The notes under the pieces: generated by a model
Seen by the model: only the letters and a program-made list of their open reading frames with translations
Database searches by the model: none
What the model was told of the DNA's origin: nothing
Position numbers and translations under genes: made by a program
From: Terfezia claveryi
Taxonomy: Eukaryota; Ascomycota; Pezizomycetes; Pezizales; Pezizaceae
DNA: 64,000 nt
NCBI GenBank assembly: GCA_015179025.1
Contig: WHUX01000040.1
Span: 1 to 64,000, forward strand
Direction: 5' to 3'
Shown here: positions 1 through 64,000 of the stretch, one piece after another
How the letters are laid out: every line of letters begins with the position of its first letter
Numbering within the stretch: position 1 is the first letter of the stretch

Positions 1-1540
1 GGCAGGGGCTTTCGCTTACCTCACCAGGAGGCACAAGCTGAAGGCTCATGCCCTGTCCATACACGAGGTGAACCTGGAGATTAATAAGACACGGTCGAAG
101 GAGGAGTGGAAGTCCATGGTACCGGACGAATACCACGAATTCATCGACCTGTTCTCGGAGAAGGCCGCAGAAAAGCTCGCACCCCACCGGCCATATGACC
201 ATACTATTCCGCTGATAGAGGGTAAGACCCCCCCCTATGGGCCCCTCTACGGAATGTCCCGGTTGGAGCTGGAAGCTTTGAAGAAATACTTGGAGGAAAA
301 CCTCAACAAGAGCTTCATTCGCCACAGCTCCTCACCAGTGGGTGCCCCGGTGCTTTCGTGAAGAAATCGGACGGCTCTCTCCGGTTGTGTGTCGATTACC
401 GGGCCTAAATGAGATAACGGTCAAAAACAGGTATCCCTTGCCCCTGATCCAGGAAACGTTGGCTAGGCTCTCCAAGGCGAAATGGTTCACCAAATTGGAT
501 CTGCGGGGGGCATACAACCTGGTGCGGAATTGCCGAGGGGGAGGAGTGGAAAACGGCCTTCCGAACTCGTTATGGCCACTTCGAGTACAATGTCATGCCC
601 TTTGGATTGACTAATGCCCTGGCTTCCTTCCAATACTTTATCAACGATACCCTGAGGGACTTTCTAGATGTGTTCTGCACGGCTTACTCGATGATATCTT
701 GATTTATTCAGATACCTTAGCAGAGCACAAGATTCATGTCCGCAGGTGTTGGAGAAACTGGAGCAAGCCGGATTGTACCTTAAGCCCGAGAAATGCGAGT
801 TTCATGTGCAGGAGGTCAAGTATCTGGGGTTGATTATCACCACGGAAGGCATCCGGATGGACCCTGCCAAAGTTGCCGCAATCCAGGAGTGGGAAACCCC
901 GGCTAATTTGAAGGATGTGCAAGCCTTCCTAGGATTTGCCAACTTTTACCGCCGGTTCATCCTGGGATACTCAAGGATCGCGGCACCCCTGACAGCCTTG
1001 ACAAAAACGAAGGCAGAAGCTGGCTCGACGACGAAAAAGGCCTTCCAGTGGAATCCAAAAGCCCAATCCGCCTTCCAGAACCTCAAGGAAGCCTTCTGCT
1101 CAGCACCGATCCTAGCCCATTTCGACCCAGACAGCGAATGTATCGTGGAAACTGATGCCTCCGACTATGTCTCCGCGGGGATATTGTCTCAGTATGTTGA
1201 TGGAGTCCTTCACCCAGTGGCCTATTTCTCCAAAAAGCACTCCCCGGCGAGTGCAACTACGAGATCTACGACAAGGAGCTGATGGCCATCGTGCGAGCAT
1301 TCGAGGAGTGGAGGCCACATCTGGAGTCAGCCATGGGGATTATCGAGGTGTTGTCCGATCATAAGAACCTTGAGTATTTCACCACCACCAAACTGCTTAA
1401 CCGACGGCAGGCCAGGTGGTCAGAGTTCTTATCTCGGTTCAACTTCAAGATCAAATACCGGCCAGGCAAGGCTGGTGGGAAACCGGACGCCTTGACTAGG
1501 AGATCAGGTGACCTCCCTAAGGGGGGGATGAAAGGCTAAA
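1..1540 (+). pseudogene. Ty3/gypsy pol: reverse transcriptase and RNase H, frameshifted
   Basis: Reverse transcriptase and RNase H part of a Ty3/gypsy polyprotein, which would copy element RNA into DNA in virus-like particles. Visible blocks are the RT entry region ending SSPVGAPVL, the CVDYR block, [13 protein letters not shown], the [10 protein letters not shown] connection region and an RNase H core (ETDASDY, then [34 protein letters not shown]). The reading frame changes several times through single-base indels: near 356, near 401, near 530, at the catalytic YLDD motif (about 683, where one base is missing so LDDIL follows in another frame), near 1247 and near 1527. The 5' part (gag, protease, 5' LTR) lies before the window. 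It cannot encode a working enzyme as written. The family call is firm; whether all the indels are real or some are sequencing errors cannot be told here. Confidence 0.9.
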
Positions 1541-1604
1541 ATACCAAAATCAGGTGGTATTGAAGCCCGAAAACCTTAATCTAGCGGCCAATGTCCTTGC
1601 TGAA

Positions 1605-1768
1605 GCTGAGGCTGGGCTGATGCGGAAGCTGAAGCTGAGGCTAATGCTGAAGCTGAGGCTAATGCTGAAGCTGAGGCTAATGCTGAAGCTGAGGTTAATG
1701 CTGAAGCTGAAGCTAATGCTGAAGCTGAGGCTAATGCTGAAGCGGAGGCTGAGGCGAGAGCTGACCTC
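1605..1768 (+). repeat. 18-bp coding minisatellite in the RNase H-integrase linker
   Basis: About nine copies of an 18-bp unit close to GCTGAAGCTGAGGCTAAT. In the pol frame it reads as an Ala/Glu/Asn repeat (AEAEAN), expected to form an acidic helix. It sits between RNase H and the integrase zinc-binding region and keeps a multiple of three. Confidence 0.85.
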
Positions 1769-1777
1769 CGACAACTA

Positions 1778-3010
1778 GTGAGACAGGCATATGAGGACGA
1801 CCCCCTGACCAAAGAAATTATCACCACAGTGGCTTCTGGCCAGCGCCGCCACCCCAAGATCTCCCTAGCCGAGTGTACCGTCCAGGAAGGCCTCCTCTAC
1901 CACCTCGAACGGCTGTATGTGCCGGAAGGAGAGCTGCGCCTTAGATTGATCAAGGAACACCATGACAGCCTGGCTGCAGGTCACCCTGGAGTGGCCAAAA
2001 CGTTAGAGCTTCTGGCCAGGGAATACACATGGATTGACCAACGGAAGGACGTGGAGTGGTACATACGGAACTGCCATGTTTGCAAGCGTGCTAAGCCTGT
2101 CCGCCACGCTCCTTATGGACCCTGAAGCCCCTGGAGATCCCAGACCAGCCTTGGCAACACCTAACTATGGACTTTGTGACTGGGTTGCCGGAGGATTCGG
2201 GGTTTAACGCTATTCTTATGGTAGTAGACCGATTGACCAAAATGAGGTATGTTATACCTTGCCATGATACCTGTTCTGCCCGGGACCTCGCCGGCCTCTA
2301 CCTCAACCATGTATTCCGCTACCATGGTCTCCCCAAGTCTGTCATCTCGGACCGCGGCCCCCAATTCGTCTCGGACTTCTGGAAGGTATTCTGCGAGCTT
2401 CTGGGAATCAACGTACACCTCTCCACGGCGTATCACCCCTAAACAGATGGTCAGTCCGAGCGAATGAATGCAATCATGGAGCAGTACCTGAGAGCATACG
2501 TCAATTACCAGCAAAACAACTGGGATTCACTGCTGGCAACCTGTGAGTTCGCCGCTAACAACCATTTCTCGGAGTCTCTAAAAACCTCCCCGTTCCTGGC
2601 CAATTATGGCTGGCACCCTCGTTTCGTGGACTCTCTAGCACCTCTGCACAAGGCTAGGGAGAACACCCCAGCTAAGGAGTTCGCTACGGAGATTGCTGAG
2701 TTGCACTCCACCCTAAGAGCCGAACTGGTATATGCTCAAGCTAGGCAAGCGGAGCATGCCAACGGATCACGGTTGCTAGCCCCCAGGTATCAGCCAGGAG
2801 ATAAGGTGTGGCTCTCCAGCAGGCACTTCCGGATGGAACGGCCATCTCGCAAGCTCGACCATAAGTTCCTGGGTCCATTCGAGGTGGTGGCCGCTGTGGG
2901 CACTCATGCCTATCGATTGAGGTTCCCAATGACATCAAACGACACCCAGTCGTCCATGTCTCCGAGATCGAACCTGCTGCTAGCGACCCTCTCCCCGGCC
3001 AGAAACACCC
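1778..3010 (+). pseudogene. Ty3/gypsy integrase, with in-frame stop
   Basis: Integrase section of the same Ty3 polyprotein. An HHCC zinc-binding region is present (EHHDSLAAGHPG, later CHVCKRAK), followed by the catalytic core: first Asp in MDFVTGLPED (2167), second in SDRGPQFVSD, Glu in GQSERMNAIMEQ. A TAA near 2440 interrupts the core between AYHP and TDGQSER; CAA to TAA (a C-to-T change before A) is the simplest origin. A second break near 2124 separates the zinc region from the core. The downstream WLSSRHFRMERP block is the usual C-terminal GPY/F-type region and contains KFLGPFEVV. Inactive as written. Confidence 0.9.
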
Positions 3011-3023
3011 TCCACCTCCCCCC

Positions 3024-3224
3024 GTGGTTATCGAAGGTGAGGAGGAATGGGAGGTAGAGGAAGTGCTGGACTCCCGAAGAAGGTATGGGCACCTGCAATA
3101 TAAGGTCAAATGGCTGGGAGATGAGAAGACGACCTGGCAACCAGCGGAGGACCTGGAAAATGTACAGGACTTGGTCACCCTGTTCCACCAGCATTACCCC
3201 CGGAAGCCTCGCCCCGCCCAATGA
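3024..3224 (+). pseudogene. Chromodomain at the integrase C-terminus (chromovirus signature)
   Basis: A 66-codon open stretch encodes a chromodomain: EWEVEEVLDSR, YKVKWLG, TWQPAEDL and a final helix around DLVTLFHQHY. The aromatic positions that would read methyl-lysine are present (Y/W in YKVKWLG and TWQP). In Ty3 chromoviruses this module steers integration toward marked chromatin. It is one frame away from the preceding integrase tail, so another small frameshift lies near 2930-3010. It identifies the element as a chromovirus. Confidence 0.9.
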
Positions 3225-3437
3225 TATTCTTGTCGTCCTGGAATTGGTTATTAGGGTCGTTTTGTCGCTGTTGTTATTGTCGTTGTTGTTGGGATTATTG
3301 TTGGTACATACTTCCGGCGTTGGGGTTGTGTTATGGGTTATTGGTTTTAGTCGCCTGTTTTGTTTGTTTGTTTTTGTCTTGCCTTTCGCCTTGTCTTGTC
3401 TTTCGTCGCTGGGGCTCCGAGCCTAAAGGGGGGATAG
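3225..3437 (+). other. Ty3 3' untranslated stretch and polypurine tract
   Basis: T/G-rich non-coding stretch between the chromodomain stop and the LTR. It ends in a purine run (AAAGGGGGGATAG, 3425-3437) directly before the LTR start TGTCACAACC, the expected position for the plus-strand primer. Confidence 0.7.
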
Positions 3438-3930
3438 TGTCACAACCGTCCTTTCCTAGCCGGGTTTGAGAGTCAGACGGGATTCCGTCCGACTCTCGTT
3501 ATTGTTGATTGATATCGTTGTTATCTCTTTTCCCGAGATAAGGGGTCTCGGGAACCTTATTCCTTCCGGTAGCCTTGGCTAGGAAGGAAGCCTGTATATA
3601 TAGCTTGCTCTCTCCGCCCTCTCGTTGGATCCCCATCCAACGTCTTGTATATCCAATACAGGGCCTTGCTTCTCTCCACGTTGGTGCATCTCCCTTGTGC
3701 ACCTCCTTACCTTGCCTCGCCTTGTCTCTGCAGCCCAGCTGCCTCCCTTGACACACGCGGCAACTGCTTCCACGTGTCTCGTATCCCTTGCCCTCTGCCT
3801 CTCTTGCCTCTTGCCCTTGCCCCCGTCCCAGCCTTCCCCTATCACACACGTAGTGTTCCTACGTGTGCGATCTCCTTGTCCACTGCCTAGGCGTACCCCT
3901 TGGTCGCCACATCCCCCGAGCCTCGTTACA
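3438..3930 (+). mobile_element. 3' LTR of the Ty3/gypsy element
   Basis: About 493 bp, beginning TGTCACAACCGTCC and ending CCTCGTTACA, so TGT...ACA ended. It follows the polypurine tract directly. The same sequence blocks (TTGAGAGTCAGACGG, CCGACTCTCGTTATTG, GGATCCCCATCCAACGTC) recur in the solo LTR at 31085-31755, which supports the boundaries. The copia coding frame resumes immediately after it, so the LTR end is also the edge of a nested insertion. Confidence 0.85.
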
Positions 3931-5298
3931 ATGGTCCATCCTTGTAATAGAAAGCATGTTGCAGTTTGTTAACATTTCGGGAGTATACAATACGTCTTTT
4001 AGTTGAGTCTCACCTATTTCGATATTGAGGTAAATGGACCCGGATGCATAAGCTATTAATGAACCTCCTCCTGTTCCTACCTCAATGGGTTTCTTGGGGA
4101 TAGTGAAGTCCGTATAGCATGTCTTCCATTTGGTAAAGTGTGTTGAGCATCCTGAGTCCAACATCCAATCGTTTTGACCTGATCCTATATTGGGTGCCAA
4201 CATGTTGTATTGATACTCTAGTCTGAGTTGGCTATTTTCATTTTCCCCTTGGGTCGTGGTCATTACTGCTGCGGTATGAGTGGACGGTTCCTCGTTTGGA
4301 TCTCTGTATTTGGGGTGAGAGGGGTGTTTTTCAGAATATTGTAGATAGCAGTTTTGTTCCAGATGTCCCACTTTTTTGCAGAATGAGCAGCTAGGTCTTG
4401 TGTAAGGAGTTCTTCTGTATGCAGGCTTCCTTCCTCCATTATTCCATTGAGGACCTGCTTGGTGTATTGGTCGAAGTGCCCTGTCTTCTTTGTCTTCTGT
4501 GGCTAAAACGTGAGCATGATGTATGCCTGTTGTGTTTTGTACCGAAGGTTTAACATGACTCTCCTCTGTCAGAATTGAATTAGATACTCGAGTTATATCT
4601 AGTGGGTTGGTGTCTGTTCTCATGGCCATTAAGGTAGTTCTCAGTGGCCTATATTCTTCCGGTAGCCCGCTTAATAACTTATACGCTATGTCTTCTGAGT
4701 CGAGATGTTTTCCCGTCTCTTCTAGGTCTTCGGCAGCGTCTTTAACTCTTTGGACCCACTTCTGACAGGTTTCTGAAGTCAATTTTACTAGTTTATTGAA
4801 ATCTTCCAGCATCTGCTTGATTTCAACGAAACCTTTTGTGTTGTGGGCATTCTTTAGGGCTTCCCATTGGTGTTTAGCGATATTTAGGCCCCTTAAATGT
4901 CGTTGTTCTTCAGGTGTACATTGCAGGTGGATTTCTGAACAGGCTAATAGGTTCTTCTCTTCCCATTCTTCATCACGGAGTTGAATGGGGGGTATCGTTT
5001 CCTCAATTAGTGACCATACCAGGAGTCTTTTCAAAATAAATTCCATATCACGAGACCATGTCTTGTAATTCTTAGCTGTCAGTTTGGGGATTTTCCTGTT
5101 CACGGAGGCTCTGATAGTGATGTTCTCGGGTTGTTCACGGTTCGGACGGAATGGGGTAGGCTCTCGATCTTGTATTGGTCTTCCTTGTGAACGATTGCCA
5201 AGTTGACGTCTAAGAGAAGGTCTATCTTGATATATAGGTACTGGGTCTGCCATGTCTGAATCTTGAAGTTCCTCGTCAAGAGGTTCTTGATCAGCCAT
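3931..5298 (-). pseudogene. Ty1/copia gag and start of protease, truncated by the Ty3 insertion
   Basis: Minus-strand frame of about 455 codons from the ATG at 5298 (MADQEPLDEE); the longer frame upstream of this ATG only runs through 25-bp leader repeats, so this start is preferred. It contains a UBN2/Retrotran_gag-type domain (NYKTWSRDMEFIL, later KLVKLTSETCQKWV and LLSGLPEEYRPLRT), a CCHC knuckle CSFCKKVGHLEQNC, and the aspartic protease active-site segment WMLDSGCSTHFT. The copia frame ends after LYTPEMLTNCNMLS at about 3936 and then runs into the Ty3 LTR. Integrase, RT and RNase H should continue left of the nested Ty3 element, before the window. Host role: none expected. Confidence 0.88.
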
Positions 5299-5304
5299 TT
5301 GTAT

Positions 5305-5405
5305 GGTGGGAGAATGAGATAAGGATGGGTGCTTGGGAATGAAATGAGGATGAGTGCTTGAGAATGAAATGAGGATGAGTGCTTGATAATGAAATGAGGA
5401 TGTGT
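5305..5405. repeat. 25-bp tandem repeat in the copia leader
   Basis: Three near-perfect 25-bp units of the type GTGCTTGAGAATGAAATGAG plus GATGA (from about 5329), with a partial unit before them, lying between the copia LTR and the gag ATG. Confidence 0.8.
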
Positions 5406-5434
5406 GTACGAGGTAGCACACAGCGGAAGGATAT

Positions 5435-5568
5435 GCTCATAACCTGTGGAATCACGGCTACTTTGTAGTTGTGAACACAGATGTGAGATGATCTTCCTTA
5501 CTTCGTTGTACAGCTCCGTTTCTCGTCTTAAGGGCGAGATTGTGCCAAGTCTCACGTGATCTCCAACA
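5435..5568 (-). mobile_element. Probable copia 5' LTR and primer binding site
   Basis: Read on the minus strand, TGTTGGAGATCACGTGAGAC at 5568 is a typical copia LTR start. The segment ends CCACA at 5445, followed by GGTTATGAGC (5444-5435), the same primer binding core seen beside the complete copia element at 11011. That would make a short LTR of about 124 bp. The matching 3' LTR is not visible, so length and target duplication cannot be confirmed. Confidence 0.55.
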
Positions 5569-5780
5569 TTCATTTCATGCCCTCGCGGCTTGCTCTTTTA
5601 CATTTTTCATGCATTCGCGGCTTGCTCACTCCTTATCTTATTGTCTTCGGAAACTCTATATGCCCGGCCTTAGCAGAAAGTCTATTTCACCGATCGGCCT
5701 TGGCTTTATAGCGCTAACATCTGTTGTAGAATTTCTCTCTACGAGGGCCTGATCTAGAGCAATTCGTGCGGCATAGGTAG

Positions 5781-6130
5781 GAGCATTTCTAGGGCTCTAA
5801 CATGATAGCTAACGTCTTTCTACAGGGCTTCTTACAGCGAGTGGAGAGCGAGTGTTAGAGCGAGTGTTGGAACAACTGTTTCTAGGGCTCTAACATGAAC
5901 AATAGCTAACGTCTTTCTACAGGGCTTCTTATTTGTATTACGGCGAGTGTTGGAGCGAGTGTTAGAGTGAGTGTTGGAACGAGTGTTGGAACGAGTGTTT
6001 CTAGGGCTCTAACATGAACAATAGCTAACGTCTTTCTACAGGGCTTCTTATTTGTATTACGGCGAGTGTTGAAGTGAGTATTAGAGCGAGTGTTGGAGCG
6101 AGTGTTGGAGCGAGTGTTAGAGCGTGCATG
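5781..6130. repeat. Tandem array, about 95-120 bp units with nested 12-bp repeats
   Basis: Three copies of a unit starting TCTAGGGCTCTAACATGA and containing AGCTAACGTCTTTCTACAGG, each ending in a variable run of GAGTGTTGGAGC 12-mers. No coding frame is conserved between copies. The stretch 5570-5780 before it shows nothing recognisable. Confidence 0.8.
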
Positions 6131-6334
6131 TTCCGTGTATATATCTATTTCTTAATGCTTCTGTGTATATTAAGTACATTATCCGAATACAATATTCAGT
6201 TGATCGCTTAACCGCGCGTCTACTCAGCGCAGCTAGAGCGTAGCTAATGTGCAAGCAACCTGAGGGCACGTCTGTACCGTAGGTGCACCAAGGACGTCGG
6301 GGCGGAAGATTGGATTATCGTGGCGTCCAAGGCG

Positions 6335-6362
6335 CGGGGGCACAACCAGACTACGGGGGCAC
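6335..6362 (-). mobile_element. Nano-insertion 1: 10 bp with perfect 9-bp duplication
   Basis: AACCAGACTA (6344-6353; TAGTCTGGTT on the minus strand) is flanked by CGGGGGCAC on both sides (6335-6343 and 6354-6362, 9/9). It lies in a GC-rich repetitive stretch (about 6290-6470) made of variants of GCGTCCCAGGCGCGGGAGCACC-type words. Confidence 0.85.
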
Positions 6363-6496
6363 CGTCCCAGTAACAACCGTCCCAGTGCGTCCCAGGCGCG
6401 GGAGCACCTGCCAAGCATTAGTGTTGCGTCCCAGGAGCACCGTCCTAGTGCGTCCGGACGACAAGCGTTTGGCGTCCTGATCTTGAGTTACAGTTG

Positions 6497-6797
6497 TAGG
6501 ATGATATGATGTATGTAAATGATGGCTTACCTTTCCTCACTCCTAACCCTGTACCTTCACCTTCTTCAGATCCCTCTTCCACTGAGAAACCTTTTGAGAC
6601 TTGCCTTCTCCTTCGTCCCTCACCTTTCACGGACCAAGCAGGACCGTCTAACGACGACTGCAATTCCTTTATGGGGTTTGTAGAATCCAGGATGATAGGC
6701 CGGGCCTCGTGATGCTTACCAACCTAACTGCTGCGAATCTTCTCGATCGATGCACCAACTGTAGGATGATATGATGTATGTAAATGAGCATGTATTT
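6497..6797. repeat. Direct repeat pair flanking a 245-bp unique segment
   Basis: An identical 28-bp block beginning TGTAGGATGATATGATGTAT occurs at about 6497 and 6770. The first copy is followed by a short open stretch (6506-6712), the second by unrelated sequence. The arrangement could be the ends of a very small LTR-like element or a simple duplication; no flanking target duplication was seen. Confidence 0.5.
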
Positions 6798-6960
6798 TCT
6801 AAGTCTATCTAACCGGCCAATGACCTTGTGGGCCCTGCCAAGCCTCGAGCCAAGCCCGACCTTCTAGACTAGCTAGCTTCCTATCTAAGTACTGCATATA
6901 TGCCGCTATGCAGCTAGGTATGCACTATGTAGTATGCAGCATGTGGTACTTAGTACCACA

Positions 6961-7632
6961 ACAGTGAACTCTCGATATAAGAATATTTGATATAAGAATA
7001 TACTTGATATAAGAATATCCCACCCCCCTGCCCCCATACAAAATAAGAATATATTTGATAGAAGAATATACTTGATATAAGAATATCCCCCCCCCTGCCC
7101 CCATACAAAATAAGAATATATTTGATAGAAGAATATTCTTATTTTCTCGAGGTTGTTTACTAAGGTATTCTTATAGCAAGAGTACCTGATTGGGTAATGT
7201 ATAAACAGCCTAGCTGGAATAGGAATGCTTATCGATAAGAAATACCCCACAACCAACAACACCACCAAAGACAATGCTGCCAAATACAACGCCGCCACAC
7301 ACAATACCGCGACACACAATATTGCTACACCTACAATACCACCTCCGAACCCCCGAACTAATTCGATATGCCTGCTAGTGGTGCATTGAAAAGTAAAGGT
7401 TGGACGGAAGAAGAACGCAAGGAGATATATGACTATGCACATGCATACTGCCTTCTTCACGTCATGGGGCGGTTCCTGGTTCTCCTGTACCTAGTTCTTC
7501 CTCTACCTCACGTTAATTCTCTTTTTGGATGTATACCTTTAGTAGTTACCCTGACATTTGATATAAGAATATATTTGATATAAGAATATTACTCCCCCCG
7601 CCGGACGATATTCTTATATCGAGAGTTCACTG
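6961..7632. mobile_element. MITE-like element with 26-bp terminal inverted repeats
   Basis: The left end ACAGTGAACTCTCGATATAA(GAATAT) at 6961 is mirrored at 7607-7632 as ATATTCTTATATCGAGAGTTC(ACTGT). Both termini carry extra GATATAAGAATAT sub-repeats, and the left side also has a duplicated block with C-rich runs (CCCCCCTGCCCCCATACA). The CAGTGAAC terminus and a TA on the right flank suggest a Tc1/mariner-type non-autonomous element. No transposase domain is readable inside. A diverged relative of its interior lies at 52560-52745. Confidence 0.75.
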
Positions 7633-7638
7633 TATACG

Positions 7639-7666
7639 CAAAATATATAGTCTGGTTCAAATTATA
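7639..7666 (+). mobile_element. Nano-insertion 2: 10 bp with 8/9 duplication
   Basis: TAGTCTGGTT (7648-7657) lies between CAAAATATA (7639-7647) and CAAATTATA (7658-7666), one mismatch. It is just outside the right end of the MITE-like element. Confidence 0.7.
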
Positions 7667-7674
7667 TTTCTTGC

Positions 7675-7900
7675 TGATGACCAAGATAGGACTAGCTTAA
7701 CTACAAAAAGGGTAAGACTGGGAGATACCGGAAAAGGTATGGGCCAAAAAAGGACTACATGTGTGATTTCTCAAAAAGGCAACCATCTAATGCTACCGAA
7801 ACAAGAAGTCAAAAATTCTAAAAACCCATTGCGTGCTGCGGTGGGAGACTTTCCCGCGGGATCTCCCACCGCAGTAAATTGGCACTAAACCTACTAGCGT
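7675..7900 (+). repeat. Dispersed repeat family A, copy 1
   Basis: Block beginning CCAAGATAGGACTAGCTTAA and including GGGAGATACCGGAAAAGGTA and GGACTACATGTGTGATTTCTC. It recurs at 15640-16110 and 25610-26065. The 3' part of this copy is a hairpin: TGCGGTGGGAGAC...TTCCCGCGGGA...TCTCCCACCGCA around 7838-7877. No protein frame is conserved across the copies. Confidence 0.8.
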
Positions 7901-8660
7901 AGTCACTGCTTTCTTAGGCCTAGCATGTTGCAATTATCTGTAGTCGCGGAGCCCTTGGGTGCCGTATGAAACTGGGTGGATATAGCTTCTCTTCATAGGG
8001 ATATACTGGTAACCCACACAGGTTGAGATGCCTTCCCGAGGGGCAAGGCAGGGTCTCTGGCCCGTGCGGGTTCTGGGTTAACAAAACAAGACGATAGAGT
8101 CTATCTACCTACCTACACAGCACAAAAGGGACACCCTCAATTGATGCTCCACTTTCAAGTAGGTAGTTTGTCCATAATTGCCTTTTTTGGTGCCCGAGAT
8201 CCGCTATGCCGAGACTAGATATATACGTGTAGGTACTACACATACTAAAAAAAAAACTAAAGCCAATGGAAGAAGCAACGGCCTGACCCATATCATCTCC
8301 ACCGACCCTTCTCTTGTAGGGTACATCCCAATTAGAATCTAGTAAGACTGAGTGATGTCTAAACTACCTATTCCGACCGTTCAATGTCGCAGTGATCATG
8401 GAGATGTCGAATTGGGAAGGCAGTCATTCTGCTGTCTATCCAGATATATCTCCTTCTGCTTCTTCTCCTCCTACTTCTTCTTTTTCTTTTCTCCACTCCT
8501 CACCATCATCTATTCCTGTCCGAAAATTTTTTATATTTTATATCTAGATGTGAGTGTTTCACTATTAATTTACAAGGTATAATGTTTGTGGAAAGTTGCT
8601 AACAGGAAATAGGAACGACTGGGCCATCGTCGCAATCATTGCGCAAGGACTAGCCTTTCT
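7900..8660. other. Intergenic stretch without recognisable features
   Basis: Small non-conserved open frames only. Around 7888-7935 there are words resembling the 56-bp tandem repeats at 16150-16330. Confidence 0.5.
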
Positions 8661-9480
8661 AGTCTTTTTTCATATCTCATCACCCGACCGGGGTCTCGGA
8701 GGAGAGGATGTAAAAATATAAAATAACAAAAACAGGGCGGGGGTCGTGTTACCAGGGACCCTTGCAAAATGTGGAGGGGTGGGGCCACATTGTCAAGCCC
8801 TCGGGCAGCGGATGATCATGAGGTTAGTGCCCTATGTCTAGTTGTTTCTATAGGCATAGCTGATAGCTCTCCCAGGTACTTCTGGACTAAGGATGTTGAG
8901 TTCTCTTAGGCAACTATCAGATAGAGGATGGTGGTGAGATCAACTGCCCTATGTCTGGTGGTATCAATGGCATAGCTAATGACAGCTGTCACCCTTTCCT
9001 ATAGGCACTCCTGGATCCAATTACGTCTAGTTCTCTCCTATGCAGCAGTCCAACAGAGGACGGTGGTGAGATTAGCTGCCTATGTCTAGTTCTTCCTATA
9101 AATATAGCTGATGGCTCTCCAAGGTACTCCTGGATCTAACGAGGTTGGTTCTCTCAGCCAACAGTGAGATCAGGTGTAGACAAGTGAGGTAACGGTTTCA
9201 CCATGTCTAGGCTGAAGTGGGGTTGATTATACCCCGTCGGGTGGACTAGCACAACCCTAATTTCCCTACCTGACACCGCCAATAGGCTATGCGGTAGCTG
9301 CCGCTAGCACACGATGCACACCTCTCAAGTCTGAAGGACATAGAATTTTCAATCACAACATCTCCTCAGGAATTGTTGCTTGATTTCGGATTCAAGTTCT
9401 TTCTATTCTTGTTCAAGGAACAACTCGTGGTAACCCTTACCGTGCATTTTATATCAGCTCGGACGACTCGGAATAACAAC
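8660..9480. repeat. Repeat array, about 115-bp units, leading into a gag remnant
   Basis: Starts with GGGACCCTTGCAAAATGTGG and then carries about three units built around TATGTCTAGTTGTTTCTATA, CATAGCTGATAGCTCTCCCAG, GGATGTTGAGTTCTCTTAGG and GATGGTGGTGAGATCAACTG. A larger array of the same family is at 20580-21366. Because the array leads directly into the gag frame at 9489, it may be the leader of that element; this is inference. Confidence 0.75.
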
Positions 9481-9488
9481 GTACAACA

Positions 9489-10346
9489 ATGTCTTCTTCA
9501 GGAGCACTAGAAGCGGAACAAGGAACAAAAACACCGGCAATGCGAGGAAATCGAGGGCCTTATACCTTTCTACCTTTGCCAGGACAAATTGGGGCACCTC
9601 TCTTCGACGGAACTAATGTATCAAAATTTGTGGATACGTGGGAAAATTTGACGACAGGATGGACGGATGAAGAACGTATTACCCGGTTAGTATCTTACTG
9701 TGAACCTGTGGTTGGAAAATACTTGAAAACATATGCTACGTATGAAGAACCAGACTGGAAGGAATTTCGAATGGAGATGCTCAAAGACTTTAAAGAAAGT
9801 GATACTGAGATGCAGAAATATACACGGAAGTATTTGCATAAGTTGATTACGACTTTGAAGAAGAAAAAGGAACCAAGTGCGGGCGACTACAGAGCATTCA
9901 TCATGGAATTCAGCGACAAATCGGAGGTTCTGGTAAGAGAAGAGAGATTGGCAAAACTCAGCAGAATTCGACTATTCTTGACGGCTTTCCCAGTAAAGGC
10001 TGGTGATGAAATCCTCAAAAAGAATGACATGTTCCTAAGTGACCCGGATTCGTACAGAGAAAGATGGAATGATGTCAAGAAAGCTGCGATTGCTTGGTTA
10101 GATAGTCGAGGATCCCAGATGAGGAAGTTACTTCGAGAGGAAGCCGATGATCCAGCTGGTGAAGATGAAGATACACCAGTTGTGAAGATCTTAAAGAATG
10201 AAAATAATGCGAAGAAGGAAAAGGAAAAGGTTCAGAAGAAGCAAGAAAAAACTGATCCTATGGATGAAGTCATTCAGTAGTTGAAGGACTTGAAATTACA
10301 GAATGTGGAAGCGCAAGGAGCAATTGCCGAGCTTCGGTCAACAAAA
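9489..10346 (+). pseudogene. LTR-retrotransposon gag remnant (Ty3-like), one internal stop
   Basis: The ATG at 9489 opens a 263-codon frame with a retrotransposon gag-type helical core: FDGTNVSKFVDTWENL, ERITRLVSYCEPVVGKYL, YEEPDWKEFRMEMLKDFKE, QKYTRKYLHKLI, and an acidic/lysine-rich tail. A TAG at 10278-10280 interrupts it, but the same frame continues with a coiled-coil-like stretch (LKDLKLQNVEAQGAIAEL) to about 10346, so CAG to TAG is the likely change. Protease, RT and integrase are missing; the sequence passes into unrelated repeats at about 10360. It is a truncated element with no expected host function. Confidence 0.75.
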
Positions 10347-10379
10347 CTTATGAACTGCAATCTAGGTGAGAGAATTGTC

Positions 10380-10700
10380 ACGCCTACGACAGTTGCATGC
10401 GTAACTAACCTATCTTACAGAGTTCTTCAGCAATGTCAACACTGCGATACCTCCAATATCGACGCTGCCAGGCCTCCGATATATGGGTGTATCTCACGAC
10501 CGAGCAAGTTCAGTTCATATAAGTGAGAGCATTGCCAGACCTCCGATATGTGGACGTGTAACTAACCTATCTCACAGGGTTCTACAGCAGCTTAGACGCT
10601 GCGATAACTCCAATATCGACACTGTAATACCTGCAATATCGACACTTCCATGGCTTCAATGTTGATGCTTTTTATGGCTCCGATATCTACACTTCCATAC
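10380..10700. repeat. Short-word repeat family B, copy 1
   Basis: Multiple variants of CTGCGATACCTCCAATATCG and GACACTTCCATGGCT, with two copies of GTAACTAACCTATCTYACAG. The same family is at 24655-24800. Several words resemble intron 3' ends (CTAAC...ACAG), but no adjoining exons are readable. Confidence 0.65.
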
Positions 10701-10728
10701 CGCTTCTCAACGCAGTTCAGGTTTCTCA

Positions 10729-11010
10729 TGTAGGAAATACTCTTCCAATACATGTGCAACCATGTGAGTACGTCAACAACATATGGACATAGAGGCATGT
10801 GGATAAGAAAGTACGTCAACAACATATGGACATAGAGGCATGTGGATAAGAAGGCATATGACAAGCATGTGCGAATACGGAGGAGATATGTATATATAGA
10901 CTGCTAGAACCCCTAAAGCAGAGATATAGATCAAGCAAGCAATACATCTCTCTTACAGATCAATCCCCAATATCTACGTTCATATATCCTAAGATCTCAT
11001 AATCCTTACG
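10729..11010 (+). repeat. 5' LTR of the complete copia element
   Basis: Begins TGTAGGAAATACTC and ends AATCCTTACG. It contains a tandem duplication of a 42-bp block (GTACGTCAACAACATATGGA...), and TATATATAGA near 10890 as a possible promoter box. The terminal dinucleotides are TG...CG rather than TG...CA. Confidence 0.93.
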
Positions 11011-11022
11011 GGTTATGAGCCC
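11011..11022 (+). other. Primer binding site, internal initiator-tRNA type
   Basis: GGTTATGAGCCC directly abuts the 5' LTR. It is complementary to an anticodon stem-loop sequence of the GGGCTCATAACC kind, which contains the CAT anticodon. Copia of Drosophila is known to prime from an internal initiator-tRNA-Met fragment, and the match here fits the same mode. The partial copia element carries the same core at 5435-5444. Confidence 0.75.
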
Positions 11023-11052
11023 GGAGCTTCAAAAGCGCCACTTCAACATACA

Positions 11053-12636
11053 ATGTCAAGCTTTGCAGAAGCCTCAGGGTCGGGCAACGACTCAATGAGG
11101 CCTCCAGAAGCCCCCAAAAGCACGAACACAACACCCGATCGAAAAATAACCACACTCACGACCAAACTAAATGGATCAGACAATTACCCTGAATGGGTCA
11201 CAACTATGAAACTTTACTTCCAAATGATCCAACTAGGAGACCATCGAGCATGGGATATTATCGAAGGAACATACTGAAAACCTCCAGATAAGCCACAAGA
11301 ATGGCTGGATGGGAATCACTACATTCTTCTTACCATCCTAAAAAATAGCGAACCCCAAGTCCGTAGTCGAATTGCGACAGTGGAAAAAGCCAAAGACGCC
11401 TGGAATACCCTCAAACAAGCCTATGAAGGAAGAACAGCAACTGAATTCCATTCTTTATTAAGAAGCTTGGTATATCTCCACTATGACGATAGAAAACACT
11501 CGATCTCAGAGCACATCACAGCATACGAAAAACTCTGGAATACCTTCTCAGGCATTATCGCTCGAGCTGACCTTACCAAGGATACTGGATTTGGTAAAGG
11601 ATTACTGGCCTTCTCTAGATGTGAGCAGGTTAAAACCGAATTTCTACTCATGTCACTACTTACATTCTATGCAAGTACTGTAGAAAATGTCAGGTCAAAA
11701 GAACAAACCTACGACGATACTGCACGGAAAATAAACGAATACATTACCGCTAGGCAAAAAGGCCAAAACCAACACAAAGAAAACAACAGCAATCCATTGG
11801 TTCAAAGAATAGCCTTGAACGATAAACGTTGCAGCTATTGCATAGGTAAGGGATGGCAAGGTCTCAATCACAATGAAAATGAATGTTATACCAAGAAAAG
11901 GGAACAAGGGAATGCTGCCAAACGCCAGAAACGAAAGAAGGATGAAGAAGCCGTTATTGTGCAGATAACAATAGGAAAAGCAGACGGAGGACCAACAAGA
12001 GCATACCAATATGATACGGCTGCATCTCATCACACAACGAACGAACTTGGAAGGCTATCGGAAATACAGGACAATCTCAACCTAGTGGTAAAAGGACATA
12101 ATGGAGCAGAATCCATCTGTACCACTATGGGTACACTGACACTCCAATGTAATGGAAGAACGATATACCATAAAGAATGCCTATATAATCCAACATATAG
12201 CAATATCATCAGTGGAGAAAGGATGCTGCATAAACATACCCTTCAAGTGCAGGGAAAATCAGCCAGATTGTGGAAGGGGAAAAATATTATATATAACATG
12301 AAAAGAGACATAAAAGGCGCCCTCTGGATAATACCTGATAAAGTCACATTATAGCAACTAGCTATCCAACCACCAAAGGCTGCCCTCGCCCAATTAACCA
12401 CTGAAACCGAATTAGCTATCCAACCACCAAAGGCTGCCCTCGCCCAATTAACCACTGAAACCGCCCAATCAGCTATCCAACAACTAAAAATCTTACATGA
12501 ACGATATGGGCATATCTCACTCAATACCTTAAAAAATCTCCCCGAATATCAGTTACTAGGCAAAATAATCCAACCAACAATTACCTGCGAGGCATGTCAG
12601 CTTAGCAAAGCAATAAAACTACAAGCAAAAAGCGGA
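11053..12636 (+). pseudogene. Copia gag and protease, two internal stops
   Basis: Starts MSSFAEASGSGNDS at 11053. The gag region carries LNGSDNYPEWVTTMKLYF and later AYEKLWNTFSG and LLMSLLTFY, then a cysteine knuckle CSYCIGKGWQG..H..C and a protease motif YQYDTAASHHTTN. TGA at 11275-11277 replaces the Trp expected between EGTY and KPPDKPQEW. TAG at 12352-12354 falls where a Gln codon fits. A 57-bp in-frame duplication (19 residues, LAIQPPKAALAQLTTETE) lies at about 12357-12470. The frame is otherwise open and identical with the downstream integrase frame. Confidence 0.9.
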
Positions 12637-15279
12637 TAAGGGATAAGGACATCTAAACCATTGGAACGATTACATGCAGACTTAGTTGGGCCTATAGATC
12701 CAATGACTCTTGCCAGCCAATATAAATATCTCCTACTAGTAACCGATAACTATAGCAGATATATAATAGCAAGAGCTCTAAGAAATAAGAGTGATGCAGC
12801 AGGAGCACTTATTGGAATTATTAATGCTCTAGAAAATAAGACCACCTACCAATACAAAGTTGTCCAAATACAAGCAGACTGGGGAGGCGAATTCCATACT
12901 CTCAGACTCGATACCGAACTTCAGCAAAGGGGAATCACCCTTAAAGAAACTGTACCAAGGCATAGCGAAACTAATGCTATAGCAGAAAGAACAAATAGGA
13001 CCATTATGACAATGAGCAGAACAGCCTTACTAGCAGCGAATATGCCAAAAAACCTCTGGGACAAAGCTGCCCACTGGGCAGTATACACAAAAAACCAAGT
13101 TCCCCATAAAGGCCTAAATGGAAAAATTCCTATTGAAGTACTATTCAATAAAAATGCCTTGCAAGAACGCACAAATCTAAGACCATTCGGCCAAAGAGTC
13201 ATTTGCTTTAACTATGAGAATAAAGCCTCAGATAAATTAGTCCCTCGAGGGTATACTGCTCGAATCGTTGGATATACAACTATATTTGGTACATATATAA
13301 TGATCAATGAAAAAGGAAAATGCACCTTAGCTAAAAATCCCGCAAAAGCTCAAGAAAGTGAGCTCGAAAAAGCTCAAGAAAACGAGCTCGGAAAAGATCA
13401 AGAATACGAGCTCCAAAAAGGTCAAGAAAGCGAGCTCGAAAAAACCGAAGAAAGCGAGCTCGGAAAAGCTCAAGAAAGCGACCTCGCAAAAGCTCAACAA
13501 AGCAGAAAAGCTCAAGAAAATGACCTTGGAAAAGCTCAAGAAAGCGAGCTCGGAAAAGCTCAAGAAAGCGACCTCGCAAAAGCTCAACAAAGCACTCAAG
13601 ACCCCACCCTGCAGCAAGGGAGGCATCGAAAAAGTGCTGTAGAATGGATAGAAGAACTTGGGGAACGAAAATCTAAAAGACAACGAAAGGCCACTGAGAA
13701 AGCTACGATCAAGGTCACTGAAAAAGCCACAATCAGAATAGTCAACTCTGACCATCCAACAGATGCACAAACCAGATCCTCTGCACAAGCACATGAATGG
13801 GCAAAAGCACGAACTAAAGAAAGAGAGCAATTGCAGAAATATGGCGTATTCACAAGAATCACTAAAGAAGATATCCCAGAAGGGACCAAGATTGTAGATA
13901 CCAAATGGGTCTATACAATAAAGCGAAAATTAGACGGAAGTATTGAGAAATACAAAGCCAGAAAAGTAGGGAGAGGATTTACTCAGGAGGATGGGATCAA
14001 CTATGATTCCGACAAAACCTACGCACAAATGATGAGATCCGAAACATTGAAAATCCTGCTTATACTGGCCATGTATAAAAAATGGAGAATTCGGCAGTGG
14101 GACGTGGTAGCTGCCTACTTGCAGGCTCTTTTACATCATGATGTCTATATTTCGGATATAAATGAAAATGGAGAGACCGAATACTGGAAGCTTAACAAAG
14201 CTCTATATGGGCTAAAACAAGCAGGGTATGAGTGGTTTAAGACATTAGAGAAGATCCTAGCACTTGCAGGACTCCATCAATGCATTGGAGATGAAGGGAC
14301 CTATACAAACCATGATAATTCCTTCATTCTGGGAACTCATGTCGATGACCTTATAGGAATTGCGGATAATGAGACAATACTCAAAGAATTCGAAGAAAAA
14401 ATCGAGGAAAAAATTGAGCTTGAAAAGCGTGGGAATCCAGAGAAACTCCTAGGAATTGAGCTTAAGTGGAACAACACAAATATAGAAGTCATAATGACCC
14501 AAAAGGCACTTATAGAAACAATGGCCTCAAAATACCTCCTCCACGGCGAACCGCAACATAAGAATTCCTTACCCATTAATCCAGAAGTATATGGCGACTC
14601 TAATGACCATTTCGAAGATGCTAAGAAATATCAAGCACTTACAGGAGGACTACTTTATATTGCAAGAATGACAAGACCTGAGATATCTATCCATGTCAAC
14701 CTTCTGGGACGGTGAGCATCTAAACCTTCCACAACAAATTATAGAGCTGCTTTAACTATTCTCCAATATCTCCAGAACACCAAGCATTTAGGACTAATTC
14801 TATGCAAACCTACGGATTTACACCTCGTCATATATGCAGATGCATCCTACGGTGGTGAACAAGCGAGATCCCAAACAGGAGTACTCATGACTCTCGGTGA
14901 TCAACCAGTAGGATGGTACAGTTGCCGTCAGGATACTGTATCCTTGTCAATCACCGAAGCAGAATATATTGCTGCATGTGAAGGAGCCAAAGATGCAGCT
15001 TGGGCACAACAACTCCTAGATGAACTTGGATTATCACTAAAACCTACGGTAAAAACAGATAGTGAAGGAACCTTCAACCTAGCTCATACCTCTCGCTGTT
15101 TAAGACGAACTAGGCATATTGAACATCGATACCACTATCTACGCCAACAAGTACAAGCAAAAAAATTAGCTATAACAACTATCCCAGGCAAGGAAAATCC
15201 AGCGGATATTCTTACCAAGATTACGCTCATGGTTACCATTAAAAAATGGCAAGACCGGTGGATGAGATTGGCAGAGTAG
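12637..15279 (+). pseudogene. Copia integrase, RT and RNase H, two internal stops
   Basis: Same frame as gag, entered after TAA at 12637-12639. Integrase core: HADLVGPID, LVTDNYSRYI, QADWGGEFH, and the Glu in HSETNAIAERTNR. A repeat-rich linker follows (see 13346-13600). RT: DTKWVYTIKRK, QWDVVAAYLQA, YGLKQAGYEWF, and the catalytic GTHVDDLIG (HVDD in place of the usual YVDD). TGA at 14713-14715 breaks the frame just after VNLLGR, with CGA to TGA the simplest origin. RNase H follows: YADASYGG, SLSITEAEYIA, RTRHIEHRYHYLR, GKENPADILTK, stop TAG at 15277. Four stops for one polyprotein leave this copy non-autonomous. Confidence 0.92.
13346..13600 (+). repeat. 24-bp coding minisatellite between copia integrase and RT
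   Basis: Around ten imperfect 24-bp units encode variants of KAQESELG or KAQESDLA. They keep the frame and lie exactly between the integrase C-terminus and the RT. The high Glu/Lys/Gln content suggests an extended charged helix. Confidence 0.88.
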
Positions 15280-15286
15280 AGGAGGG

Positions 15287-15568
15287 TGTAGGAAATACTC
15301 TTCCAATACATGTGCAACCATGTGAGTACGTTAACAACATATGGACATAGAGGCATGTGGATAAGAAAGTACGTCAACAACATATGGACATAGAGGCATG
15401 TGGATAAGAAGGCATATGACAAGCATGTGTGAATACGGAGGAGATATGTATATATAGACTGCTAGAACCCCTAAAGCAGAGATATAGATCAAGCAAGCAA
15501 TACATCTCTCTTACAGATCAATCCCCAATATCTACGTTCATATATCCTAAGATCTCATAATCCTTATG
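15287..15568 (+). repeat. 3' LTR of the complete copia element
   Basis: Starts TGTAGGAAATACTC and ends AATCCTTATG, colinear with 10729-11010. The terminal CG of the 5' LTR is TG here. Target duplication TCTCA follows. Confidence 0.93.
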
Positions 15569-15639
15569 TCTCACCGTGCCCTTCTGGTAAGCTTTCTTCG
15601 GGATAGAGACATCTTCGGTTGTTAGGAGGACTTGGAGCT

Positions 15640-16110
15640 GCTGATAATGGGTTGCACTCCTGCCAGGGCGAGCCTAAGGCAGGTCTGGGTTGGTGTTGGC
15701 ACTGTAGACATGATGGCGATGTTGTCAATTGACCATACATATGTACTGTATATACATTTGACTACCCAGCACAGCTGGTATTTGGGATCCGAGTCAGACT
15801 TCAAATATGAGGCTACCCCGAAAGTTTTGTCTACAGCACTTCGTGTAAAGGGCTCGCCTCAGCTGCCTGTTGAGTCTCAATCTAAAAATGATAACCAGAC
15901 TAAAAATGGTGTAGTAGGGAGACTACCAAGATAGGACTAGCTAGCTTAATTACAAAGTAGGGAGATACCGGAAAAGGTATGGGCCAAAAAAGGACTACCT
16001 GTGTGATTTCTCAAAAAGGCAACCATCCAACGTTACCGAACAAGTCAAAAATTCCAAATACCCATCGTGCTATGTACGGTGGGAGACTTTCCCGCATGTA
16101 CTCCGTCTAC
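15640..16110 (+). repeat. Dispersed repeat family A, copy 2
   Basis: Shares with 25610-26065 the blocks TTTGACTACCCAGCACAGC, GTCAGACTTCAAATATGAGG, AGTCTCAATCTAAAAATGAT and GGGAGATACCGGAAAAGGTA, and with 7675-7900 the last part. Its 3' end is interrupted by nano-insertion 3. Confidence 0.8.
15882..15908 (-). mobile_element. Possible nano-insertion with CTAAAAATG direct repeat
   Basis: AACCAGACTA (15893-15902) is flanked by CTAAAAATG at 15882-15890 and 15900-15908, a perfect 9-bp direct repeat, but the repeat overlaps the motif end, so the boundary is ambiguous. The same arrangement, with one change in the motif (AACCAGGCTA), is in copy 3 of family A, so it predates the spread of that family. 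Confidence 0.5.
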
Positions 16111-16147
16111 ATAGTCTGGTTGCACAACCCCTCCGTAGCCGTCTACA
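16103..16147 (+). mobile_element. Nano-insertion 3: 27 bp with perfect 9-bp duplication
   Basis: The insert 16112-16138 begins TAGTCTGGTTGCACAACC and ends CCTCCGTAG. It is flanked by CCGTCTACA at 16103-16111 and 16139-16147 (9/9). It is one of three longer family members that share a GCACAA and CCCTCC interior. Confidence 0.85.
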
Positions 16148-16149
16148 AC

Positions 16150-16330
16150 GCCGCTAGACTTACTAACTAGGGTAGTCACTTCCTTGTTGGGTCTAGTCAA
16201 TAACTGAAGATGCTAGACTTATCGAAGTTAGTCATTTGCTTGTTATATCTAGTTTATGCCCCAGAGCGCTAGACTTATTAGAGAACTCATTTCTTTGTTA
16301 AGTCTGGTTAGCAGCTGAGCAGCGCTAGAT
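16150..16330. repeat. 56-bp tandem repeat, three units
   Basis: Units each start GCTAGACTTA and contain TAGTCA(C/T)TT-like words. The third unit contains AAGTCTGGTT as a variant of the TCTAGT part of the unit. Confidence 0.7.
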
Positions 16331-16558
16331 CTATGACCTGGGGTCTACGTATATGGAAAATCCCAATGAGGCTGGTGTTGAGGGGATTTTCTATTCTTAT
16401 TGTTTCGTGTGTATTTCCCACAAAACTAGTGATCTCCGAATTAGGTAGGTATTGAGCGAATTTTATACTGTAGTACCAAAGAACTATGGAACTCCTTTAC
16501 AATCGGTGTGTACTTTAAGTACTTATTGCCCAATTGGGTGGGAAGGGCGAAGCTCGTA

Positions 16559-16902
16559 ATACCTATATATATATTTAATTTTAATTTGAAAACCTGCCGC
16601 GAGGCTGGAGAGGGGCTGTTTCACTACAAAAAAAAGCCAAAGCCGTCCCCCTCCAGATAATAAAATATTATGTGGATTTACAACAACTAGCGCCTCGCCC
16701 TTCCCTCTCTACTTTCTCCTTCTACTACGTAAAAGTGAGAAAGTGAGAGGGAATTTTTTTAAATAAAGAATTCTGTTGTAACCATATAATTATCTTTATT
16801 ATCTGGAGGGGGACGGCTTTGGCTTTTTTTTGTAGTGAAACAGCCCCTCTCCAGCCTCGCGGCAGGTTTTTAAATAAAAATAAAATATATATATATAGGT
16901 AT
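16559..16902. mobile_element. Foldback element, about 344 bp, long inverted arms
   Basis: The left arm from ACCTATATATATAT (16561) through CCTGCCGCGAGGCTGGAGAG, GTTTCACTACAAAAAAAAGC and CGTCCCCCTCCAGATAATAA is mirrored by the right arm ending ATATATAGGT (16900). Arms are about 130 bp and nearly identical, and the centre (CTCTACTTTCTCCTT...AAGTGAGAAAGTGAGAG) is also partly self-complementary. No transposase and no clear target duplication were seen. A transcript across it would form a long hairpin. Confidence 0.85.
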
Positions 16903-17314
16903 CCTGATTCTCGCGATCTGGTTATTCCAGAGGCTTTACTTGAGTTTATCATTTCAGGGGCTGTAGTATACTGTACAGTACAGGAGAAATGACTTGAAGA
17001 TGCCGAATCATCTTAAAATGAAGTCCCCGTTTTCATAGCGAGTGGTTACGTCATGTCCTGTCGAGCGAGGCATGTGAATGTCCCTTATCCGTAGTTACAA
17101 GTAAATATAATTTGGGTTTCTTGGCAACCTTTCAAACTCCTGATGATCAAGCGAGAGATGATTTGGTGCATCAAGGAATTACTGCTACGTCAATGGCCAT
17201 CATCAGAAAAACAAGCCAGTAGCAGTAGCTGGCGAAGGTAAGTACTCGATACATACCCCCGCATGGACATCCCTACTGTAGATCAACGCAGTGTATAGAG
17301 TACCAATAGATTCT

Positions 17315-17341
17315 TATCGCTAATAGTCTGGTTATCGTTAA
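17315..17341 (+). mobile_element. Nano-insertion 4: 9-10 bp with 8/9 duplication
   Basis: TAGTCTGGT(T) from 17324 lies between TATCGCTAA (17315-17323) and TATCGTTAA (17333-17341), one mismatch. Confidence 0.65.
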
Positions 17342-17788
17342 CAGGTTACAGTAATTAATGTGGAGAGCCGCACTGCATGCAGCACGCAATATCCACATCT
17401 ACAACGCTAATGATCCAACTGAACCACTCGGTGGCCTCGAACGGCGTGACAAATGTAACCTTTTACGCCATGATAGAGGTCTTTTTATCCTTCAGTAACG
17501 AGTATGATTTGCAGCATGAACCCTTCCCAGAGACGGGCTCACACACGTTCCCAGAGATGGGCAGGCTCTTCAATCCGGGAATTACTATATTGTTACACGT
17601 GGTGAGTTAAGTAGACCTATCTTTGGCCGTAGGAAAATACATCATTGGTTTTGAGAAACACCCAACATGACAAAAGCGCAAAAACATCCGGGTTCTGGGG
17701 GGAATGCGCAAAGCACCCCCATGCACAAAAAAGTATTGCTATAGACAGAAGAAAGGTAGGTGCCCCGGGTTCACAAATCCCCAAACCA

Positions 17789-18085
17789 CTAGCAAGCTTT
17801 CTTGTTTGAAACGATTTCCTTCAGCTCGTTGATTCGCTTCTCAAGTTTGTCGTAAAGCGTATAATCCATGATACCTTTGGTCAAGACCTACACATGAAAC
17901 ATATTTCTGTTAATCATTATGGTATTTTATTGTATGATAAGTCACACTTACACTCAAGAATCCGCCGCCAACCATCAGTAACCAGACAAGTAGGAAGTTT
18001 TCCGAATGGTCCTTAATCTGGTGTCCCATTGCCTCGGCTGCTTGCCTTGCCTGTAAGCCGATCAGTTTTGTGGCACCTTCTTTGA
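17789..18085 (-). CDS. Small single-pass membrane protein, partial model with intron
   Basis: The last exon 17789-17887 (stop TAG at 17789) encodes 32 residues beginning VLTKGIMDYTLYDKLEKRIN. It joins in phase across a clean 64-bp intron (17888-17951, GTAAGT...TGTGTAG) to an upstream exon that encodes EGATKLIGLQARQAAEAMG, a charged segment and a hydrophobic helix FLLVWLLMVGGGFLS. The helix followed by a basic, coiled-coil-like tail suggests a tail-oriented membrane protein of an internal membrane. The 5' end is uncertain: the exon probably starts near 18083 after a T-rich acceptor, and upstream exons could not be assigned. The family is not recognised. Confidence 0.5.
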
Positions 18086-18303
18086 AAAAAGAAAAGAAAA
18101 AAAGATACTCAGTGGACCCATGAATTATTGTCCCCGTATGCAGCTTGTAAGAGTTGTCTACCGAACCTTTAAACGAGTACGGAGGTGCGGAACAAAAGTC
18201 ATTTCCCCTTTCTTCTTTGGGAAAATCGTGCATATGCACGTCACTTCGGCGATCTACGACTAGCTATCTACTGTGTAACCAATGCCCTCGCTGCTCGCCC
18301 ACC

Positions 18304-18830
18304 TCACCCCTCCCCACTCACACCGGGTCTTGATAGCGGCATGAAGCACACCTTATATGTCCGTGGCCCTGGTTTCCTCCCACGTTTCTGAAGGGGGCCT
18401 TCGTTTTTACGGCCTTTGGTACTAGCTGAGATCATGATATCGATCGGATTAACACTGACAATTTGGTCAGTCTCCGGCATATGCCTCCATTCATCAGTGT
18501 TAAGATCCTCCAGGATCGACAACTTCCTGAATACTAACAAGAGACCTAAGATGTGCAATATACAATCGACAGTAGCGCATTGAAACAGCGACCATGCATT
18601 CTTGTGGATCTTGTTAGTCTCCTGAATGCGGAGCTGCCGCTCACGGTGGATTGCAATCCAGTAACTCTTTATCTCTTTTCACAGGAGGATGTCCTTCAGA
18701 ATATTCATTTCCACCCTCAAGTCTGATGACCTCTTGGATATGGTAAGGAATGCGTTCAATCCGATGCTGAATCCTCCATTGCTCAAGGTCATGCTATGCA
18801 TTCTTCCATGCTTGCTCAGCTGCCGTGCGG
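18304..18830 (-). pseudogene. Degenerate coding remnant, unknown family
   Basis: Minus-strand frames give protein-like pieces: AAEQAWKNA, LEQWRIQHRIERIPYHIQE, then in another frame YWIAIHRERQLRIQETNKIH and LNTDEWRHMPETDQIV, ending with a basic KRGRKPGPRTYK segment. They are separated by stops and frame changes. The composition suggests an old transposon or duplicated gene, but no domain could be identified. Confidence 0.35.
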
Positions 18831-18889
18831 GAAGTGAGTGGTCCCTATTTCGGTTATTAGCAACATGTTTGCCTACGGACTACTACCTA

Positions 18890-19005
18890 GGATTGGGGTA
18901 TTCGGGGGATTGGGGTGTTCGGGGTTCAGGGGATTAGGGTGTTCAGGGGATTGGAGTGTTCGGGGATTGGAGTGTTCGGGGGATTTAGGTGCTCGGAGGA
19001 TTGGA
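18890..19005 (+). repeat. G-rich minisatellite, about 16-17 bp unit
   Basis: About six units of GGGGATTGGGGTGTTCG and close variants (GGATTAGGGTGTTCA and others). G-rich on the plus strand. Confidence 0.85.
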
Positions 19006-19631
19006 ATTTAAGAGGGCGGAGAAGGGCAATATACTTGATGAATTAAGATGGTAGGGAAGAGTTAGTTGAAAGGTTGAGGGTTGGAGAAGGGCTGGTATAT
19101 AATGGATTCCATAGTTGGAGAATAGGATATCTGGCCAATTGAGATATTCGGCAATATCTAGTAAATTGAGAAGTTGGACGGTGAGAAAGTAAGACAACTG
19201 GTGGGTTGAGCCGGTGGAAGGCCATTTGCACGAGAGTAAATATGCGTGAATGCCCATGCATATGCCAAGTATCCATGCATGCATAGCCCTGCATATGCAA
19301 CTCCCAGATAGGAAAGGGGAAGGGACTTTTGTTCCGCCTCCGTATACTCTTCAACAACTGGCCACTCAAAGGCTGCAAGTTGCATGTAGGACAAATAGTT
19401 CATCGGTCCACCGAGTATAAAAAGAATGTTGTGTAACTATGAACGTATAAGGTTATCTTGCGGCCTAGCATGGGAGAGTTTTGCTTGGGTACGGCGTAGA
19501 AGGAGTTTTCTCATGAGATGGGACATTTTTGGTGCAGAGTAGGGAGATGAGTGAGAATTCGGATGGGAGTGAGTTGGGGGGGATTTTATAGCTTTAGCTG
19601 CCAAGACTCTACCGCCAAGGCCGCCAAACGT

Positions 19632-19654
19632 GTGGTCTTGTGCCAACCAGACTA
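19632..19654 (-). mobile_element. Nano-insertion family copy, no duplication recognised
   Basis: On the minus strand TAGTCTGGTTGGCACAAGAC is present, matching the first 20 bases of the 22-bp insert at 56441. No 9-bp flanking repeat was found, so this copy may be old or truncated. The surrounding 19050-19640 has no supported gene; 19290-19345 is an inverted, diverged copy of 18180-18240. Confidence 0.55.
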
Positions 19655-19825
19655 GGTTCTACGATGCTACACATTCCGTTACTTATGCCACCACCCGGTC
19701 CACACCTGTTACTCAAACATCATACGGCACGGCTTTATGTATATAATAGCTCGGATCTTGCCCTGACTCATGACTTGCCTTTGTAAGTGGTGGATCACTA
19801 GGTCGCCAATGCAATAGCCGCAGAT

Positions 19826-19998
19826 AGTTTTATAGCTCAACGAGGTTTATAAGCTCAACGAGCAGAATAAGAGGTTTATAAGCTCAATGAACAGAACAAG
19901 CGGTTTATAGCTCAACGAGTAAAACAAGAGGTTTATAGCTCAACGAGTAAAACAAGAGGTTTATAGCTCAACGAGGCTCAACCAGTAAAACAAGAGGT
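19826..19998 (+). repeat. About 28-bp tandem repeat
   Basis: Five or six units of GTTTATAGCTCAACGAGTAA plus AACAAGAG, variable at the 3' side. Confidence 0.85.
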
Positions 19999-20579
19999 GA
20001 CATTGTAGGGGTACTGCCAATAAGCTTGTATAAGGACAAGAAGGTTCGCGATTCAAAATGCTGAAGTTTTGTTATGCTTGTCCCCAACCTTATCTCCTAC
20101 CAAACTACAACAATGAGCTAGCAGAGATTTACACACTTGCTTGCTCACTCAGCGGAGAAAGCAGAGCAACAATTACCTGCAGGAAACACTCACTGTCGCG
20201 CTAAAAATTAGACTAGTCTAATATAGTAATGGTATGGTGTGAGGGATGGGGTTTTGTACGTCAGCTAGAGTTTCTTTTCTTTCTTCTTTTCTCCTACATC
20301 ATCATTGTCTTACAGTTTTACATAGAACACATCTTTCAGAGCTCCTCACAATGGATCGTGAGTTGAGCCTATTCTGAGTGTGGTTTTCCTTTCTCGTTAT
20401 CTGTCTTATCCTTTGAATAAAGAGTGGGCCTCTTTATTGTCTCTGTTTCTTTATATTCATCACTACCACCTCTACAAGGGTTGGGATTAAGGAAGTATGC
20501 TGTTGCTAAGCGGTTAAATATTTCCGAGAGACCATGGGGGTTAGGAGATGGCTAAGCCCAATAAAATTTATAATAAAAA

Positions 20580-21366
20580 AAACGGCGCAAGGTCGCGTTG
20601 TTGGGACCCTTGCAAAATGTGGAGGGGTGGGGCCACATTGTCAATAGCCCTCGGGCAGCGGATGATCTGAGGTTAGTGCCCTATGTCTAGTTGTTTCTAT
20701 AGGCATAGCTGACGGCTCTCAGGTACTCCTGGACCCAAGGATATTGAGTTCTCTTAGGCAACAATCAGATAGATGATGGTGGTGAGATCAACTGCCCTGG
20801 TAGTCCCCTAGGCACTCCTAGATCCAACTATGTCTATTTCTCTCCTATGCAGAATAAGGTGGTGAGGTTAGCTTCCTATGTCTAGTTCTTCCTACGGACA
20901 TAGCTGATGACTCTCCAGGTACTCTTGGACCCAAGGATGTTGAGTTCTCTTAAGCAACAATCAGATAGACAATGGTGGTGAGATCAACTGTCCTATGTCT
21001 GGTGTTATCAATGGCATAGCTAATGGCCCCCTAGGCCAACTACGTCTAGTTCTCTCCTATACAGCAGTCCGACAGAGGACGGTGGTGAGATTAGCTGCCT
21101 ATGTCTAGTTCTTCCTATGGACATAGCTGATGGCTCTCCCAGGTACTCCTGGACCCAAGGATGTTGAGTTCTCTTAGGCAACAATCAGATAGAGGATTGT
21201 GGTGAGATCAACTGCCCTATGTCTGGTGGTATCAATGGCATAGCTAATGGTCCCCATAGGCACTCCTAGATCCAACTACGACTAGTTCTCTCCTATGCAG
21301 CATTCCGACAAAGGAAAGTGGTGAGACTCTTAGCTGCCTATATCTAGTTCTTCCTACGGACATAGG
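20580..21366. repeat. Larger copy of the 115-bp unit array
   Basis: Begins GGGACCCTTGCAAAATGTGG like 8660-9480 and has about six units with TATGTCTAGTTCTTCCTACGG, CATAGCTGATGGCTCTCC, GGATGTTGAGTTCTCTTAGG and GTGGTGAGATCAACTGCCC. Two alternating unit types are visible. No gag frame follows here. The stretch 20000-20580 before it holds no supported gene. Confidence 0.8.
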
Positions 21367-21454
21367 TAGCCCCCGCCGTCACTGCCACCACCACACCCAC
21401 CACTTTCCTGACAGCCCCTTCCCCAAGCAAAACAGAAGGGGGGGAAATAAAGCA

Positions 21455-21649
21455 ATGATTAAGGGATTTGATTCATATTTCAACCTTGAGGGGGATATGG
21501 CGCGGGGCCTGTTCGCTGTCGTGGCTCTTGGCATTATAGCTTGGGCTATCACATCGGACAGTGCTATGAAGATGAATGTGGAGGTGGAGAAAGAGAAGGT
21601 GAAGCTGAATGTGGCGGTGGAGGAAAAAAAGGTGGGGGTGAAGCTGTAG
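21455..21649 (+). CDS. Small membrane protein with charged coil, hypothetical
   Basis: 64 residues. After a short N-terminus there is one hydrophobic helix (LFAVVALGIIAWAI) and then a strictly alternating charged tail (VEVEKEKVKLNVAVEEKKVG). The frame stays open after the TAG at 21647 with a similar coil (EMAKEKVAAVKERGVG) to about 21756, so the stop may be a recent change. Its position directly upstream of the minus-strand membrane-exon modules at 22660-24350 suggests a related small-protein locus. Unrecognised family. Confidence 0.4.
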   Translation: MIKGFDSYFNLEGDMARGLFAVVALGIIAWAITSDSAMKMNVEVEKEKVKLNVAVEEKKVGVKL

Positions 21650-21946
21650 CAGGTAAAGGGGACCATAGAAATGGCAAAAGAGAAGGTTGCAGCCGTGAAG
21701 GAGAGGGGTGTCGGGCAGATAGAAGGAAGTATACGGAGGAGACGGTCAATAGGATAGGATGTTAAGATCTGATTTCCTTTTTTTCTTCTTTTTCTTTTTT
21801 CTAAATTATGATTTCATTTGTTTTAGCTCATTTTTATTGCTTTTCTTTCTGGTCCGCCTTAGCATTGTATTTCGAGCTTTACTTTTGCATTTCTTTGCAA
21901 AGAAAATAGATATCTAAGGGTACCCCGTAGCATCAGCAAGAAATAA

Positions 21947-22554
21947 ATGGTGTCGGGAAGCCAACGTTCGCTGGCTATTCGGGATTCTGTCCTATGGGAG
22001 ATGGAGAACATGCTCGTCAACTACGATCCAACTTGGCACTCGATCGAGGTACCTCTGGCCATCTGCATGCATGGGTCTAACCGGTTCTCCAAACCCCTCC
22101 GGTATAGTATTGACATACTCATCATCCTTACTACCGACATAGGGTATAGATATATCTCCACGTTACTTCATATCGTGATTATCGTATTGTTGACTATCAC
22201 AATGGGGAATGTGAACGCCGACGCCTCCCCTGCTTTCTCCCTTCCTTCCAGTTCCGGTCCCTCCAAGCCCACCCCCCCAACAAACCTCCTCGACATCGAC
22301 CCCGAACCTCCCCGTATCCCGACGAGCCCCTCCTAAGCCACGAAGACTTCACCTCCCTTCCCGCCTCCACCCTGACCACCATGCCAAGCTCCAACCCTTC
22401 CCCCTTCTCCATCTACCAACCTACCACGCACCCGTACTATCTCAAGAACCACATCATCACTCACGACCCACACCTCAACACCGATGGCCACGCCCTCTAC
22501 CAGTTCCTCCTCCAGAAAAACTTTATCCCCAGTACTCCTATCCTTGTTAATTAG
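21947..22554 (+). pseudogene. Frameshifted hypothetical coding region
   Basis: A first frame, 21947-22336, includes a hydrophobic stretch ISTLLHIVIIVLLTITMG and a Pro/Ser-rich tail. Near 22310 the sensible frame shifts: DEPLLSHEDFTSLPAS, STLTTMPSSNPSPFSIYQP, YLKNHIITHDPHLNTDG and ALYQFLLQKNFIP to about 22554. This second part reads like a conserved fungal domain but I cannot name it. One small indel or an unrecognised intron would connect the two parts. Confidence 0.4.
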
Positions 22555-22659
22555 TAATTAGTTATATATAGAAGCTTAATCATACCAAGGCTCTCAAACC
22601 CTCCTCCTCCTCCCTCCCCCCTGCCCCCCCCCCCAACTACCACTCCCCCACACAATCCT

Positions 22660-22990
22660 TTATGGACCCGGTGCGTCCCGCTCTGGGTCTGCTTGATTTG
22701 CAGTCCTCCCCTGAAAGGACAGGTCGAAGCCACGGGTCCTAGGGTTGAAGTTGAACTTGGCGATGCAGACGCAAAGAAAGATAGATAGCAGACAAAAAAT
22801 GGTCGAAACCAGTATAATGATAATAGTTATTCTATCCCTATTTGGTAGCTGTTAGCTAATCTCACTACCAGCTTGAACAGATGAAAGCTTCAAAATGAGT
22901 TTTGAATAGCTGGGGTCGATAGGGTAGCAATATATGAAGTAACACTCACATCTTTAGGGTGGTAGTTACAGAAATTGGCCCGGAGTGAAC
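22660..22990 (-). CDS. Membrane-exon module 1
   Basis: The exon 22660-22837 joins through an intron (22838-22949, GTGAGTGTTACTTC ... GCTAACAG ... ATAG) to upstream residues ending VTTTLKM. Across the join it reads MDRITIIIILVSTIFCLLSI followed by FLCVCIAKF, one long hydrophobic helix, then a basic/polar tail RTRGFDLSFQGRTANQADPE and stop TAA at 22660. Intron sequence and exon start are shared with modules 2 and 4, so the three are tandem duplicates. The upstream start is not resolved (an acceptor-like TTCTCTAG lies near 22990). Function unknown. Confidence 0.5.
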
Positions 22991-23185
22991 CTAGAGAACA
23001 AAACTCTTCGCGGAATTTGTGCCTTAAGCAGAATTACAATTAGCAAGACACATCTGAAATCAATTTCCCTTATACTTACCATCCCCAAATTAGATGACAC
23101 TCGTTGATCACAATCAGTGTGCAATGAGCCCGGAATTTCGTACGCGTACTTGTAACCCTCCGCCAGAAACCTCTAGTCTTCGAAC

Positions 23186-23590
23186 TTATAACTTCCGGGG
23201 CGGCCAAAACAACTTGATAGCTCCCACCCCCTTCCTCCACACCCCTCCACCACCCCCTCCCTCACCCCGCTCCCCCACCCCGCTCCCCACCAAGGCTGAG
23301 GCCCTCCTCTTACAGGAAAAGGAAAACCTATAGGTGGTGCATATGTAGATGCACACACCGATGGTAGCGACGCGAACAAGGGACGAAAGGCAGATTGTCA
23401 TATTCGTTTTGAGATCCCTATTTCGTAGCTGTTAGCTAATCTCACTACCAGCTTGAACAGATGATTGGGGCCATCAAGCTTCAAAATGAGTTTTGAATAT
23501 CTGGAGTCGATGTGGTATTAGAATATATAAATATATGAAGTAACACTCACATGTTGGATGCCGGTGGTGCGAGATAGTTAGAAGAAAGCT
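23186..23590 (-). CDS. Membrane-exon module 2
   Basis: Exon 23186-23417, intron 23418-23551 (GTGAGTG ... TTAGCTAACAG ... ATAG), upstream exon ending LAPPASNM. The join reads MDLKTNMTICLSSLVRVATI then GVCIYICTTYRF, again a single hydrophobic helix, followed by a Gly/Arg-rich tail (GSGVGERGEGGGGGG). Same phase and splice architecture as modules 1 and 4. A third, broken copy at about 23690-23780 keeps only the helix frame (HIVILLVSIGILL then a stop) and has lost the branch sequence. Confidence 0.5.
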
Positions 23591-24000
23591 AAGAAGTTGG
23601 AGGAGAAGAAGGAGAAAGAAGAAGGAAGAGAAGAAGAAGGTGTATCCTCTGCAGTTCTTGCAGGTGAAGGTTAAGGTGAAGAGGGTGCACAGATAGACCA
23701 GTTAGAGGAGGATACCTATCGAAACCAATAAAATCACAATATGTATTCCATTCCTATTTCATCGCTCTCACTACCAGCTTGAACAGATGATTGGGGCCAT
23801 CAAGCTACAAGATGAGTTTTGAATATCTGGGGCCGATGCCCCACTCCCCTACCCCTCCCCTACCACCCTCGCACCCAACGCACCCACCCCATATGGAGCT
23901 GGCTAGGCTTCCCCCCCCAAACCCCCATACGCCTCTCCCTACCCCTGTCCCACTCAACGCATCCAGATCCATATGGAGGCTGGAGGCCTCCTCTTAACGG

Positions 24001-24350
24001 TCAGAGTGAAGGTGCACTGGCATGTAAATAGACGCAAACAAAGATAGCTACGAGACAGACAAGAGTCGAAAGCGATATAACCACAAGGGTCGCTTCATCC
24101 CTATTTCATAGCTGTTAGCTAATCTCACTACCAGCTTGAACAGATGATCGGGGCCACCAAGCCCCAAAACGAGCTTTGAACATCTGGAGCCGATGAGGTA
24201 TCAGAACATAAATATATGAAGAAACACTCACATTTTTGGAGTGACGGTTAAGTAGATGATTATAGCAATGAGTCCCCAAAATAGAGTGCTAATATAGATG
24301 GCAGTATCGGACAAGAGCGGGAAGCTGAGGGAGGCAAAGAAGTTGGAGGG
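24001..24350 (-). CDS. Membrane-exon module 4
   Basis: Exon 24001-24100 (stop TGA at 24001), intron 24101-24231 (GTGAGTGTTTCTTC ... GCTAACAG ... ATAG). The upstream exon reads PSNFFASLSFPLL, then SDTAIYISTLFWGLIAIIIY and LTVTPKM, itself containing a hydrophobic helix. After the join: MDEATLVVISLSTLVCLVAI and FVCVYLHASAPSL. This is the best preserved copy and would give a two-helix protein of about 75-80 residues. Conserved intron ends and phase across three copies are the main evidence that the modules are or were expressed. Family not recognised. Confidence 0.5.
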
Positions 24351-24654
24351 AAGAAGGAGGAGAAAAAGGTCCTGTGGTATGGGCAGGGTATGGTGGTGGT
24401 GTTAGTAGCTGATTTCCTAATTCGATATCTTCTCTATAAGAATACTGAGCCATCTTGAGAGGTATGTTCTTTAAACTACAGCTGAAAAATACGAGAACAG
24501 CTGGCAATTTGTAGTCTCAGGCCAGAGACAAAATCTCCGCAGTGAAGCAATTAATATAAAGAACCTTAATTACTTAAAGCTCTGCCAGAGCCTAGCAAAT
24601 TTTGTATGGGAAAATAAGAATATTTTGTAATAGGAGACTCGCTGGGACTTGGCT

Positions 24655-24800
24655 CCAGGGGTCTGCAGCAGTACAGGCGCTGCGATATCTCCAATATCGC
24701 CACTTCCATGGTTCCAGTCTCAATACTTTTATGGCACCGATTTCTACACTTCCATAGCTCCAATATCTATACTTCCATAGCTCCAATATCGACTTCGATA
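24655..24800. repeat. Short-word repeat family B, copy 2
   Basis: GCGCTGCGATATCTCCAATATCG and repeated ACTTCCATAGCTCCAATAT words, as at 10575-10700. Confidence 0.65.
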
Positions 24801-25276
24801 TACTGCCATTTTCAGGATCGGCTCGTGATTTGTTAGGATTTAGGTGAGTAGAGGTTGTAGTTTTGGAACTATGGTTGGTAGGTCTACGTTAGGGGCAGGC
24901 AATATGGGAAAGGGTCGGCTAGCAACATGGGGAGGTGGACGCAGGGAGGTGGGCGCAGGTTCGGTTCATGATAATACTGCCTCCTATAGGATCAGCTTTT
25001 ATGTCCATAAACGTTTCGAAATACTATTGACATTTATTATTCTTATTTTCAGTTGCGCCCTCAACCATGGGTGCGCTTCATTGCACGTAGCAGGAATCCC
25101 TTCAGGGCTGAATAACTAAGGCATGGTTAGAGATCCAGGCAACCCGGAACGGGCAGCGTTGATCTCCCCTGGCGTTGCGGAAAGGCACGAGATACGAGAT
25201 GACGTCTGGGAGACAGCAGAGGGCGCCATAAGCTGAAGGGAGGTCATCCGGACGCCATAAAAATCGTATAATTATA

Positions 25277-25511
25277 CAGTTAGGTGGCAATGAATTTGGT
25301 ACCCCGCATAACAGGGGGCGAGTATGCAGCATGCTTTAAACCTATAAATATATATACTAAATATGTGCTAATGCAGGACTCTGATATAAGGGAGGTACCC
25401 ATAACGGAGGGCGAGTATGCAGCACGCTTTAAACCTATAATATGTGTGCTAAATGTATGCTAATGCAGGACTTTAATGCAAGGGGGTACCAAATTCATTG
25501 CCACCTAACTG
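25277..25511. mobile_element. MITE, 235 bp, perfect 29-bp TIRs, TA duplication
   Basis: The left TIR begins CAGTTAGGTGGCAATGAATT (25277-25305) and the right TIR is its exact reverse complement (25483-25511). TA flanks both sides (25275-25276 and 25512-25513), the Tc1/mariner target. The interior is a tandem duplication of a roughly 90-bp block (GCGAGTATGCAGCA...GCTAATGCAGGACT). No protein is encoded. Perfect TIRs suggest recent activity. Confidence 0.92.
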
Positions 25512-25609
25512 TAGCTTAGTGTTGCGGAATACATTCTGTGCCCTCTACTAAGATCCGCTAAAAATAGGTTACACTCCTATCAAAGCGAGCTTGATTGAAG
25601 GTATCGAAG

Positions 25610-26065
25610 GGGTCAGTAGTCATGCCGCCTAAGGCGGTTGTAGGAAGGGTCTAGGTTAGTGTTGGCAATGTATGTTCTGTTCAGCGAGGAGGCAAATGAC
25701 CGTACATATATATATTTGACTACCCAGCACAGCATCCAAGTCAGACTTCAAATATGAGGCTACTCCGAAATTTTTGTCTGAAGCACTGCATGTCAAGGGC
25801 TCGGGTGAAGTCTCAATCTAAAAATGATAACCAGGCTAAAAATGGTGTAGTCTGGTTGCGAGACTACCAAGATAGGACTAACTTAATTACAAAAAGGGTA
25901 GACTGGGAGATACCGGAAAAGGTATGGGCCAAAAAAGGACTACCTGTGTGATTTCTCAAAAAGGTAACCATCCAACGCTACCGAAACAAGAAGTCAAAAA
26001 TTCTAAATACCCATTGCGTGCTGCGGTGGGAGGCTTTCCCGCGTGGTCACCCACTGCAGTACTAG
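25610..26065 (+). repeat. Dispersed repeat family A, copy 3
   Basis: Colinear with 15640-16110 and with the 3' end hairpin of copy 1 (GCTGCGGTGGGAGG...CCACTGCAGT). It carries a TAGTCTGGTT at 25848-25857 where copy 2 has only TAGTAGG. Confidence 0.8.
25829..25866. mobile_element. Two opposed nano-insertion ends separated by 9 bp
   Basis: AACCAGGCTA (25829-25838), the 9-mer AAAATGGTG, and TAGTCTGGTTGCGAGACTA (25848-25866). The second unit has TAGTC...GACTA ends. The 9-bp spacing equals the target duplication length of the family, so two insertions may share one duplication. Confidence 0.5.
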
Positions 26066-26069
26066 CTTG

Positions 26070-27020
26070 GCAATCTGAAGCTTAGATATGGTAGAGCAGT
26101 CTATGGTCGTAGATATCAAAACATAAGGGTTGATCTACTATAACCTGACTGAAAAGTACTACTAGAGCTAGTGTTGTAGTCATTTCTACAAAGTTAGAAC
26201 AAACCGGATGTTGCCCTTCACATTTAACAAACTACTATACGTCGTCCACAATACAATCCTAGATTTTGACCTTACTTGGTTGCATATTAGGCTCGAAACT
26301 GTTGAAATCCACATAAATAACTGTGTGAGAGGATAATTATAACAGCTTCCTTGAGGTTATTTATTCTACAAGTGTTTTGTCTCGACTTGATCCATCTTAA
26401 ACTGCTCTACCTGGTGCCAACTCCACTATGTACACACATACTACATAGCTACCTCCTGTAGGAATAACAAGGTTATGGATAGTAGTACTAGCAATGATGG
26501 CAAGATGAATGGCCAACAAAGGACCACTTCACCTGAGATATGTATGTAAGGTGTGTGTGTGTGTGTGTCTGTATGTGAGTATCATATATGTATAAGTAAT
26601 ATATACAAGTGTGAGTACGTAAAAGTATATGCGAACGTATATGTGTGTATATGTCACGGCACTAACAAACATTGTTACTCTGAACAGGGGCGAAGCGGGC
26701 AATGACCAGTAGAAACATTCTAGCAGTTCTATAGCAAGTGTACTACAACTGGCAAGTGATAGAGTTATGGGAGATCAAATGGCACCATGCTACAACAAAC
26801 ATCATATTTTTGCAGTTGTGATATGGCCAAACCTGATAGTAAAGGGCTATATACAAAGCTATTACAAAATCACAGCCTAAATCGTATCAATTGTGTTAAG
26901 TATAGTGTATCTAATAACTTTTTACCTAACTAAAGACCTCTAACCAGCTACTGAGCTTATGGGCTTAGAGAATGATATTTCAGATACTCTAACTGCTCAG
27001 TAAACAACAGTTCCCCAGGC
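26070..27020. other. AT-rich intergenic region with a (GT)n tract
   Basis: No gene supported. A (GT)8-9 tract with TATGTG-type flanks lies at about 26550-26660. Confidence 0.6.
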
Positions 27021-27023
27021 ATC

Positions 27024-27508
27024 TATAACTACTGGTGTTTTCGTTTTAGGTGTTTGCAAAAGCTTCTACTCTAATTGTTATTGCCGATACTTTAAGAATA
27101 ATCAGAAATTCTCAATTTATTGACATACGAAAATATTAACAGATCATGACTGTATTAACCTCTCAGCTCTAGCTGAACCAAATTGGAATGTTAGATGGAG
27201 CTCTAATTGACTGCCGCCTCAATTTGGTGTATAATGCACTTGTATTAATAAAGGTTTACGACCCTCCCCAAAAAAAGAATTAATAACGGTATACCTAGCT
27301 GGAGCTATCTCAGCAACTGCAATAGATTTATGTATTTCCCAATTGATTAGACCTCCATCTAATATTCCAATTTTGTTCAGCCAGAGCTGAGAGGTTAATA
27401 CAGTCATGGTCTGTTAGTACTTTCATATGTCAATAAATATCACTTAAAGTATCGGCAATAGAATAGAAGTTTTTACAAATACCTGAAACGAAAACACCAG
27501 TAGTTATA
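27024..27508. mobile_element. Foldback element, about 485 bp, arms about 165-180 bp
   Basis: The left arm from TATAACTACTGGTGTTTTCG (27024) through ATTGCCGATACTTTAAG, ATTGACATACGAAA, CATGACTGTATTAACCTCTC and ATTAGATGGAG is mirrored on the right, which ends CGAAAACACCAGTAGTTATA (27508). Arms differ by scattered substitutions and small indels, so it is older than the foldback at 16559. The loop (about 27205-27345) has no coding frame. Confidence 0.8.
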
Positions 27509-27509
27509 C

Positions 27510-30500
27510 TTAGCAATCTGCATATAAATAAGTACCTGCAATTAAGAAAGTACTGTTTTACACCTTACCTGGATCTTATAAGTAAGAAAAATCCCAGCTA
27601 TTTCTTACTTATAGGATAAATCATGCAACAAGTTGTAGACAAATATTTTTATAATGATGATTATTCCGAACTTCACTGAATTCCACATAGCGCATCGATA
27701 TTTAGTACAAGATGGTCTATATAGCCTAAACCATAAGGCCCCGTCTATTAGAACCCCCATGGATAAGAACCCCATAGATAAGAAACTAATTTTCAAATAC
27801 TCATTGCATAAGAAATATTACAGATTTCTACACTAGCATTAAACTCAGTATCCTCGTCTCCATTCCATTCATCATCAGAGATGAAGGTGATGAGTTGTTA
27901 ACTACACAAGCATATACTTCATCATTTGAAGGGCTAGAGGTAATTTGTCCGAATTTCCCCTTGTTTAATGTCTGCCATCTCCCACTAATCAACAGGAAGG
28001 GTATGTGATGTGGATGGGGTGGTCAAAAATGACTTCATAGGGTGTTTTTTGAGTGTAGCAGAATGTTCTCTTCGATTCACATTTACCTCGACTAATAGAG
28101 AGGGTCGAGAGAGCACGCTGAATATATTTTTCTGAGCTACCTATCTAAAGTAAATACTCCTAATAAACTCAAATGATGGCAACCAACATCATGCTGGAGC
28201 CGTTACACCTTATGACATGAATGCACTCCTATGCTTCTACAACTGGCCCCTCTGCTGCAAATGTATTCAGAGGGCGCTTATTTCTTCTCTCTGCCATTTC
28301 TGTGATAGTAAGTGTTGGTGCTTTTGCGTTGCCTCTGGGTTTTCATTGAGGTAATGGAATGGGTATACTGGGCCTGCTGGGGCAAGGTAACGAGAGACTT
28401 TACTAGGGAATTATTTCGACGCAGATCATGCTGCATTTAGGATGAATGTACAAGTGCCAAATAATCAACATCATTGAGTAGTACAGCCAGTGCTGCAACA
28501 GATGGTTCATTGTTCTATCAGAGTAAAGGTGTAGGGCTCATTGATGATTCTCCAATATAGGGTAAGCTAAACCAATAGGCAAGTGCATGAGCAAATCTTT
28601 TAATTCTCTACTTCCTTAGCTGACATTAGTAATTGTTATTCCAGATACTTACGTTTGGATATTACACCAAGTAAATCTAGTGCTAATGGATATTAGATAC
28701 ATTTCTCAGAAAATAAACTTGCAATCGTCATATATCTCAGAAACACTCTAAATTACAAGTAATTAAACAAAGTGTTTAACTGCCTAAATCATACTGAAAA
28801 AAGAATTTTTTTTTTGGTTCAATTTTAGCAATAGCATATATAACTTATCAAATCTTTTAAAAGTACTATATGTATAATGGATATTGATATTCTGGTGATA
28901 GCACAGAATATTTTAGTTCCGAGCCAAAAAAAAAAAAAAAAAAAGGGAGGGACCTCGGTTGGGCATAACCTGAGATAAGAGATAATTCTACTCTCTATCT
29001 AGAAGCCTACATATACTATATTCGGGACCACTATGTCCGGAGATGGGTGTTCAGCCTCGTTTAACGTTTAAAAAAATTAAATTAAATTTAAAAAATAAAA
29101 TAAAATAAAAAACATAGTTGAGGGTAATTATATGTGTGTATGGGGGAATAATGCTAATACCTAAGGCAGATTCGAGGACGGCTCTTCGGTCAGGGCTTTC
29201 TCATTCCCCGCGATACCTCTCTCTGTTATGACACCTCTGGCCCAGTTGATGGTGGTATATCCAGGTCGTACAAGCAGTTCAGGCTCTATGGCAGAACCTG
29301 GGTGGAGGCAGCTCCTCTCGCGTTGTCTTGTTAAGCAGTCATAGAGTCCATTAGGATTAGTATAGTCTTGTGGGAGCGTAGGGCCCTTGCCTACCACCTG
29401 CCACCATACCTAAGAAGAATAAAGCCGGGATCCGCTCTTCTGCTTGCTACCTGGCTATCTCTTCCTCTTTTTCCTCCGTGAATGCTACTCTTCCAGCCTT
29501 CATCTAGGAGCTCTGCGATCCTGGAAGCCCCAATACCGGTATGCCTTATTGTTCAAGTGCTCGTCGTCTGCCGCACAAAGAACTAGGTCTTGTAAGGGCT
29601 GCAGTTTTCTGCCGAGGTAATCCGAATCACGCACGACGGTGTAATTTCGTACTAGATATGTAATAATTAACGTCAACTTACACGACAGTATAATTTCAGT
29701 ACTAGATATGTACGGTAATTATTAAAGTCAACTTACCAAAGTGACGCAGTCTGTTTTTTTGTTCCCATTCTATACCCTTCACTAACGTATCACATTATGC
29801 CGATACAAAACCACTGTAGGAGGAAGCTGTCGCTACTTTCGGTGGCCCTTCACTCAGTCTATATCATTATCCTTGCCATGCACCAATCAGTAACTTGGCC
29901 TACCCCACCGCACCCCACTCGTTAATACACAAGGAATCTCACCGACCTTTTTTTAGCAATAGGCAGCAACCCAAAAAATATATGGCACCGATTTCTCCCA
30001 GGATTCAAGCGGACGGCAACCCCCCCCCCCAACTTTTTTCCCTCCTCCCTTCTACCTACTTTTTTTTGTTTTCCAGATTGTCTTCTTGTACTTCAGACCA
30101 TTCTTCCTCCAAATCTTAAAACCTTTTGATCCTTCGGATCTATAGAGTAGCCCCTCTGTCGCAATTATTCCATAGACAATTCACGTACCTGAAAATTTGC
30201 CTGCGGATGAGGATTGCCGCAGGGATTGACAACTGGCTCCTCCTTCTCCTCCTCTCCTTCACCGCTTTCCTTCCCCGGCCTTCCCCCCTTTTTTTATCCT
30301 TAGCCTCATAAACAACCCTGTCGTCCTAGAGTAACCAAGTTCCCAGTTCGCTTATTCAGGTTCTTTATGCTGTAGACGTTGGAGTTTCCATCGATCCGAT
30401 CAACAAATCTAAATACGGTGATCTACAATCGTCACCCCTTGCCGCTTGGCCAACTTTCTTGCATGTGCTATTCACAACAAAAGTAACTTATGGGCCCGCG

Positions 30501-31080
30501 ACCATAGCAGGGAGTGCGAATGCGACTCAATGTGAATTATGGGTATCAGATGCCAGTTCTCGAACTAGACTAATTAAGGAATCTTCTCACAAACACGCTA
30601 GACTGATCAGGCAGCGACTACCGGTTGGAGGCTAGTGATCATCCAATAGGTTACTCAAACAAAGATTCCCTTGAGTATGAAATAAAAAAAAAAGAAACCT
30701 GAGTGTTAGTCCTATTAGTTTTGTACGTCGAAATTCTAATCAATTATTAACGATATAGTATATAGTTTTGTCAGACACCTTTCCTAATTTTCATGATGGA
30801 GCCGCATATGTGGCTGCTACATACAGCTTAGTTCTTCAATGTAGCAACGTGCCATTGCATTGACTTCTTCACCTCTTGAAATGCATCTTTGTTGGATACA
30901 CCCAACCGTATCTCCTCAGCCAATTTCTTTTGCTCTCCTCCTCCTCCTCATACTCTTCGCCCTGGCCTTTACTCCCCTCCTGATCCTATCCATCCACCCT
31001 TTTAGAGGGTTTGCCCTCCTCATATAATCCGCATTTATTAAGACCTGGTAGCCCCCACAATGTCATCCGAATTTCCCTGG
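27510..31080. other. Long gene-poor, AT-rich region
   Basis: No supported gene in about 3.5 kb. It contains an A20 tract at about 28926-28945, an A/T stretch at 29070-29110, and a direct repeat pair around ACTAGATATGTA at 29640-29720. A minus-strand open frame at 29161-29397 (78 codons, MVGKGPTLPQDYTNPNG...) and a plus frame at 30126-30311 show no recognisable domain. Confidence 0.5.
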
Positions 31081-31173
31081 CAACTGTAACAACCGTCTCT
31101 CCTTGGTACTTTCCGTCTGACTCTCGTTATCATTGTTAATTGTCTTTAATATCACCTAGATTGTCCCTTTGAG

Positions 31174-31221
31174 AGTCATACGTCTGTGGAGGGTGTTGTG
31201 CCAACCAGACTAAGTCATATG
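31174..31221 (-). mobile_element. Nano-insertion 5: 30 bp with 8/9 duplication
   Basis: The insert 31183-31212, read on the minus strand, begins TAGTCTGGTTGGCACAACAC and ends CCTCCACAGA. It is flanked by AGTCATACG (31174-31182) and AGTCATATG (31213-31221). The homologous LTR at 3463-3480 reads TTGAGAGTCAGACGG without interruption. Confidence 0.8.
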
Positions 31222-31228
31222 GTGGGAT

Positions 31229-31257
31229 CCGTCTGACTAGTCTGGTTACCGTCTGAC
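31229..31257 (+). mobile_element. Nano-insertion 6: 11 bp with perfect 9-bp duplication
   Basis: TAGTCTGGTTA (31238-31248) lies between two CCGTCTGAC copies (31229-31237 and 31249-31257, 9/9). Uninterrupted CCGTCTGACTCTCGTTAT occurs at 31113-31130, and the Ty3 LTR at 3485-3502 also lacks the insert. Confidence 0.92.
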
Positions 31258-32259
31258 TCTCGTTATTGTTATTATCTAGCGTTGGGTTGTGTTTTGAGAG
31301 TCGTGCCACTTTCCGGCACGCCTGTCGAAGGTTCCCTATCTCGGGAAGCCTATCCCATTGTCAGCCTTGGCACCATGTATATATGTCTTCTCGCTCTCGC
31401 ACTTACGTTGGATCCCCATCCAATGTCTTGTATATCAAATACAGACCTTGCTTGTCCCTGCGCCGGTTTACCTTCCTCGTACACCTCCCTTGAACAACTC
31501 TACAGCTCAGCTGCCCCCAACGAAGCATTCATCACACGCGACAGGAAGCCTCCGCGTGTCCCCAGCCAACCCTGCCCTCCGTGACATCGTCCGTGACATC
31601 GTCCGTGACATCGTCCGTGACATCGTCCGTGACATCGTCCGTGACATCCGTGACAGGTGTCCGTATCACACACGTAGCCTCCTCTGCGTGTGCGACCCCC
31701 CTCGTCCCTTCCCAGGCGTACCCCTTGGTCGCCCTGACCCTCGTGCCTCGCTACAGCAACCCTCTTAAAGCGTTCAAACCCGGGCCGAAACCGCTCGAGG
31801 AGCAAGCCAAATATCCTGGAGTTCTGGATCACACAGCAACCTTGTAGTTTGTAACTGAAAGTTCTTCGCTGACCTTGGGTTCTCGAACAAGACATATCCT
31901 TATTCACATTTGGCCAGAAAAGCTTAACCTCACAAGCGTCACAAACAGGCGGACCAGTAAGGAATTCTTAAAGTCTGTGCCCAGAAAAATGATGCAGGTA
32001 CATATATGTTCCCGATATTGCAGAGCAAATCGTTACCTAGCACGATATCAAGAGAAGCAACCATGAGCATCCCCCGAATATGTTCCTGTAGTAGGGCATA
32101 TATTGGGTGAACTGCTTTCAGTTGTAAAATATGGGATGCGTTAGAGTGGTAGGTGTGCTAGGAGGGGCCGTTGGGCAAGAGCAATAGCCGTTCTCGATTT
32201 GTTCGGACATAACCTAACCTGCCAAACGTTAACCAAGTGTTTATATCGTCATGGACACA

Positions 32260-32400
32260 GACAATAAAACGCATAGAACATAATACCGTCTCTTTTTAGG
32301 TTATCTCAATTCTATAGTAATTAGCGGTGATGAGCATAGAACATAATACTGTCTCTCTAGGTTAGCTCAATCCTAAAGTAATTGGCGGTAGTAATGGCAG
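32260..32400. repeat. Tandem duplication of about 68 bp
   Basis: Two copies containing GCATAGAACATAATAC(C/T)GTCTCT and GTAATT(A/G)GCGGT. Neighbouring 31760-33830 otherwise has only unsupported small frames. Confidence 0.75.
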
Positions 32401-32854
32401 CCAACAGTTCATTATAGCTCGTGTCTCGATTGTTTGGTGCAGTTGTGCCGTTGAGCCCCTAATGGAACCCACAAAAGTAAATATTGCACCAAAGAAAAGA
32501 GGTACCAATTGCAGTTGTAGCTGCGTAAGTGTGATATCATTTTGTCTGCTGAGGGGTAGGAGAATCTTCTGTTGCCGATTCCCCCCTCACCTCCGTTATC
32601 TTCCACTCTGCCCTAATGCTTTTCCATCTTCACCTTCTCCGTTACCATTCACATAGTTGTCATTGTCACCCATATTAAACAGCATGACATCTTCTTTGGC
32701 TTCTGCTTTAGCGAAAAACAGCCATTATGGTCCATCTCCACGGCTTGCCGAGGGTTGTACGCTTTATAGTTGCCGTGCTAGAAACTATTGTAGGTATTGT
32801 CCTTAATGCGGTTGCGTTATGGATTAAAATTCCAGATCACGAAAGCCAGAACAT

Positions 32855-32883
32855 GTGCTGCTGTAGTCTGGTTAGTGCTGCTG
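32855..32883 (+). mobile_element. Nano-insertion 7: 11 bp with perfect 9-bp duplication
   Basis: TAGTCTGGTTA (32864-32874) between GTGCTGCTG (32855-32863) and GTGCTGCTG (32875-32883), 9/9. Confidence 0.88.
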
Positions 32884-33835
32884 CTCCTCCAGATCCATGA
32901 TATCTTCTTTGGCATCCTTACTTTTCGATAGACCTTCCCTCCAAGCCTATTCGATGAAGCAGGTTTAATATACGATCTTCTCCCTCTTTGACCAGTTCAG
33001 TGGCTGTCACTGGCTGGCTTAAAGTCGTCGAGAGCGGCGTCTGCAGCAGCACAGGCAGCCCCGCCGATCATGTTCTGTTTGGTGAGGTAGCTACCTGTGT
33101 ACCTCATGGTATTTAATATCCATGCCTGCAGTGTTATTGGGAGTCTGAGAGTAAGTGCCAACTCACTTCTTGCTAGTATATGTCAAGCAGATTCTAAGGA
33201 GAAGGAAGAGGTCAACATTGCGGCGAAACAGTTAGTCGAGCAAATTATAGATATGGCGAGCGGATAAGGGTGTCCGCCCTACAGTAAGTAGTTGTAGATA
33301 ATCGATTCCGACAAGATATGAGCGCAAGTAGACCTGAGGGAGAAATATGTCTGCTCGGTGCTGAGATGGCCAGTCCTATCACCAAAGGGATGGGAACCCA
33401 GGGAGGGGATGGGAGTCTTGGGAGAAAACAGTCTCAGAAGATAGAGAGAACCCGGTGCTATTCCTGATGGACCTGTTGTCCAAACTAGGCTCTCGAGACC
33501 AGTTACAAAGAGAACCTACTCGTCTACAGTACAGACACAAATAGCAATTGGTGGCACTAAGGTGTACTGCGTTTTGGTGATATTTGGATGAAGGAGACAT
33601 TTATGGGGACGAATAATCACATTCACAAGTGAAGCAGCGAGGAGTCCAATAGTGTACGGTAAAGCATGTTGATTATAAACGAAATCTCCCCAGCCACCAC
33701 AAAACATGCAGAAGTCTCTCTTCTCTAAAACAAAGAAACAACAAAACAGTAGAACCCCATAACCCGAGTCAGATTGTTCTTTTCCAGACAAGCTACCATC
33801 TAAATGAGATTAATTCTCTTGGTGATAACTAGTCT

Positions 33836-35166
33836 TTAGTGACCACAACAGCAGCCCTTCTTTGGTGCATCGGTTGCCTTTCCAGAGTCGACTGGCAACT
33901 TTGGTGCATCAGTTACCTTTCCAGAGTCGACTGGCAACTTTGGTGCATCAGTTGCTTTCCCAGAGGTGACTGGCAACTTTGGTGTATCGGTTGCTTTCCC
34001 AGAGGTGACTGGCAACCTTGATGCATCAGTTGCTTTTCCAGAGTCGACTGGCAACTTTGGTGTATCAGTTGCTTTTCCAGAGGTGACTGGCAACTTTGGT
34101 GCATCAGTTGCCTTTCCAGAGTCGACTGGCAACTTTGGTGCACCGGTTACCTTTCCAGAGTCGACTGGCAACTTTGGTGCATCAGTTACCTTTCCAGAGT
34201 CGACTGGCAACTTCGGTGCATCGGTTACCTTTCCAGAGTCGACTGGCAACTTTGGTGCATCAGTTGCTTTTCCAGAGGTGACTGGCAACTTTGGTGTATC
34301 GGTTGCTTTCCCAGAGGTGACTGGCAACCTTGATGCATCAGTTGCTTTTCCAGAGTCGACTGGCAACTTTGGTGCATCAGTTGCTTTTCCAGAGGTGACT
34401 GGCAACTTTGGTGTATCGGTTGCTTTTCCAGAGGTGACTAGCAACTCTGGTCCATCATTGGTTGGACTTCCAGGCACAACTGACAGGCTGTACTCATCCG
34501 TGATATCATCATACTAAACACAGACTTAGCCAAATGTCAAGAGAGAAGGATGATTGTCTAGCAGGAGCATGAAGGATAACAAAAGTACGAGAGGAAGAAA
34601 CAAGAGAATCATGAAAGGGGAAAGCTCTCACCTCTCCATCACCAGTAGTACATGCACCCCCAACCTCCGTAAGCATCTCATCCCTAAGCTTCTTCTTTTC
34701 AAGCTCACATGTTGGCTTTGCCCCCACACTGTAGCCTCCTTCGAGGTGGATCTCAAGTTGGAGCTTGTGTTGAGTATCTGCCTCGGTGAAGCCAGTAGCA
34801 ATGGAAGTGGCAGAGTAAGTGGTAACCTCGTCAGGATTTTGATAGGCTACAGTTTCCTATAGCCATACAAGGCCCCGTTAGAATATCTCACGTCGTACAC
34901 TCTAGGGGAGACTAAAAGACAAACCTTAGTTGGAATTTGGGCACCCATTTCCGTTTCCTGGCTCTTGCAGCAGGAAGTAGTAGCACGCTTCCCACAGGTA
35001 GTTGGTTGACAAGACATCTTGAAGCCCAGTTAGAGGATCTCAGCCCGTACATTCTAGTAGAGAGTAAAAGACAAACCTCAGTTGGAGTCTGAACACCAGT
35101 CTCCCGCTCCTGGCTCTTGTAGCGGGTAGAAGAACGTTGACCACAGTTACCTGGTGGGCAAGACAT
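33836..35166 (-). CDS. Four-exon gene: Cys-containing N-terminus, 13-residue repeats, CCC tail
   Basis: Model of 361 residues. Exon 1 35077-35166 starts MSCPPGNCGQRSSTRYKSQE; exon 2 34925-35017 is a duplicate of exon 1 starting MSCQPTTCGKRATTSCCKSQ; exon 3 34632-34856 encodes an acidic, possibly folded segment (NPDEVTTYSATSIATGF, LEIHLEGGYSVGAKPTCELE); exon 4 33836-34513 encodes 15 tandem 13-residue units of type KLPVDSGKATDAP and ends KKGCCCGH. All junctions are phase 0. Introns have GT/AG ends and CTAAC-like branch sites (CTCTAACTGGG, TTCTAACGGGG). Exon 2 carries its own ATG, so alternative first exons are possible. The unit alternates VDSGK and VTSGK. The basic residues plus three Cys at the end could be a lipidation site; this is inference. 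Family not recognised. Confidence 0.75.
33866..34450 (-). repeat. 39-bp minisatellite, 15 units, inside the CCC-tail gene
   Basis: Each unit is 39 bp and carries GGCAACTTTGGTGCATC (plus strand) and a TTTCCAGAG core. Two variant classes (GTCGACTGG and GGTGACTGG) occur in a non-random order, with a block of about five units appearing twice, so the array grew by multi-unit duplication. Confidence 0.9.
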
Positions 35167-36970
35167 CCTGAGTGAAGAAGATACTAAAGTGAAGAGTTTA
35201 GAGAAAAACGGAGTAGTTGAGGACTTTTGGTCTGAAGAGGAGTGATGTTCTGAGAGCTGTGAGGATGGAAGAGAAGAAGAGAAAAAAGGAGGGGGAGAGA
35301 GGGAGGTATAAGTACGTGAGGACAAGGAGCCACCAAGGTGCCTCCGAATGCTTCTTCTGGTACTTGCACCATGATGCCAAGCCCGACATCCACGACTATA
35401 TCCGCAAGTGGTAATGTATGGACTATGATAGGCGCTTTGGAGGGTGTTGATGCAGAACACCGCAGTTTGAGATTCTAGATTTAGGACCGGACAAAATGAG
35501 ATTCTGCAAGCGAACCAATATGTACAAAACTTGTACTCACGAGAATATTTTCAGCTTCTGTAAACGCATTACTAGTTGTTCTCGTGCCTTCTCTAGTCCC
35601 AAACCTAATATCATGTAAGTACGACTAAAAATATATATATATATATCGTTGATTGGTATTTTGGCAACAACATCTCGATCTATGGGCCTAAGGGTTTGAA
35701 AATACCCAGATTATTCTTTTGTGGCATGGACATATGAATGGTCAGGTGTATGTAATATAGGGGCCCTCATATTTGTTACAAGTTGTAGAAAGTGAGAACT
35801 TTGGATAGCTTTTCACGGAATGTAACATTTTTACTGTTTGTTACATTAAAGAAAAAGTTTACAAAACGAAAATTGTCATTATATAATTAGGAAACCAGAT
35901 TTTACTGTAGTGCGTTACAAGTTATAACAAATCATTCATTATGTTGTATGTATGTAGCCAGCCTTTTTTTGCTCGTTTTGTCTATGCCTCAACTTGTCTC
36001 ATTTATCGACAAGTGGTCACACACGCCCGACAGACCATTCAAATATCTCGTTGTCTGTTTTTTTTTTTTGAATCGCTGCCTCAAGGACGATTTGAGGTAA
36101 TTTTTTAGATACACTCAATCTATCCCCAAACGTCTCTCATAAAATAGAACCTTTACTCCTCCAACAGACCTCATTTTTTGAGATTCAACCCGCAGAAAGA
36201 ATAAGTCGAATCCCCCCTTCCCTGGGCTACTTAAAGTGGTGATAGAAAACTAGCTGTGTAGGAAGGCATCGACCTAACTACTTCACATACAAAACGAAAC
36301 GAAACAAAAAATCGAGTCAAATAAGCCGTTACCCTCATGTGCACATGTGGTATCGAAATCGACATAGATACTAGAATAATTACCAACTCTGAATTCCGAA
36401 TCCCAACCAGGAAAAAGTAACGCCTAGGTCTTCCTCTCTCTAGGTATGAAAAAAAAGACTTGAAGACTTCGGTACCATAGTAACTGTGACGGAAAATGTG
36501 GATGATATACCCGACCCCTCCTAGTCTGGTTCTTCTTCCCTTCTCCCTCCCTTCCCTCCCCTAATCACCTAATAGTACATTCTCCTGCTCACATTAACAG
36601 AAACATTATAACTACTATGGGTGAAAGAAAATCTCATAATTCATCATTCATGAACACTCTGGTATACGAATCTGCCTATCAAGCAAAAGCAATCCAGCGA
36701 AAACAAAAACCAAATCATACGCTCACAAAAGCAAGCACAATCCTAATCCTATGCGCAAGCAACCAGAAAAAAAAAGTTATTCAGCAACAATAGATACCCG
36801 TAGCCCAAAAAAGCCAACAGCTAAAATCCTAGATATCGCATCGCACCTTTAAATAATCCCATCCCATTCTTCTAATCTCTGAAATCCGCCACCAAATCGC
36901 CTCCAATGTTGACTGCTCTCTGCTTTCCCAACAAGATGCTTCATCCCTCGCCCTCAACTCAACTACAAAA
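35167..36970. other. Upstream region and intergenic DNA
   Basis: 35167-35460 is a purine-rich likely 5' region of the CCC-tail gene, with GTATAAGTACG at about 35308. 35460-36970 has no supported gene; it contains an ATATATATAT tract at 35632-35647 and a T13 tract at about 36058-36071. Confidence 0.5.
36522..36531 (+). mobile_element. TAGTCTGGTT copy without clear duplication
   Basis: Exact 10-mer in a pyrimidine-rich stretch. The low-complexity flanks (CCCCTCC / TTCTTCCC) prevent a reliable duplication call. Confidence 0.45.
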
Positions 36971-36974
36971 CCCC

Positions 36975-39900
36975 CTAGACCACAATCCCTCCCTGCGCAA
37001 GCACCTCCTTCTCCATCCTCTCCCTCTCCCTTTCGCTTCTATCCCTATCTACCCTCTCCCTGTCCTTCCTCCTCCGCCTCAACGTCTCACCTCCCGCATT
37101 ACTCACACTCGCACTCTCCCCCGCCCCCGCCGCCGCCGCCGCTTCACCACCACCACCACCACCTCTCTCCTTGTCCCTCCTCCTCTCCTTCTCCTTCTTC
37201 TCCTTCCTCCTCCTTTCCTTTTTCTCTGCTCTCTCCGCGTCCTCACCCCCAGTAGTCATCCCTTCCCCCGGCGCCTGCGACCGATCCCTTTCCTTTCCCG
37301 CATCCTTATCCCGCGGCCGCGATCGCTCTCGGTGCCGTGTATGTGACGAACGATCACGTTTATGTCTGCGCTCTCGCGACGGGGTATTTTCTACTGACGT
37401 CAACCCTCCCGCTGTAGAATATGGTTCTTGTACTTGATATTGTCCCTGTTGCAATTGCAAGACCCCATCATATCCCGCCGCTGTCGACAGCCCCGGGGCT
37501 CCAGCACTATTTCCAAGCTCCGGTAGCGACCTCTGACTCTTCTTCTCGGCGTCTTTAGACCTCACAGATCGCTCCTTGTCCTTTTTCTCCTCACGCTCCC
37601 TTCTCCGCCTTTGCTCCCTTTCTGCGTCGGTGCCATCGCGATGCTTGTGTTTGTGCTTGCTGCTACCTTCGCCGCGCTCTTTCTCTTTGTCTTTGTCCTT
37701 GCTACGCTTCTTCTTTTCCCGGTCCTTGTCCTTGTCGCGGGTATGCGAGCGGTCACGGTCACGGTCAGACTCCCGCTCTCGGGTCCTCCGGCGCGGACGG
37801 GAGGAGACCTCTGTGTTTCCGCCGATGATGCTGTCAGTTTCTTGTGGGTCTTGTTCGGGTTCTGGGGCGTGGCCATTATGGTGATTGTCGTGATGGCGAT
37901 GTTCATTGTGGTGATGATGGTGGTGGTGCTGATGGTGGTTGGGGTAGGGATTGTGTTGCTGATTGAACCTCTCCTGCTCTCTCATCCCCATGCCCATTCC
38001 CAGGGCACGCATATCGTCGAGCGATGGTGGCTGGGATAGCTCATGAGCTTGTGGTGGCTGTAAATGTCCCAACCTCATTCCCATTCCCATCGTTTGCCCT
38101 CTTTCCTCGTCGGGATGGATATACGCCGGCGGGGGCGACACTCCCTCACCCACGCCCACCCCACCGGCTCCCAATCCTTCTCCATGTCCGTTCGGAACAG
38201 CAGTATTCACCCTATCACTTCCCCTCGCCGTTCCCGGTCTCGTGCCATATTCATCCCCGCCCCGTGCAGTCTCAGGTCTTGAACCCCTCATAGCCTCCCT
38301 CCCCACCGAACCGTGAGCCCCACCCCTCCCACTGTCAGGCCGTAAATCAGTTGTACTTGGCGGTAGCGGTAAATTCACCGCCGAACCCCCCATTGAACCA
38401 ATACTATTCCGTGACCCAGGTCGACTATTCGATCCAAAAAACAACGGCAGTGGGGGTAACGGAAGTGGCATAGGACCTTCGACTTGGTTCATGAAGGGGT
38501 CTTCCCCGGGAGCCATATACGGCATAGGGATGGGCTCTATGTTTGTGGCACTTCCATTCTGTTGAACTTGATGTTGATGTTTTTGTTGGCCCTGCTGTTG
38601 TTGCTGTTGATGTTGGTGGTGTTGTTGCTGTTGCTGGGAGAAGCTTATCTGAGATGGGTCTCTGGAAGGATGCCTAGATTCCCCTACTGGTGGTGGTAGC
38701 GGTGCGTTAGCGTTTCCGGTTTGTGGACGGGACTCCACAGCCGTTGCGAATACTGCCTCGGGGTGGGGGCTGCTTGAGGATCTGTTTCTGCGTGCCGCAA
38801 TGGTGACGGGGGGATATCTCGTTCTAATTCTCTATCCGTTTCTTCTCCGCCTTGATCTCGCGGGTATGGTTGTGGTTGTGGTTGCGGCTGCGGCTGTAAC
38901 ATTTGCTGTAGCTGAGCGTGATGCTCGCGTAAAAGCTGCTCTCGTCGCATGTGCTCCCGCTGCAACTCTTCATAGTACCCCCGTTCGTGTCCCACAGGGA
39001 CAAGGTCCTGTGGATCTGTGCCACGGTGGTGGCCTTGTGGCACACGGGATCTATCTCTTTCTCTGTCTCTGGGCCGTTCTCTCTCTCTCTCTCGCTCCCT
39101 GCTGTCGACGGGTTGTCTGGATTCTCGTCGCTCTTTGCGACGTTTTTTCGAGTCGTTTTTTATCCTCGCTTCACCTACATCGTCTTGAGCAGGCCGATCG
39201 CCAAATGGATCTTCAATCCCTTCCTCCCCTCCACCTCCTCCTACCCTACTCTGTTTTTGTTCATGCTGAAGGTGGTGATGAGTGGCTGCACTCGGACTTG
39301 CAGCTGCCACTGCGGCCATTCCCATCGCCAACGGCCCCACCACCGCCCCATCCGGCACAGCACTCACACTTCCACTTCTCTCCCTTCTCTCCCTATGCCT
39401 CCTCATCGACGAAAGCGGTTTTGTCGGGCTACTATCCGCACCTACAGTCTCACTTCTCCTTCTGAAATGATGCGTGCGGGAGGAAATAGATGCGAGCGGA
39501 TCGACAGCCTGAGGGATGAGTTCCGGATCTGGATTAGTTGGGGGTGAGTCCATGGGGGAATTAATTTGTTGTTGTGGCATTGGCTTTAGGCGTTGTTGTT
39601 GGCGCTGGGATTTTGACCGTTGGGGTTGTCCTTCTATGTCTCTAGATTCGCGACGGTCGATTAGGGATTCTTGGAGCTGGAGGGCAGACAAATCTGCTGG
39701 GGGTTGGGGATGCGGTACCCTGGTCACCCCTGGGGGGCCATTCATACCGTTCATCATCATCGCCGGGGGTGCTTGTGCTCCCTGATCAGCAAACGGGGAC
39801 TCTTCCCCTTCTACTTCCCTCTCCCCGGAACTATCCTCTCCTGCTCCTAAACCGGCCCCCTGTGCTCCAGATGGGCCAGTCGGTGACACCAGACCCCCTT

Positions 39901-40824
39901 CTCCTCCCTCCCCCTCCTTCCTCCCACCAAACTTCCATCCCTTCTTCCAAATCTTCTTCCATGCTCCGCCCTCGCCGCTACCACTATCTGCCGCGCCACT
40001 AGGTCCCAATCCGCCATTCTTTTTCCTTTCCCGGATCAACCCCGGTAGTACCAACTCCTCTAATATAGTCTCCCCATACACCCCCACGACCTTCCCACCA
40101 CCAGCCAACATCTCCTCTGGCGTCATTCCGTGATTCCGCTTAAACAAGAACCTTACTGCCCTGACCATATCTTCCGAACAACCTAGTTTCTCTTCCATAC
40201 CAATTATCCCAAGGCAAACCTTCTCCATAGATGGTGTAGTCGCATCCCATATCTCCTGATACACCAACCGGGCCTTATCCGGCGGGAGTCCCAACTCCCG
40301 GCCAAGCTTCGCCTCCTTCAGCTCAATGAACGTCTGCGGCGGGGAGCCGGTGCTGGGGTCGTAGCCGAGGTAGTAGAGAAATACCTCCAGGTACATGCGG
40401 ACAGCATATGCGGTTGCTTCAGTTCTAGCGAGCCCTCGTGACTTGGGGGACTGCGCGAAGAAGTTGCTCATTAGAGGGCCAGCAGTGGCTGGAGAAATGA
40501 GATAGGTCGTTGCCGCGAGGTTTGCCGGCCCCCGGTTGGCGAGGGATGCGGGGGGCCCTTGGTCACCGCCCCGGTGGGGGAGCGGCGGGGCCTGAGACTG
40601 GGGTTGGAACTGCGTGGCGGTCGGGGTGGGATAGGATGTTCCACGTTGATGGTGGTTGTGGGGAGGAGGTGCACCGCTAGCGGCGGAGGTGTTGGGGTAG
40701 GGCTGCCTTGGAAGGGGTTCGGAGGGGTGGCTGTGGGGTGCCGGTGGTGGAGGGGTTGAGCAGGCATAGAGTGCCGATTAGAGCGGCTCCCATAGGGAGG
40801 TTGTGTAGGGGATGCGTATGACAT
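36975..40824 (-). CDS. Large conserved ascomycete protein with disordered charged C-terminus
   Basis: Two long overlapping frames (38684-40471 and 36975-38738) look like one gene of about 1,250 residues. The coding frame extends upstream of the internal ATG at 40471 (PANLAATTYLISPATAGPL before MSNFFAQSPKSRGLARTEAT) to about 40770. The likely true start, MSYASPTQPPYGSRSNRH at 40824, is in another frame, so an intron or frameshift lies between. The conserved part is a helical domain: AYAVRMYLEVFLYYLGYD, FIELKEAKLGRELGLPPDKA, EEKLGCSEDMVRAVRFLFKR. After it come Pro/Gln/His-rich runs, then RD/RE/KE arrays. The second frame is reached by a possible intron near 38700-38780 (GTATTC...GCTAAC...TCTAG) giving PRQ then HPSRDPSQ. 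The RS/RD-like C-terminus suggests a nuclear or RNA-linked role; this is inference. Confidence 0.7.
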
Positions 40825-42960
40825 TGTCGGTGTTGATGCCGTTGGGTCGGCTCTTTCTTTGTCAACAATACAGATTCTCGAAAGATTACGCTGTAGTGTT
40901 ATTATCCTCCCTAGTGAGGTTATTGCAGAATCTGCAATTGAGTCGCTCGCTGCACTGAATTTTTCTGAGCGATGAAAACCCCGTGTTTCCGTTTCTGTGA
41001 AAATTTCTGTAGCTGATTATCGCTGTTTTTCGCCCCCTGTCTTTCCCAACTGAACACCGCTAATGCTGTCGAAAAACGCCCCTTTTGTCCTTCTTTTCGT
41101 TCTCTTCTCTTCACTTAATACTTTTGATTTCCTCTCCAGATGCAGGGCGCCTAGCCAGGCCGTCAGCCAGCGGACCCGAGCAGTTGTCCAATTGCAATCC
41201 GGTTGCAACGGAATGCCTGTAGCCGTCGATGGACCCCTCAGCTCCTGTCGCGGTGCGGTGAGGGTGTAGGTAGCGACGACGCGCAATTCCGTCGGCAAGT
41301 TGGAGGAGAGGACGATTGGTTGGTGAGGGGAGGGGAGATTTACTGTCGGGGTTGTTTGACTGTATCGAATCGAGTCCCAAAGCTGCGTCAGTCAGAAGTC
41401 GCTGTCCAAAGTTGCCAGGAAGTAGAAGCGTATCGTACGGTACCGGCAGGGTCTGCCGCATAGTATCGCCAGCGGCCGGCCGGGTGTGTATGTAATTAAT
41501 GTATGCAGGTATGTATGTGGGGACGGATGTCTGATGGATGGATGGATGCGTGATGGGATGGGTGGGATGGTCCAGTCGTCGTTGTCAGGTTTATTTTGGC
41601 GGAGGAGCTGATTGGCGAGGGTGCATTTGGCGAGGGTGAAGCGAGTTCGAATCGAGATGCCTCTCATCATACATTCTTCTTACTTGAGAGAACGTCCTAT
41701 CATTCATAACTCTCATACATATAAACAACTGCCGATGCCTCCTCTCATGACTTCTCATAAACAGCTGCTGTATCACAAACTAGCTGTTTCGACATTTGGA
41801 TTGCAGCAACTGAGAAACTGAGTAGAGTTGAGTAGAGTACCTTTACCTAGAGACTGTTTTCTGGACGATTGACCGACCTCTTCCTCTTCTTCTCTGCCTA
41901 TTCACCGCTGGCTATACACAAGATTCGATTGCGCTTTGCATGTCGAGCGGATATCGACAAACCCCTTCACCGGTATACAGTCCGCTCGTATTGTTCTCAA
42001 ACACACCTCAACATAAACGAGGGAATCAAGATGCAGACGGAGCCTATGGCGGCTGCGGTGCTGGGCCTGTCGCAGGTCCGAAGCTCGACCTGGTCGATTG
42101 GTTCGATTAGGGGTGCTCCAGTGCACCTCATTATCAAGATCTAGAGTCTTTGGCGGCCCAAGTGTTTGACCAGCTCTGCACCACCGCTGGTGCATCTCCG
42201 ATTGCCAAACGTCCAGCGTATGGGGGAGCGAGAGAACACTGCTAGATGAATTGTTGGATACTCGACACATACCCACTGCATTTAAGCAAAGCGCCTATAT
42301 ATCATAGTGGGGGGTGATACAGGACAAGCAAACGCAGGACGAGTTACGAGCGCGCATGCATCACCAGCCATCTAATCTCCGGTAACAAAAATACTTCTTT
42401 TTAGTTCCTCCTCCAAAGTTCCCCCTACCACCCTCTCTCACCCCAATTGAGCCTCTCCAATCTTCTTCCTTCCTTCCATCCATGAGGACACTTCGTGTCG
42501 CTTCCTCTATTGGATGTAGGCGACATCACTTTTGAAGTGATATCTGATTCGCCATCTGAAGAGCTTTCTGCTTCGTTTGTGTTAAAATACGGGTTGTATT
42601 CACTCGTGATTGTTCTGATATGTTTAATCATGCACAAGTGAGATCGGAACAGCGGGGCTCTATATACCTATGAAGGTTCTCACAACGTGCGGATGGGTGG
42701 GCCAGCATATGGATAGAGCATCATACATGTTTATGGCTTTTGCGCCATTAGCATAGGACCCGGAGGTGAGGTTGGTGGATCATGATGATGGACTAGCGAT
42801 ACTAATGGTACCAGAGGCAAAAACTCCCCAGGGGGGGGGATGAGGAAGGTATTTGGCGGCGTTGATGTTTGCTATCTCGCCATATTTGCACAAGACCTGT
42901 ATTCCAGAGCGAAATTTCCCATGAGTGCTATAGCAATGACTTGTGTACTCAAGATTTACC
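40825..42960. other. Likely 5' region of the large gene, then intergenic DNA
   Basis: 40825-41470 is pyrimidine-rich and GC-richer than average, suggestive of a promoter or 5' leader. A GGATGGATGGATG run lies at about 41535-41550. No further gene is supported. The minus frame 42425-42637 shows no domain. Confidence 0.45.
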
Positions 42961-42984
42961 AATATCATACTTTTATATATACAC

Positions 42985-43017
42985 ATTTATTTTTATTTTT
43001 ATTTTTATTTTTTTTTG
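42985..43017 (+). repeat. (TTTTTA)n microsatellite
   Basis: TTTATTTTTATTTTTATTTT followed by a T run. Confidence 0.9.
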
Positions 43018-43099
43018 AGTCTATGTCTATAGAGCCTAAAACTATGAGATAGACCCGATTTCTCATCTTGGAAGACTCAGTACACTTTCAGGACAACGG

Positions 43100-44935
43100 G
43101 CTATATAAATATCTTTCCTTTTGAGCCTAAGAGATAACAGAAACAACTTCTACCTCCTCCACCATACCCACTAACCGACCAGTATCTCCGTCATAAATAC
43201 GCCTCTGCCTCCGCGCCCCTACCGGCCCTCTCTTTATATGAGATAAATGAAACTCGTAAAAGCTCTTCTTAACCACCTCTACGCCCCTTTGCTTCAAGCT
43301 AGATCAAGGTTAGAGAAGAGTGTCTCAATTACATCTACTGAATATTCCTTTCCCCCATCTTTAATCTTCTTTAACTACCTCCTCTAGTCATCCATATCCT
43401 CCCAACTACCTCACCTTCTGCCAATCTCCTCTCTCCATAGATACATCAAAGCTGTGTGCTTACCTGTTTCTACAAAACGACTACATGTCCTATACATTGA
43501 GTCAACAGAGTCACTCAGCTTGTTTCACCAGGACTATAGGTTGCCTTTTCCATTTCTACAGTAGATGTAATTGACCTGTGCCTTTCACTCCCACCTAACT
43601 ATTCTTCCTCTACCTGCCTCTATCGTCTTTCTTTCTGCCTTTCTTCTCTACTTCCACTCTTACTTGAGACCCACTTCCATAATTAATGATTCTGAAGGAA
43701 ATGCCTCTTTAACTTCTGCTTTTGCCAAAGCATCCGCTCACTCATTCCCTGGAATGCCTACATGTGCCCTTATCTAGCCAATCCTAACTGCGGTAAGTCT
43801 CAGAATATTCTGTCTCTTCTTGACTTTAGCTACTGCTGACCCCAAATCCATTGTCCTTGCTTTACTTCTTTTCCCTGCCTTCTTTACTACTGCCATAGCT
43901 ACTTGTGAGGTTGAATAAAGCTCTCCATAGACCTACTACCTCTCTATCCTAAACTATACATATTCTTCTTAAGCCCCTGCTACCTTTAATCCTACCCCCT
44001 TTTGAACACCAACTACTGCACCTTCAACTCTTCCTTTCTCACTTATACTTCTATTTGAATATATAACTACTATATTATCTTTGATTTTCTTAATTTTCCT
44101 GATCCACTAGTCTAGCTTCGTGTTGTTTAACAGGCCAATTAATGATAAGTATATTGTGACTGGGATGATACCTCTAATACTCAATACCTTATTCCTCTTC
44201 TCTTTTAGGCTGCCTACCTTACTTAGTATAGCTGTCATGACTGATACTAAGCTATCTTCCTATTGACATGGCTTACTAAAGTCATTTCATAACCTACCTC
44301 TCTCCTCAATCCTTCCTTTAGCTCTCTTCTGAAGATCTACAAGTATTATAGGATCCCTCAATATTTTTTCTTCTAATCTTACCTGAGCTATATCTAAGAC
44401 CATCCTTGGAGATTCTACTTCTATGATTTGGCTAACGAGTTCCCTCTTTTGACTCGTGTATTACATTGACGCATTTTTTTTAAAGCCTGGTATTAGAGCT
44501 TCTCAAATTCCTTTTCCCAGTCCTTCTGTCCTCTCTAGCCTAGTTCTGCTCCCCATAATACAACTGCTCTTACTATCCCCGTATAAGCCATCCTCTAGCT
44601 ATTTACACTCATCCCCCAAACGAGTTACCTAATCCACTGAGGTTTGCAGTGAGGTTTACCAGGAGTTTTCTGGCTTCAAAATTCTTGCCTCCCAATGACC
44701 TTTGAACGTCAAGCTCTCATCCATGATGATTCGTACCCACTTCACCCATTTCACATCTCTATCTTTTTTCCTTCTTGTATTCCATAAGACCAGCTTCTCG
44801 TATTTGCTATCTTCAAGAGGTAAGAAGTTAGTCTTTGACTACCTTCTAGACTATCTTGTCTGCGACTGTAAGAATAACTTGCATATCAATACCTGTGTGG
44901 AGGCGATCCCAAATGCAAATACTACAATCACCTAT
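43100..44935 (-). pseudogene. LINE (Tad1/jockey-like) remnant: RT C-terminal part and RNase H
   Basis: On the minus strand the 44930-44470 part reads, through many stops, as the distal RT region of a fungal LINE: I-MDESLTFKGHWEARILK, ARKLLVNLT, GWLIRG, WGAELG and DWEKEFEK. Further on (about 43700-43800) comes the RNase H C-terminal motif HVGIPGNE-ADALAKAE. Trp codons are replaced by TAG or TGA at several conserved places (for example between NE and AD), which points to G-to-A changes on this strand. No long frame remains. This non-LTR element would have used target-primed reverse transcription when intact. Confidence 0.75.
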
Positions 44936-44937
44936 CC

Positions 44938-45819
44938 TTAAACAACCTCATCCTTGATGATTCCTCCATTACTCAACGCAAAATATACACAATCCACCAC
45001 AACCGAATAGTTTTTCGTCCATCTCTTTTTGTCCTCCTTCATAGACTCAAACAAGACCATAAACGCCTCCGTAGCGACAAAAGACTTACCATCGAATTTA
45101 ATCATCCGCCATTGTTCCCCTGATGTAACAAACCCGTACACTTCACCTCCTTTATTGTTATCCCATGCATCCTTCAATGACAAAACACACTGCTTTATCG
45201 CCTGACCGATAGATGCTCTCTTTGCCTCGACAATCATCACAAACTTTTCCTCCGTCACTGAAATCCGGTCCATTACCACAAATTCCTCCATATCTCCTGT
45301 CTCACCGTCCACCGAGATGATATCTTTCTCCCTCTCCAAACGTATGTCCCGTCCTGTATTGTGCTTAAACGTTGCCAGTATCGGACCGAGCGTACTGTAA
45401 ACCAAGTCGCTAACTTTGGCTTCCTTGAAGTCCGGACTCGCTTCCGTCGGATATCCTTCGATGTCAAGATATTCAACTAACCGGTCATAAACCTTCTCCT
45501 TGATTGCATCCATCTCTTTACAGCTTTGCTTTACCAGAACCTTATCAACAGGTACCGCCTTAACTGATTCCAGTCGAAAACCTAATCTCTTCTCTGCCTG
45601 TCGAATAGACATCTTCGAATACGAAGTAATCTGTTTCGTGCTTTTGTATGCCGCTGTCGTAGTAAAATCATGCTTCGTCAGGTTCTGAAAGCCTCCACGA
45701 CCTCCATGATGAAATTTCGGAAAAACACCTCGTCCAGCTTGAAATAGTAATTTAAGCACCATCTTTCTGACTCCACTAATTAGCTCGCACTCTATACTTG
45801 AGAAATCAGAAAAACTCAC
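44938..45819 (-). CDS. PD-(D/E)XK nuclease-fold-like protein
   Basis: 293 residues from the ATG at 45819; a second possible start is MSIRQAEKRLGFRLES near 45612. The C-terminal half has the layout of a PD-(D/E)XK domain: LEREKDIISVDGETG, then a strand and FVMIVEAKRASIGQAIKQCV, where EAK is the catalytic-type triad with Asp/Glu upstream, then a helix and GEVYGFVTSGEQWRMIKFDG. Fungal genomes carry many solitary proteins of this kind, often near mobile elements. The first 70 residues (GRGVFPKFHHGGRGGFQN) are basic and Gly-rich and could be a linker or targeting region. It stands alone, with a LINE remnant starting right at its stop codon. Nuclease activity is inference. Confidence 0.7.
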   Translation of the reverse strand: MSFSDFSSIECELISGVRKMVLKLLFQAGRGVFPKFHHGGRGGFQNLTKHDFTTTAAYKSTKQITSYSKMSIRQAEKRLGFRLESVKAVPVDKVLVKQSCKEMDAIKEKVYDRLVEYLDIEGYPTEASPDFKEAKVSDLVYSTLGPILATFKHNTGRDIRLEREKDIISVDGETGDMEEFVVMDRISVTEEKFVMIVEAKRASIGQAIKQCVLSLKDAWDNNKGGEVYGFVTSGEQWRMIKFDGKSFVATEAFMVLFESMKEDKKRWTKNYSVVVDCVYFALSNGGIIKDEVV

Positions 45820-46273
45820 CGTTTGGAAACGACAGTGTGATTGTTAAAGGTCGCTGATGCCTTCCTTATGTGAGCAATCACAGTTATTGTGTGGGAAAGC
45901 TTTCTTTGATTGTACTCTCTCTCCTTCGATAACGATGAGCTCCCATCAACTTGTCCTCCCATCGGTCCGACACCTAACAATCCGAAGTTTGGTGAAGGTT
46001 TAAGTCGCTGACAAACCTGGGTAAGCTTAAATATTTAAATTTTTTGTCCATGTGTACTCGATGCATATTTCTCTCTTGCTATGTATATACAATTATTTCA
46101 TTGACACATGGAGCTTAATTGTTTTTTTCCCATACAGCCCGGATAGGAAACAGAGGCTACAAACTTTTTAGAGTCTTTAGTCACATTACCCTGAACTCTC
46201 CTCTCTCCCCATCACTGATAGATACAATATGCAAATACCACACATTATATCTACCAACAAGATACTCCAAAAC

Positions 46274-46369
46274 TAGTAGTAGTAGTAGTAGTATCGAGGC
46301 TCCCCTCATAGTTTCATAATCCCATGAGACCCAGCCCCACCAAGTAAAACCACCTAGGCGCCCCCCCCC

Positions 46370-46397
<28 letters not shown>
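46274..46397. repeat. (AGT)n and long A-tract
   Basis: AGTAGTAGTAGTAGTAGT at about 46275-46293, and a run of roughly 26 A from about 46371 after a C9 tract. Confidence 0.85.
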
Positions 46398-46400
<3 letters not shown>

Positions 46401-46550
46401 AAGAACATCAACTCTTATTTTAGTTACCCCACTCTCACTCACATGGCCATGTAATATTCGCCTAGTATTAAAAACCTAGAGGTAATTTTACAATCAAGAA
46501 ACCCCATAGCTAACATCAAGTAAACGATAACATGTTATACACCCCGCAAA

Positions 46551-46896
46551 TCACATACACAGACCAGAAGGTGAGAAAAAAAAATACACCTCGTACGAAC
46601 CACATAGGTCCTTCACACGTGACGCAACCCAACCAGAATCGCATCTCGCCATCGGACCAGTAGGGATACTTTCACCAGCCAAAACGCCACCAGATTGCCT
46701 TGTAATTACCCTGAACTGGTCGGGTGGAATTGACTTCGTTAAATGTACCCGGCCATCCAGCTCGATTGGTGGAACGAAGTCCCACTGGATAATTCCCAAT
46801 GTCAGGAAAACAAAAAGCCAACGGCAGACCAGATGAATAACTAAGCGCTTGGGATAGATGCATAGTATGTAGGGACTTCATCGATTCCTTATTCAT
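46551..46896 (-). CDS. Hypothetical secreted or membrane-anchored protein
   Basis: A frame with a hydrophobic N-terminal segment (HLVCRWLFVFLTLGII) runs into QWDFVPPIELDGRVHL, PDQFRVITRQSGGVLAGESI and CDSGWVASRVKDLCGSYE, ending near 46551. The alternative upstream frame starts MNKESMKSLHTMHLSQALS. Two frames overlap, and an intron or frameshift near 46830 would be needed to use the ATG at 46896. Composition is protein-like but there is no recognised domain. Confidence 0.3.
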
Positions 46897-47141
46897 AGAC
46901 CATAAGGTAAGTATCTCCCTCCATATTTCTCATAATAAGTGGTACAACTTATGCAATACACGCAAACATACGTAAGTACTACACATATATGTCAGAAAAA
47001 GAAATCAGCACACAGAAAAGCCGCTAAAAGCAATTGGAAAAACACAGGTATATGTGCCGTAAAGAAACACAGAAAACAGCGTACAAAAGACCCCACTCCC
47101 CATTGGAGTACCAGTAACACCAGGAAGGCAATCTGCCACAC

Positions 47142-50054
47142 CTACCACCTCCTTTGCCCCATTCCCGCTCCAACCCAAAGCTCTATTGGCGCCACCATCC
47201 CCCCCACGGCCACCCCATGCGGTTTACCAAACCATTCCTCATCCAGCTTACACAACACCTCATTCAACGGCATCGCATCCCTAGCACCCTTCTCGGCCCA
47301 CCACCTCAACATTTCCTTCGTCTTCTCCAAAGCCTCCTCACATCCCTCGGGAATAACCGCACACCCCTCTCTAAGCCCATCCTCCTCCCGTACAAACCAC
47401 CCACACCTCCTCGCGGCAAGGTAAGCCAAGCTCCCACTCGTCGCATTCCTAAGCGTAAACCACACCCCATGATGCCGATGCTCTATAACTGTTGAGCGGA
47501 CAGCAAACATATCAAACATCAGACCTTTCCTCGCGAATTCCGCCACACGCGCAAACGTACCGGGGGGTAGTTATCGCGGATATGGTGCGCATGGTGAATG
47601 AGGTGATATAAAAACGGGCGGTAAAGATCGGATTTTGTTTTCCAGCAGCGCCCACGGAGGCATTGGAGGCGCTCATCACGGCATGGAGCAGTATCTAAAT
47701 CTTCATATTTAACTGGGGCAGGAAGATAGCTATACCATATGCCCAATTGAGTTTCAAACTCGGCAGTGAGGTGTATGAGTTCTTGCATTTCGGCTGGTGT
47801 AGGTGCGCGGGGTGAGGATGGTGGTGAGGGCCGGAGTGGGTAGGTATTTCGTGCAACTGAAACGTGTCGGTTGCTCGGACGTCGGCAGGGCTGGCTTGAC
47901 GTGCCCGAGGTTCCGTTAAGGTCATCGTCGTTTGATTCGTCCGCTTCGCTATCAGAAGTAGGCTGGCTAAGCCTCCGACCCCCCCTCAATGTCTGGGATG
48001 TAATGCTTCGTTGATCTTGCGCTCAATCTTCCGAAGAGCAATCTCAGCAAGGTAGTAGAACCATGTGATCTCATCTTCCTGGGGGTTAGCAGTTGTTGAG
48101 CCCGTGTGGTAGTTAGTTCGGGAGCTATTCGTAGCAACAGAGATGGCGGGGGTATGAGGGGTGTTTGCGCTATTACTCATAGGTGAATGTATGCTGTGGT
48201 TGTCTGCGGGAGAAGAGGATGCATTCAGAACACTAGAGAGAGGGTAAACCCCTTCGCCGGTTGTGCTCGAGGCAGCTGTGAATGTCGCGATAGGAGGCGA
48301 ATTCATGGCAGGTGGTGACCGAGAATGTCTGGGGGGAGACGGGAAAGCGTGTGGATAGCGAAGATCGCTCAGTCCCGATGTACACGTCTCAAGCTCGACA
48401 CATACCTCACTACCGGGAGATTAGTATTCGCATCCGTGTTTGCCTGGAAGAATCAGCAACGACATGTCATACTCACTTTTCACTCTTGACGCAACTCCAA
48501 TATATCCGCTTTTCAAAGTTCTGCGTCTCTTCACTAAATACAACTTCTCTCTCATTTCCATCGCCCCCCACTCTCCGCTTTTTCCACCTCCCATTTGCAA
48601 TAGGACCTGCACTCGATGGAATACCCCGCCAGGTTTTCCTCTTCATGAGATATGCCTGACATGCCACACTCGCCGAGTTGAACATTTTCCATCCAGAAAA
48701 TTGCTGCATTGTATACATAGAGTACATCCCTCCTAGAAATAGACACTGCACGGTTGTGAGTTTGTTTCGAACAATGGCCGTTCCAAATCTTTTTTTGGCC
48801 GCCAAAAAGAACTTTTTGCCAATGACTAAATCAGGGTATATTGAGGAGGATTTAAGGGAATTGGGGAAGCACTCAGAGTACGGCGCAGAGACAGCGCCGA
48901 GAGCACAGACCATGAGCTGGGGGAATTGTTAGCATAAGCTGAGCGTCGTAAAGTGATTGCAAACTGACCACAATGCAGGACTCCCCGCTTCCATCAAAAC
49001 CCCGGCGTTCAATCTCATCTACATATTCCTCCAGAATTCCCTGATCCAATATCGGGTTTTTCGTCTGTACATTTGTCAAAAACCGCTCAATAAGATGGCG
49101 TAAGTCATATCTCTCGAGCTCTTCCTCGTCCACGTCGATTGCAGAGTGCTTGTGCCTACCCCAATAACCATCGTCAACCGATTCATCGTCGGGCTCATCG
49201 GAATCGTCCTCGAATAGCGGAGCAAGGATGGCATCTGGATCATAGGCCCCATCGAAAATAGGCCAGCTGAGGATAGCCTGACAGGTAGAGCCAACCGCAG
49301 CCAGTCTGCTTAAACGCTTCTCTTTCTGCTGCCCAGGGAGTGGGGGGAAATGCTGCGGAAATAAACCATGCCCTGCTTTGAATGGCTGAGAGAGTGGAGG
49401 GTGACACTGGATTGGGGGTAGTTGGCTCATTGATCGTTTGGGCTGTTGGCCAGAGGATGTGGCGGGCGTAATAGCGAGATTGTCAAGCCTTGTTTCGATT
49501 TTAGCAAGTCGGTCGAGGATTGCCAGACTTGCTGCGTCGAAACTGTTTCTCCCGCAGCAACTATGTTAAATTCCGAGAATTGGTAGCGCAATGATGTGAA
49601 TGTAGGATGTTGCTCTATAACGTACGTTGCTTGCTTATCACCTTCGTATACACATGTTGCTCCAGCCTGTCGACAGAATCCACAGGATGGACGTTCATTG
49701 TCACATTTTGTTTTTCGTCCTACAGTGATATGTTCCCATGTTAGAAACCACGAAGCCCTGGTGCATGTTCTCAGCCAATGCGAACAAGTCAAATCGACAA
49801 ACATGGGAGATCTCCAAGATTGAGAAATTCAAAAACATAATAAACGAACACTAACCTCGACAAACCTGGCACGCGGCTATCGCCCGTTTCCTGGGATAAC
49901 TGACTGCGGCTCGAGAAAATGTGCTAATGCCCGCTCCCCCACCCGCCACAGCAGTAGGGCTGCTGCTTATGCTTAAGGGGGGGTAGGACCTCTTGATCCC
50001 GCGATATTGCTGCTGTGAAGGGACAACAGGCGATGCGTAATTGTGATCCATCAT
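47142..50054 (-). CDS. Zn2Cys6 transcription factor, two homopolymer frameshifts
   Basis: A nuclear DNA-binding regulator. Exon 1 (49857-50054) starts MMDHNYASPVVPSQQQ and ends in the first half of the zinc cluster, CQVCRG. After an intron, RKTKCDNERPSCGFC and CRQAGATCVYEG complete CX2CX6CX..CX2CX6C. A further intron (GTGATAAG...GAAACAG) leads to FDAASLAILDRLAKIETRL, a dimerisation-like helix. The middle region (LMVCALGAVSAPYSE, CFPNSLKSSSIYPDL, YMKRKTWRGIPSS-type blocks, ITWFYYLAEIALRKIERKI) is typical of ascomycete fungal-specific transcription factors. Introns at about 48906-48960 and 48405-48473 have GCTAAC or TACTAAT branch sites. The frame then shifts at a C7 run (47979-47985) and again at a G6 run (47562-47567), with the conserved sequence continuing each time to the stop at 47142. 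Confidence 0.85.
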
Positions 50055-52550
50055 TAAGGTTGCAGCACGCGATTACCAAAGGAAAAAAAGAAAAAAGTTT
50101 AGTTGATTCGGTAGAAGCCGCTGCGTGTCTCTGCTATCCACTCAAATGACACGCTCGAAAGGAGCCCTAGGTAGCAAGCAGCCAATCACAGCGGCGTTGG
50201 CTCTGCTGCGCTGACCGTTTACGGGCAAGATGCGTGTGTTTCGCGGTGTTTCGTTTCGTATAGCGTCCCAGGAAATTGATGTTTTCCAGCTTGCTGTTGG
50301 ATGCAGGGGCTGGAACTGGCACGTCAGGTGGGAATTGGTCCCCATAAGAACGCCCGAGACTCCCGGCTGTGGACAGCAGAGGACTAGGATGGAAAAGCAA
50401 CAGCAGCCCTGATTTGTGGAGAAATGATCCCAGGAAGCGCGAACAGCAGTCGGATATTATTAGCCATCTTGATCTGGGGGGTGGCAGCTGCGCCAATTGG
50501 CGGAACGAAGACCAATATAAACAGAGCAGAACTCCGCGCGGTCGGTTGACCGGTCATAATATGCAATAAAACACGGGGAAGTGACAATAAGGGGACGAGA
50601 CTGTGCATATCGAGACAGGGACCGGACACCCTCAGGATGTGGCATAAGCCCATGGGTCCAGTGATAGACTGCAATTCGTTACAATTATCTTGATCGACAC
50701 TCTACATATATGAAAGCTGAATGTGTATTACTTCTGGAATAGCGGCCGACTGCTCCAGAGGAGTGAATCTCTAGTTTTAGAACGAGAGTAGAAACCTTCT
50801 GTACTAGCTACCAAGCCCACTTAACCATCAAAAATCTAATCCAATGAAGTGGGGGGTGGCCTGCTCCGTTCAGGATGACATTGCCCCTGCTGAAATCGTT
50901 CCCGGCCTTAAACTAGGTGCGACTTTGGTTGGATATCTTGCTAGCAGCGAGAGAAACATTCGATTCAGAACGGTATCTCCACAGCTCCTAATCGATACCC
51001 ACGTTTGCAGCATTGTTGGAAAGACCATCTCGTTATTTTGATTGCCTTAGAGTCCACTTGTGTAAACAGCCAGCCTTAATCATTTTCTCGTATATCCATT
51101 GAGAAGGATCCCAATTTGAGGTTGCATTGATCTGGAACATGTCATGAAGCACGCTGATATTTTAGCTGTCTTCCTTCCTGGCTCTCTAAACAACCTCGGC
51201 TTTCGAGGCCCGCACCCCTCCAAGAAAACAAAACAGGGCCCCAGCCCGATACTACTGTTACACTGTATTGTGAGATATCCATACTTGATGTTGACTTAAG
51301 CTTAAAAGCTCCGCTACCCAGAACTTAATATTGGTTATGACCCTGCAGCTGCATTCCGTCAAGGAGCTCAGAACCTATGCTATATAGAGCCACTTACAAT
51401 ATAGTGCTAATATGCAGGAGGTGTGTTTGAGGTTCATTGCATGGTGAATCTCTGTGAATACCTACGAGGGGTTGTGTAATCAAAACATATGCATTACTCT
51501 TTCGGTTATATGAAACCTAGGCATGTCAAATATGCGCAAGTAATGTGCTCATGGCCATCCGTTCCATCATTTGAAGCAATTCACCTAACGCCGTGAATTC
51601 TGTCGTCGTGATGGGCTTGCTTCCAGAATCCCCAGTACCATATGAAGCACTTATCTGTATGCCTCGCATCAAGATCGAGTACTTGTATAATATTTCTAGA
51701 CTGATTCTCAGTCTTTGTTTCTTGATCCGATTGGGGATATTGTCAATAAAAGTACCTTGCAGCAGGCGTCAGACGGTCAGTGACTATCTAGAGCTTCTTG
51801 GACATAAAATGAACCGTTTGCATATTTGTTTAAATGTGCCTACTTGAGTAGAGAATGTAGTCCAATGGATGGATCAGAAGTGCCTGTTACAAAAGACTAT
51901 TTCGAGAGGTTGGAAGGCTCGAAATTTTTGTACAATGTTCTCCTCAAAGCCTGTTGGCTCAGCGGGCAAGTTAGATATGATATTCTTTTATCATTAATAA
52001 GGATTTTACTTGCTATATTGAAGACCGAACAACCGTTCAGGTCCCCAACTTAGGTCGCCTGTGAATATTTAACCACACAGACTCGCCATGCCAGTTATCT
52101 GTATCTTAGGTAGTTCTCTGTGAATGCAAAGGGGATGTGAAGTAAGTACCTGATATTGCATTGTAATTGGCTGCTAAGTAGCTCTAGATCCACATAATCC
52201 TGCCCCCCCAGAGGTGTAGAACAAATCAAACCAACCGGTTAGGCGCTTAGAAGAAATGTGTTTCTATTCCCATGACCACGCCACACTCTTCACGACAGAA
52301 AATATTACCTTGCTGGGTTCTGGAATTCGTACTAGCAGCTGTCGTGATTTAGCATCCCTTCCAAAGAGTTCCTACGATACCGTTGATTCTTATTTATATA
52401 GTAGTCATATTCACTATGGCTACAACTGTGAGTACTGTCTCATAATCATTCATCACTAAACATATAAACGCGTAACGAAGGGAAACAAATCTAGTAGCAC
52501 CAATATTTATAGGAACTTCTGCGTAAGAGGTCGTTAAATTTAGTCTCGGT
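50055..52550. other. Promoter side of the transcription factor and gene-free DNA
   Basis: 50055-50700 has a CT/GA-rich likely promoter region. 50700-52550 contains only short frames with no domain support and no notable repeats. Confidence 0.45.
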
Positions 52551-52559
52551 ACGCGACAT

Positions 52560-52745
52560 GTAGGGCGCATTCAAGAGTACCGGATTGGGCGATGCTAGCC
52601 TGAATTAGCAATTCAAACTACATGTGAGCACATCCTTATCGATAAGAACTACAACATAGGGCATACATGTATTTGATATAAAATTTTATTCGATATAAGA
52701 ATAACCCCTTCCGCCAGAAAAAGGTTCTTATAACATAATTGGCAG
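52560..52745. mobile_element. Diverged fragment related to the MITE at 6961-7632
   Basis: Shares AAGAGTACC(G/T)GATTGGG, TTATCGATAAGAA and TTCGATATAAGAATA words in the same order as 7160-7600. No intact terminal repeats. Confidence 0.55.
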
Positions 52746-53142
52746 TATTAGTCAAACATCAGTCGATATATCTCATAAATAGTCTACCAAGTTCCCATCA
52801 CGTAGAGGTCGAGTTGATAGTCACTAGCATATGTGCATCGCGAGCAAAAGTCCTCTTAAAGCAACACTATACGACATATCATTGTGAAAATTTAAGACGC
52901 TCATAGTCTCGGATCCCGGAACTGCTAGTTATTTTATGTTTATAAGCAGACCACGTTGTAAAATTCACTCAATTTCAATCACAAAACGAAATTCCGTTTT
53001 CAACTAAATTGCCGGACATGTGCACAACCAGATCGATTTTCAAGAGTCCAACATCAGAACATCAGACAAGGCTGATGCACAAAAGGAGTTAGCATCTGAC
53101 TTTTATAAGCAGATCCGACGAATACTAGACGTACATCACCTT

Positions 53143-54331
53143 TTATTCAAGCAATCCCGCTAGCCCACGTTCCTTTATAGCATGGGACTGTTGAAGGACG
53201 GACTCGGTACTTCCAATTTCCACAGCTTCAGTTGTTTTCAGGTATGACACCGTTGCCATGACTTTGGATTGCTTCCTTTGGGCGTCCTGAGGGTTTCCAC
53301 CAGGCGTTGCAACAAGCCACTTCACATTCCTCCGCACATTTCCTGGAATTGAGTTCATTATCTCGCAAAGCTGCTGAGCGTGCTTGCAACAAACCGATGA
53401 CATATTGAGCTGAATCAAATATTGATTGGCATTCAAATATTTTTTGTATGCCAGGAGGTGCCTTTGCCGTTTCGACAAAGTCCCTCGAAATTTTCAAATA
53501 CTTTAATGCTCCGTAAGGATGATAAAACACCCTTTCTCTGACTCCAAGTCACCGGTTTCTTCATGAGTTTTGGATCCATCCAATCCTGAGGCATACCAAG
53601 ACCCCCCTTCAATATCGCTTGAGTGACTACCCCCCCCGAAACCGGACAACTTTTCAAATTGCATGTCTTCATGGGCACCCGGGACTTTGAAGAAATATGT
53701 GACTCACTTGATCCAGCTCCACAAAGAATTTGAACAAGCTCCTCAGCTTGACGAGCACGAATCCAGCCATGACAACATTCTCGTTGACGTGGTCCGTGGG
53801 CAAGGCTGATACGTTTGTTCTCACGAATTAGAGCGAGAATCCTTGGAAATTGCGTCTTCATGTCGACGGGAGGGGCGACCAGACGTAGTTCGTATTCTAT
53901 TTCTGGACGGGGCATCAGAGCAGCATACCTACCCCATAAAAACGAAGGCATGAGACCCGAAGCCCTGATAAGTGTCTACGTTAGCTGAGACTATTTTGAT
54001 TGGGAAACCATTGATTATAGCTGTGATAGTTTATAGCTGTGGTAGTAATACACACAAAAGAGATCACAGAGCCCGTTCAATCCCAGAAGTTCGTCTAAAG
54101 TCCTGGGTTTGGATTCTTTGGAAGCTGCATTTTCATCTCCCTGTTCTCCAGAGGCTGAACAAGTATTGCGTTAGCGAAAGCTAGCACCAAAGAACCAAAG
54201 TCCTGAAAGGCGTGTGGCCCAAGCGTACCTTCTGACACCACGGCATTTCTCATTGGAGCTGTTTCGGCACAAGTCGTTGCGTCACTCGTCATGCTTGTGA
54301 ATGGGAGGGTTTCTGGCATCTTGTCTGTCAT
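53143..54331 (-). CDS. Multi-exon uncharacterised gene, possibly decayed
   Basis: The ATG at 54331 (MTDKMPETLPFTSMTSD) opens an exon ending SEG at about 54228. A clear intron follows (GTACGCTTGG ... TTTCGCTAACGCAATACTTG, acceptor TTCAG) and leads to ASGEQGDENAASKESKPR. Further exons are suggested by acceptor CAG near 53965 (branch GCTAACG), a GTAGGT donor near 53935, and an exon with ELRLVAPPVDMKTQFPRILA, RENKRISLAHGP and GWIRARQAEELVQILCG ending at a GTGAGT donor near 53702. The terminal frame 53143-53478 contains SKRQRHLLAYKKYLN, CCKHAQQLCEIMNSIPG and TESVLQQSHAIKERG. The middle section (53480-53700) is not resolved and may be broken. Composition is helical and basic; no family recognised. 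Confidence 0.45.
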
Positions 54332-54539
54332 AATAGAGCTTGACGGTTCGAGGCTGAAGTCTGTGGGTCTAGCAGAGAAATCTCATGACCCAATGCTAAG
54401 ATCAGGGTTTAATGTGAAATTTTACGCAGGTGCCCTTAAAATCAGGCCGGCTCAATGGGCAGCCGAGAGAAAACCCAGTCAGTCACAGCTGCTACCAAGC
54501 AAGTATGATTACTTGAACTTCTTAGGATAAGGCTAGGAA

Positions 54540-55500
54540 CGACATCTAATCAGTATGATACCTCCATCTCTTGGGTCCGCTCCCACATCGGCATCAAAGG
54601 AAATGAGGAGGCCGACAAGCTAGCTGCTTTCGCCCCCGCCCTGGGACAAGTATCTCTAACTCCTTCAAAGGTGACAGAGGGGGCATCAGACAAGCTTCCA
54701 AGGCACTCAGAAGCGAAGCACGCACGTCCGTAGGTTTCGGCGTCTGGAGGCCGGAATGGAACCGACATGTCCTCTCAGCCTACACGTGGTTATGAACCGA
54801 CAGAGGCCTCAGAAGCAATGGCTCCATTAAAATAGGGAAATCGGACACTGCAGCATGCTAGTGCGGACATCATACACAGGACGGTCGACACATCACATTC
54901 TGTCCAGATTTCGGCGATCAGAGAGCATCCCTCGGCAGCATCAAGGATTGGGAGGATCTCGACCGTCCCATTTTGATCCAGGAGGAGGACGGGAATGAAT
55001 GGGCCGCAGTAGAAGCCTTCTTCAGCCTCCTATATAGACGGATGGCCGGGAGGGGAGGCCTTTAAGAATTCGACTTGATTTTGGTTAGCCGTTAGGTTTT
55101 TGGTTGTTGTCGTTGTTGTTGATAAAAGACACAGGCCTCTTTCTGGGGCTCTGTGTCTCTTGAGTACTTGGTTTATTTGCTAGCCTCCTGAGTTGCTGGA
55201 CGGCAGGCGTGGCCCTTGAGAATTTCTGGTTTGTTAATTTTGTCGATTTTTGGTTTTGCTATTGGATTCCAGTATTCCAGTTTTTTTTTTTTTTTTTTTT
55301 TTTTTATATTTTCAGAGGCGCGGGCCTCTCGGGGTCATCTGGCATTCAGCCGGTTAATGACTCCGCGACTCTTGAGTTCTTTACTTTGTCTCTCGAGGCC
55401 CCTTTGTATTGCGGTGGACAGGCAGATTAACTTGTCTTGTCCTGGATCAACCCGAATTTCCCATGAGTATTTAAAATAAATAAAAAATAAGAAAAAATAA
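54540..55500 (+). pseudogene. LINE 3' end: RNase H tail, zinc motif and 3' untranslated region
   Basis: From about 54548 the plus strand reads YDTSISWVRSHIGIKGNEEA, then DKLAAFAPALG, the C-terminal RNase H motif of Tad1-type LINEs (W-R-H-GI-GNE-AD). It continues to a Cys/His segment (C-CGHHTQDGRHITFCPDF) and LDRPILIQEEDGNEWAAVEA with YRRMAG before stop at about 55063. Two internal stops (TGA near 54797, TAG near 54860) interrupt it. 55064-55500 is T-rich with a T29 tract at about 55280-55308 and ends in AAATAAATAAAAAATAAG. 5'-truncated, as usual for LINE copies. Confidence 0.75.
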
Positions 55501-55510
55501 GGAAATAGGC

Positions 55511-55555
55511 TAGTCTGGCCCTCCATGATGGCAATAATACCGCACAACCAGACTA
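55511..55555. mobile_element. 45-bp element with both termini (TAGTCTGG...CCAGACTA)
   Basis: Begins TAGTCTGGCCCTCCATGATG and ends CCGCACAACCAGACTA, so the outer 8 bp are perfect inverted repeats of the nano-insertion terminus, and the right end carries the GCACAA extension seen in the longer inserts. The flanks (GAAATAGGC / AGTAGCGAT) do not form a clear duplication. Confidence 0.6.
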
Positions 55556-56431
55556 AGTAGCGATGCCAATGATATAAGTAGTATGTACTCTAAGAGAAAC
55601 TGGATATATCGATACTAGTATTACTCAACGGCACATCCACATAGTTCCAAATCTAGATTAAGTTACTTAAAAGTCTATGGAGGGGCTTGATAGTACCACA
55701 TATGGTGGTCTAGGATACACTAGCGGGCCTGGCATATGTTAAATAGAGCTCGATGATGTTCCTGGGAGATTATCGGACGAACATCCAGGAATATGACCTA
55801 TACGTTCTATCAGGGCTTGTGCCAAATGTACAAGTACTGTATTTAATATACGTGCCAATTAGACTACGTACCAAGTAAGATGAAAAGCACGACTATATTT
55901 AGTACCTACAACTTTCATAGCTTTGTTAACGCGGCTAATAGCCAAACTGCATAGTAGCTCCCTGCCTCGGCTTGGACTTCTACTTTTTCTTTTAAAAAAA
56001 AAAAAAATCAGTACTCATATGCGGTCCTGTTAGGGGGACCATGATGAGCCACGGGAAAGAAATCTACTGGACCTCGCATTGCGCATATCCTGGGATCTGT
56101 GGCTCATCACCTGGTCTTTTCCCATAGCCGTGCTCTATCCAATTCCTATTCCTATCGATTTACCACGCTTCCTGCGTATCATCTCATAATTTTTCCTATC
56201 TACCATGACACCCACCTATATCACATTCCTGGACTCTCCGGACTACAACTCTCTCCAGCTAACACCTAAAATATGAACTAATTATTCGTGTTTGGACCAA
56301 ACAAAGTCTCGTTCACTTTAGTAATAGCTATCAAACAAGTTTACCCAGATCCTACAGTAATGTGGATTGGAATAGTCGTGAGTCGATATCGAGGAAAATG
56401 GGCTAGCGCAAAAATGGATCAATGATGATAC

Positions 56432-56471
56432 TGTCCGGGATAGTCTGGTTGGCACAAGACTATGTCCGGGA
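56432..56471 (+). mobile_element. Nano-insertion 8: 22 bp with perfect 9-bp duplication
   Basis: The insert 56441-56462 is TAGTCTGGTTGGCACAA followed by GACTA, so it has 5-bp inverted ends TAGTC/GACTA. The flanks are TGTCCGGGA on both sides (56432-56440 and 56463-56471, 9/9). Confidence 0.9.
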
Positions 56472-57024
56472 TGTTGGCAAGCGATGTACACTGGGTTTAC
56501 ATTTTGCTGGCCCAAGACTTTGTTGTCACCGACACAGCCATGATGAAGAGAAGTGGTGGCAGAAATTGAGTTATCATCGAAGAGTGGTTAAAGAACATGA
56601 TGCATCAATTTTTCGGGTCCATACATACTTATATAGAAATTTTCTAAAGCATATGTAGCTCGCCGAGATGTTGAGGAAGGGGTAGTAAACGCCCTCAGTG
56701 CTGGTAGGGTGATGGCAGCCTGAAGTTACTGGTAGATTGGGGCTGGAGAACATGGCTGTTGAAGTTGACACAGACGCCGCTATTGAACAAACGACACTTG
56801 TGCTGCTGAGGTTCCAGCAGGATTAGTGGGCGGCGCGGGAGATGTATCCACTACCGGCAAATTCGACGATGACGGGACTATATGGCCAGTTAATCAGATG
56901 AAGCGAATTGATGGTGAGCTTGTAAGTGCATACTTCGGACTTTGTCCAATTTGACACTCACTAGTGACACAGGACCAAATGCTTACTGGGATGGACACAA
57001 GAAGTAATATAAACTCTCCATTTT

Positions 57025-57110
57025 TAGAGTGATATCTCGTTATAAGAAACCTCGAGCTGTAAAAACCCAAGCTGGTCCCGGGCAGTTTCTAACAACGAGA
57101 TATCACTGTA
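57025..57110. mobile_element. Short palindromic MITE with TA flanks
   Basis: The left GAGTGATATCTCGTTATAAG is mirrored by the right CTAACAACGAGATATCACTG, with TA on each side. About 82 bp plus flanks. The CAGTGATATCTCGTTA-type end is usual for Tc1/mariner-derived MITEs. It lies 60 bp downstream of the gene at 57174. Confidence 0.82.
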
Positions 57111-57173
57111 CCACAGTTCTGTCTAAAGGGAGCCAAAGAGCTGATGGCAGTTATGCTCAGGCGATAAATACAG

Positions 57174-58133
57174 TCAAAAGTACGGAAACAGGCGCTTGTG
57201 CTCGCTCTTTACTTCCTGTCGGCGTTCTACTCTTCCGCGTAGTTCATAGTTTCGTTCTTCGAAAGTATGGTCTCTTGTAGGCATACGCCGGCGACCGACA
57301 CCAGCAGCATTCCGCACAATTGCGTCGGAATCCCCAGTAAAGTCATCGTATTCGTTCGGGGGGTCAAATTTGTCAAGTTCGAAGTAAGGGTCTGCTCTGG
57401 CCGGGGGGGTATTGGCTCTTGGTGGTACAGCATGGAGTAGCACCAATAGGCGTACCGGCTTAGCCTTTGTCATTCGGAAAAATGCTCTCACCTCCGCATC
57501 GGAATTGAGACTGGTATAGTCGGCAGGAAAGGTGAGGTTAGGAGGGGTCGGGTCCTCGAGCGCGCCAATAATTTCACGAACCTTCCTGTCAGGAGGAACA
57601 TATGTCTTGACCATGTCCCAAATCCCGTCCAGAGTCATTAGGTGAATGACTCCAAGTTTCCTCCTGCCACGTACATCCCAAATCCACCCATTAACATCCC
57701 TATGTGCTCCCACCTCAGGATCCCCAACCCAGAATGCAACGGCTTCCCCTTGAATTTCCCCATCGGAGACTTCATCATCTACGTCGGAAACCATATCAGC
57801 GTGTACCCTCTTTCGCGCACGCTTGATAGCCAAGTTTTTGGCTATATCTGACCGCTTTTTGAGGCAATCTTGGAGTAGTGCCTCCAAGGCTTTTTTATGG
57901 AATTCAGAGCCCGACGCCAGTCGATCTCTGATGGATTGCCTAAATCCAGTCAGGCCGCGGGCGGCAACCACCAGTGCATCTTTCTCTGCTTGACTAGCCG
58001 CACCCCAACTGCGAATAGAATGTTGGGCACAATAATCCTTCACAGCATTGCGCCACGAGGTGTAGTCTGCGTCTCGAGTGTCCCAACCCAAATCAGCCTT
58101 AGAGTTCCGAATCAGGTTCTTCGGAGTGACCAT
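57174..58133 (-). CDS. Intronless orphan protein, 319 residues
   Basis: Continuous frame starting MVTPKNLIRNSKADLGWDTR. The N-terminal 110 residues are helical (DYTSWRNAVKDYCAQHS, SQAEKDALVVAARGLTGFRQ, HKKALEALLQDCLKKR) and end in a basic KRARKRVH segment that could act as a nuclear localisation signal, followed by an acidic DVDDEVSDGE stretch. The centre (VAFWVGDPEVGAHRD, WIWDVRGRRKLGVIHL) looks like a small beta domain. The C-terminus is Pro-rich then basic (RVERRQEVKSEHKRLFPYF). No catalytic motif or known domain is apparent. A nano-insertion lies directly upstream of the ATG. Confidence 0.65.
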   Translation of the reverse strand: MVTPKNLIRNSKADLGWDTRDADYTSWRNAVKDYCAQHSIRSWGAASQAEKDALVVAARGLTGFRQSIRDRLASGSEFHKKALEALLQDCLKKRSDIAKNLAIKRARKRVHADMVSDVDDEVSDGEIQGEAVAFWVGDPEVGAHRDVNGWIWDVRGRRKLGVIHLMTLDGIWDMVKTYVPPDRKVREIIGALEDPTPPNLTFPADYTSLNSDAEVRAFFRMTKAKPVRLLVLLHAVPPRANTPPARADPYFELDKFDPPNEYDDFTGDSDAIVRNAAGVGRRRMPTRDHTFEERNYELRGRVERRQEVKSEHKRLFPYF

Positions 58134-58136
58134 TCT

Positions 58137-58165
58137 AGCTGAATATAGTCTGGTTAAGCTGAATC
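58137..58165 (+). mobile_element. Nano-insertion 9: 11 bp with 8/9 duplication, next to a start codon
   Basis: TAGTCTGGTTA (58146-58156) between AGCTGAATA (58137-58145) and AGCTGAATC (58157-58165). It is 12 bp upstream of the minus-strand ATG at 58133, so it would be in the 5' leader or core promoter. Confidence 0.8.
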
Positions 58166-58445
58166 CGGTTTAGTCTGCGTTAGCCTTAGTGCGTTGGGTA
58201 AGAGTTTGAGTAGTCTGGTTAGAGTTTGGGTAAATAGAAGATTACTGTATTGGGAAATTTGCCTAATAGCAATACCTGGTCTTTGCGGTCTACACAAAGG
58301 TCGCTGAGGTCTGGTTTAGTCTGTGTTAGCCTGAGTACATCGGATAAGAGTTTGGGTAAATAGAAGATTACCCGTATAGGGAAATTTGCCTATAACCAAT
58401 ATCTTGGTCTTTGTGGTCTACACAAAGGTCGCTGAGGTCTGGTTA
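58166..58445. repeat. Tandem duplication, about 135-145 bp, upstream of the orphan gene
   Basis: Two diverged copies (about 58170-58315 and 58316-58445), both with TTAGTCTG(C/T)GTTAGCC, GTAAATAGAAGATTAC, GGGAAATTTGCCTA and GTCTACACAAAGGTCGCTGA. The first copy carries nano-insertion 10; the second does not. Confidence 0.85.
58202..58230 (+). mobile_element. Nano-insertion 10: 11 bp with 8/9 duplication and empty paralogue
   Basis: TAGTCTGGTTA (58211-58221) between GAGTTTGAG (58202-58210) and GAGTTTGGG (58222-58230). The second tandem copy reads AAGAGTTTGGGTAAATAG at about 58345, without insert or duplication. Confidence 0.9.
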
Positions 58446-58449
58446 AGGT

Positions 58450-60480
58450 AGCTGAATCGATGCCGTACATAGAATAGGAATGATGTTCTGACCAGGACTA
58501 CCGCAGGGTCTTTTATACTACATTGGCAATGGCCTTCATTTGAGATTTGAAATCATAACCGTTTGATGTCAAACTTCAAAACCTATAGAATGTAATGCAC
58601 GTACCGGGTCATGTCCAAACCCGATGGCACTAGGCCAACCCAAGATGAGCTTGATCTACAAACGCAGGCACGAGACTACAAACGCACTAGTCTAGTATAC
58701 ACAAACTTCAAGTTTCCTTCGAATATTAATAAATTCCGAGATTGCTACAGTAACGTTGTATATATACCCCTATTATGAGCTTGTCACGTAATTCTCTCCA
58801 TCTATCACCTGGAGTTTGTTGCCCTATGCTTTGCGAATCCTCACTAGAGTAGTTTGGAGGCCTTCAGAATTCCTCCAAGCTATGAACTCACTGCCCTATC
58901 TAGATGCGGCCATAAAAGAACATTGAGATTGTATATAGCAATACAAGAGACTTTTCGAAGGCTTGTTCCTCAGGGAGCAGGACAGGCGAAAGACTACTGA
59001 CAGTCTGTGTAGGTCTATTGTTGGGAGCTTTGTGTATGGATTCATCGTGATAGATCTGTTTTTGAGGATAAGACATATGAACCCCAGAGATGCATTATAA
59101 CTGGATCACCAAAGGACAGAGGAGTGGGGATAAACGGGCCTGGGGTGGAAACACAGACAAATACCCAGCTCACCACAGCTGCTAGTATCCATGAAAACTC
59201 AGTACAAGGAGCTAGCAATGAAATGGTGAAGCGACTGTGGACATTTGGGAGCGGAGGAGGAGGATGTATCGACTGGCAGTACGTTTTCCTCATTGAATAG
59301 TTTACACGAGATATAATAACTGACCTGCTTTAACAGCCTTGCAATGAAATGAAGATTCTCGTTACTACAGGTTTCTAGCGTTATAAGATAGAAATCGTTC
59401 CTGCCAAACAGGTACGAATTGAGTTGTTAGTTAGGTAGTCAGCAGAATATATAGCATTTATTTACCAAGCCTGACATAGGTAAAGAGGTTAATACACCTG
59501 TATTCCTATCTTCTATTTGGTTTCGGGTGTGGTGATAAAGCACATGTATTAATTAGCCTTTGAGTAGCAATTCTAAACAGACCTTCAAGTCACATTGCTT
59601 TCATTTTGCGCAGGGCAACCATGCCTGTGACATAGGTATTTAACATATGTCCACAAAGAAAAGATATCTCGATCCAGGTCCCCTTCTAAATCCTACACTC
59701 TCGGTCCTACAAGCAAAAGCTTTAAAGAACAAAGCAATTCTCAGTGAACTTGTACAGTACCAACTCAATAAACCTAGAACCCCTGCTTAAGGTTCGCCCT
59801 CAATACACCCCATCTTCCTCGCTTTGGTCCTAGTTCTTTCTACACAAGGAACCTTCCCGAACCTTACACTCAACTGTTTGAACGTTGGCCTGTCATTAAT
59901 ATAAAAAGGGCCAGCGTGCACGTGAGGAAACCTGGACTGAAGGGGTAGATAGTGATATGCGGCCTTGGCACCTGTAGAAGTTTCGACGTCCTTATGTCGA
60001 CATATTATTCAGCAGCCTTGTGTAGTGCAAATCACATAACAAACAGACCAGCAGTACATTGCCCAATGAAGATTCTCGCAGCGCTTATCAAACGTTGGCG
60101 TGGATATCGAATGCAACTAAATTCATGTCTCACTTGTGTAGAGAGTACAGTCCACATTCTTCACAAAAAGCGGCAATCTCCTTTTGAGAAATTAAGAGGT
60201 ATCTACCTAAGGTACTCCTTACCACAAGACTAATCTGGACCACTACTGTTCATAAAGTTATCGCTTGTTTGCTTAACTATGCAGCCGAGAGATCAGTACC
60301 GTGAAACATTATCAAGTTGAGCACGCCAAGATCTATTCAATGGGGTATAGTTAAAAATTATTGAATCTAGAAGTCATGTAAGATTAGTTTATACAAGTGA
60401 CTCTACGAGGGGCTGTGCCCACCGACTAATACAAGTGATGTCACAGAAGATCAGGTAGTTGGATTATAAACTCGCTTTAC
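58450..60480. other. Gene-free intergenic region
   Basis: No supported gene or repeat. The frame at 59952-60233 has no recognisable domain. Confidence 0.45.
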
Positions 60481-60970
60481 TTGGCCATGGACGGTGCTGG
60501 AACACTCTCTGAGCTAATGGCTTTGGTTTCAAGTTGTAGGTTTGACCGGTGGAGGCAGCTATATTCAGGGACATCACTTGTAGAGGCTTCCTTGATAGCA
60601 TTATTACGGATAATCACACTCCAATCATATGACAATGAGCGTCATTGGAGATCCTTACTTAGGCAAATTGTGCGCTCTGCTTTGCTCGGGCAATACCGAG
60701 GATATCCGCTAGTTTTTTTTTTTTTTCCAGATGTGCAATATTTCCAATATTATGCCCCGGGGTGAGTAAGGCTGAATTGGCGGTTTGCAAAGAGTCAGCG
60801 AGGGATCGGTTAACCTCATCATACATATCCCCAGTGGAACAGAATGCCATGACAGTTATATTGCCTCACAGTATTGTTTATGCATTGCAGGACTGCCCTT
60901 ATCATACAGTTTGGGATGCTGTCATCAGGACTATCGCAAGCTGATACATACCAAGGTCAGAATGGCATGA
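60481..60970 (+). CDS. Hypothetical two-exon ORF
   Basis: The frame from 60481 (MAMDGAGTLSELMALVSSCR, DNERHWRSLLRQIVRSALLG) runs 94 codons to a GTGAGTAAG donor-like site at about 60762. An acceptor TTGCAG near 60890 would join LPLSYSLGCCHQDYRKLIH and stop TGA at about 60970. A T11 tract interrupts the first exon. There is no domain and no conservation evidence, so this is speculative. Confidence 0.25.
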
Positions 60971-61491
60971 AGAGCAGGCTTGCTCTCCTTGATTTAGCGG
61001 GGCTACTGGCACTTTTCACGAGTTATTGCACTTTAAAGGGTACTCCATATCGCCTGGCAAAATTTCATGGTCAGTCACTTGGTAACAAAGCAAATGTAAC
61101 TCCCTATTAGTCTTGCGATCGATAATTACAACTTCAGCTAACTTAGCACGCACAGCACTTCATTTTCGTACTATGTTTTGGTACCTTGGCTCCGCAGATT
61201 TCCATTCGCGTTTCAGTGCTTAAACAATTGAACTTACGTCCGCCTACGTTAGTTGATACCCTTGCGTCCGCCCCCCTAATAAACAGGCTCCAGCAACGCG
61301 GTCCCACATAATCCTCTCGTTGATATCAGTTCCAGTACCTGCGGAGCAAATGTTCAATGCCAAAAGTCATTCCGGGACCCTGTCTAACTTCCTTGCTCTG
61401 GATACACGCTTTTCACACTTATCAGCTTTCTGATCAACCTCCCCTTAGGCCTTAATGCCCTCCAGGCTAGTCTTAATGGATACTCACTCAC

Positions 61492-62018
61492 CTTTACTGC
61501 TTCGTCATAAGTAAAAAGTCGCTCTAACCGGCCTACGTATTCCCCAAATGTCTCCTCAAGTACATAGTACACATTTCCCGGGTCAATCGTCGATGTGAAC
61601 TCTGGTTTGTTGGCTCTTTGTGGCTTAAGCTGCTGGAAGTGCTACTCATCGTATAGCCCCCATGGCAACCACCGGGGTTCATCTGCGGCCGGCTGAGAAA
61701 CCATTCCGAGCACTACATTCTCAGGCTGTTTAAGAGATACATTGCTTTCTGGTAGTCTTTGACAAACCGAACAAGAGCCTACAGCAGTTACATCAGCTAT
61801 ACCCCCGTGCTAAAGCATCATATTGTACTTACGGCTGCTAGATCGAATGAACCACTAAAGTCGGAATTGACATTTGCAATTTTCGTTTCCAATGCCGCGA
61901 ACTTTGTTTTCATATTTCCAAACTTTTCATTCATCTCCCCTAAACGGTTTTCCATCGCTCATGCAAGTTCCCCGATAGTTTTGTGAACGTCCCCTTTGAA
62001 GTCTCCCAAGTCCACCAT
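61492..62018 (-). pseudogene. Broken coiled-coil gene, two stops
   Basis: The ATG at 62018 reads MVDLGDFKGDVHKTIGELA, a stop (TGA), then AMENRLGEMNEKFGNMKTKF and ETKIANVNSDFSG to a GTAAGT donor at about 61833. After the intron (acceptor CTGTAG) comes GSCSVCQRLPESNVSL, EPRWLPWGLYDE, a stop (TAG), HFQQLKPQRANKPEF and VYYVLEETFGEYVGRLERLF, ending at a GTGAGTGAG donor (61491). The first exon is a heptad-repeat coil. Both stops fit Trp codons changed by G to A or C to T. It could be a decayed host gene or a gag-like ORF; intron presence favours a gene. Confidence 0.5.
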
Positions 62019-62497
62019 CACCGTCCCTAGTTAATTGTTACCAAGCACCGATCTGTCCTGAGCCAGGTTGAGATTATCTCAGATTATCTCAAATGTGTCT
62101 CCGGCATCTCTATGCCCACATAAATAGGCCCGCATGGTAGGCAACTTCATCCCGCCTTCGGTTTTCCTGTGCTTGTCGGGTCGGAGTGCGTGGTGTTGGT
62201 GTCATTGTTATCATGAAGTTTGGAGTGCGGGTTGTAACGCAGATTTGGGCGAACATTAATGTCCTAGGGCTATATATAGCACGAGAGCTTGGTCTTCAAC
62301 TGTTTCTTTTGTTCGGTGTCGAGGCATATGCTGCAACCCTTTTCCACTAAGGGTTCGCTGTTAACATATACCGTAGAAGTAAGAGGTGTCCGTGCATGCT
62401 TATAGCGGAAAGAGCAAGTAGTCGACACTTACGCCTTTTTCCAATAACAGCTGCAAATAGTTTCCTGACACTTCGCAGAAGCATATATAAATTATAA

Positions 62498-63033
62498 TCA
62501 ACCATTTGAATCAAGCTCTTCAACATCCATTCTCATTGCGATCAAAGTCATAACGACAGATCCAGTGCCATCCCCAATAGCAGTATATATCCGCCCACAA
62601 GAAGACCTTTTGCCTCGGTAATTGGGAGGGCTGCGAGGTGTCTCCATCGACAACCGGTCTTGGAAAGGCTCGGGGTTACAAACATCGGATAAATCAATTG
62701 GAAGGTTCAACACCGCGATCTGTGTGACTGAAAGATCTCATATCAGATAGCATTGACCAATTGCCAGCAATTCAGCCGCTGTCAAATAGAAAACCGATCC
62801 GGCGCTTGAATCAATCCCTAGACCAAGATGTCTGAGCCGCTTTTATGCTCTTGATGCCTTGAGATCCTCCACACAGGCAGGCCTCCCCAATCGAAGAGAG
62901 AGAGTACTCCAGTTGGACATAATGGAGGCATTGTCGGAGTTGCAAGAGTCCCGTCCAGATCCCAGGCCTGATCTTCTTGACGGCTGATTAACTCCCGGAG
63001 CAAGACTGAATGTGCATGGTTCAATTGCATCAT
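62498..63033 (-). CDS. Hypothetical two-exon ORF
   Basis: The ATG at 63033 (MMQLNHAHSVLLRELISRQE, VLSLFDWGGLPVWRISRHQ) is open to about 62818. An acceptor-like TCACACAG near 62722 leads to IAVLNLPIDLSDVCNPEPF, SPPNYRGKRSSCGRIYTAIG and SVVMTLIAMRMDVEELDSNG, stop at 62498. The donor is not clear. The stretch looks protein-like in both halves, but no domain is recognised. Confidence 0.35.
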
Positions 63034-63599
63034 TACCGTGGTTTGTCCGTGTAATCTTTCCTGATTTTCAGAATGTGGGGCTACAGATTCATATATGGAA
63101 AGTCAGCGGCACGCTCTGATTCTTTTTCAGTTCAATTTCTTCAATTCCGCGTCTTAAGGGTTGATTTAATAGCCACATGTGAGGAGAAATATGAGAAATT
63201 GGAGCTGCTAGGATATAATACTCACCAGAGGATGATAGCTAAAACCCAGCTTTTGCCGCAGGACCTCTTCGTGCCTCCACAGCCCTCGATCCGCAAGAAC
63301 TCCTGCTCTCCCCAAGAGGCACTAGCCGTTCATAGCAGGCTATAGGATGTGAACGGAAATCATTGTAAGGTTTCTACCTCTTACCCTCACCCACATCATA
63401 GATTAGATGGATATCGATTGATACGCGAAAAACTCTTTGGAATTAGTAATTCGCTCACCATTTCAACTTTGAAACTGGGTTCCCAGGCTCATAACCTTTT
63501 GGAAATAAAGGGCGGGGTGCGATAGATGACGAAGTATCGGTTAGGTGTGGAAATGGAGTGGTTGTGTCGTTAGCTCTTGAGTCGATCATCTTAGGCTGC

Positions 63600-63609
63600 A
63601 ACCAGACTA
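63600..63609 (-). mobile_element. TAGTCTGGTT copy with weak duplication
   Basis: AACCAGACTA preceded by GCTGC. Flanks ATCTTAGGC and GTCTAAGGA match at only 6 of 9 positions, so a duplication is not established. Confidence 0.45.
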
Positions 63610-63703
63610 GTCTAAGGAATCTATACCTCAAAATAATAAAAGCGCCCGAGTCCTTATGACAATCTCGAGGAGCAGCGGGGATTGGGGGGCCTGAATACGA
63701 GTT

Positions 63704-63733
63704 TTCTTTTTTTTTTAAAAAAAAAAAAAAAAG
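63704..63733. repeat. T-run/A-run palindrome
   Basis: CTTTTTTTTTTT directly followed by about 18 A: a simple-sequence inverted repeat. Confidence 0.85.
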
Positions 63734-64000
63734 GAACCGCCCAAAAAATTGTGGCTGAGAATTGCTGACAAAAGTGGGGTAAGTATCTGGCATCCAATCA
63801 AATCACTCCTATAACAGATTCTTTGACTGACTTGTGCTTCTTGCAGGCTATTTAATCCACATTGCTACATATGTATAATGTACCATATCAACGTATATAG
63901 CTAAATAAATACAGGGAGACTGACCTGGGATGCACAAACGGCTTCCAAATTATTCCCCCCAATCTCCTTGGCTAGCCAAATTTGATTGAAAGCACATCTT

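Follow-up and report, generated by a model that had tools for sequence, protein, structure and literature searches.

Short inserts with a TAGTC end and nine-base target duplications in the genome of Terfezia claveryi

Motif copies in the window and the genome

The window, i.e., the whole stretch of 64,000 nucleotides of Terfezia claveryi analysed here (contig WHUX01000040.1), carries the 10-mer TAGTCTGGTT in 16 exact matches on both strands, for which 100 shuffles gave a mean of 0.13 and a maximum of 1. All 16 positions of the original prediction were recovered exactly on recount, as were its five perfect 9-bp duplications (6344, 16112, 31238, 32864 and 56441) and its five with eight of nine bases matching (7648, 17324, 31203, 58146 and 58211). 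At the remaining six of the 16 copies the duplication has 2-4 mismatches, as is also obtained at the majority of random positions. The copies, together with two inserts related to them, are as follows:

6335..6362, minus strand: 10-bp insert TAGTCTGGTT (6344-6353), duplication 9/9, GTGCCCCCG (6354-6362 and 6335-6343)
7639..7666, plus strand: 10-bp insert (7648-7657), duplication 8/9
15885..15911, minus strand: 9-bp insert (15894-15902) in a dispersed repeat, duplication with 2 mismatches
16103..16147, plus strand: 27-bp insert (16112-16138), duplication 9/9, CCGTCTACA
17315..17341, plus strand: 9-bp insert (17324-17332), duplication 8/9
19645..19654, minus strand: motif copy (TAGTCTGGTTGGCACAAG...), 3 mismatches, duplication not above chance
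25848..25857, plus strand: motif copy in a dispersed repeat, 2 mismatches, no clear duplication
31174..31221, minus strand: 30-bp insert TAGTCTGGTTGGCACAACACCCTCCACAGA (31183-31212), duplication 8/9
31229..31257, plus strand: 11-bp insert TAGTCTGGTTA (31238-31248), duplication 9/9, CCGTCTGAC
32855..32883, plus strand: 11-bp insert TAGTCTGGTTA (32864-32874), duplication 9/9, GTGCTGCTG
36522..36531, plus strand: motif copy, 3 mismatches, duplication not above chance
55511..55555, minus strand: motif copy (55546-55555) forming an opposed pair with CCAGACTA 45 bp on
56432..56471, plus strand: 22-bp insert TAGTCTGGTTGGCACAAGACTA (56441-56462) with TAGTC and GACTA tips, duplication 9/9, TGTCCGGGA
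58137..58165, plus strand: 11-bp insert TAGTCTGGTTA (58146-58156), duplication 8/9
58202..58230, plus strand: 11-bp insert TAGTCTGGTTA (58211-58221), duplication 8/9
58659..58687, minus strand: probable member, 11-bp insert TAGTCTCGTGC (58668-58678), duplication 8/9
60391..60437, minus strand: 29-bp insert TAGTCGGTGGGCACAGCCCCTCGTAGAGT (60400-60428) of another TAGTC subfamily, duplication 9/9, CACTTGTAT, hairpin at the variable end
63600..63609, minus strand: motif copy, 3 mismatches, at best a decayed duplication

Related copies of the dispersed repeat that holds the 15894-15902 insert have a similar insert at the same position, and the copy at 25848..25857 adjoins a one-mismatch copy on the minus strand (25829-25838). 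The opposed pair at 55511..55555 shows no duplication, either outside the pair (7 mismatches) or for each arm (4 mismatches each). An insert-free version of the 58211-58221 site is present in a local duplicate near 58332.

In the genome of 72.6 Mb the motif occurs 7,569 times, against 161 for the reversed motif used as a control. The family of short inserts sharing one transposon-like end is therefore genome-wide, with the motif in thousands of copies, and further TAGTC subfamilies behave in the same way.

Target duplication and form of the inserts

The duplication was studied in 264 kb (the window plus C1:1-200000) not picked for the motif and holding 47 copies, with the repeat sought within 8-40 bp. 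An exact 9-bp duplication abuts the TAGTC end in 17 of these 47 copies versus 7 of 240 pooled shuffled 10-mers; allowing at most one mismatch, the figures are 26/47 and 14/240. The same test at the opposite end of the motif gave 3/47 exact and 10/47 with at most one mismatch, and random positions, over a wider range of 8-120 bp, gave 27/2000 exact and 70/2000 one-mismatch repeats. The claim that the duplication abuts the TAGTC end agrees with the position of the exact repeats in the 264 kb, 17 at offset zero versus 3 and 5 at one base off. Their length is sharply 9 bp (12 of the 17 extend exactly 9 bp, four to 10 and one to 12), and in the sample the variable end of the inserts is also flush with the second copy of the duplication. 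Furthermore, five inserts have a related site lacking both the insert and the second duplication copy. The contrast with shuffled controls, the sharp length and the insert-free related sites thus support insertion accompanied by a target duplication fixed at 9 bp. At 53 target sites an A/T-rich motif was sought and none was found; the first duplicated base is C at 23 of them and A at 7.

Each insert has one constant and one variable end. Among 66 copies with at most one duplication mismatch, 39 of them unselected, the lengths cluster at 9-12, 13-16 and 22-36 bp, with no copy at 17-21 bp; a few reach 58 bp, nested copies included. The short inserts originally described at 9-30 bp are therefore real, but their range widens to about 7-36 bp. 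A floor at about 9-10 bp is only partly shown, since the 10-mer misses shorter inserts and scans with TAGTC, which start from 6 bp, gave one exact 7-bp case. Of the 22 inserts that measure 24-40 bp, 12 have a hairpin of at least 3 bp at their variable end, versus a mean of 3.6 and a maximum of 10 in 2000 shuffles of the tails, an excess that is overstated because the copies are related. For family I-B, genome counts are 223 for ...CTCGTAG, 150 for ...CTCGTAGAG and 4 for continuation as a palindrome.

Nearly all duplication-flanked inserts are one-ended. Eleven opposed pairs within 60 bp had their flanks read, a duplication outside both arms being taken as a single two-tip insert and an own duplication of at least one arm as separate inserts: two are single two-tip inserts, six are separate inserts and three are ambiguous. 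Two-tip forms as the rule were consequently dropped, and the opposed pairs counted may for the most part be single inserts lying close together; for the same reason no weight is placed on the ratio of second arms of 9-14 nt to those of at least 15 nt (about 100 to 78). True two-tip inserts are those at 56441 in the window (22 bp, exact duplication), at L029 (30 bp, exact) and at C1:88848 (34 bp, one mismatch). Matching arms of at least 20 bp occur in 17 of 46 opposed pairs, whose flanks are mostly unread; among them are a palindrome of 51 bp, built around three central bases, and one of 50 bp that has no centre. In the genome the 10-mer is followed by A in 889 copies and by C in 361, although C is commoner than A as the first duplicated base; this excess of A fits one base of the opposite ...CTA end, but two of the nine A-following copies in the sample belong to one dispersed repeat. 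The length classes, the hairpin ends, the other subfamilies, the near one-endedness, the insert-free related sites and the absence of a body-bearing parent in the 264 kb all go beyond the original prediction.

Search for a parent element and likeness to known systems

In the 264 kb, TAGTC...GACTA pairs flanked by matching 9-mers and up to 15 kb long comprise only inserts of 22, 30 and 34 bp, with no body-bearing element. Relaxing the ends to TAGT...ACTA added one pair of 1,394 bp (C1:7802-9195), which is probably a chance occurrence. Neither a transposase linked to TAGTC ends nor an autonomous parent was identified in these searches, and a phage search with one reading frame of the window gave no match. 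A parent of about 600 bp, suggested by opposed 15-mers 0.6-1.1 kb apart, was rejected: in the five pairs (L045-L049) the inverted repeats are only the shared tip of 15-21 bp, and across four of these loci six copies are each flanked by a duplication of their own. A perfect hairpin of about 50 bp is likewise disfavoured as the parent: of 223 family I-B copies, just 4 remain palindromic beyond the loop.

The original prediction had pointed to Mutator-like transposition. In its favour stand the 9-bp duplication and 21 MULE transposase matches in the genome; against it, the readable MULE ends differ. Among the 12 MULE loci of about 3.2 kb that were examined, both ends are visible in only two, which have exact 9-bp duplications and whose ends read CGGACTGACTC, not TAGTC. 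These MULE ends were also discarded as a source of similar scars, CGGACTGACT occurring only once in 264 kb. It is plausible that the TAGTC system is itself MULE-like.

The 9-bp duplication lies within the lengths given for MULEs and for AcademH transposons. MULEs are defined by a target duplication of 8-10 bp (PMC5225508) and by TIRs typically longer than 100 bp at both ends; the TAGTC inserts, unlike these, are nearly all one-ended, mostly shorter than 40 bp and without a gene, and lack the long TIR pair. AcademH transposons have duplications of 9 or 10 bp (PMC10045372), a likeness in duplication length. MITEs share with the inserts a high copy number, the lack of a gene and a target duplication of fixed length; unlike them, the inserts measure 9-36 bp and nearly all lack a second terminal inverted repeat.

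Short remnants of an element end are also known from excision. For Muta1, a MULE studied in yeast (PMC5225508), about 90% of excisions are precise when 8- or 9-bp duplications flank the element, and constructs without them now and then retained as much as 13 bp of the TIR after excision; a small duplication together with short end sequences is the usual trace of Stowaway excision (PMC4561436). The earlier statement that no element of this form had been described must consequently be softened. The TAGTC inserts differ from such footprints, those of Stowaway/mariner included, in that they fall into length classes, are nearly all one-sided, have the motif in thousands of copies and lack a parent in 264 kb. 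Furthermore, many remnants of a few bp were not found: exact 9-mers with a spacer of 1-8 bp number 14, where spacers of 40-60 bp predict about 12. Tandem 9-bp duplications show no clear excess either (13 of 8 bp, 10 of 9 bp and 6 of 10 bp), while another filter gave, at spacer zero, 5 tandem 9-mers versus 1.5. Conventional excision footprints are disfavoured on these counts.

One-ended transposition is an idea already described, with one fixed end, one variable end and target duplications. The inserts resemble it in all three respects, and differ in size from its familiar cases, which are long bacterial segments. Among the open-access papers searched, no description matching these inserts was found.

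Possible origins of the inserts

Both options left by the original prediction, a stub of a parental element and the direct integration of short sequences, survive. Our leading reading, held tentatively, is that the inserts are end fragments, or tips, produced by aborted transposition of a DNA transposon that has TAGTC ends and a 9-base stagger and may be MULE-like. Transposition would start without the element being kept: one TAGTC end would join the staggered target, and a strand grown or protected from the joined end might extend for about 10, 15 or 30 nt, in the last case often to a point shortly beyond a small hairpin. With the remainder of the element lost, the stump would be sealed to the opposite flank of the target; in rare cases each of the two ends would leave a stump. 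In favour of such tips are the fixed 9-bp duplication, the insert-free related sites, the constant and the variable end, the length classes, the hairpin ends and family I-B counts, the two-tip inserts and matching arms of opposed pairs, the A after the 10-mer, the matches to MULE transposases and the exact 9-bp duplications of two MULE copies; against them stand the absence of a body-bearing TAGTC...GACTA element in 264 kb, the lack of a transposase linked to TAGTC ends and the strong one-endedness. That 1-8 bp scars are not in excess also counts against this reading, since ordinary excision scars should often be of that size, as does the lack of a clear excess of tandem 9-bp duplications. A close rival, itself possible though rather doubtful, is that a transposase encoded elsewhere directly inserts pieces of about 10, 15 or 30 bp with a single TAGTC end, by a one-ended transposition whose second end is not sequence-specific and may be a hairpin. 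The length classes with their hairpin ends, the same lack of a scar excess, the exactness of the duplication at the variable end, the missing long parent and the six of 11 opposed pairs that are separate inserts all argue for it. Nevertheless, the variable right ends with their odd bases (TAGTCTGGTTA, TAGTCTGGTTGTA, TAGTCTGGTTGGCATC) look as if each arose in an event of its own and not by copying of a fixed unit, three two-tip inserts have their own duplication, and a duplex of 10-15 bp would probably be too short for binding in the manner of an ordinary two-ended transposon. It is somewhat unlikely that a machinery regularly inserts single tips into 9-bp staggered targets, as the output of one-ended integration and not as excision damage. 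Such tips, measuring roughly a helical turn, 15 bp or, when hairpin-ended, 30 bp, would be mobile units much below the size of ordinary transposons and present in thousands per genome.

The other explanations have much less weight. Copying of an RNA or DNA template onto the 3′ end of the target, akin to 5′-truncated retroposition, would use a template of about 30 nt or a hairpin ending in ...AACCAGACTA, and in its RNA form it predicts RNAs ending in AACCAGACUA. One constant and one truncated end, with a stop near the hairpin, would suit this process; it is nonetheless improbable, for the two-tip inserts demand an extra step and, unlike LINE/SINE retroposons, the inserts have a duplication fixed at 9 bp and no A/T nick signature at the 53 sites. 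A fixed-length duplication is typical of DDE transposases and not of LINE integration. Still more improbable are conventional MITEs or foldback elements, about 50 bp long and almost perfectly palindromic, that palindrome instability later truncated: they would account for the stems of at least 20 bp in the 17 opposed pairs and for the 51- and 50-bp palindromes, but so few of the loop-reaching family I-B copies continue as a palindrome, and later deletion should not stop flush at the second duplication, which is exact in 17 of 47 unselected copies. Lastly, chance, or a single repeat with the motif in its consensus, can hardly be credited. In its favour, a few copies lie at a common position within a dispersed repeat (C1:5604, 15902 and 25838 in the window, and C1:177376); the flanks of most copies in the 264 kb are mutually unlike, though some are in dispersed repeats, and both the genome count relative to the reversed motif and the duplications relative to shuffled 10-mers, which the original prediction had proposed as controls, speak against it. 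Neither of the two outcomes that the original prediction named as refuting it was thus obtained in the 264 kb.

If the inserts are stumps, the genome would record very many failed transpositions with readable stops at about 10, 15 and 30 nt, and it would become testable which step precedes which at the end of a transposon. If instead tips go in directly, the lower size limit of a transposase product would fall to about 10 bp, and a source of insertions of 19-45 bp (tip plus duplication) that escapes ordinary repeat annotation would be active genome-wide. The copies with clean duplications constitute markers with readable empty sites.

Target duplications at short TAGTC-ended inserts

The short inserts that we call tips, with one constant TAGTC end, are almost certainly genuine insertions accompanied by a 9-bp target duplication. 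All 16 positions of the 10-mer TAGTCTGGTT listed for the window in the original prediction are exact (shuffles expect 0.13), and its further claim, that 9-bp direct repeats abut the TAGTC end, was borne out in 264 kb unselected for the motif, namely the window plus positions 1-200000 of contig C1. Among the 47 exact copies of this sample, a 9-bp repeat flush with TAGTC at a spacing of 8-40 bp is exact in 17 and has at most one mismatch in 26, against 7 and 14 of 240 for pooled shuffled 10-mers; random positions, searched over the wider span of 8-120 bp, yield an exact repeat 27 times and a one-mismatch repeat 70 times in 2000. The exact repeats stop precisely at 9 bp in 12 of the 17 cases (four reach 10 bp and one 12 bp), so that the stagger is fixed at 9, and such a fixed stagger points to a DDE-type transposase. 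The other 21 copies carry 2 to 4 mismatches and are singly indistinguishable from chance, and some look like decayed duplications.

When 9-bp repeats flanking a short spacer of whatever sequence were sought, TAGT was the top spacer start (12 against 0.87 expected), followed by TGTC (6 against 0.76) and TCGT (4 against 0.55); many TGTC and TCGT rows lie within a tandem array at about 31587-31646 or other repeats, the rest outside, and one is a TTGTCTGGTT variant. No A/T motif was found at 53 target sites, and 40 of them begin their duplication with C or G, an excess partly due to 14-bp inserts sharing C with the element's next base.

Furthermore, five insertions have related sequence lacking both the insert and the second duplication copy; the junctions of C1:65902, where the aligner misplaced the gap, and C1:174483, where it gave none, were read by eye.

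Insertions with a related empty site
C1:152134, 15 bp
C1:152612, 34 bp
C1:65902, 34 bp
window 58211, 11 bp
C1:174483, second insert nested within the first

In one dispersed repeat, four copies (window 15885-15911 and 25829-25857, C1:5604, C1:177376) each have a TAGTC-type insert at one shared position, which makes them usable for dating; one of the four has an extra motif copy alongside.

By pattern count over the 72.6-Mb assembly (794 contigs, the window being C335:1-64000 of genome G000), TAGTCTGGTT occurs in 3,752 + 3,817 copies, compared with 161 of the reversed motif, and the 15-mer TAGTCTGGTTGGCAC in 1,432 + 1,453 against a control of 0. In C1 the copies tend mildly to lie near one another: 6 adjacent pairs are separated by 45-500 bp where random placement gives 2.0 (P 0.011). 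The window has no such excess (2 close pairs against 1.6).

Length classes, hairpin ends and subfamilies

Anatomy figures come from 324.6 kb, including 60.6 kb selected because it held the motif or MULE matches. A tip has a constant end, TAGTC(T), and a variable one that abuts the second duplication flush. The lengths of 66 copies (39 unselected) fall at 9-12 bp, 13-16 bp and at least 22 bp, in a pool that includes motif-picked loci, in which two-tip inserts may count once per strand and lengths of at least 6 bp were sought; none of the 66, defined by TAGTC[TCG][GC] starts and at most one duplication mismatch, measures 17-21 bp. Inserts of 24-40 bp end just beyond a small hairpin in 12 of 22 cases, against a mean of 3.6 and a maximum of 10 in 2000 shuffles of their tails, a control that overstates significance because the copies are related.

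Hairpins at the variable end
CTC-GTA-GAG
CTCC-ACA-GGAG
CCTCC-TGTT-GGAGG
CCCG-CCAAA-CGGG

Other TAGTC leads behave alike, among them TAGTCTCGATCAGACCCTCGTAGAG, whose first 16 bases occur 363 times genome-wide against a control of 2 and which has duplications in two copies (L030 and L052, among the selected loci), and TAGTCGGTGGGCACAGCCCCTCGTAGAGT, inserted at window 60400-60428 with an exact 9-bp duplication. Further inserts of differing sequence (TAGTCTCGATC, TAGTCTCGTGC, TAGTCTCGTCC, TAGTCTTGGCA, TAGTCTAATTG) are likewise 11 bp long, and the first length class is therefore not tied to one sequence. A scan on TAGTC alone returned 28 rows, several of them expected by chance. The base following the 10-mer is A in 889 copies and C in 361 genome-wide, and A in 9 and C in 5 in the sample, where two of the nine A copies lie within one dispersed repeat; this A may be an opposite end's final base, may have been added or may mark a subfamily.

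Opposed pairs and the origin of the tips

Opposed 15-mers occur genome-wide at 46 places at 30-60 bp and 18 at 61-90 bp, with stems of at least 20 bp in 17 of the 46 and at most 16 bp in 21. When the second arm may be as short as 9 nt, oriented matches number 178, no more than about 6% of the 2,885 15-mers, and most have no readable flanks. Eleven pairs of up to 60 bp were readable with their flanks.

Opposed pairs with readable flanks
Two-tip, both arms enclosed by the duplication: L029 (exact), C1:88848 (one mismatch)
Separate inserts, at least one arm with its own duplication: C1:16783, C1:166760, L030, L032, L051, L058
Ambiguous between the two: window 55511, L031, L054

In the 22-bp insert at window 56441 the second tip is just GACTA, and the duplication likewise lies outside. 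Genuine two-tip inserts are thus present yet few, and many opposed pairs are neighbouring separate inserts; a two-ended parent is therefore less well supported. L031 (C2:194448-197489) is a dense TAGTC insert cluster, in which an insert and its flank recur in tandem (58 bp) and the 9-mer CGTCAGATC appears three times.

A search up to 15 kb for TAGTC...GACTA bordered by matching 9-mers returned just 22-, 30- and 34-bp inserts and no body-bearing element, within an effective scope of 264 kb, since the chosen loci could not accommodate long elements. Relaxed to TAGT...ACTA, it added one pair of 1,394 bp (C1:7802-9195) between exact GTACATACA copies, probably a chance match. Published target duplications measure 8-10 bp for MULEs (PMC5225508) and 9 or 10 bp for AcademH (PMC10045372). 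The genome holds 21 MULE transposase matches; two copies have TIRs beginning CGGACTGACTC and exact duplications, TTGTTGAGG and TGCTACCTA. In L038 (C773:255169-258447) the match lies inside a 575-residue open frame, and the long TIRs hold TAGTCTGGTTGGAGAG about 100 bp from the inner edge. TAGTCTGGTTGG lies there within the long TIR, lacks a duplication and is not taken by us as the element end.

Our preferred reading, to which we give somewhat less than even weight, is that tips are end fragments left by aborted transposition of a TAGTC-ended DNA transposon with a 9-bp stagger. A single transposon end would be joined to the target, synthesis or protection from the joined end would run to a stop, and the element body would be lost; stopping beyond a hairpin would be consistent with a nascent strand folding and leaving its template. 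Plain excision footprints are argued against by the one-endedness of the inserts and by the missing excess of 1-8 bp scars (14 against about 12 expected). These same two observations keep direct insertion of tips a near second, as a somewhat less likely account. That single-tip insertion is a regular output of one-ended integration by transposition machinery is given nearly the same weight as that second account. Truncation of palindromes of the MITE or foldback kind is very improbable; in family I-B, a TAGTC subfamily, 223 copies run through CTCGTAG, 150 through CTCGTAGAG, and 4 continue as a palindrome.

Other features of the window

10729-15566, Ty1/copia-like LTR retrotransposon; 280-bp direct repeats enclose its gag- and RVT_2-like frames
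3859-5436, minus strand, another gag frame of copia type (Retrotran_gag_2, E 4.9e-19)
33860-34457, 39-bp tandem repeat, about 15 copies, frames open on both strands
57177-58169, frame whose protein has named relatives in Terfezia and Tirmania; Terfezia belongs to the Pezizaceae, which makes a relative of desert truffles the probable host

The direct repeats of the first are 99% alike, which suggests a recent insertion.
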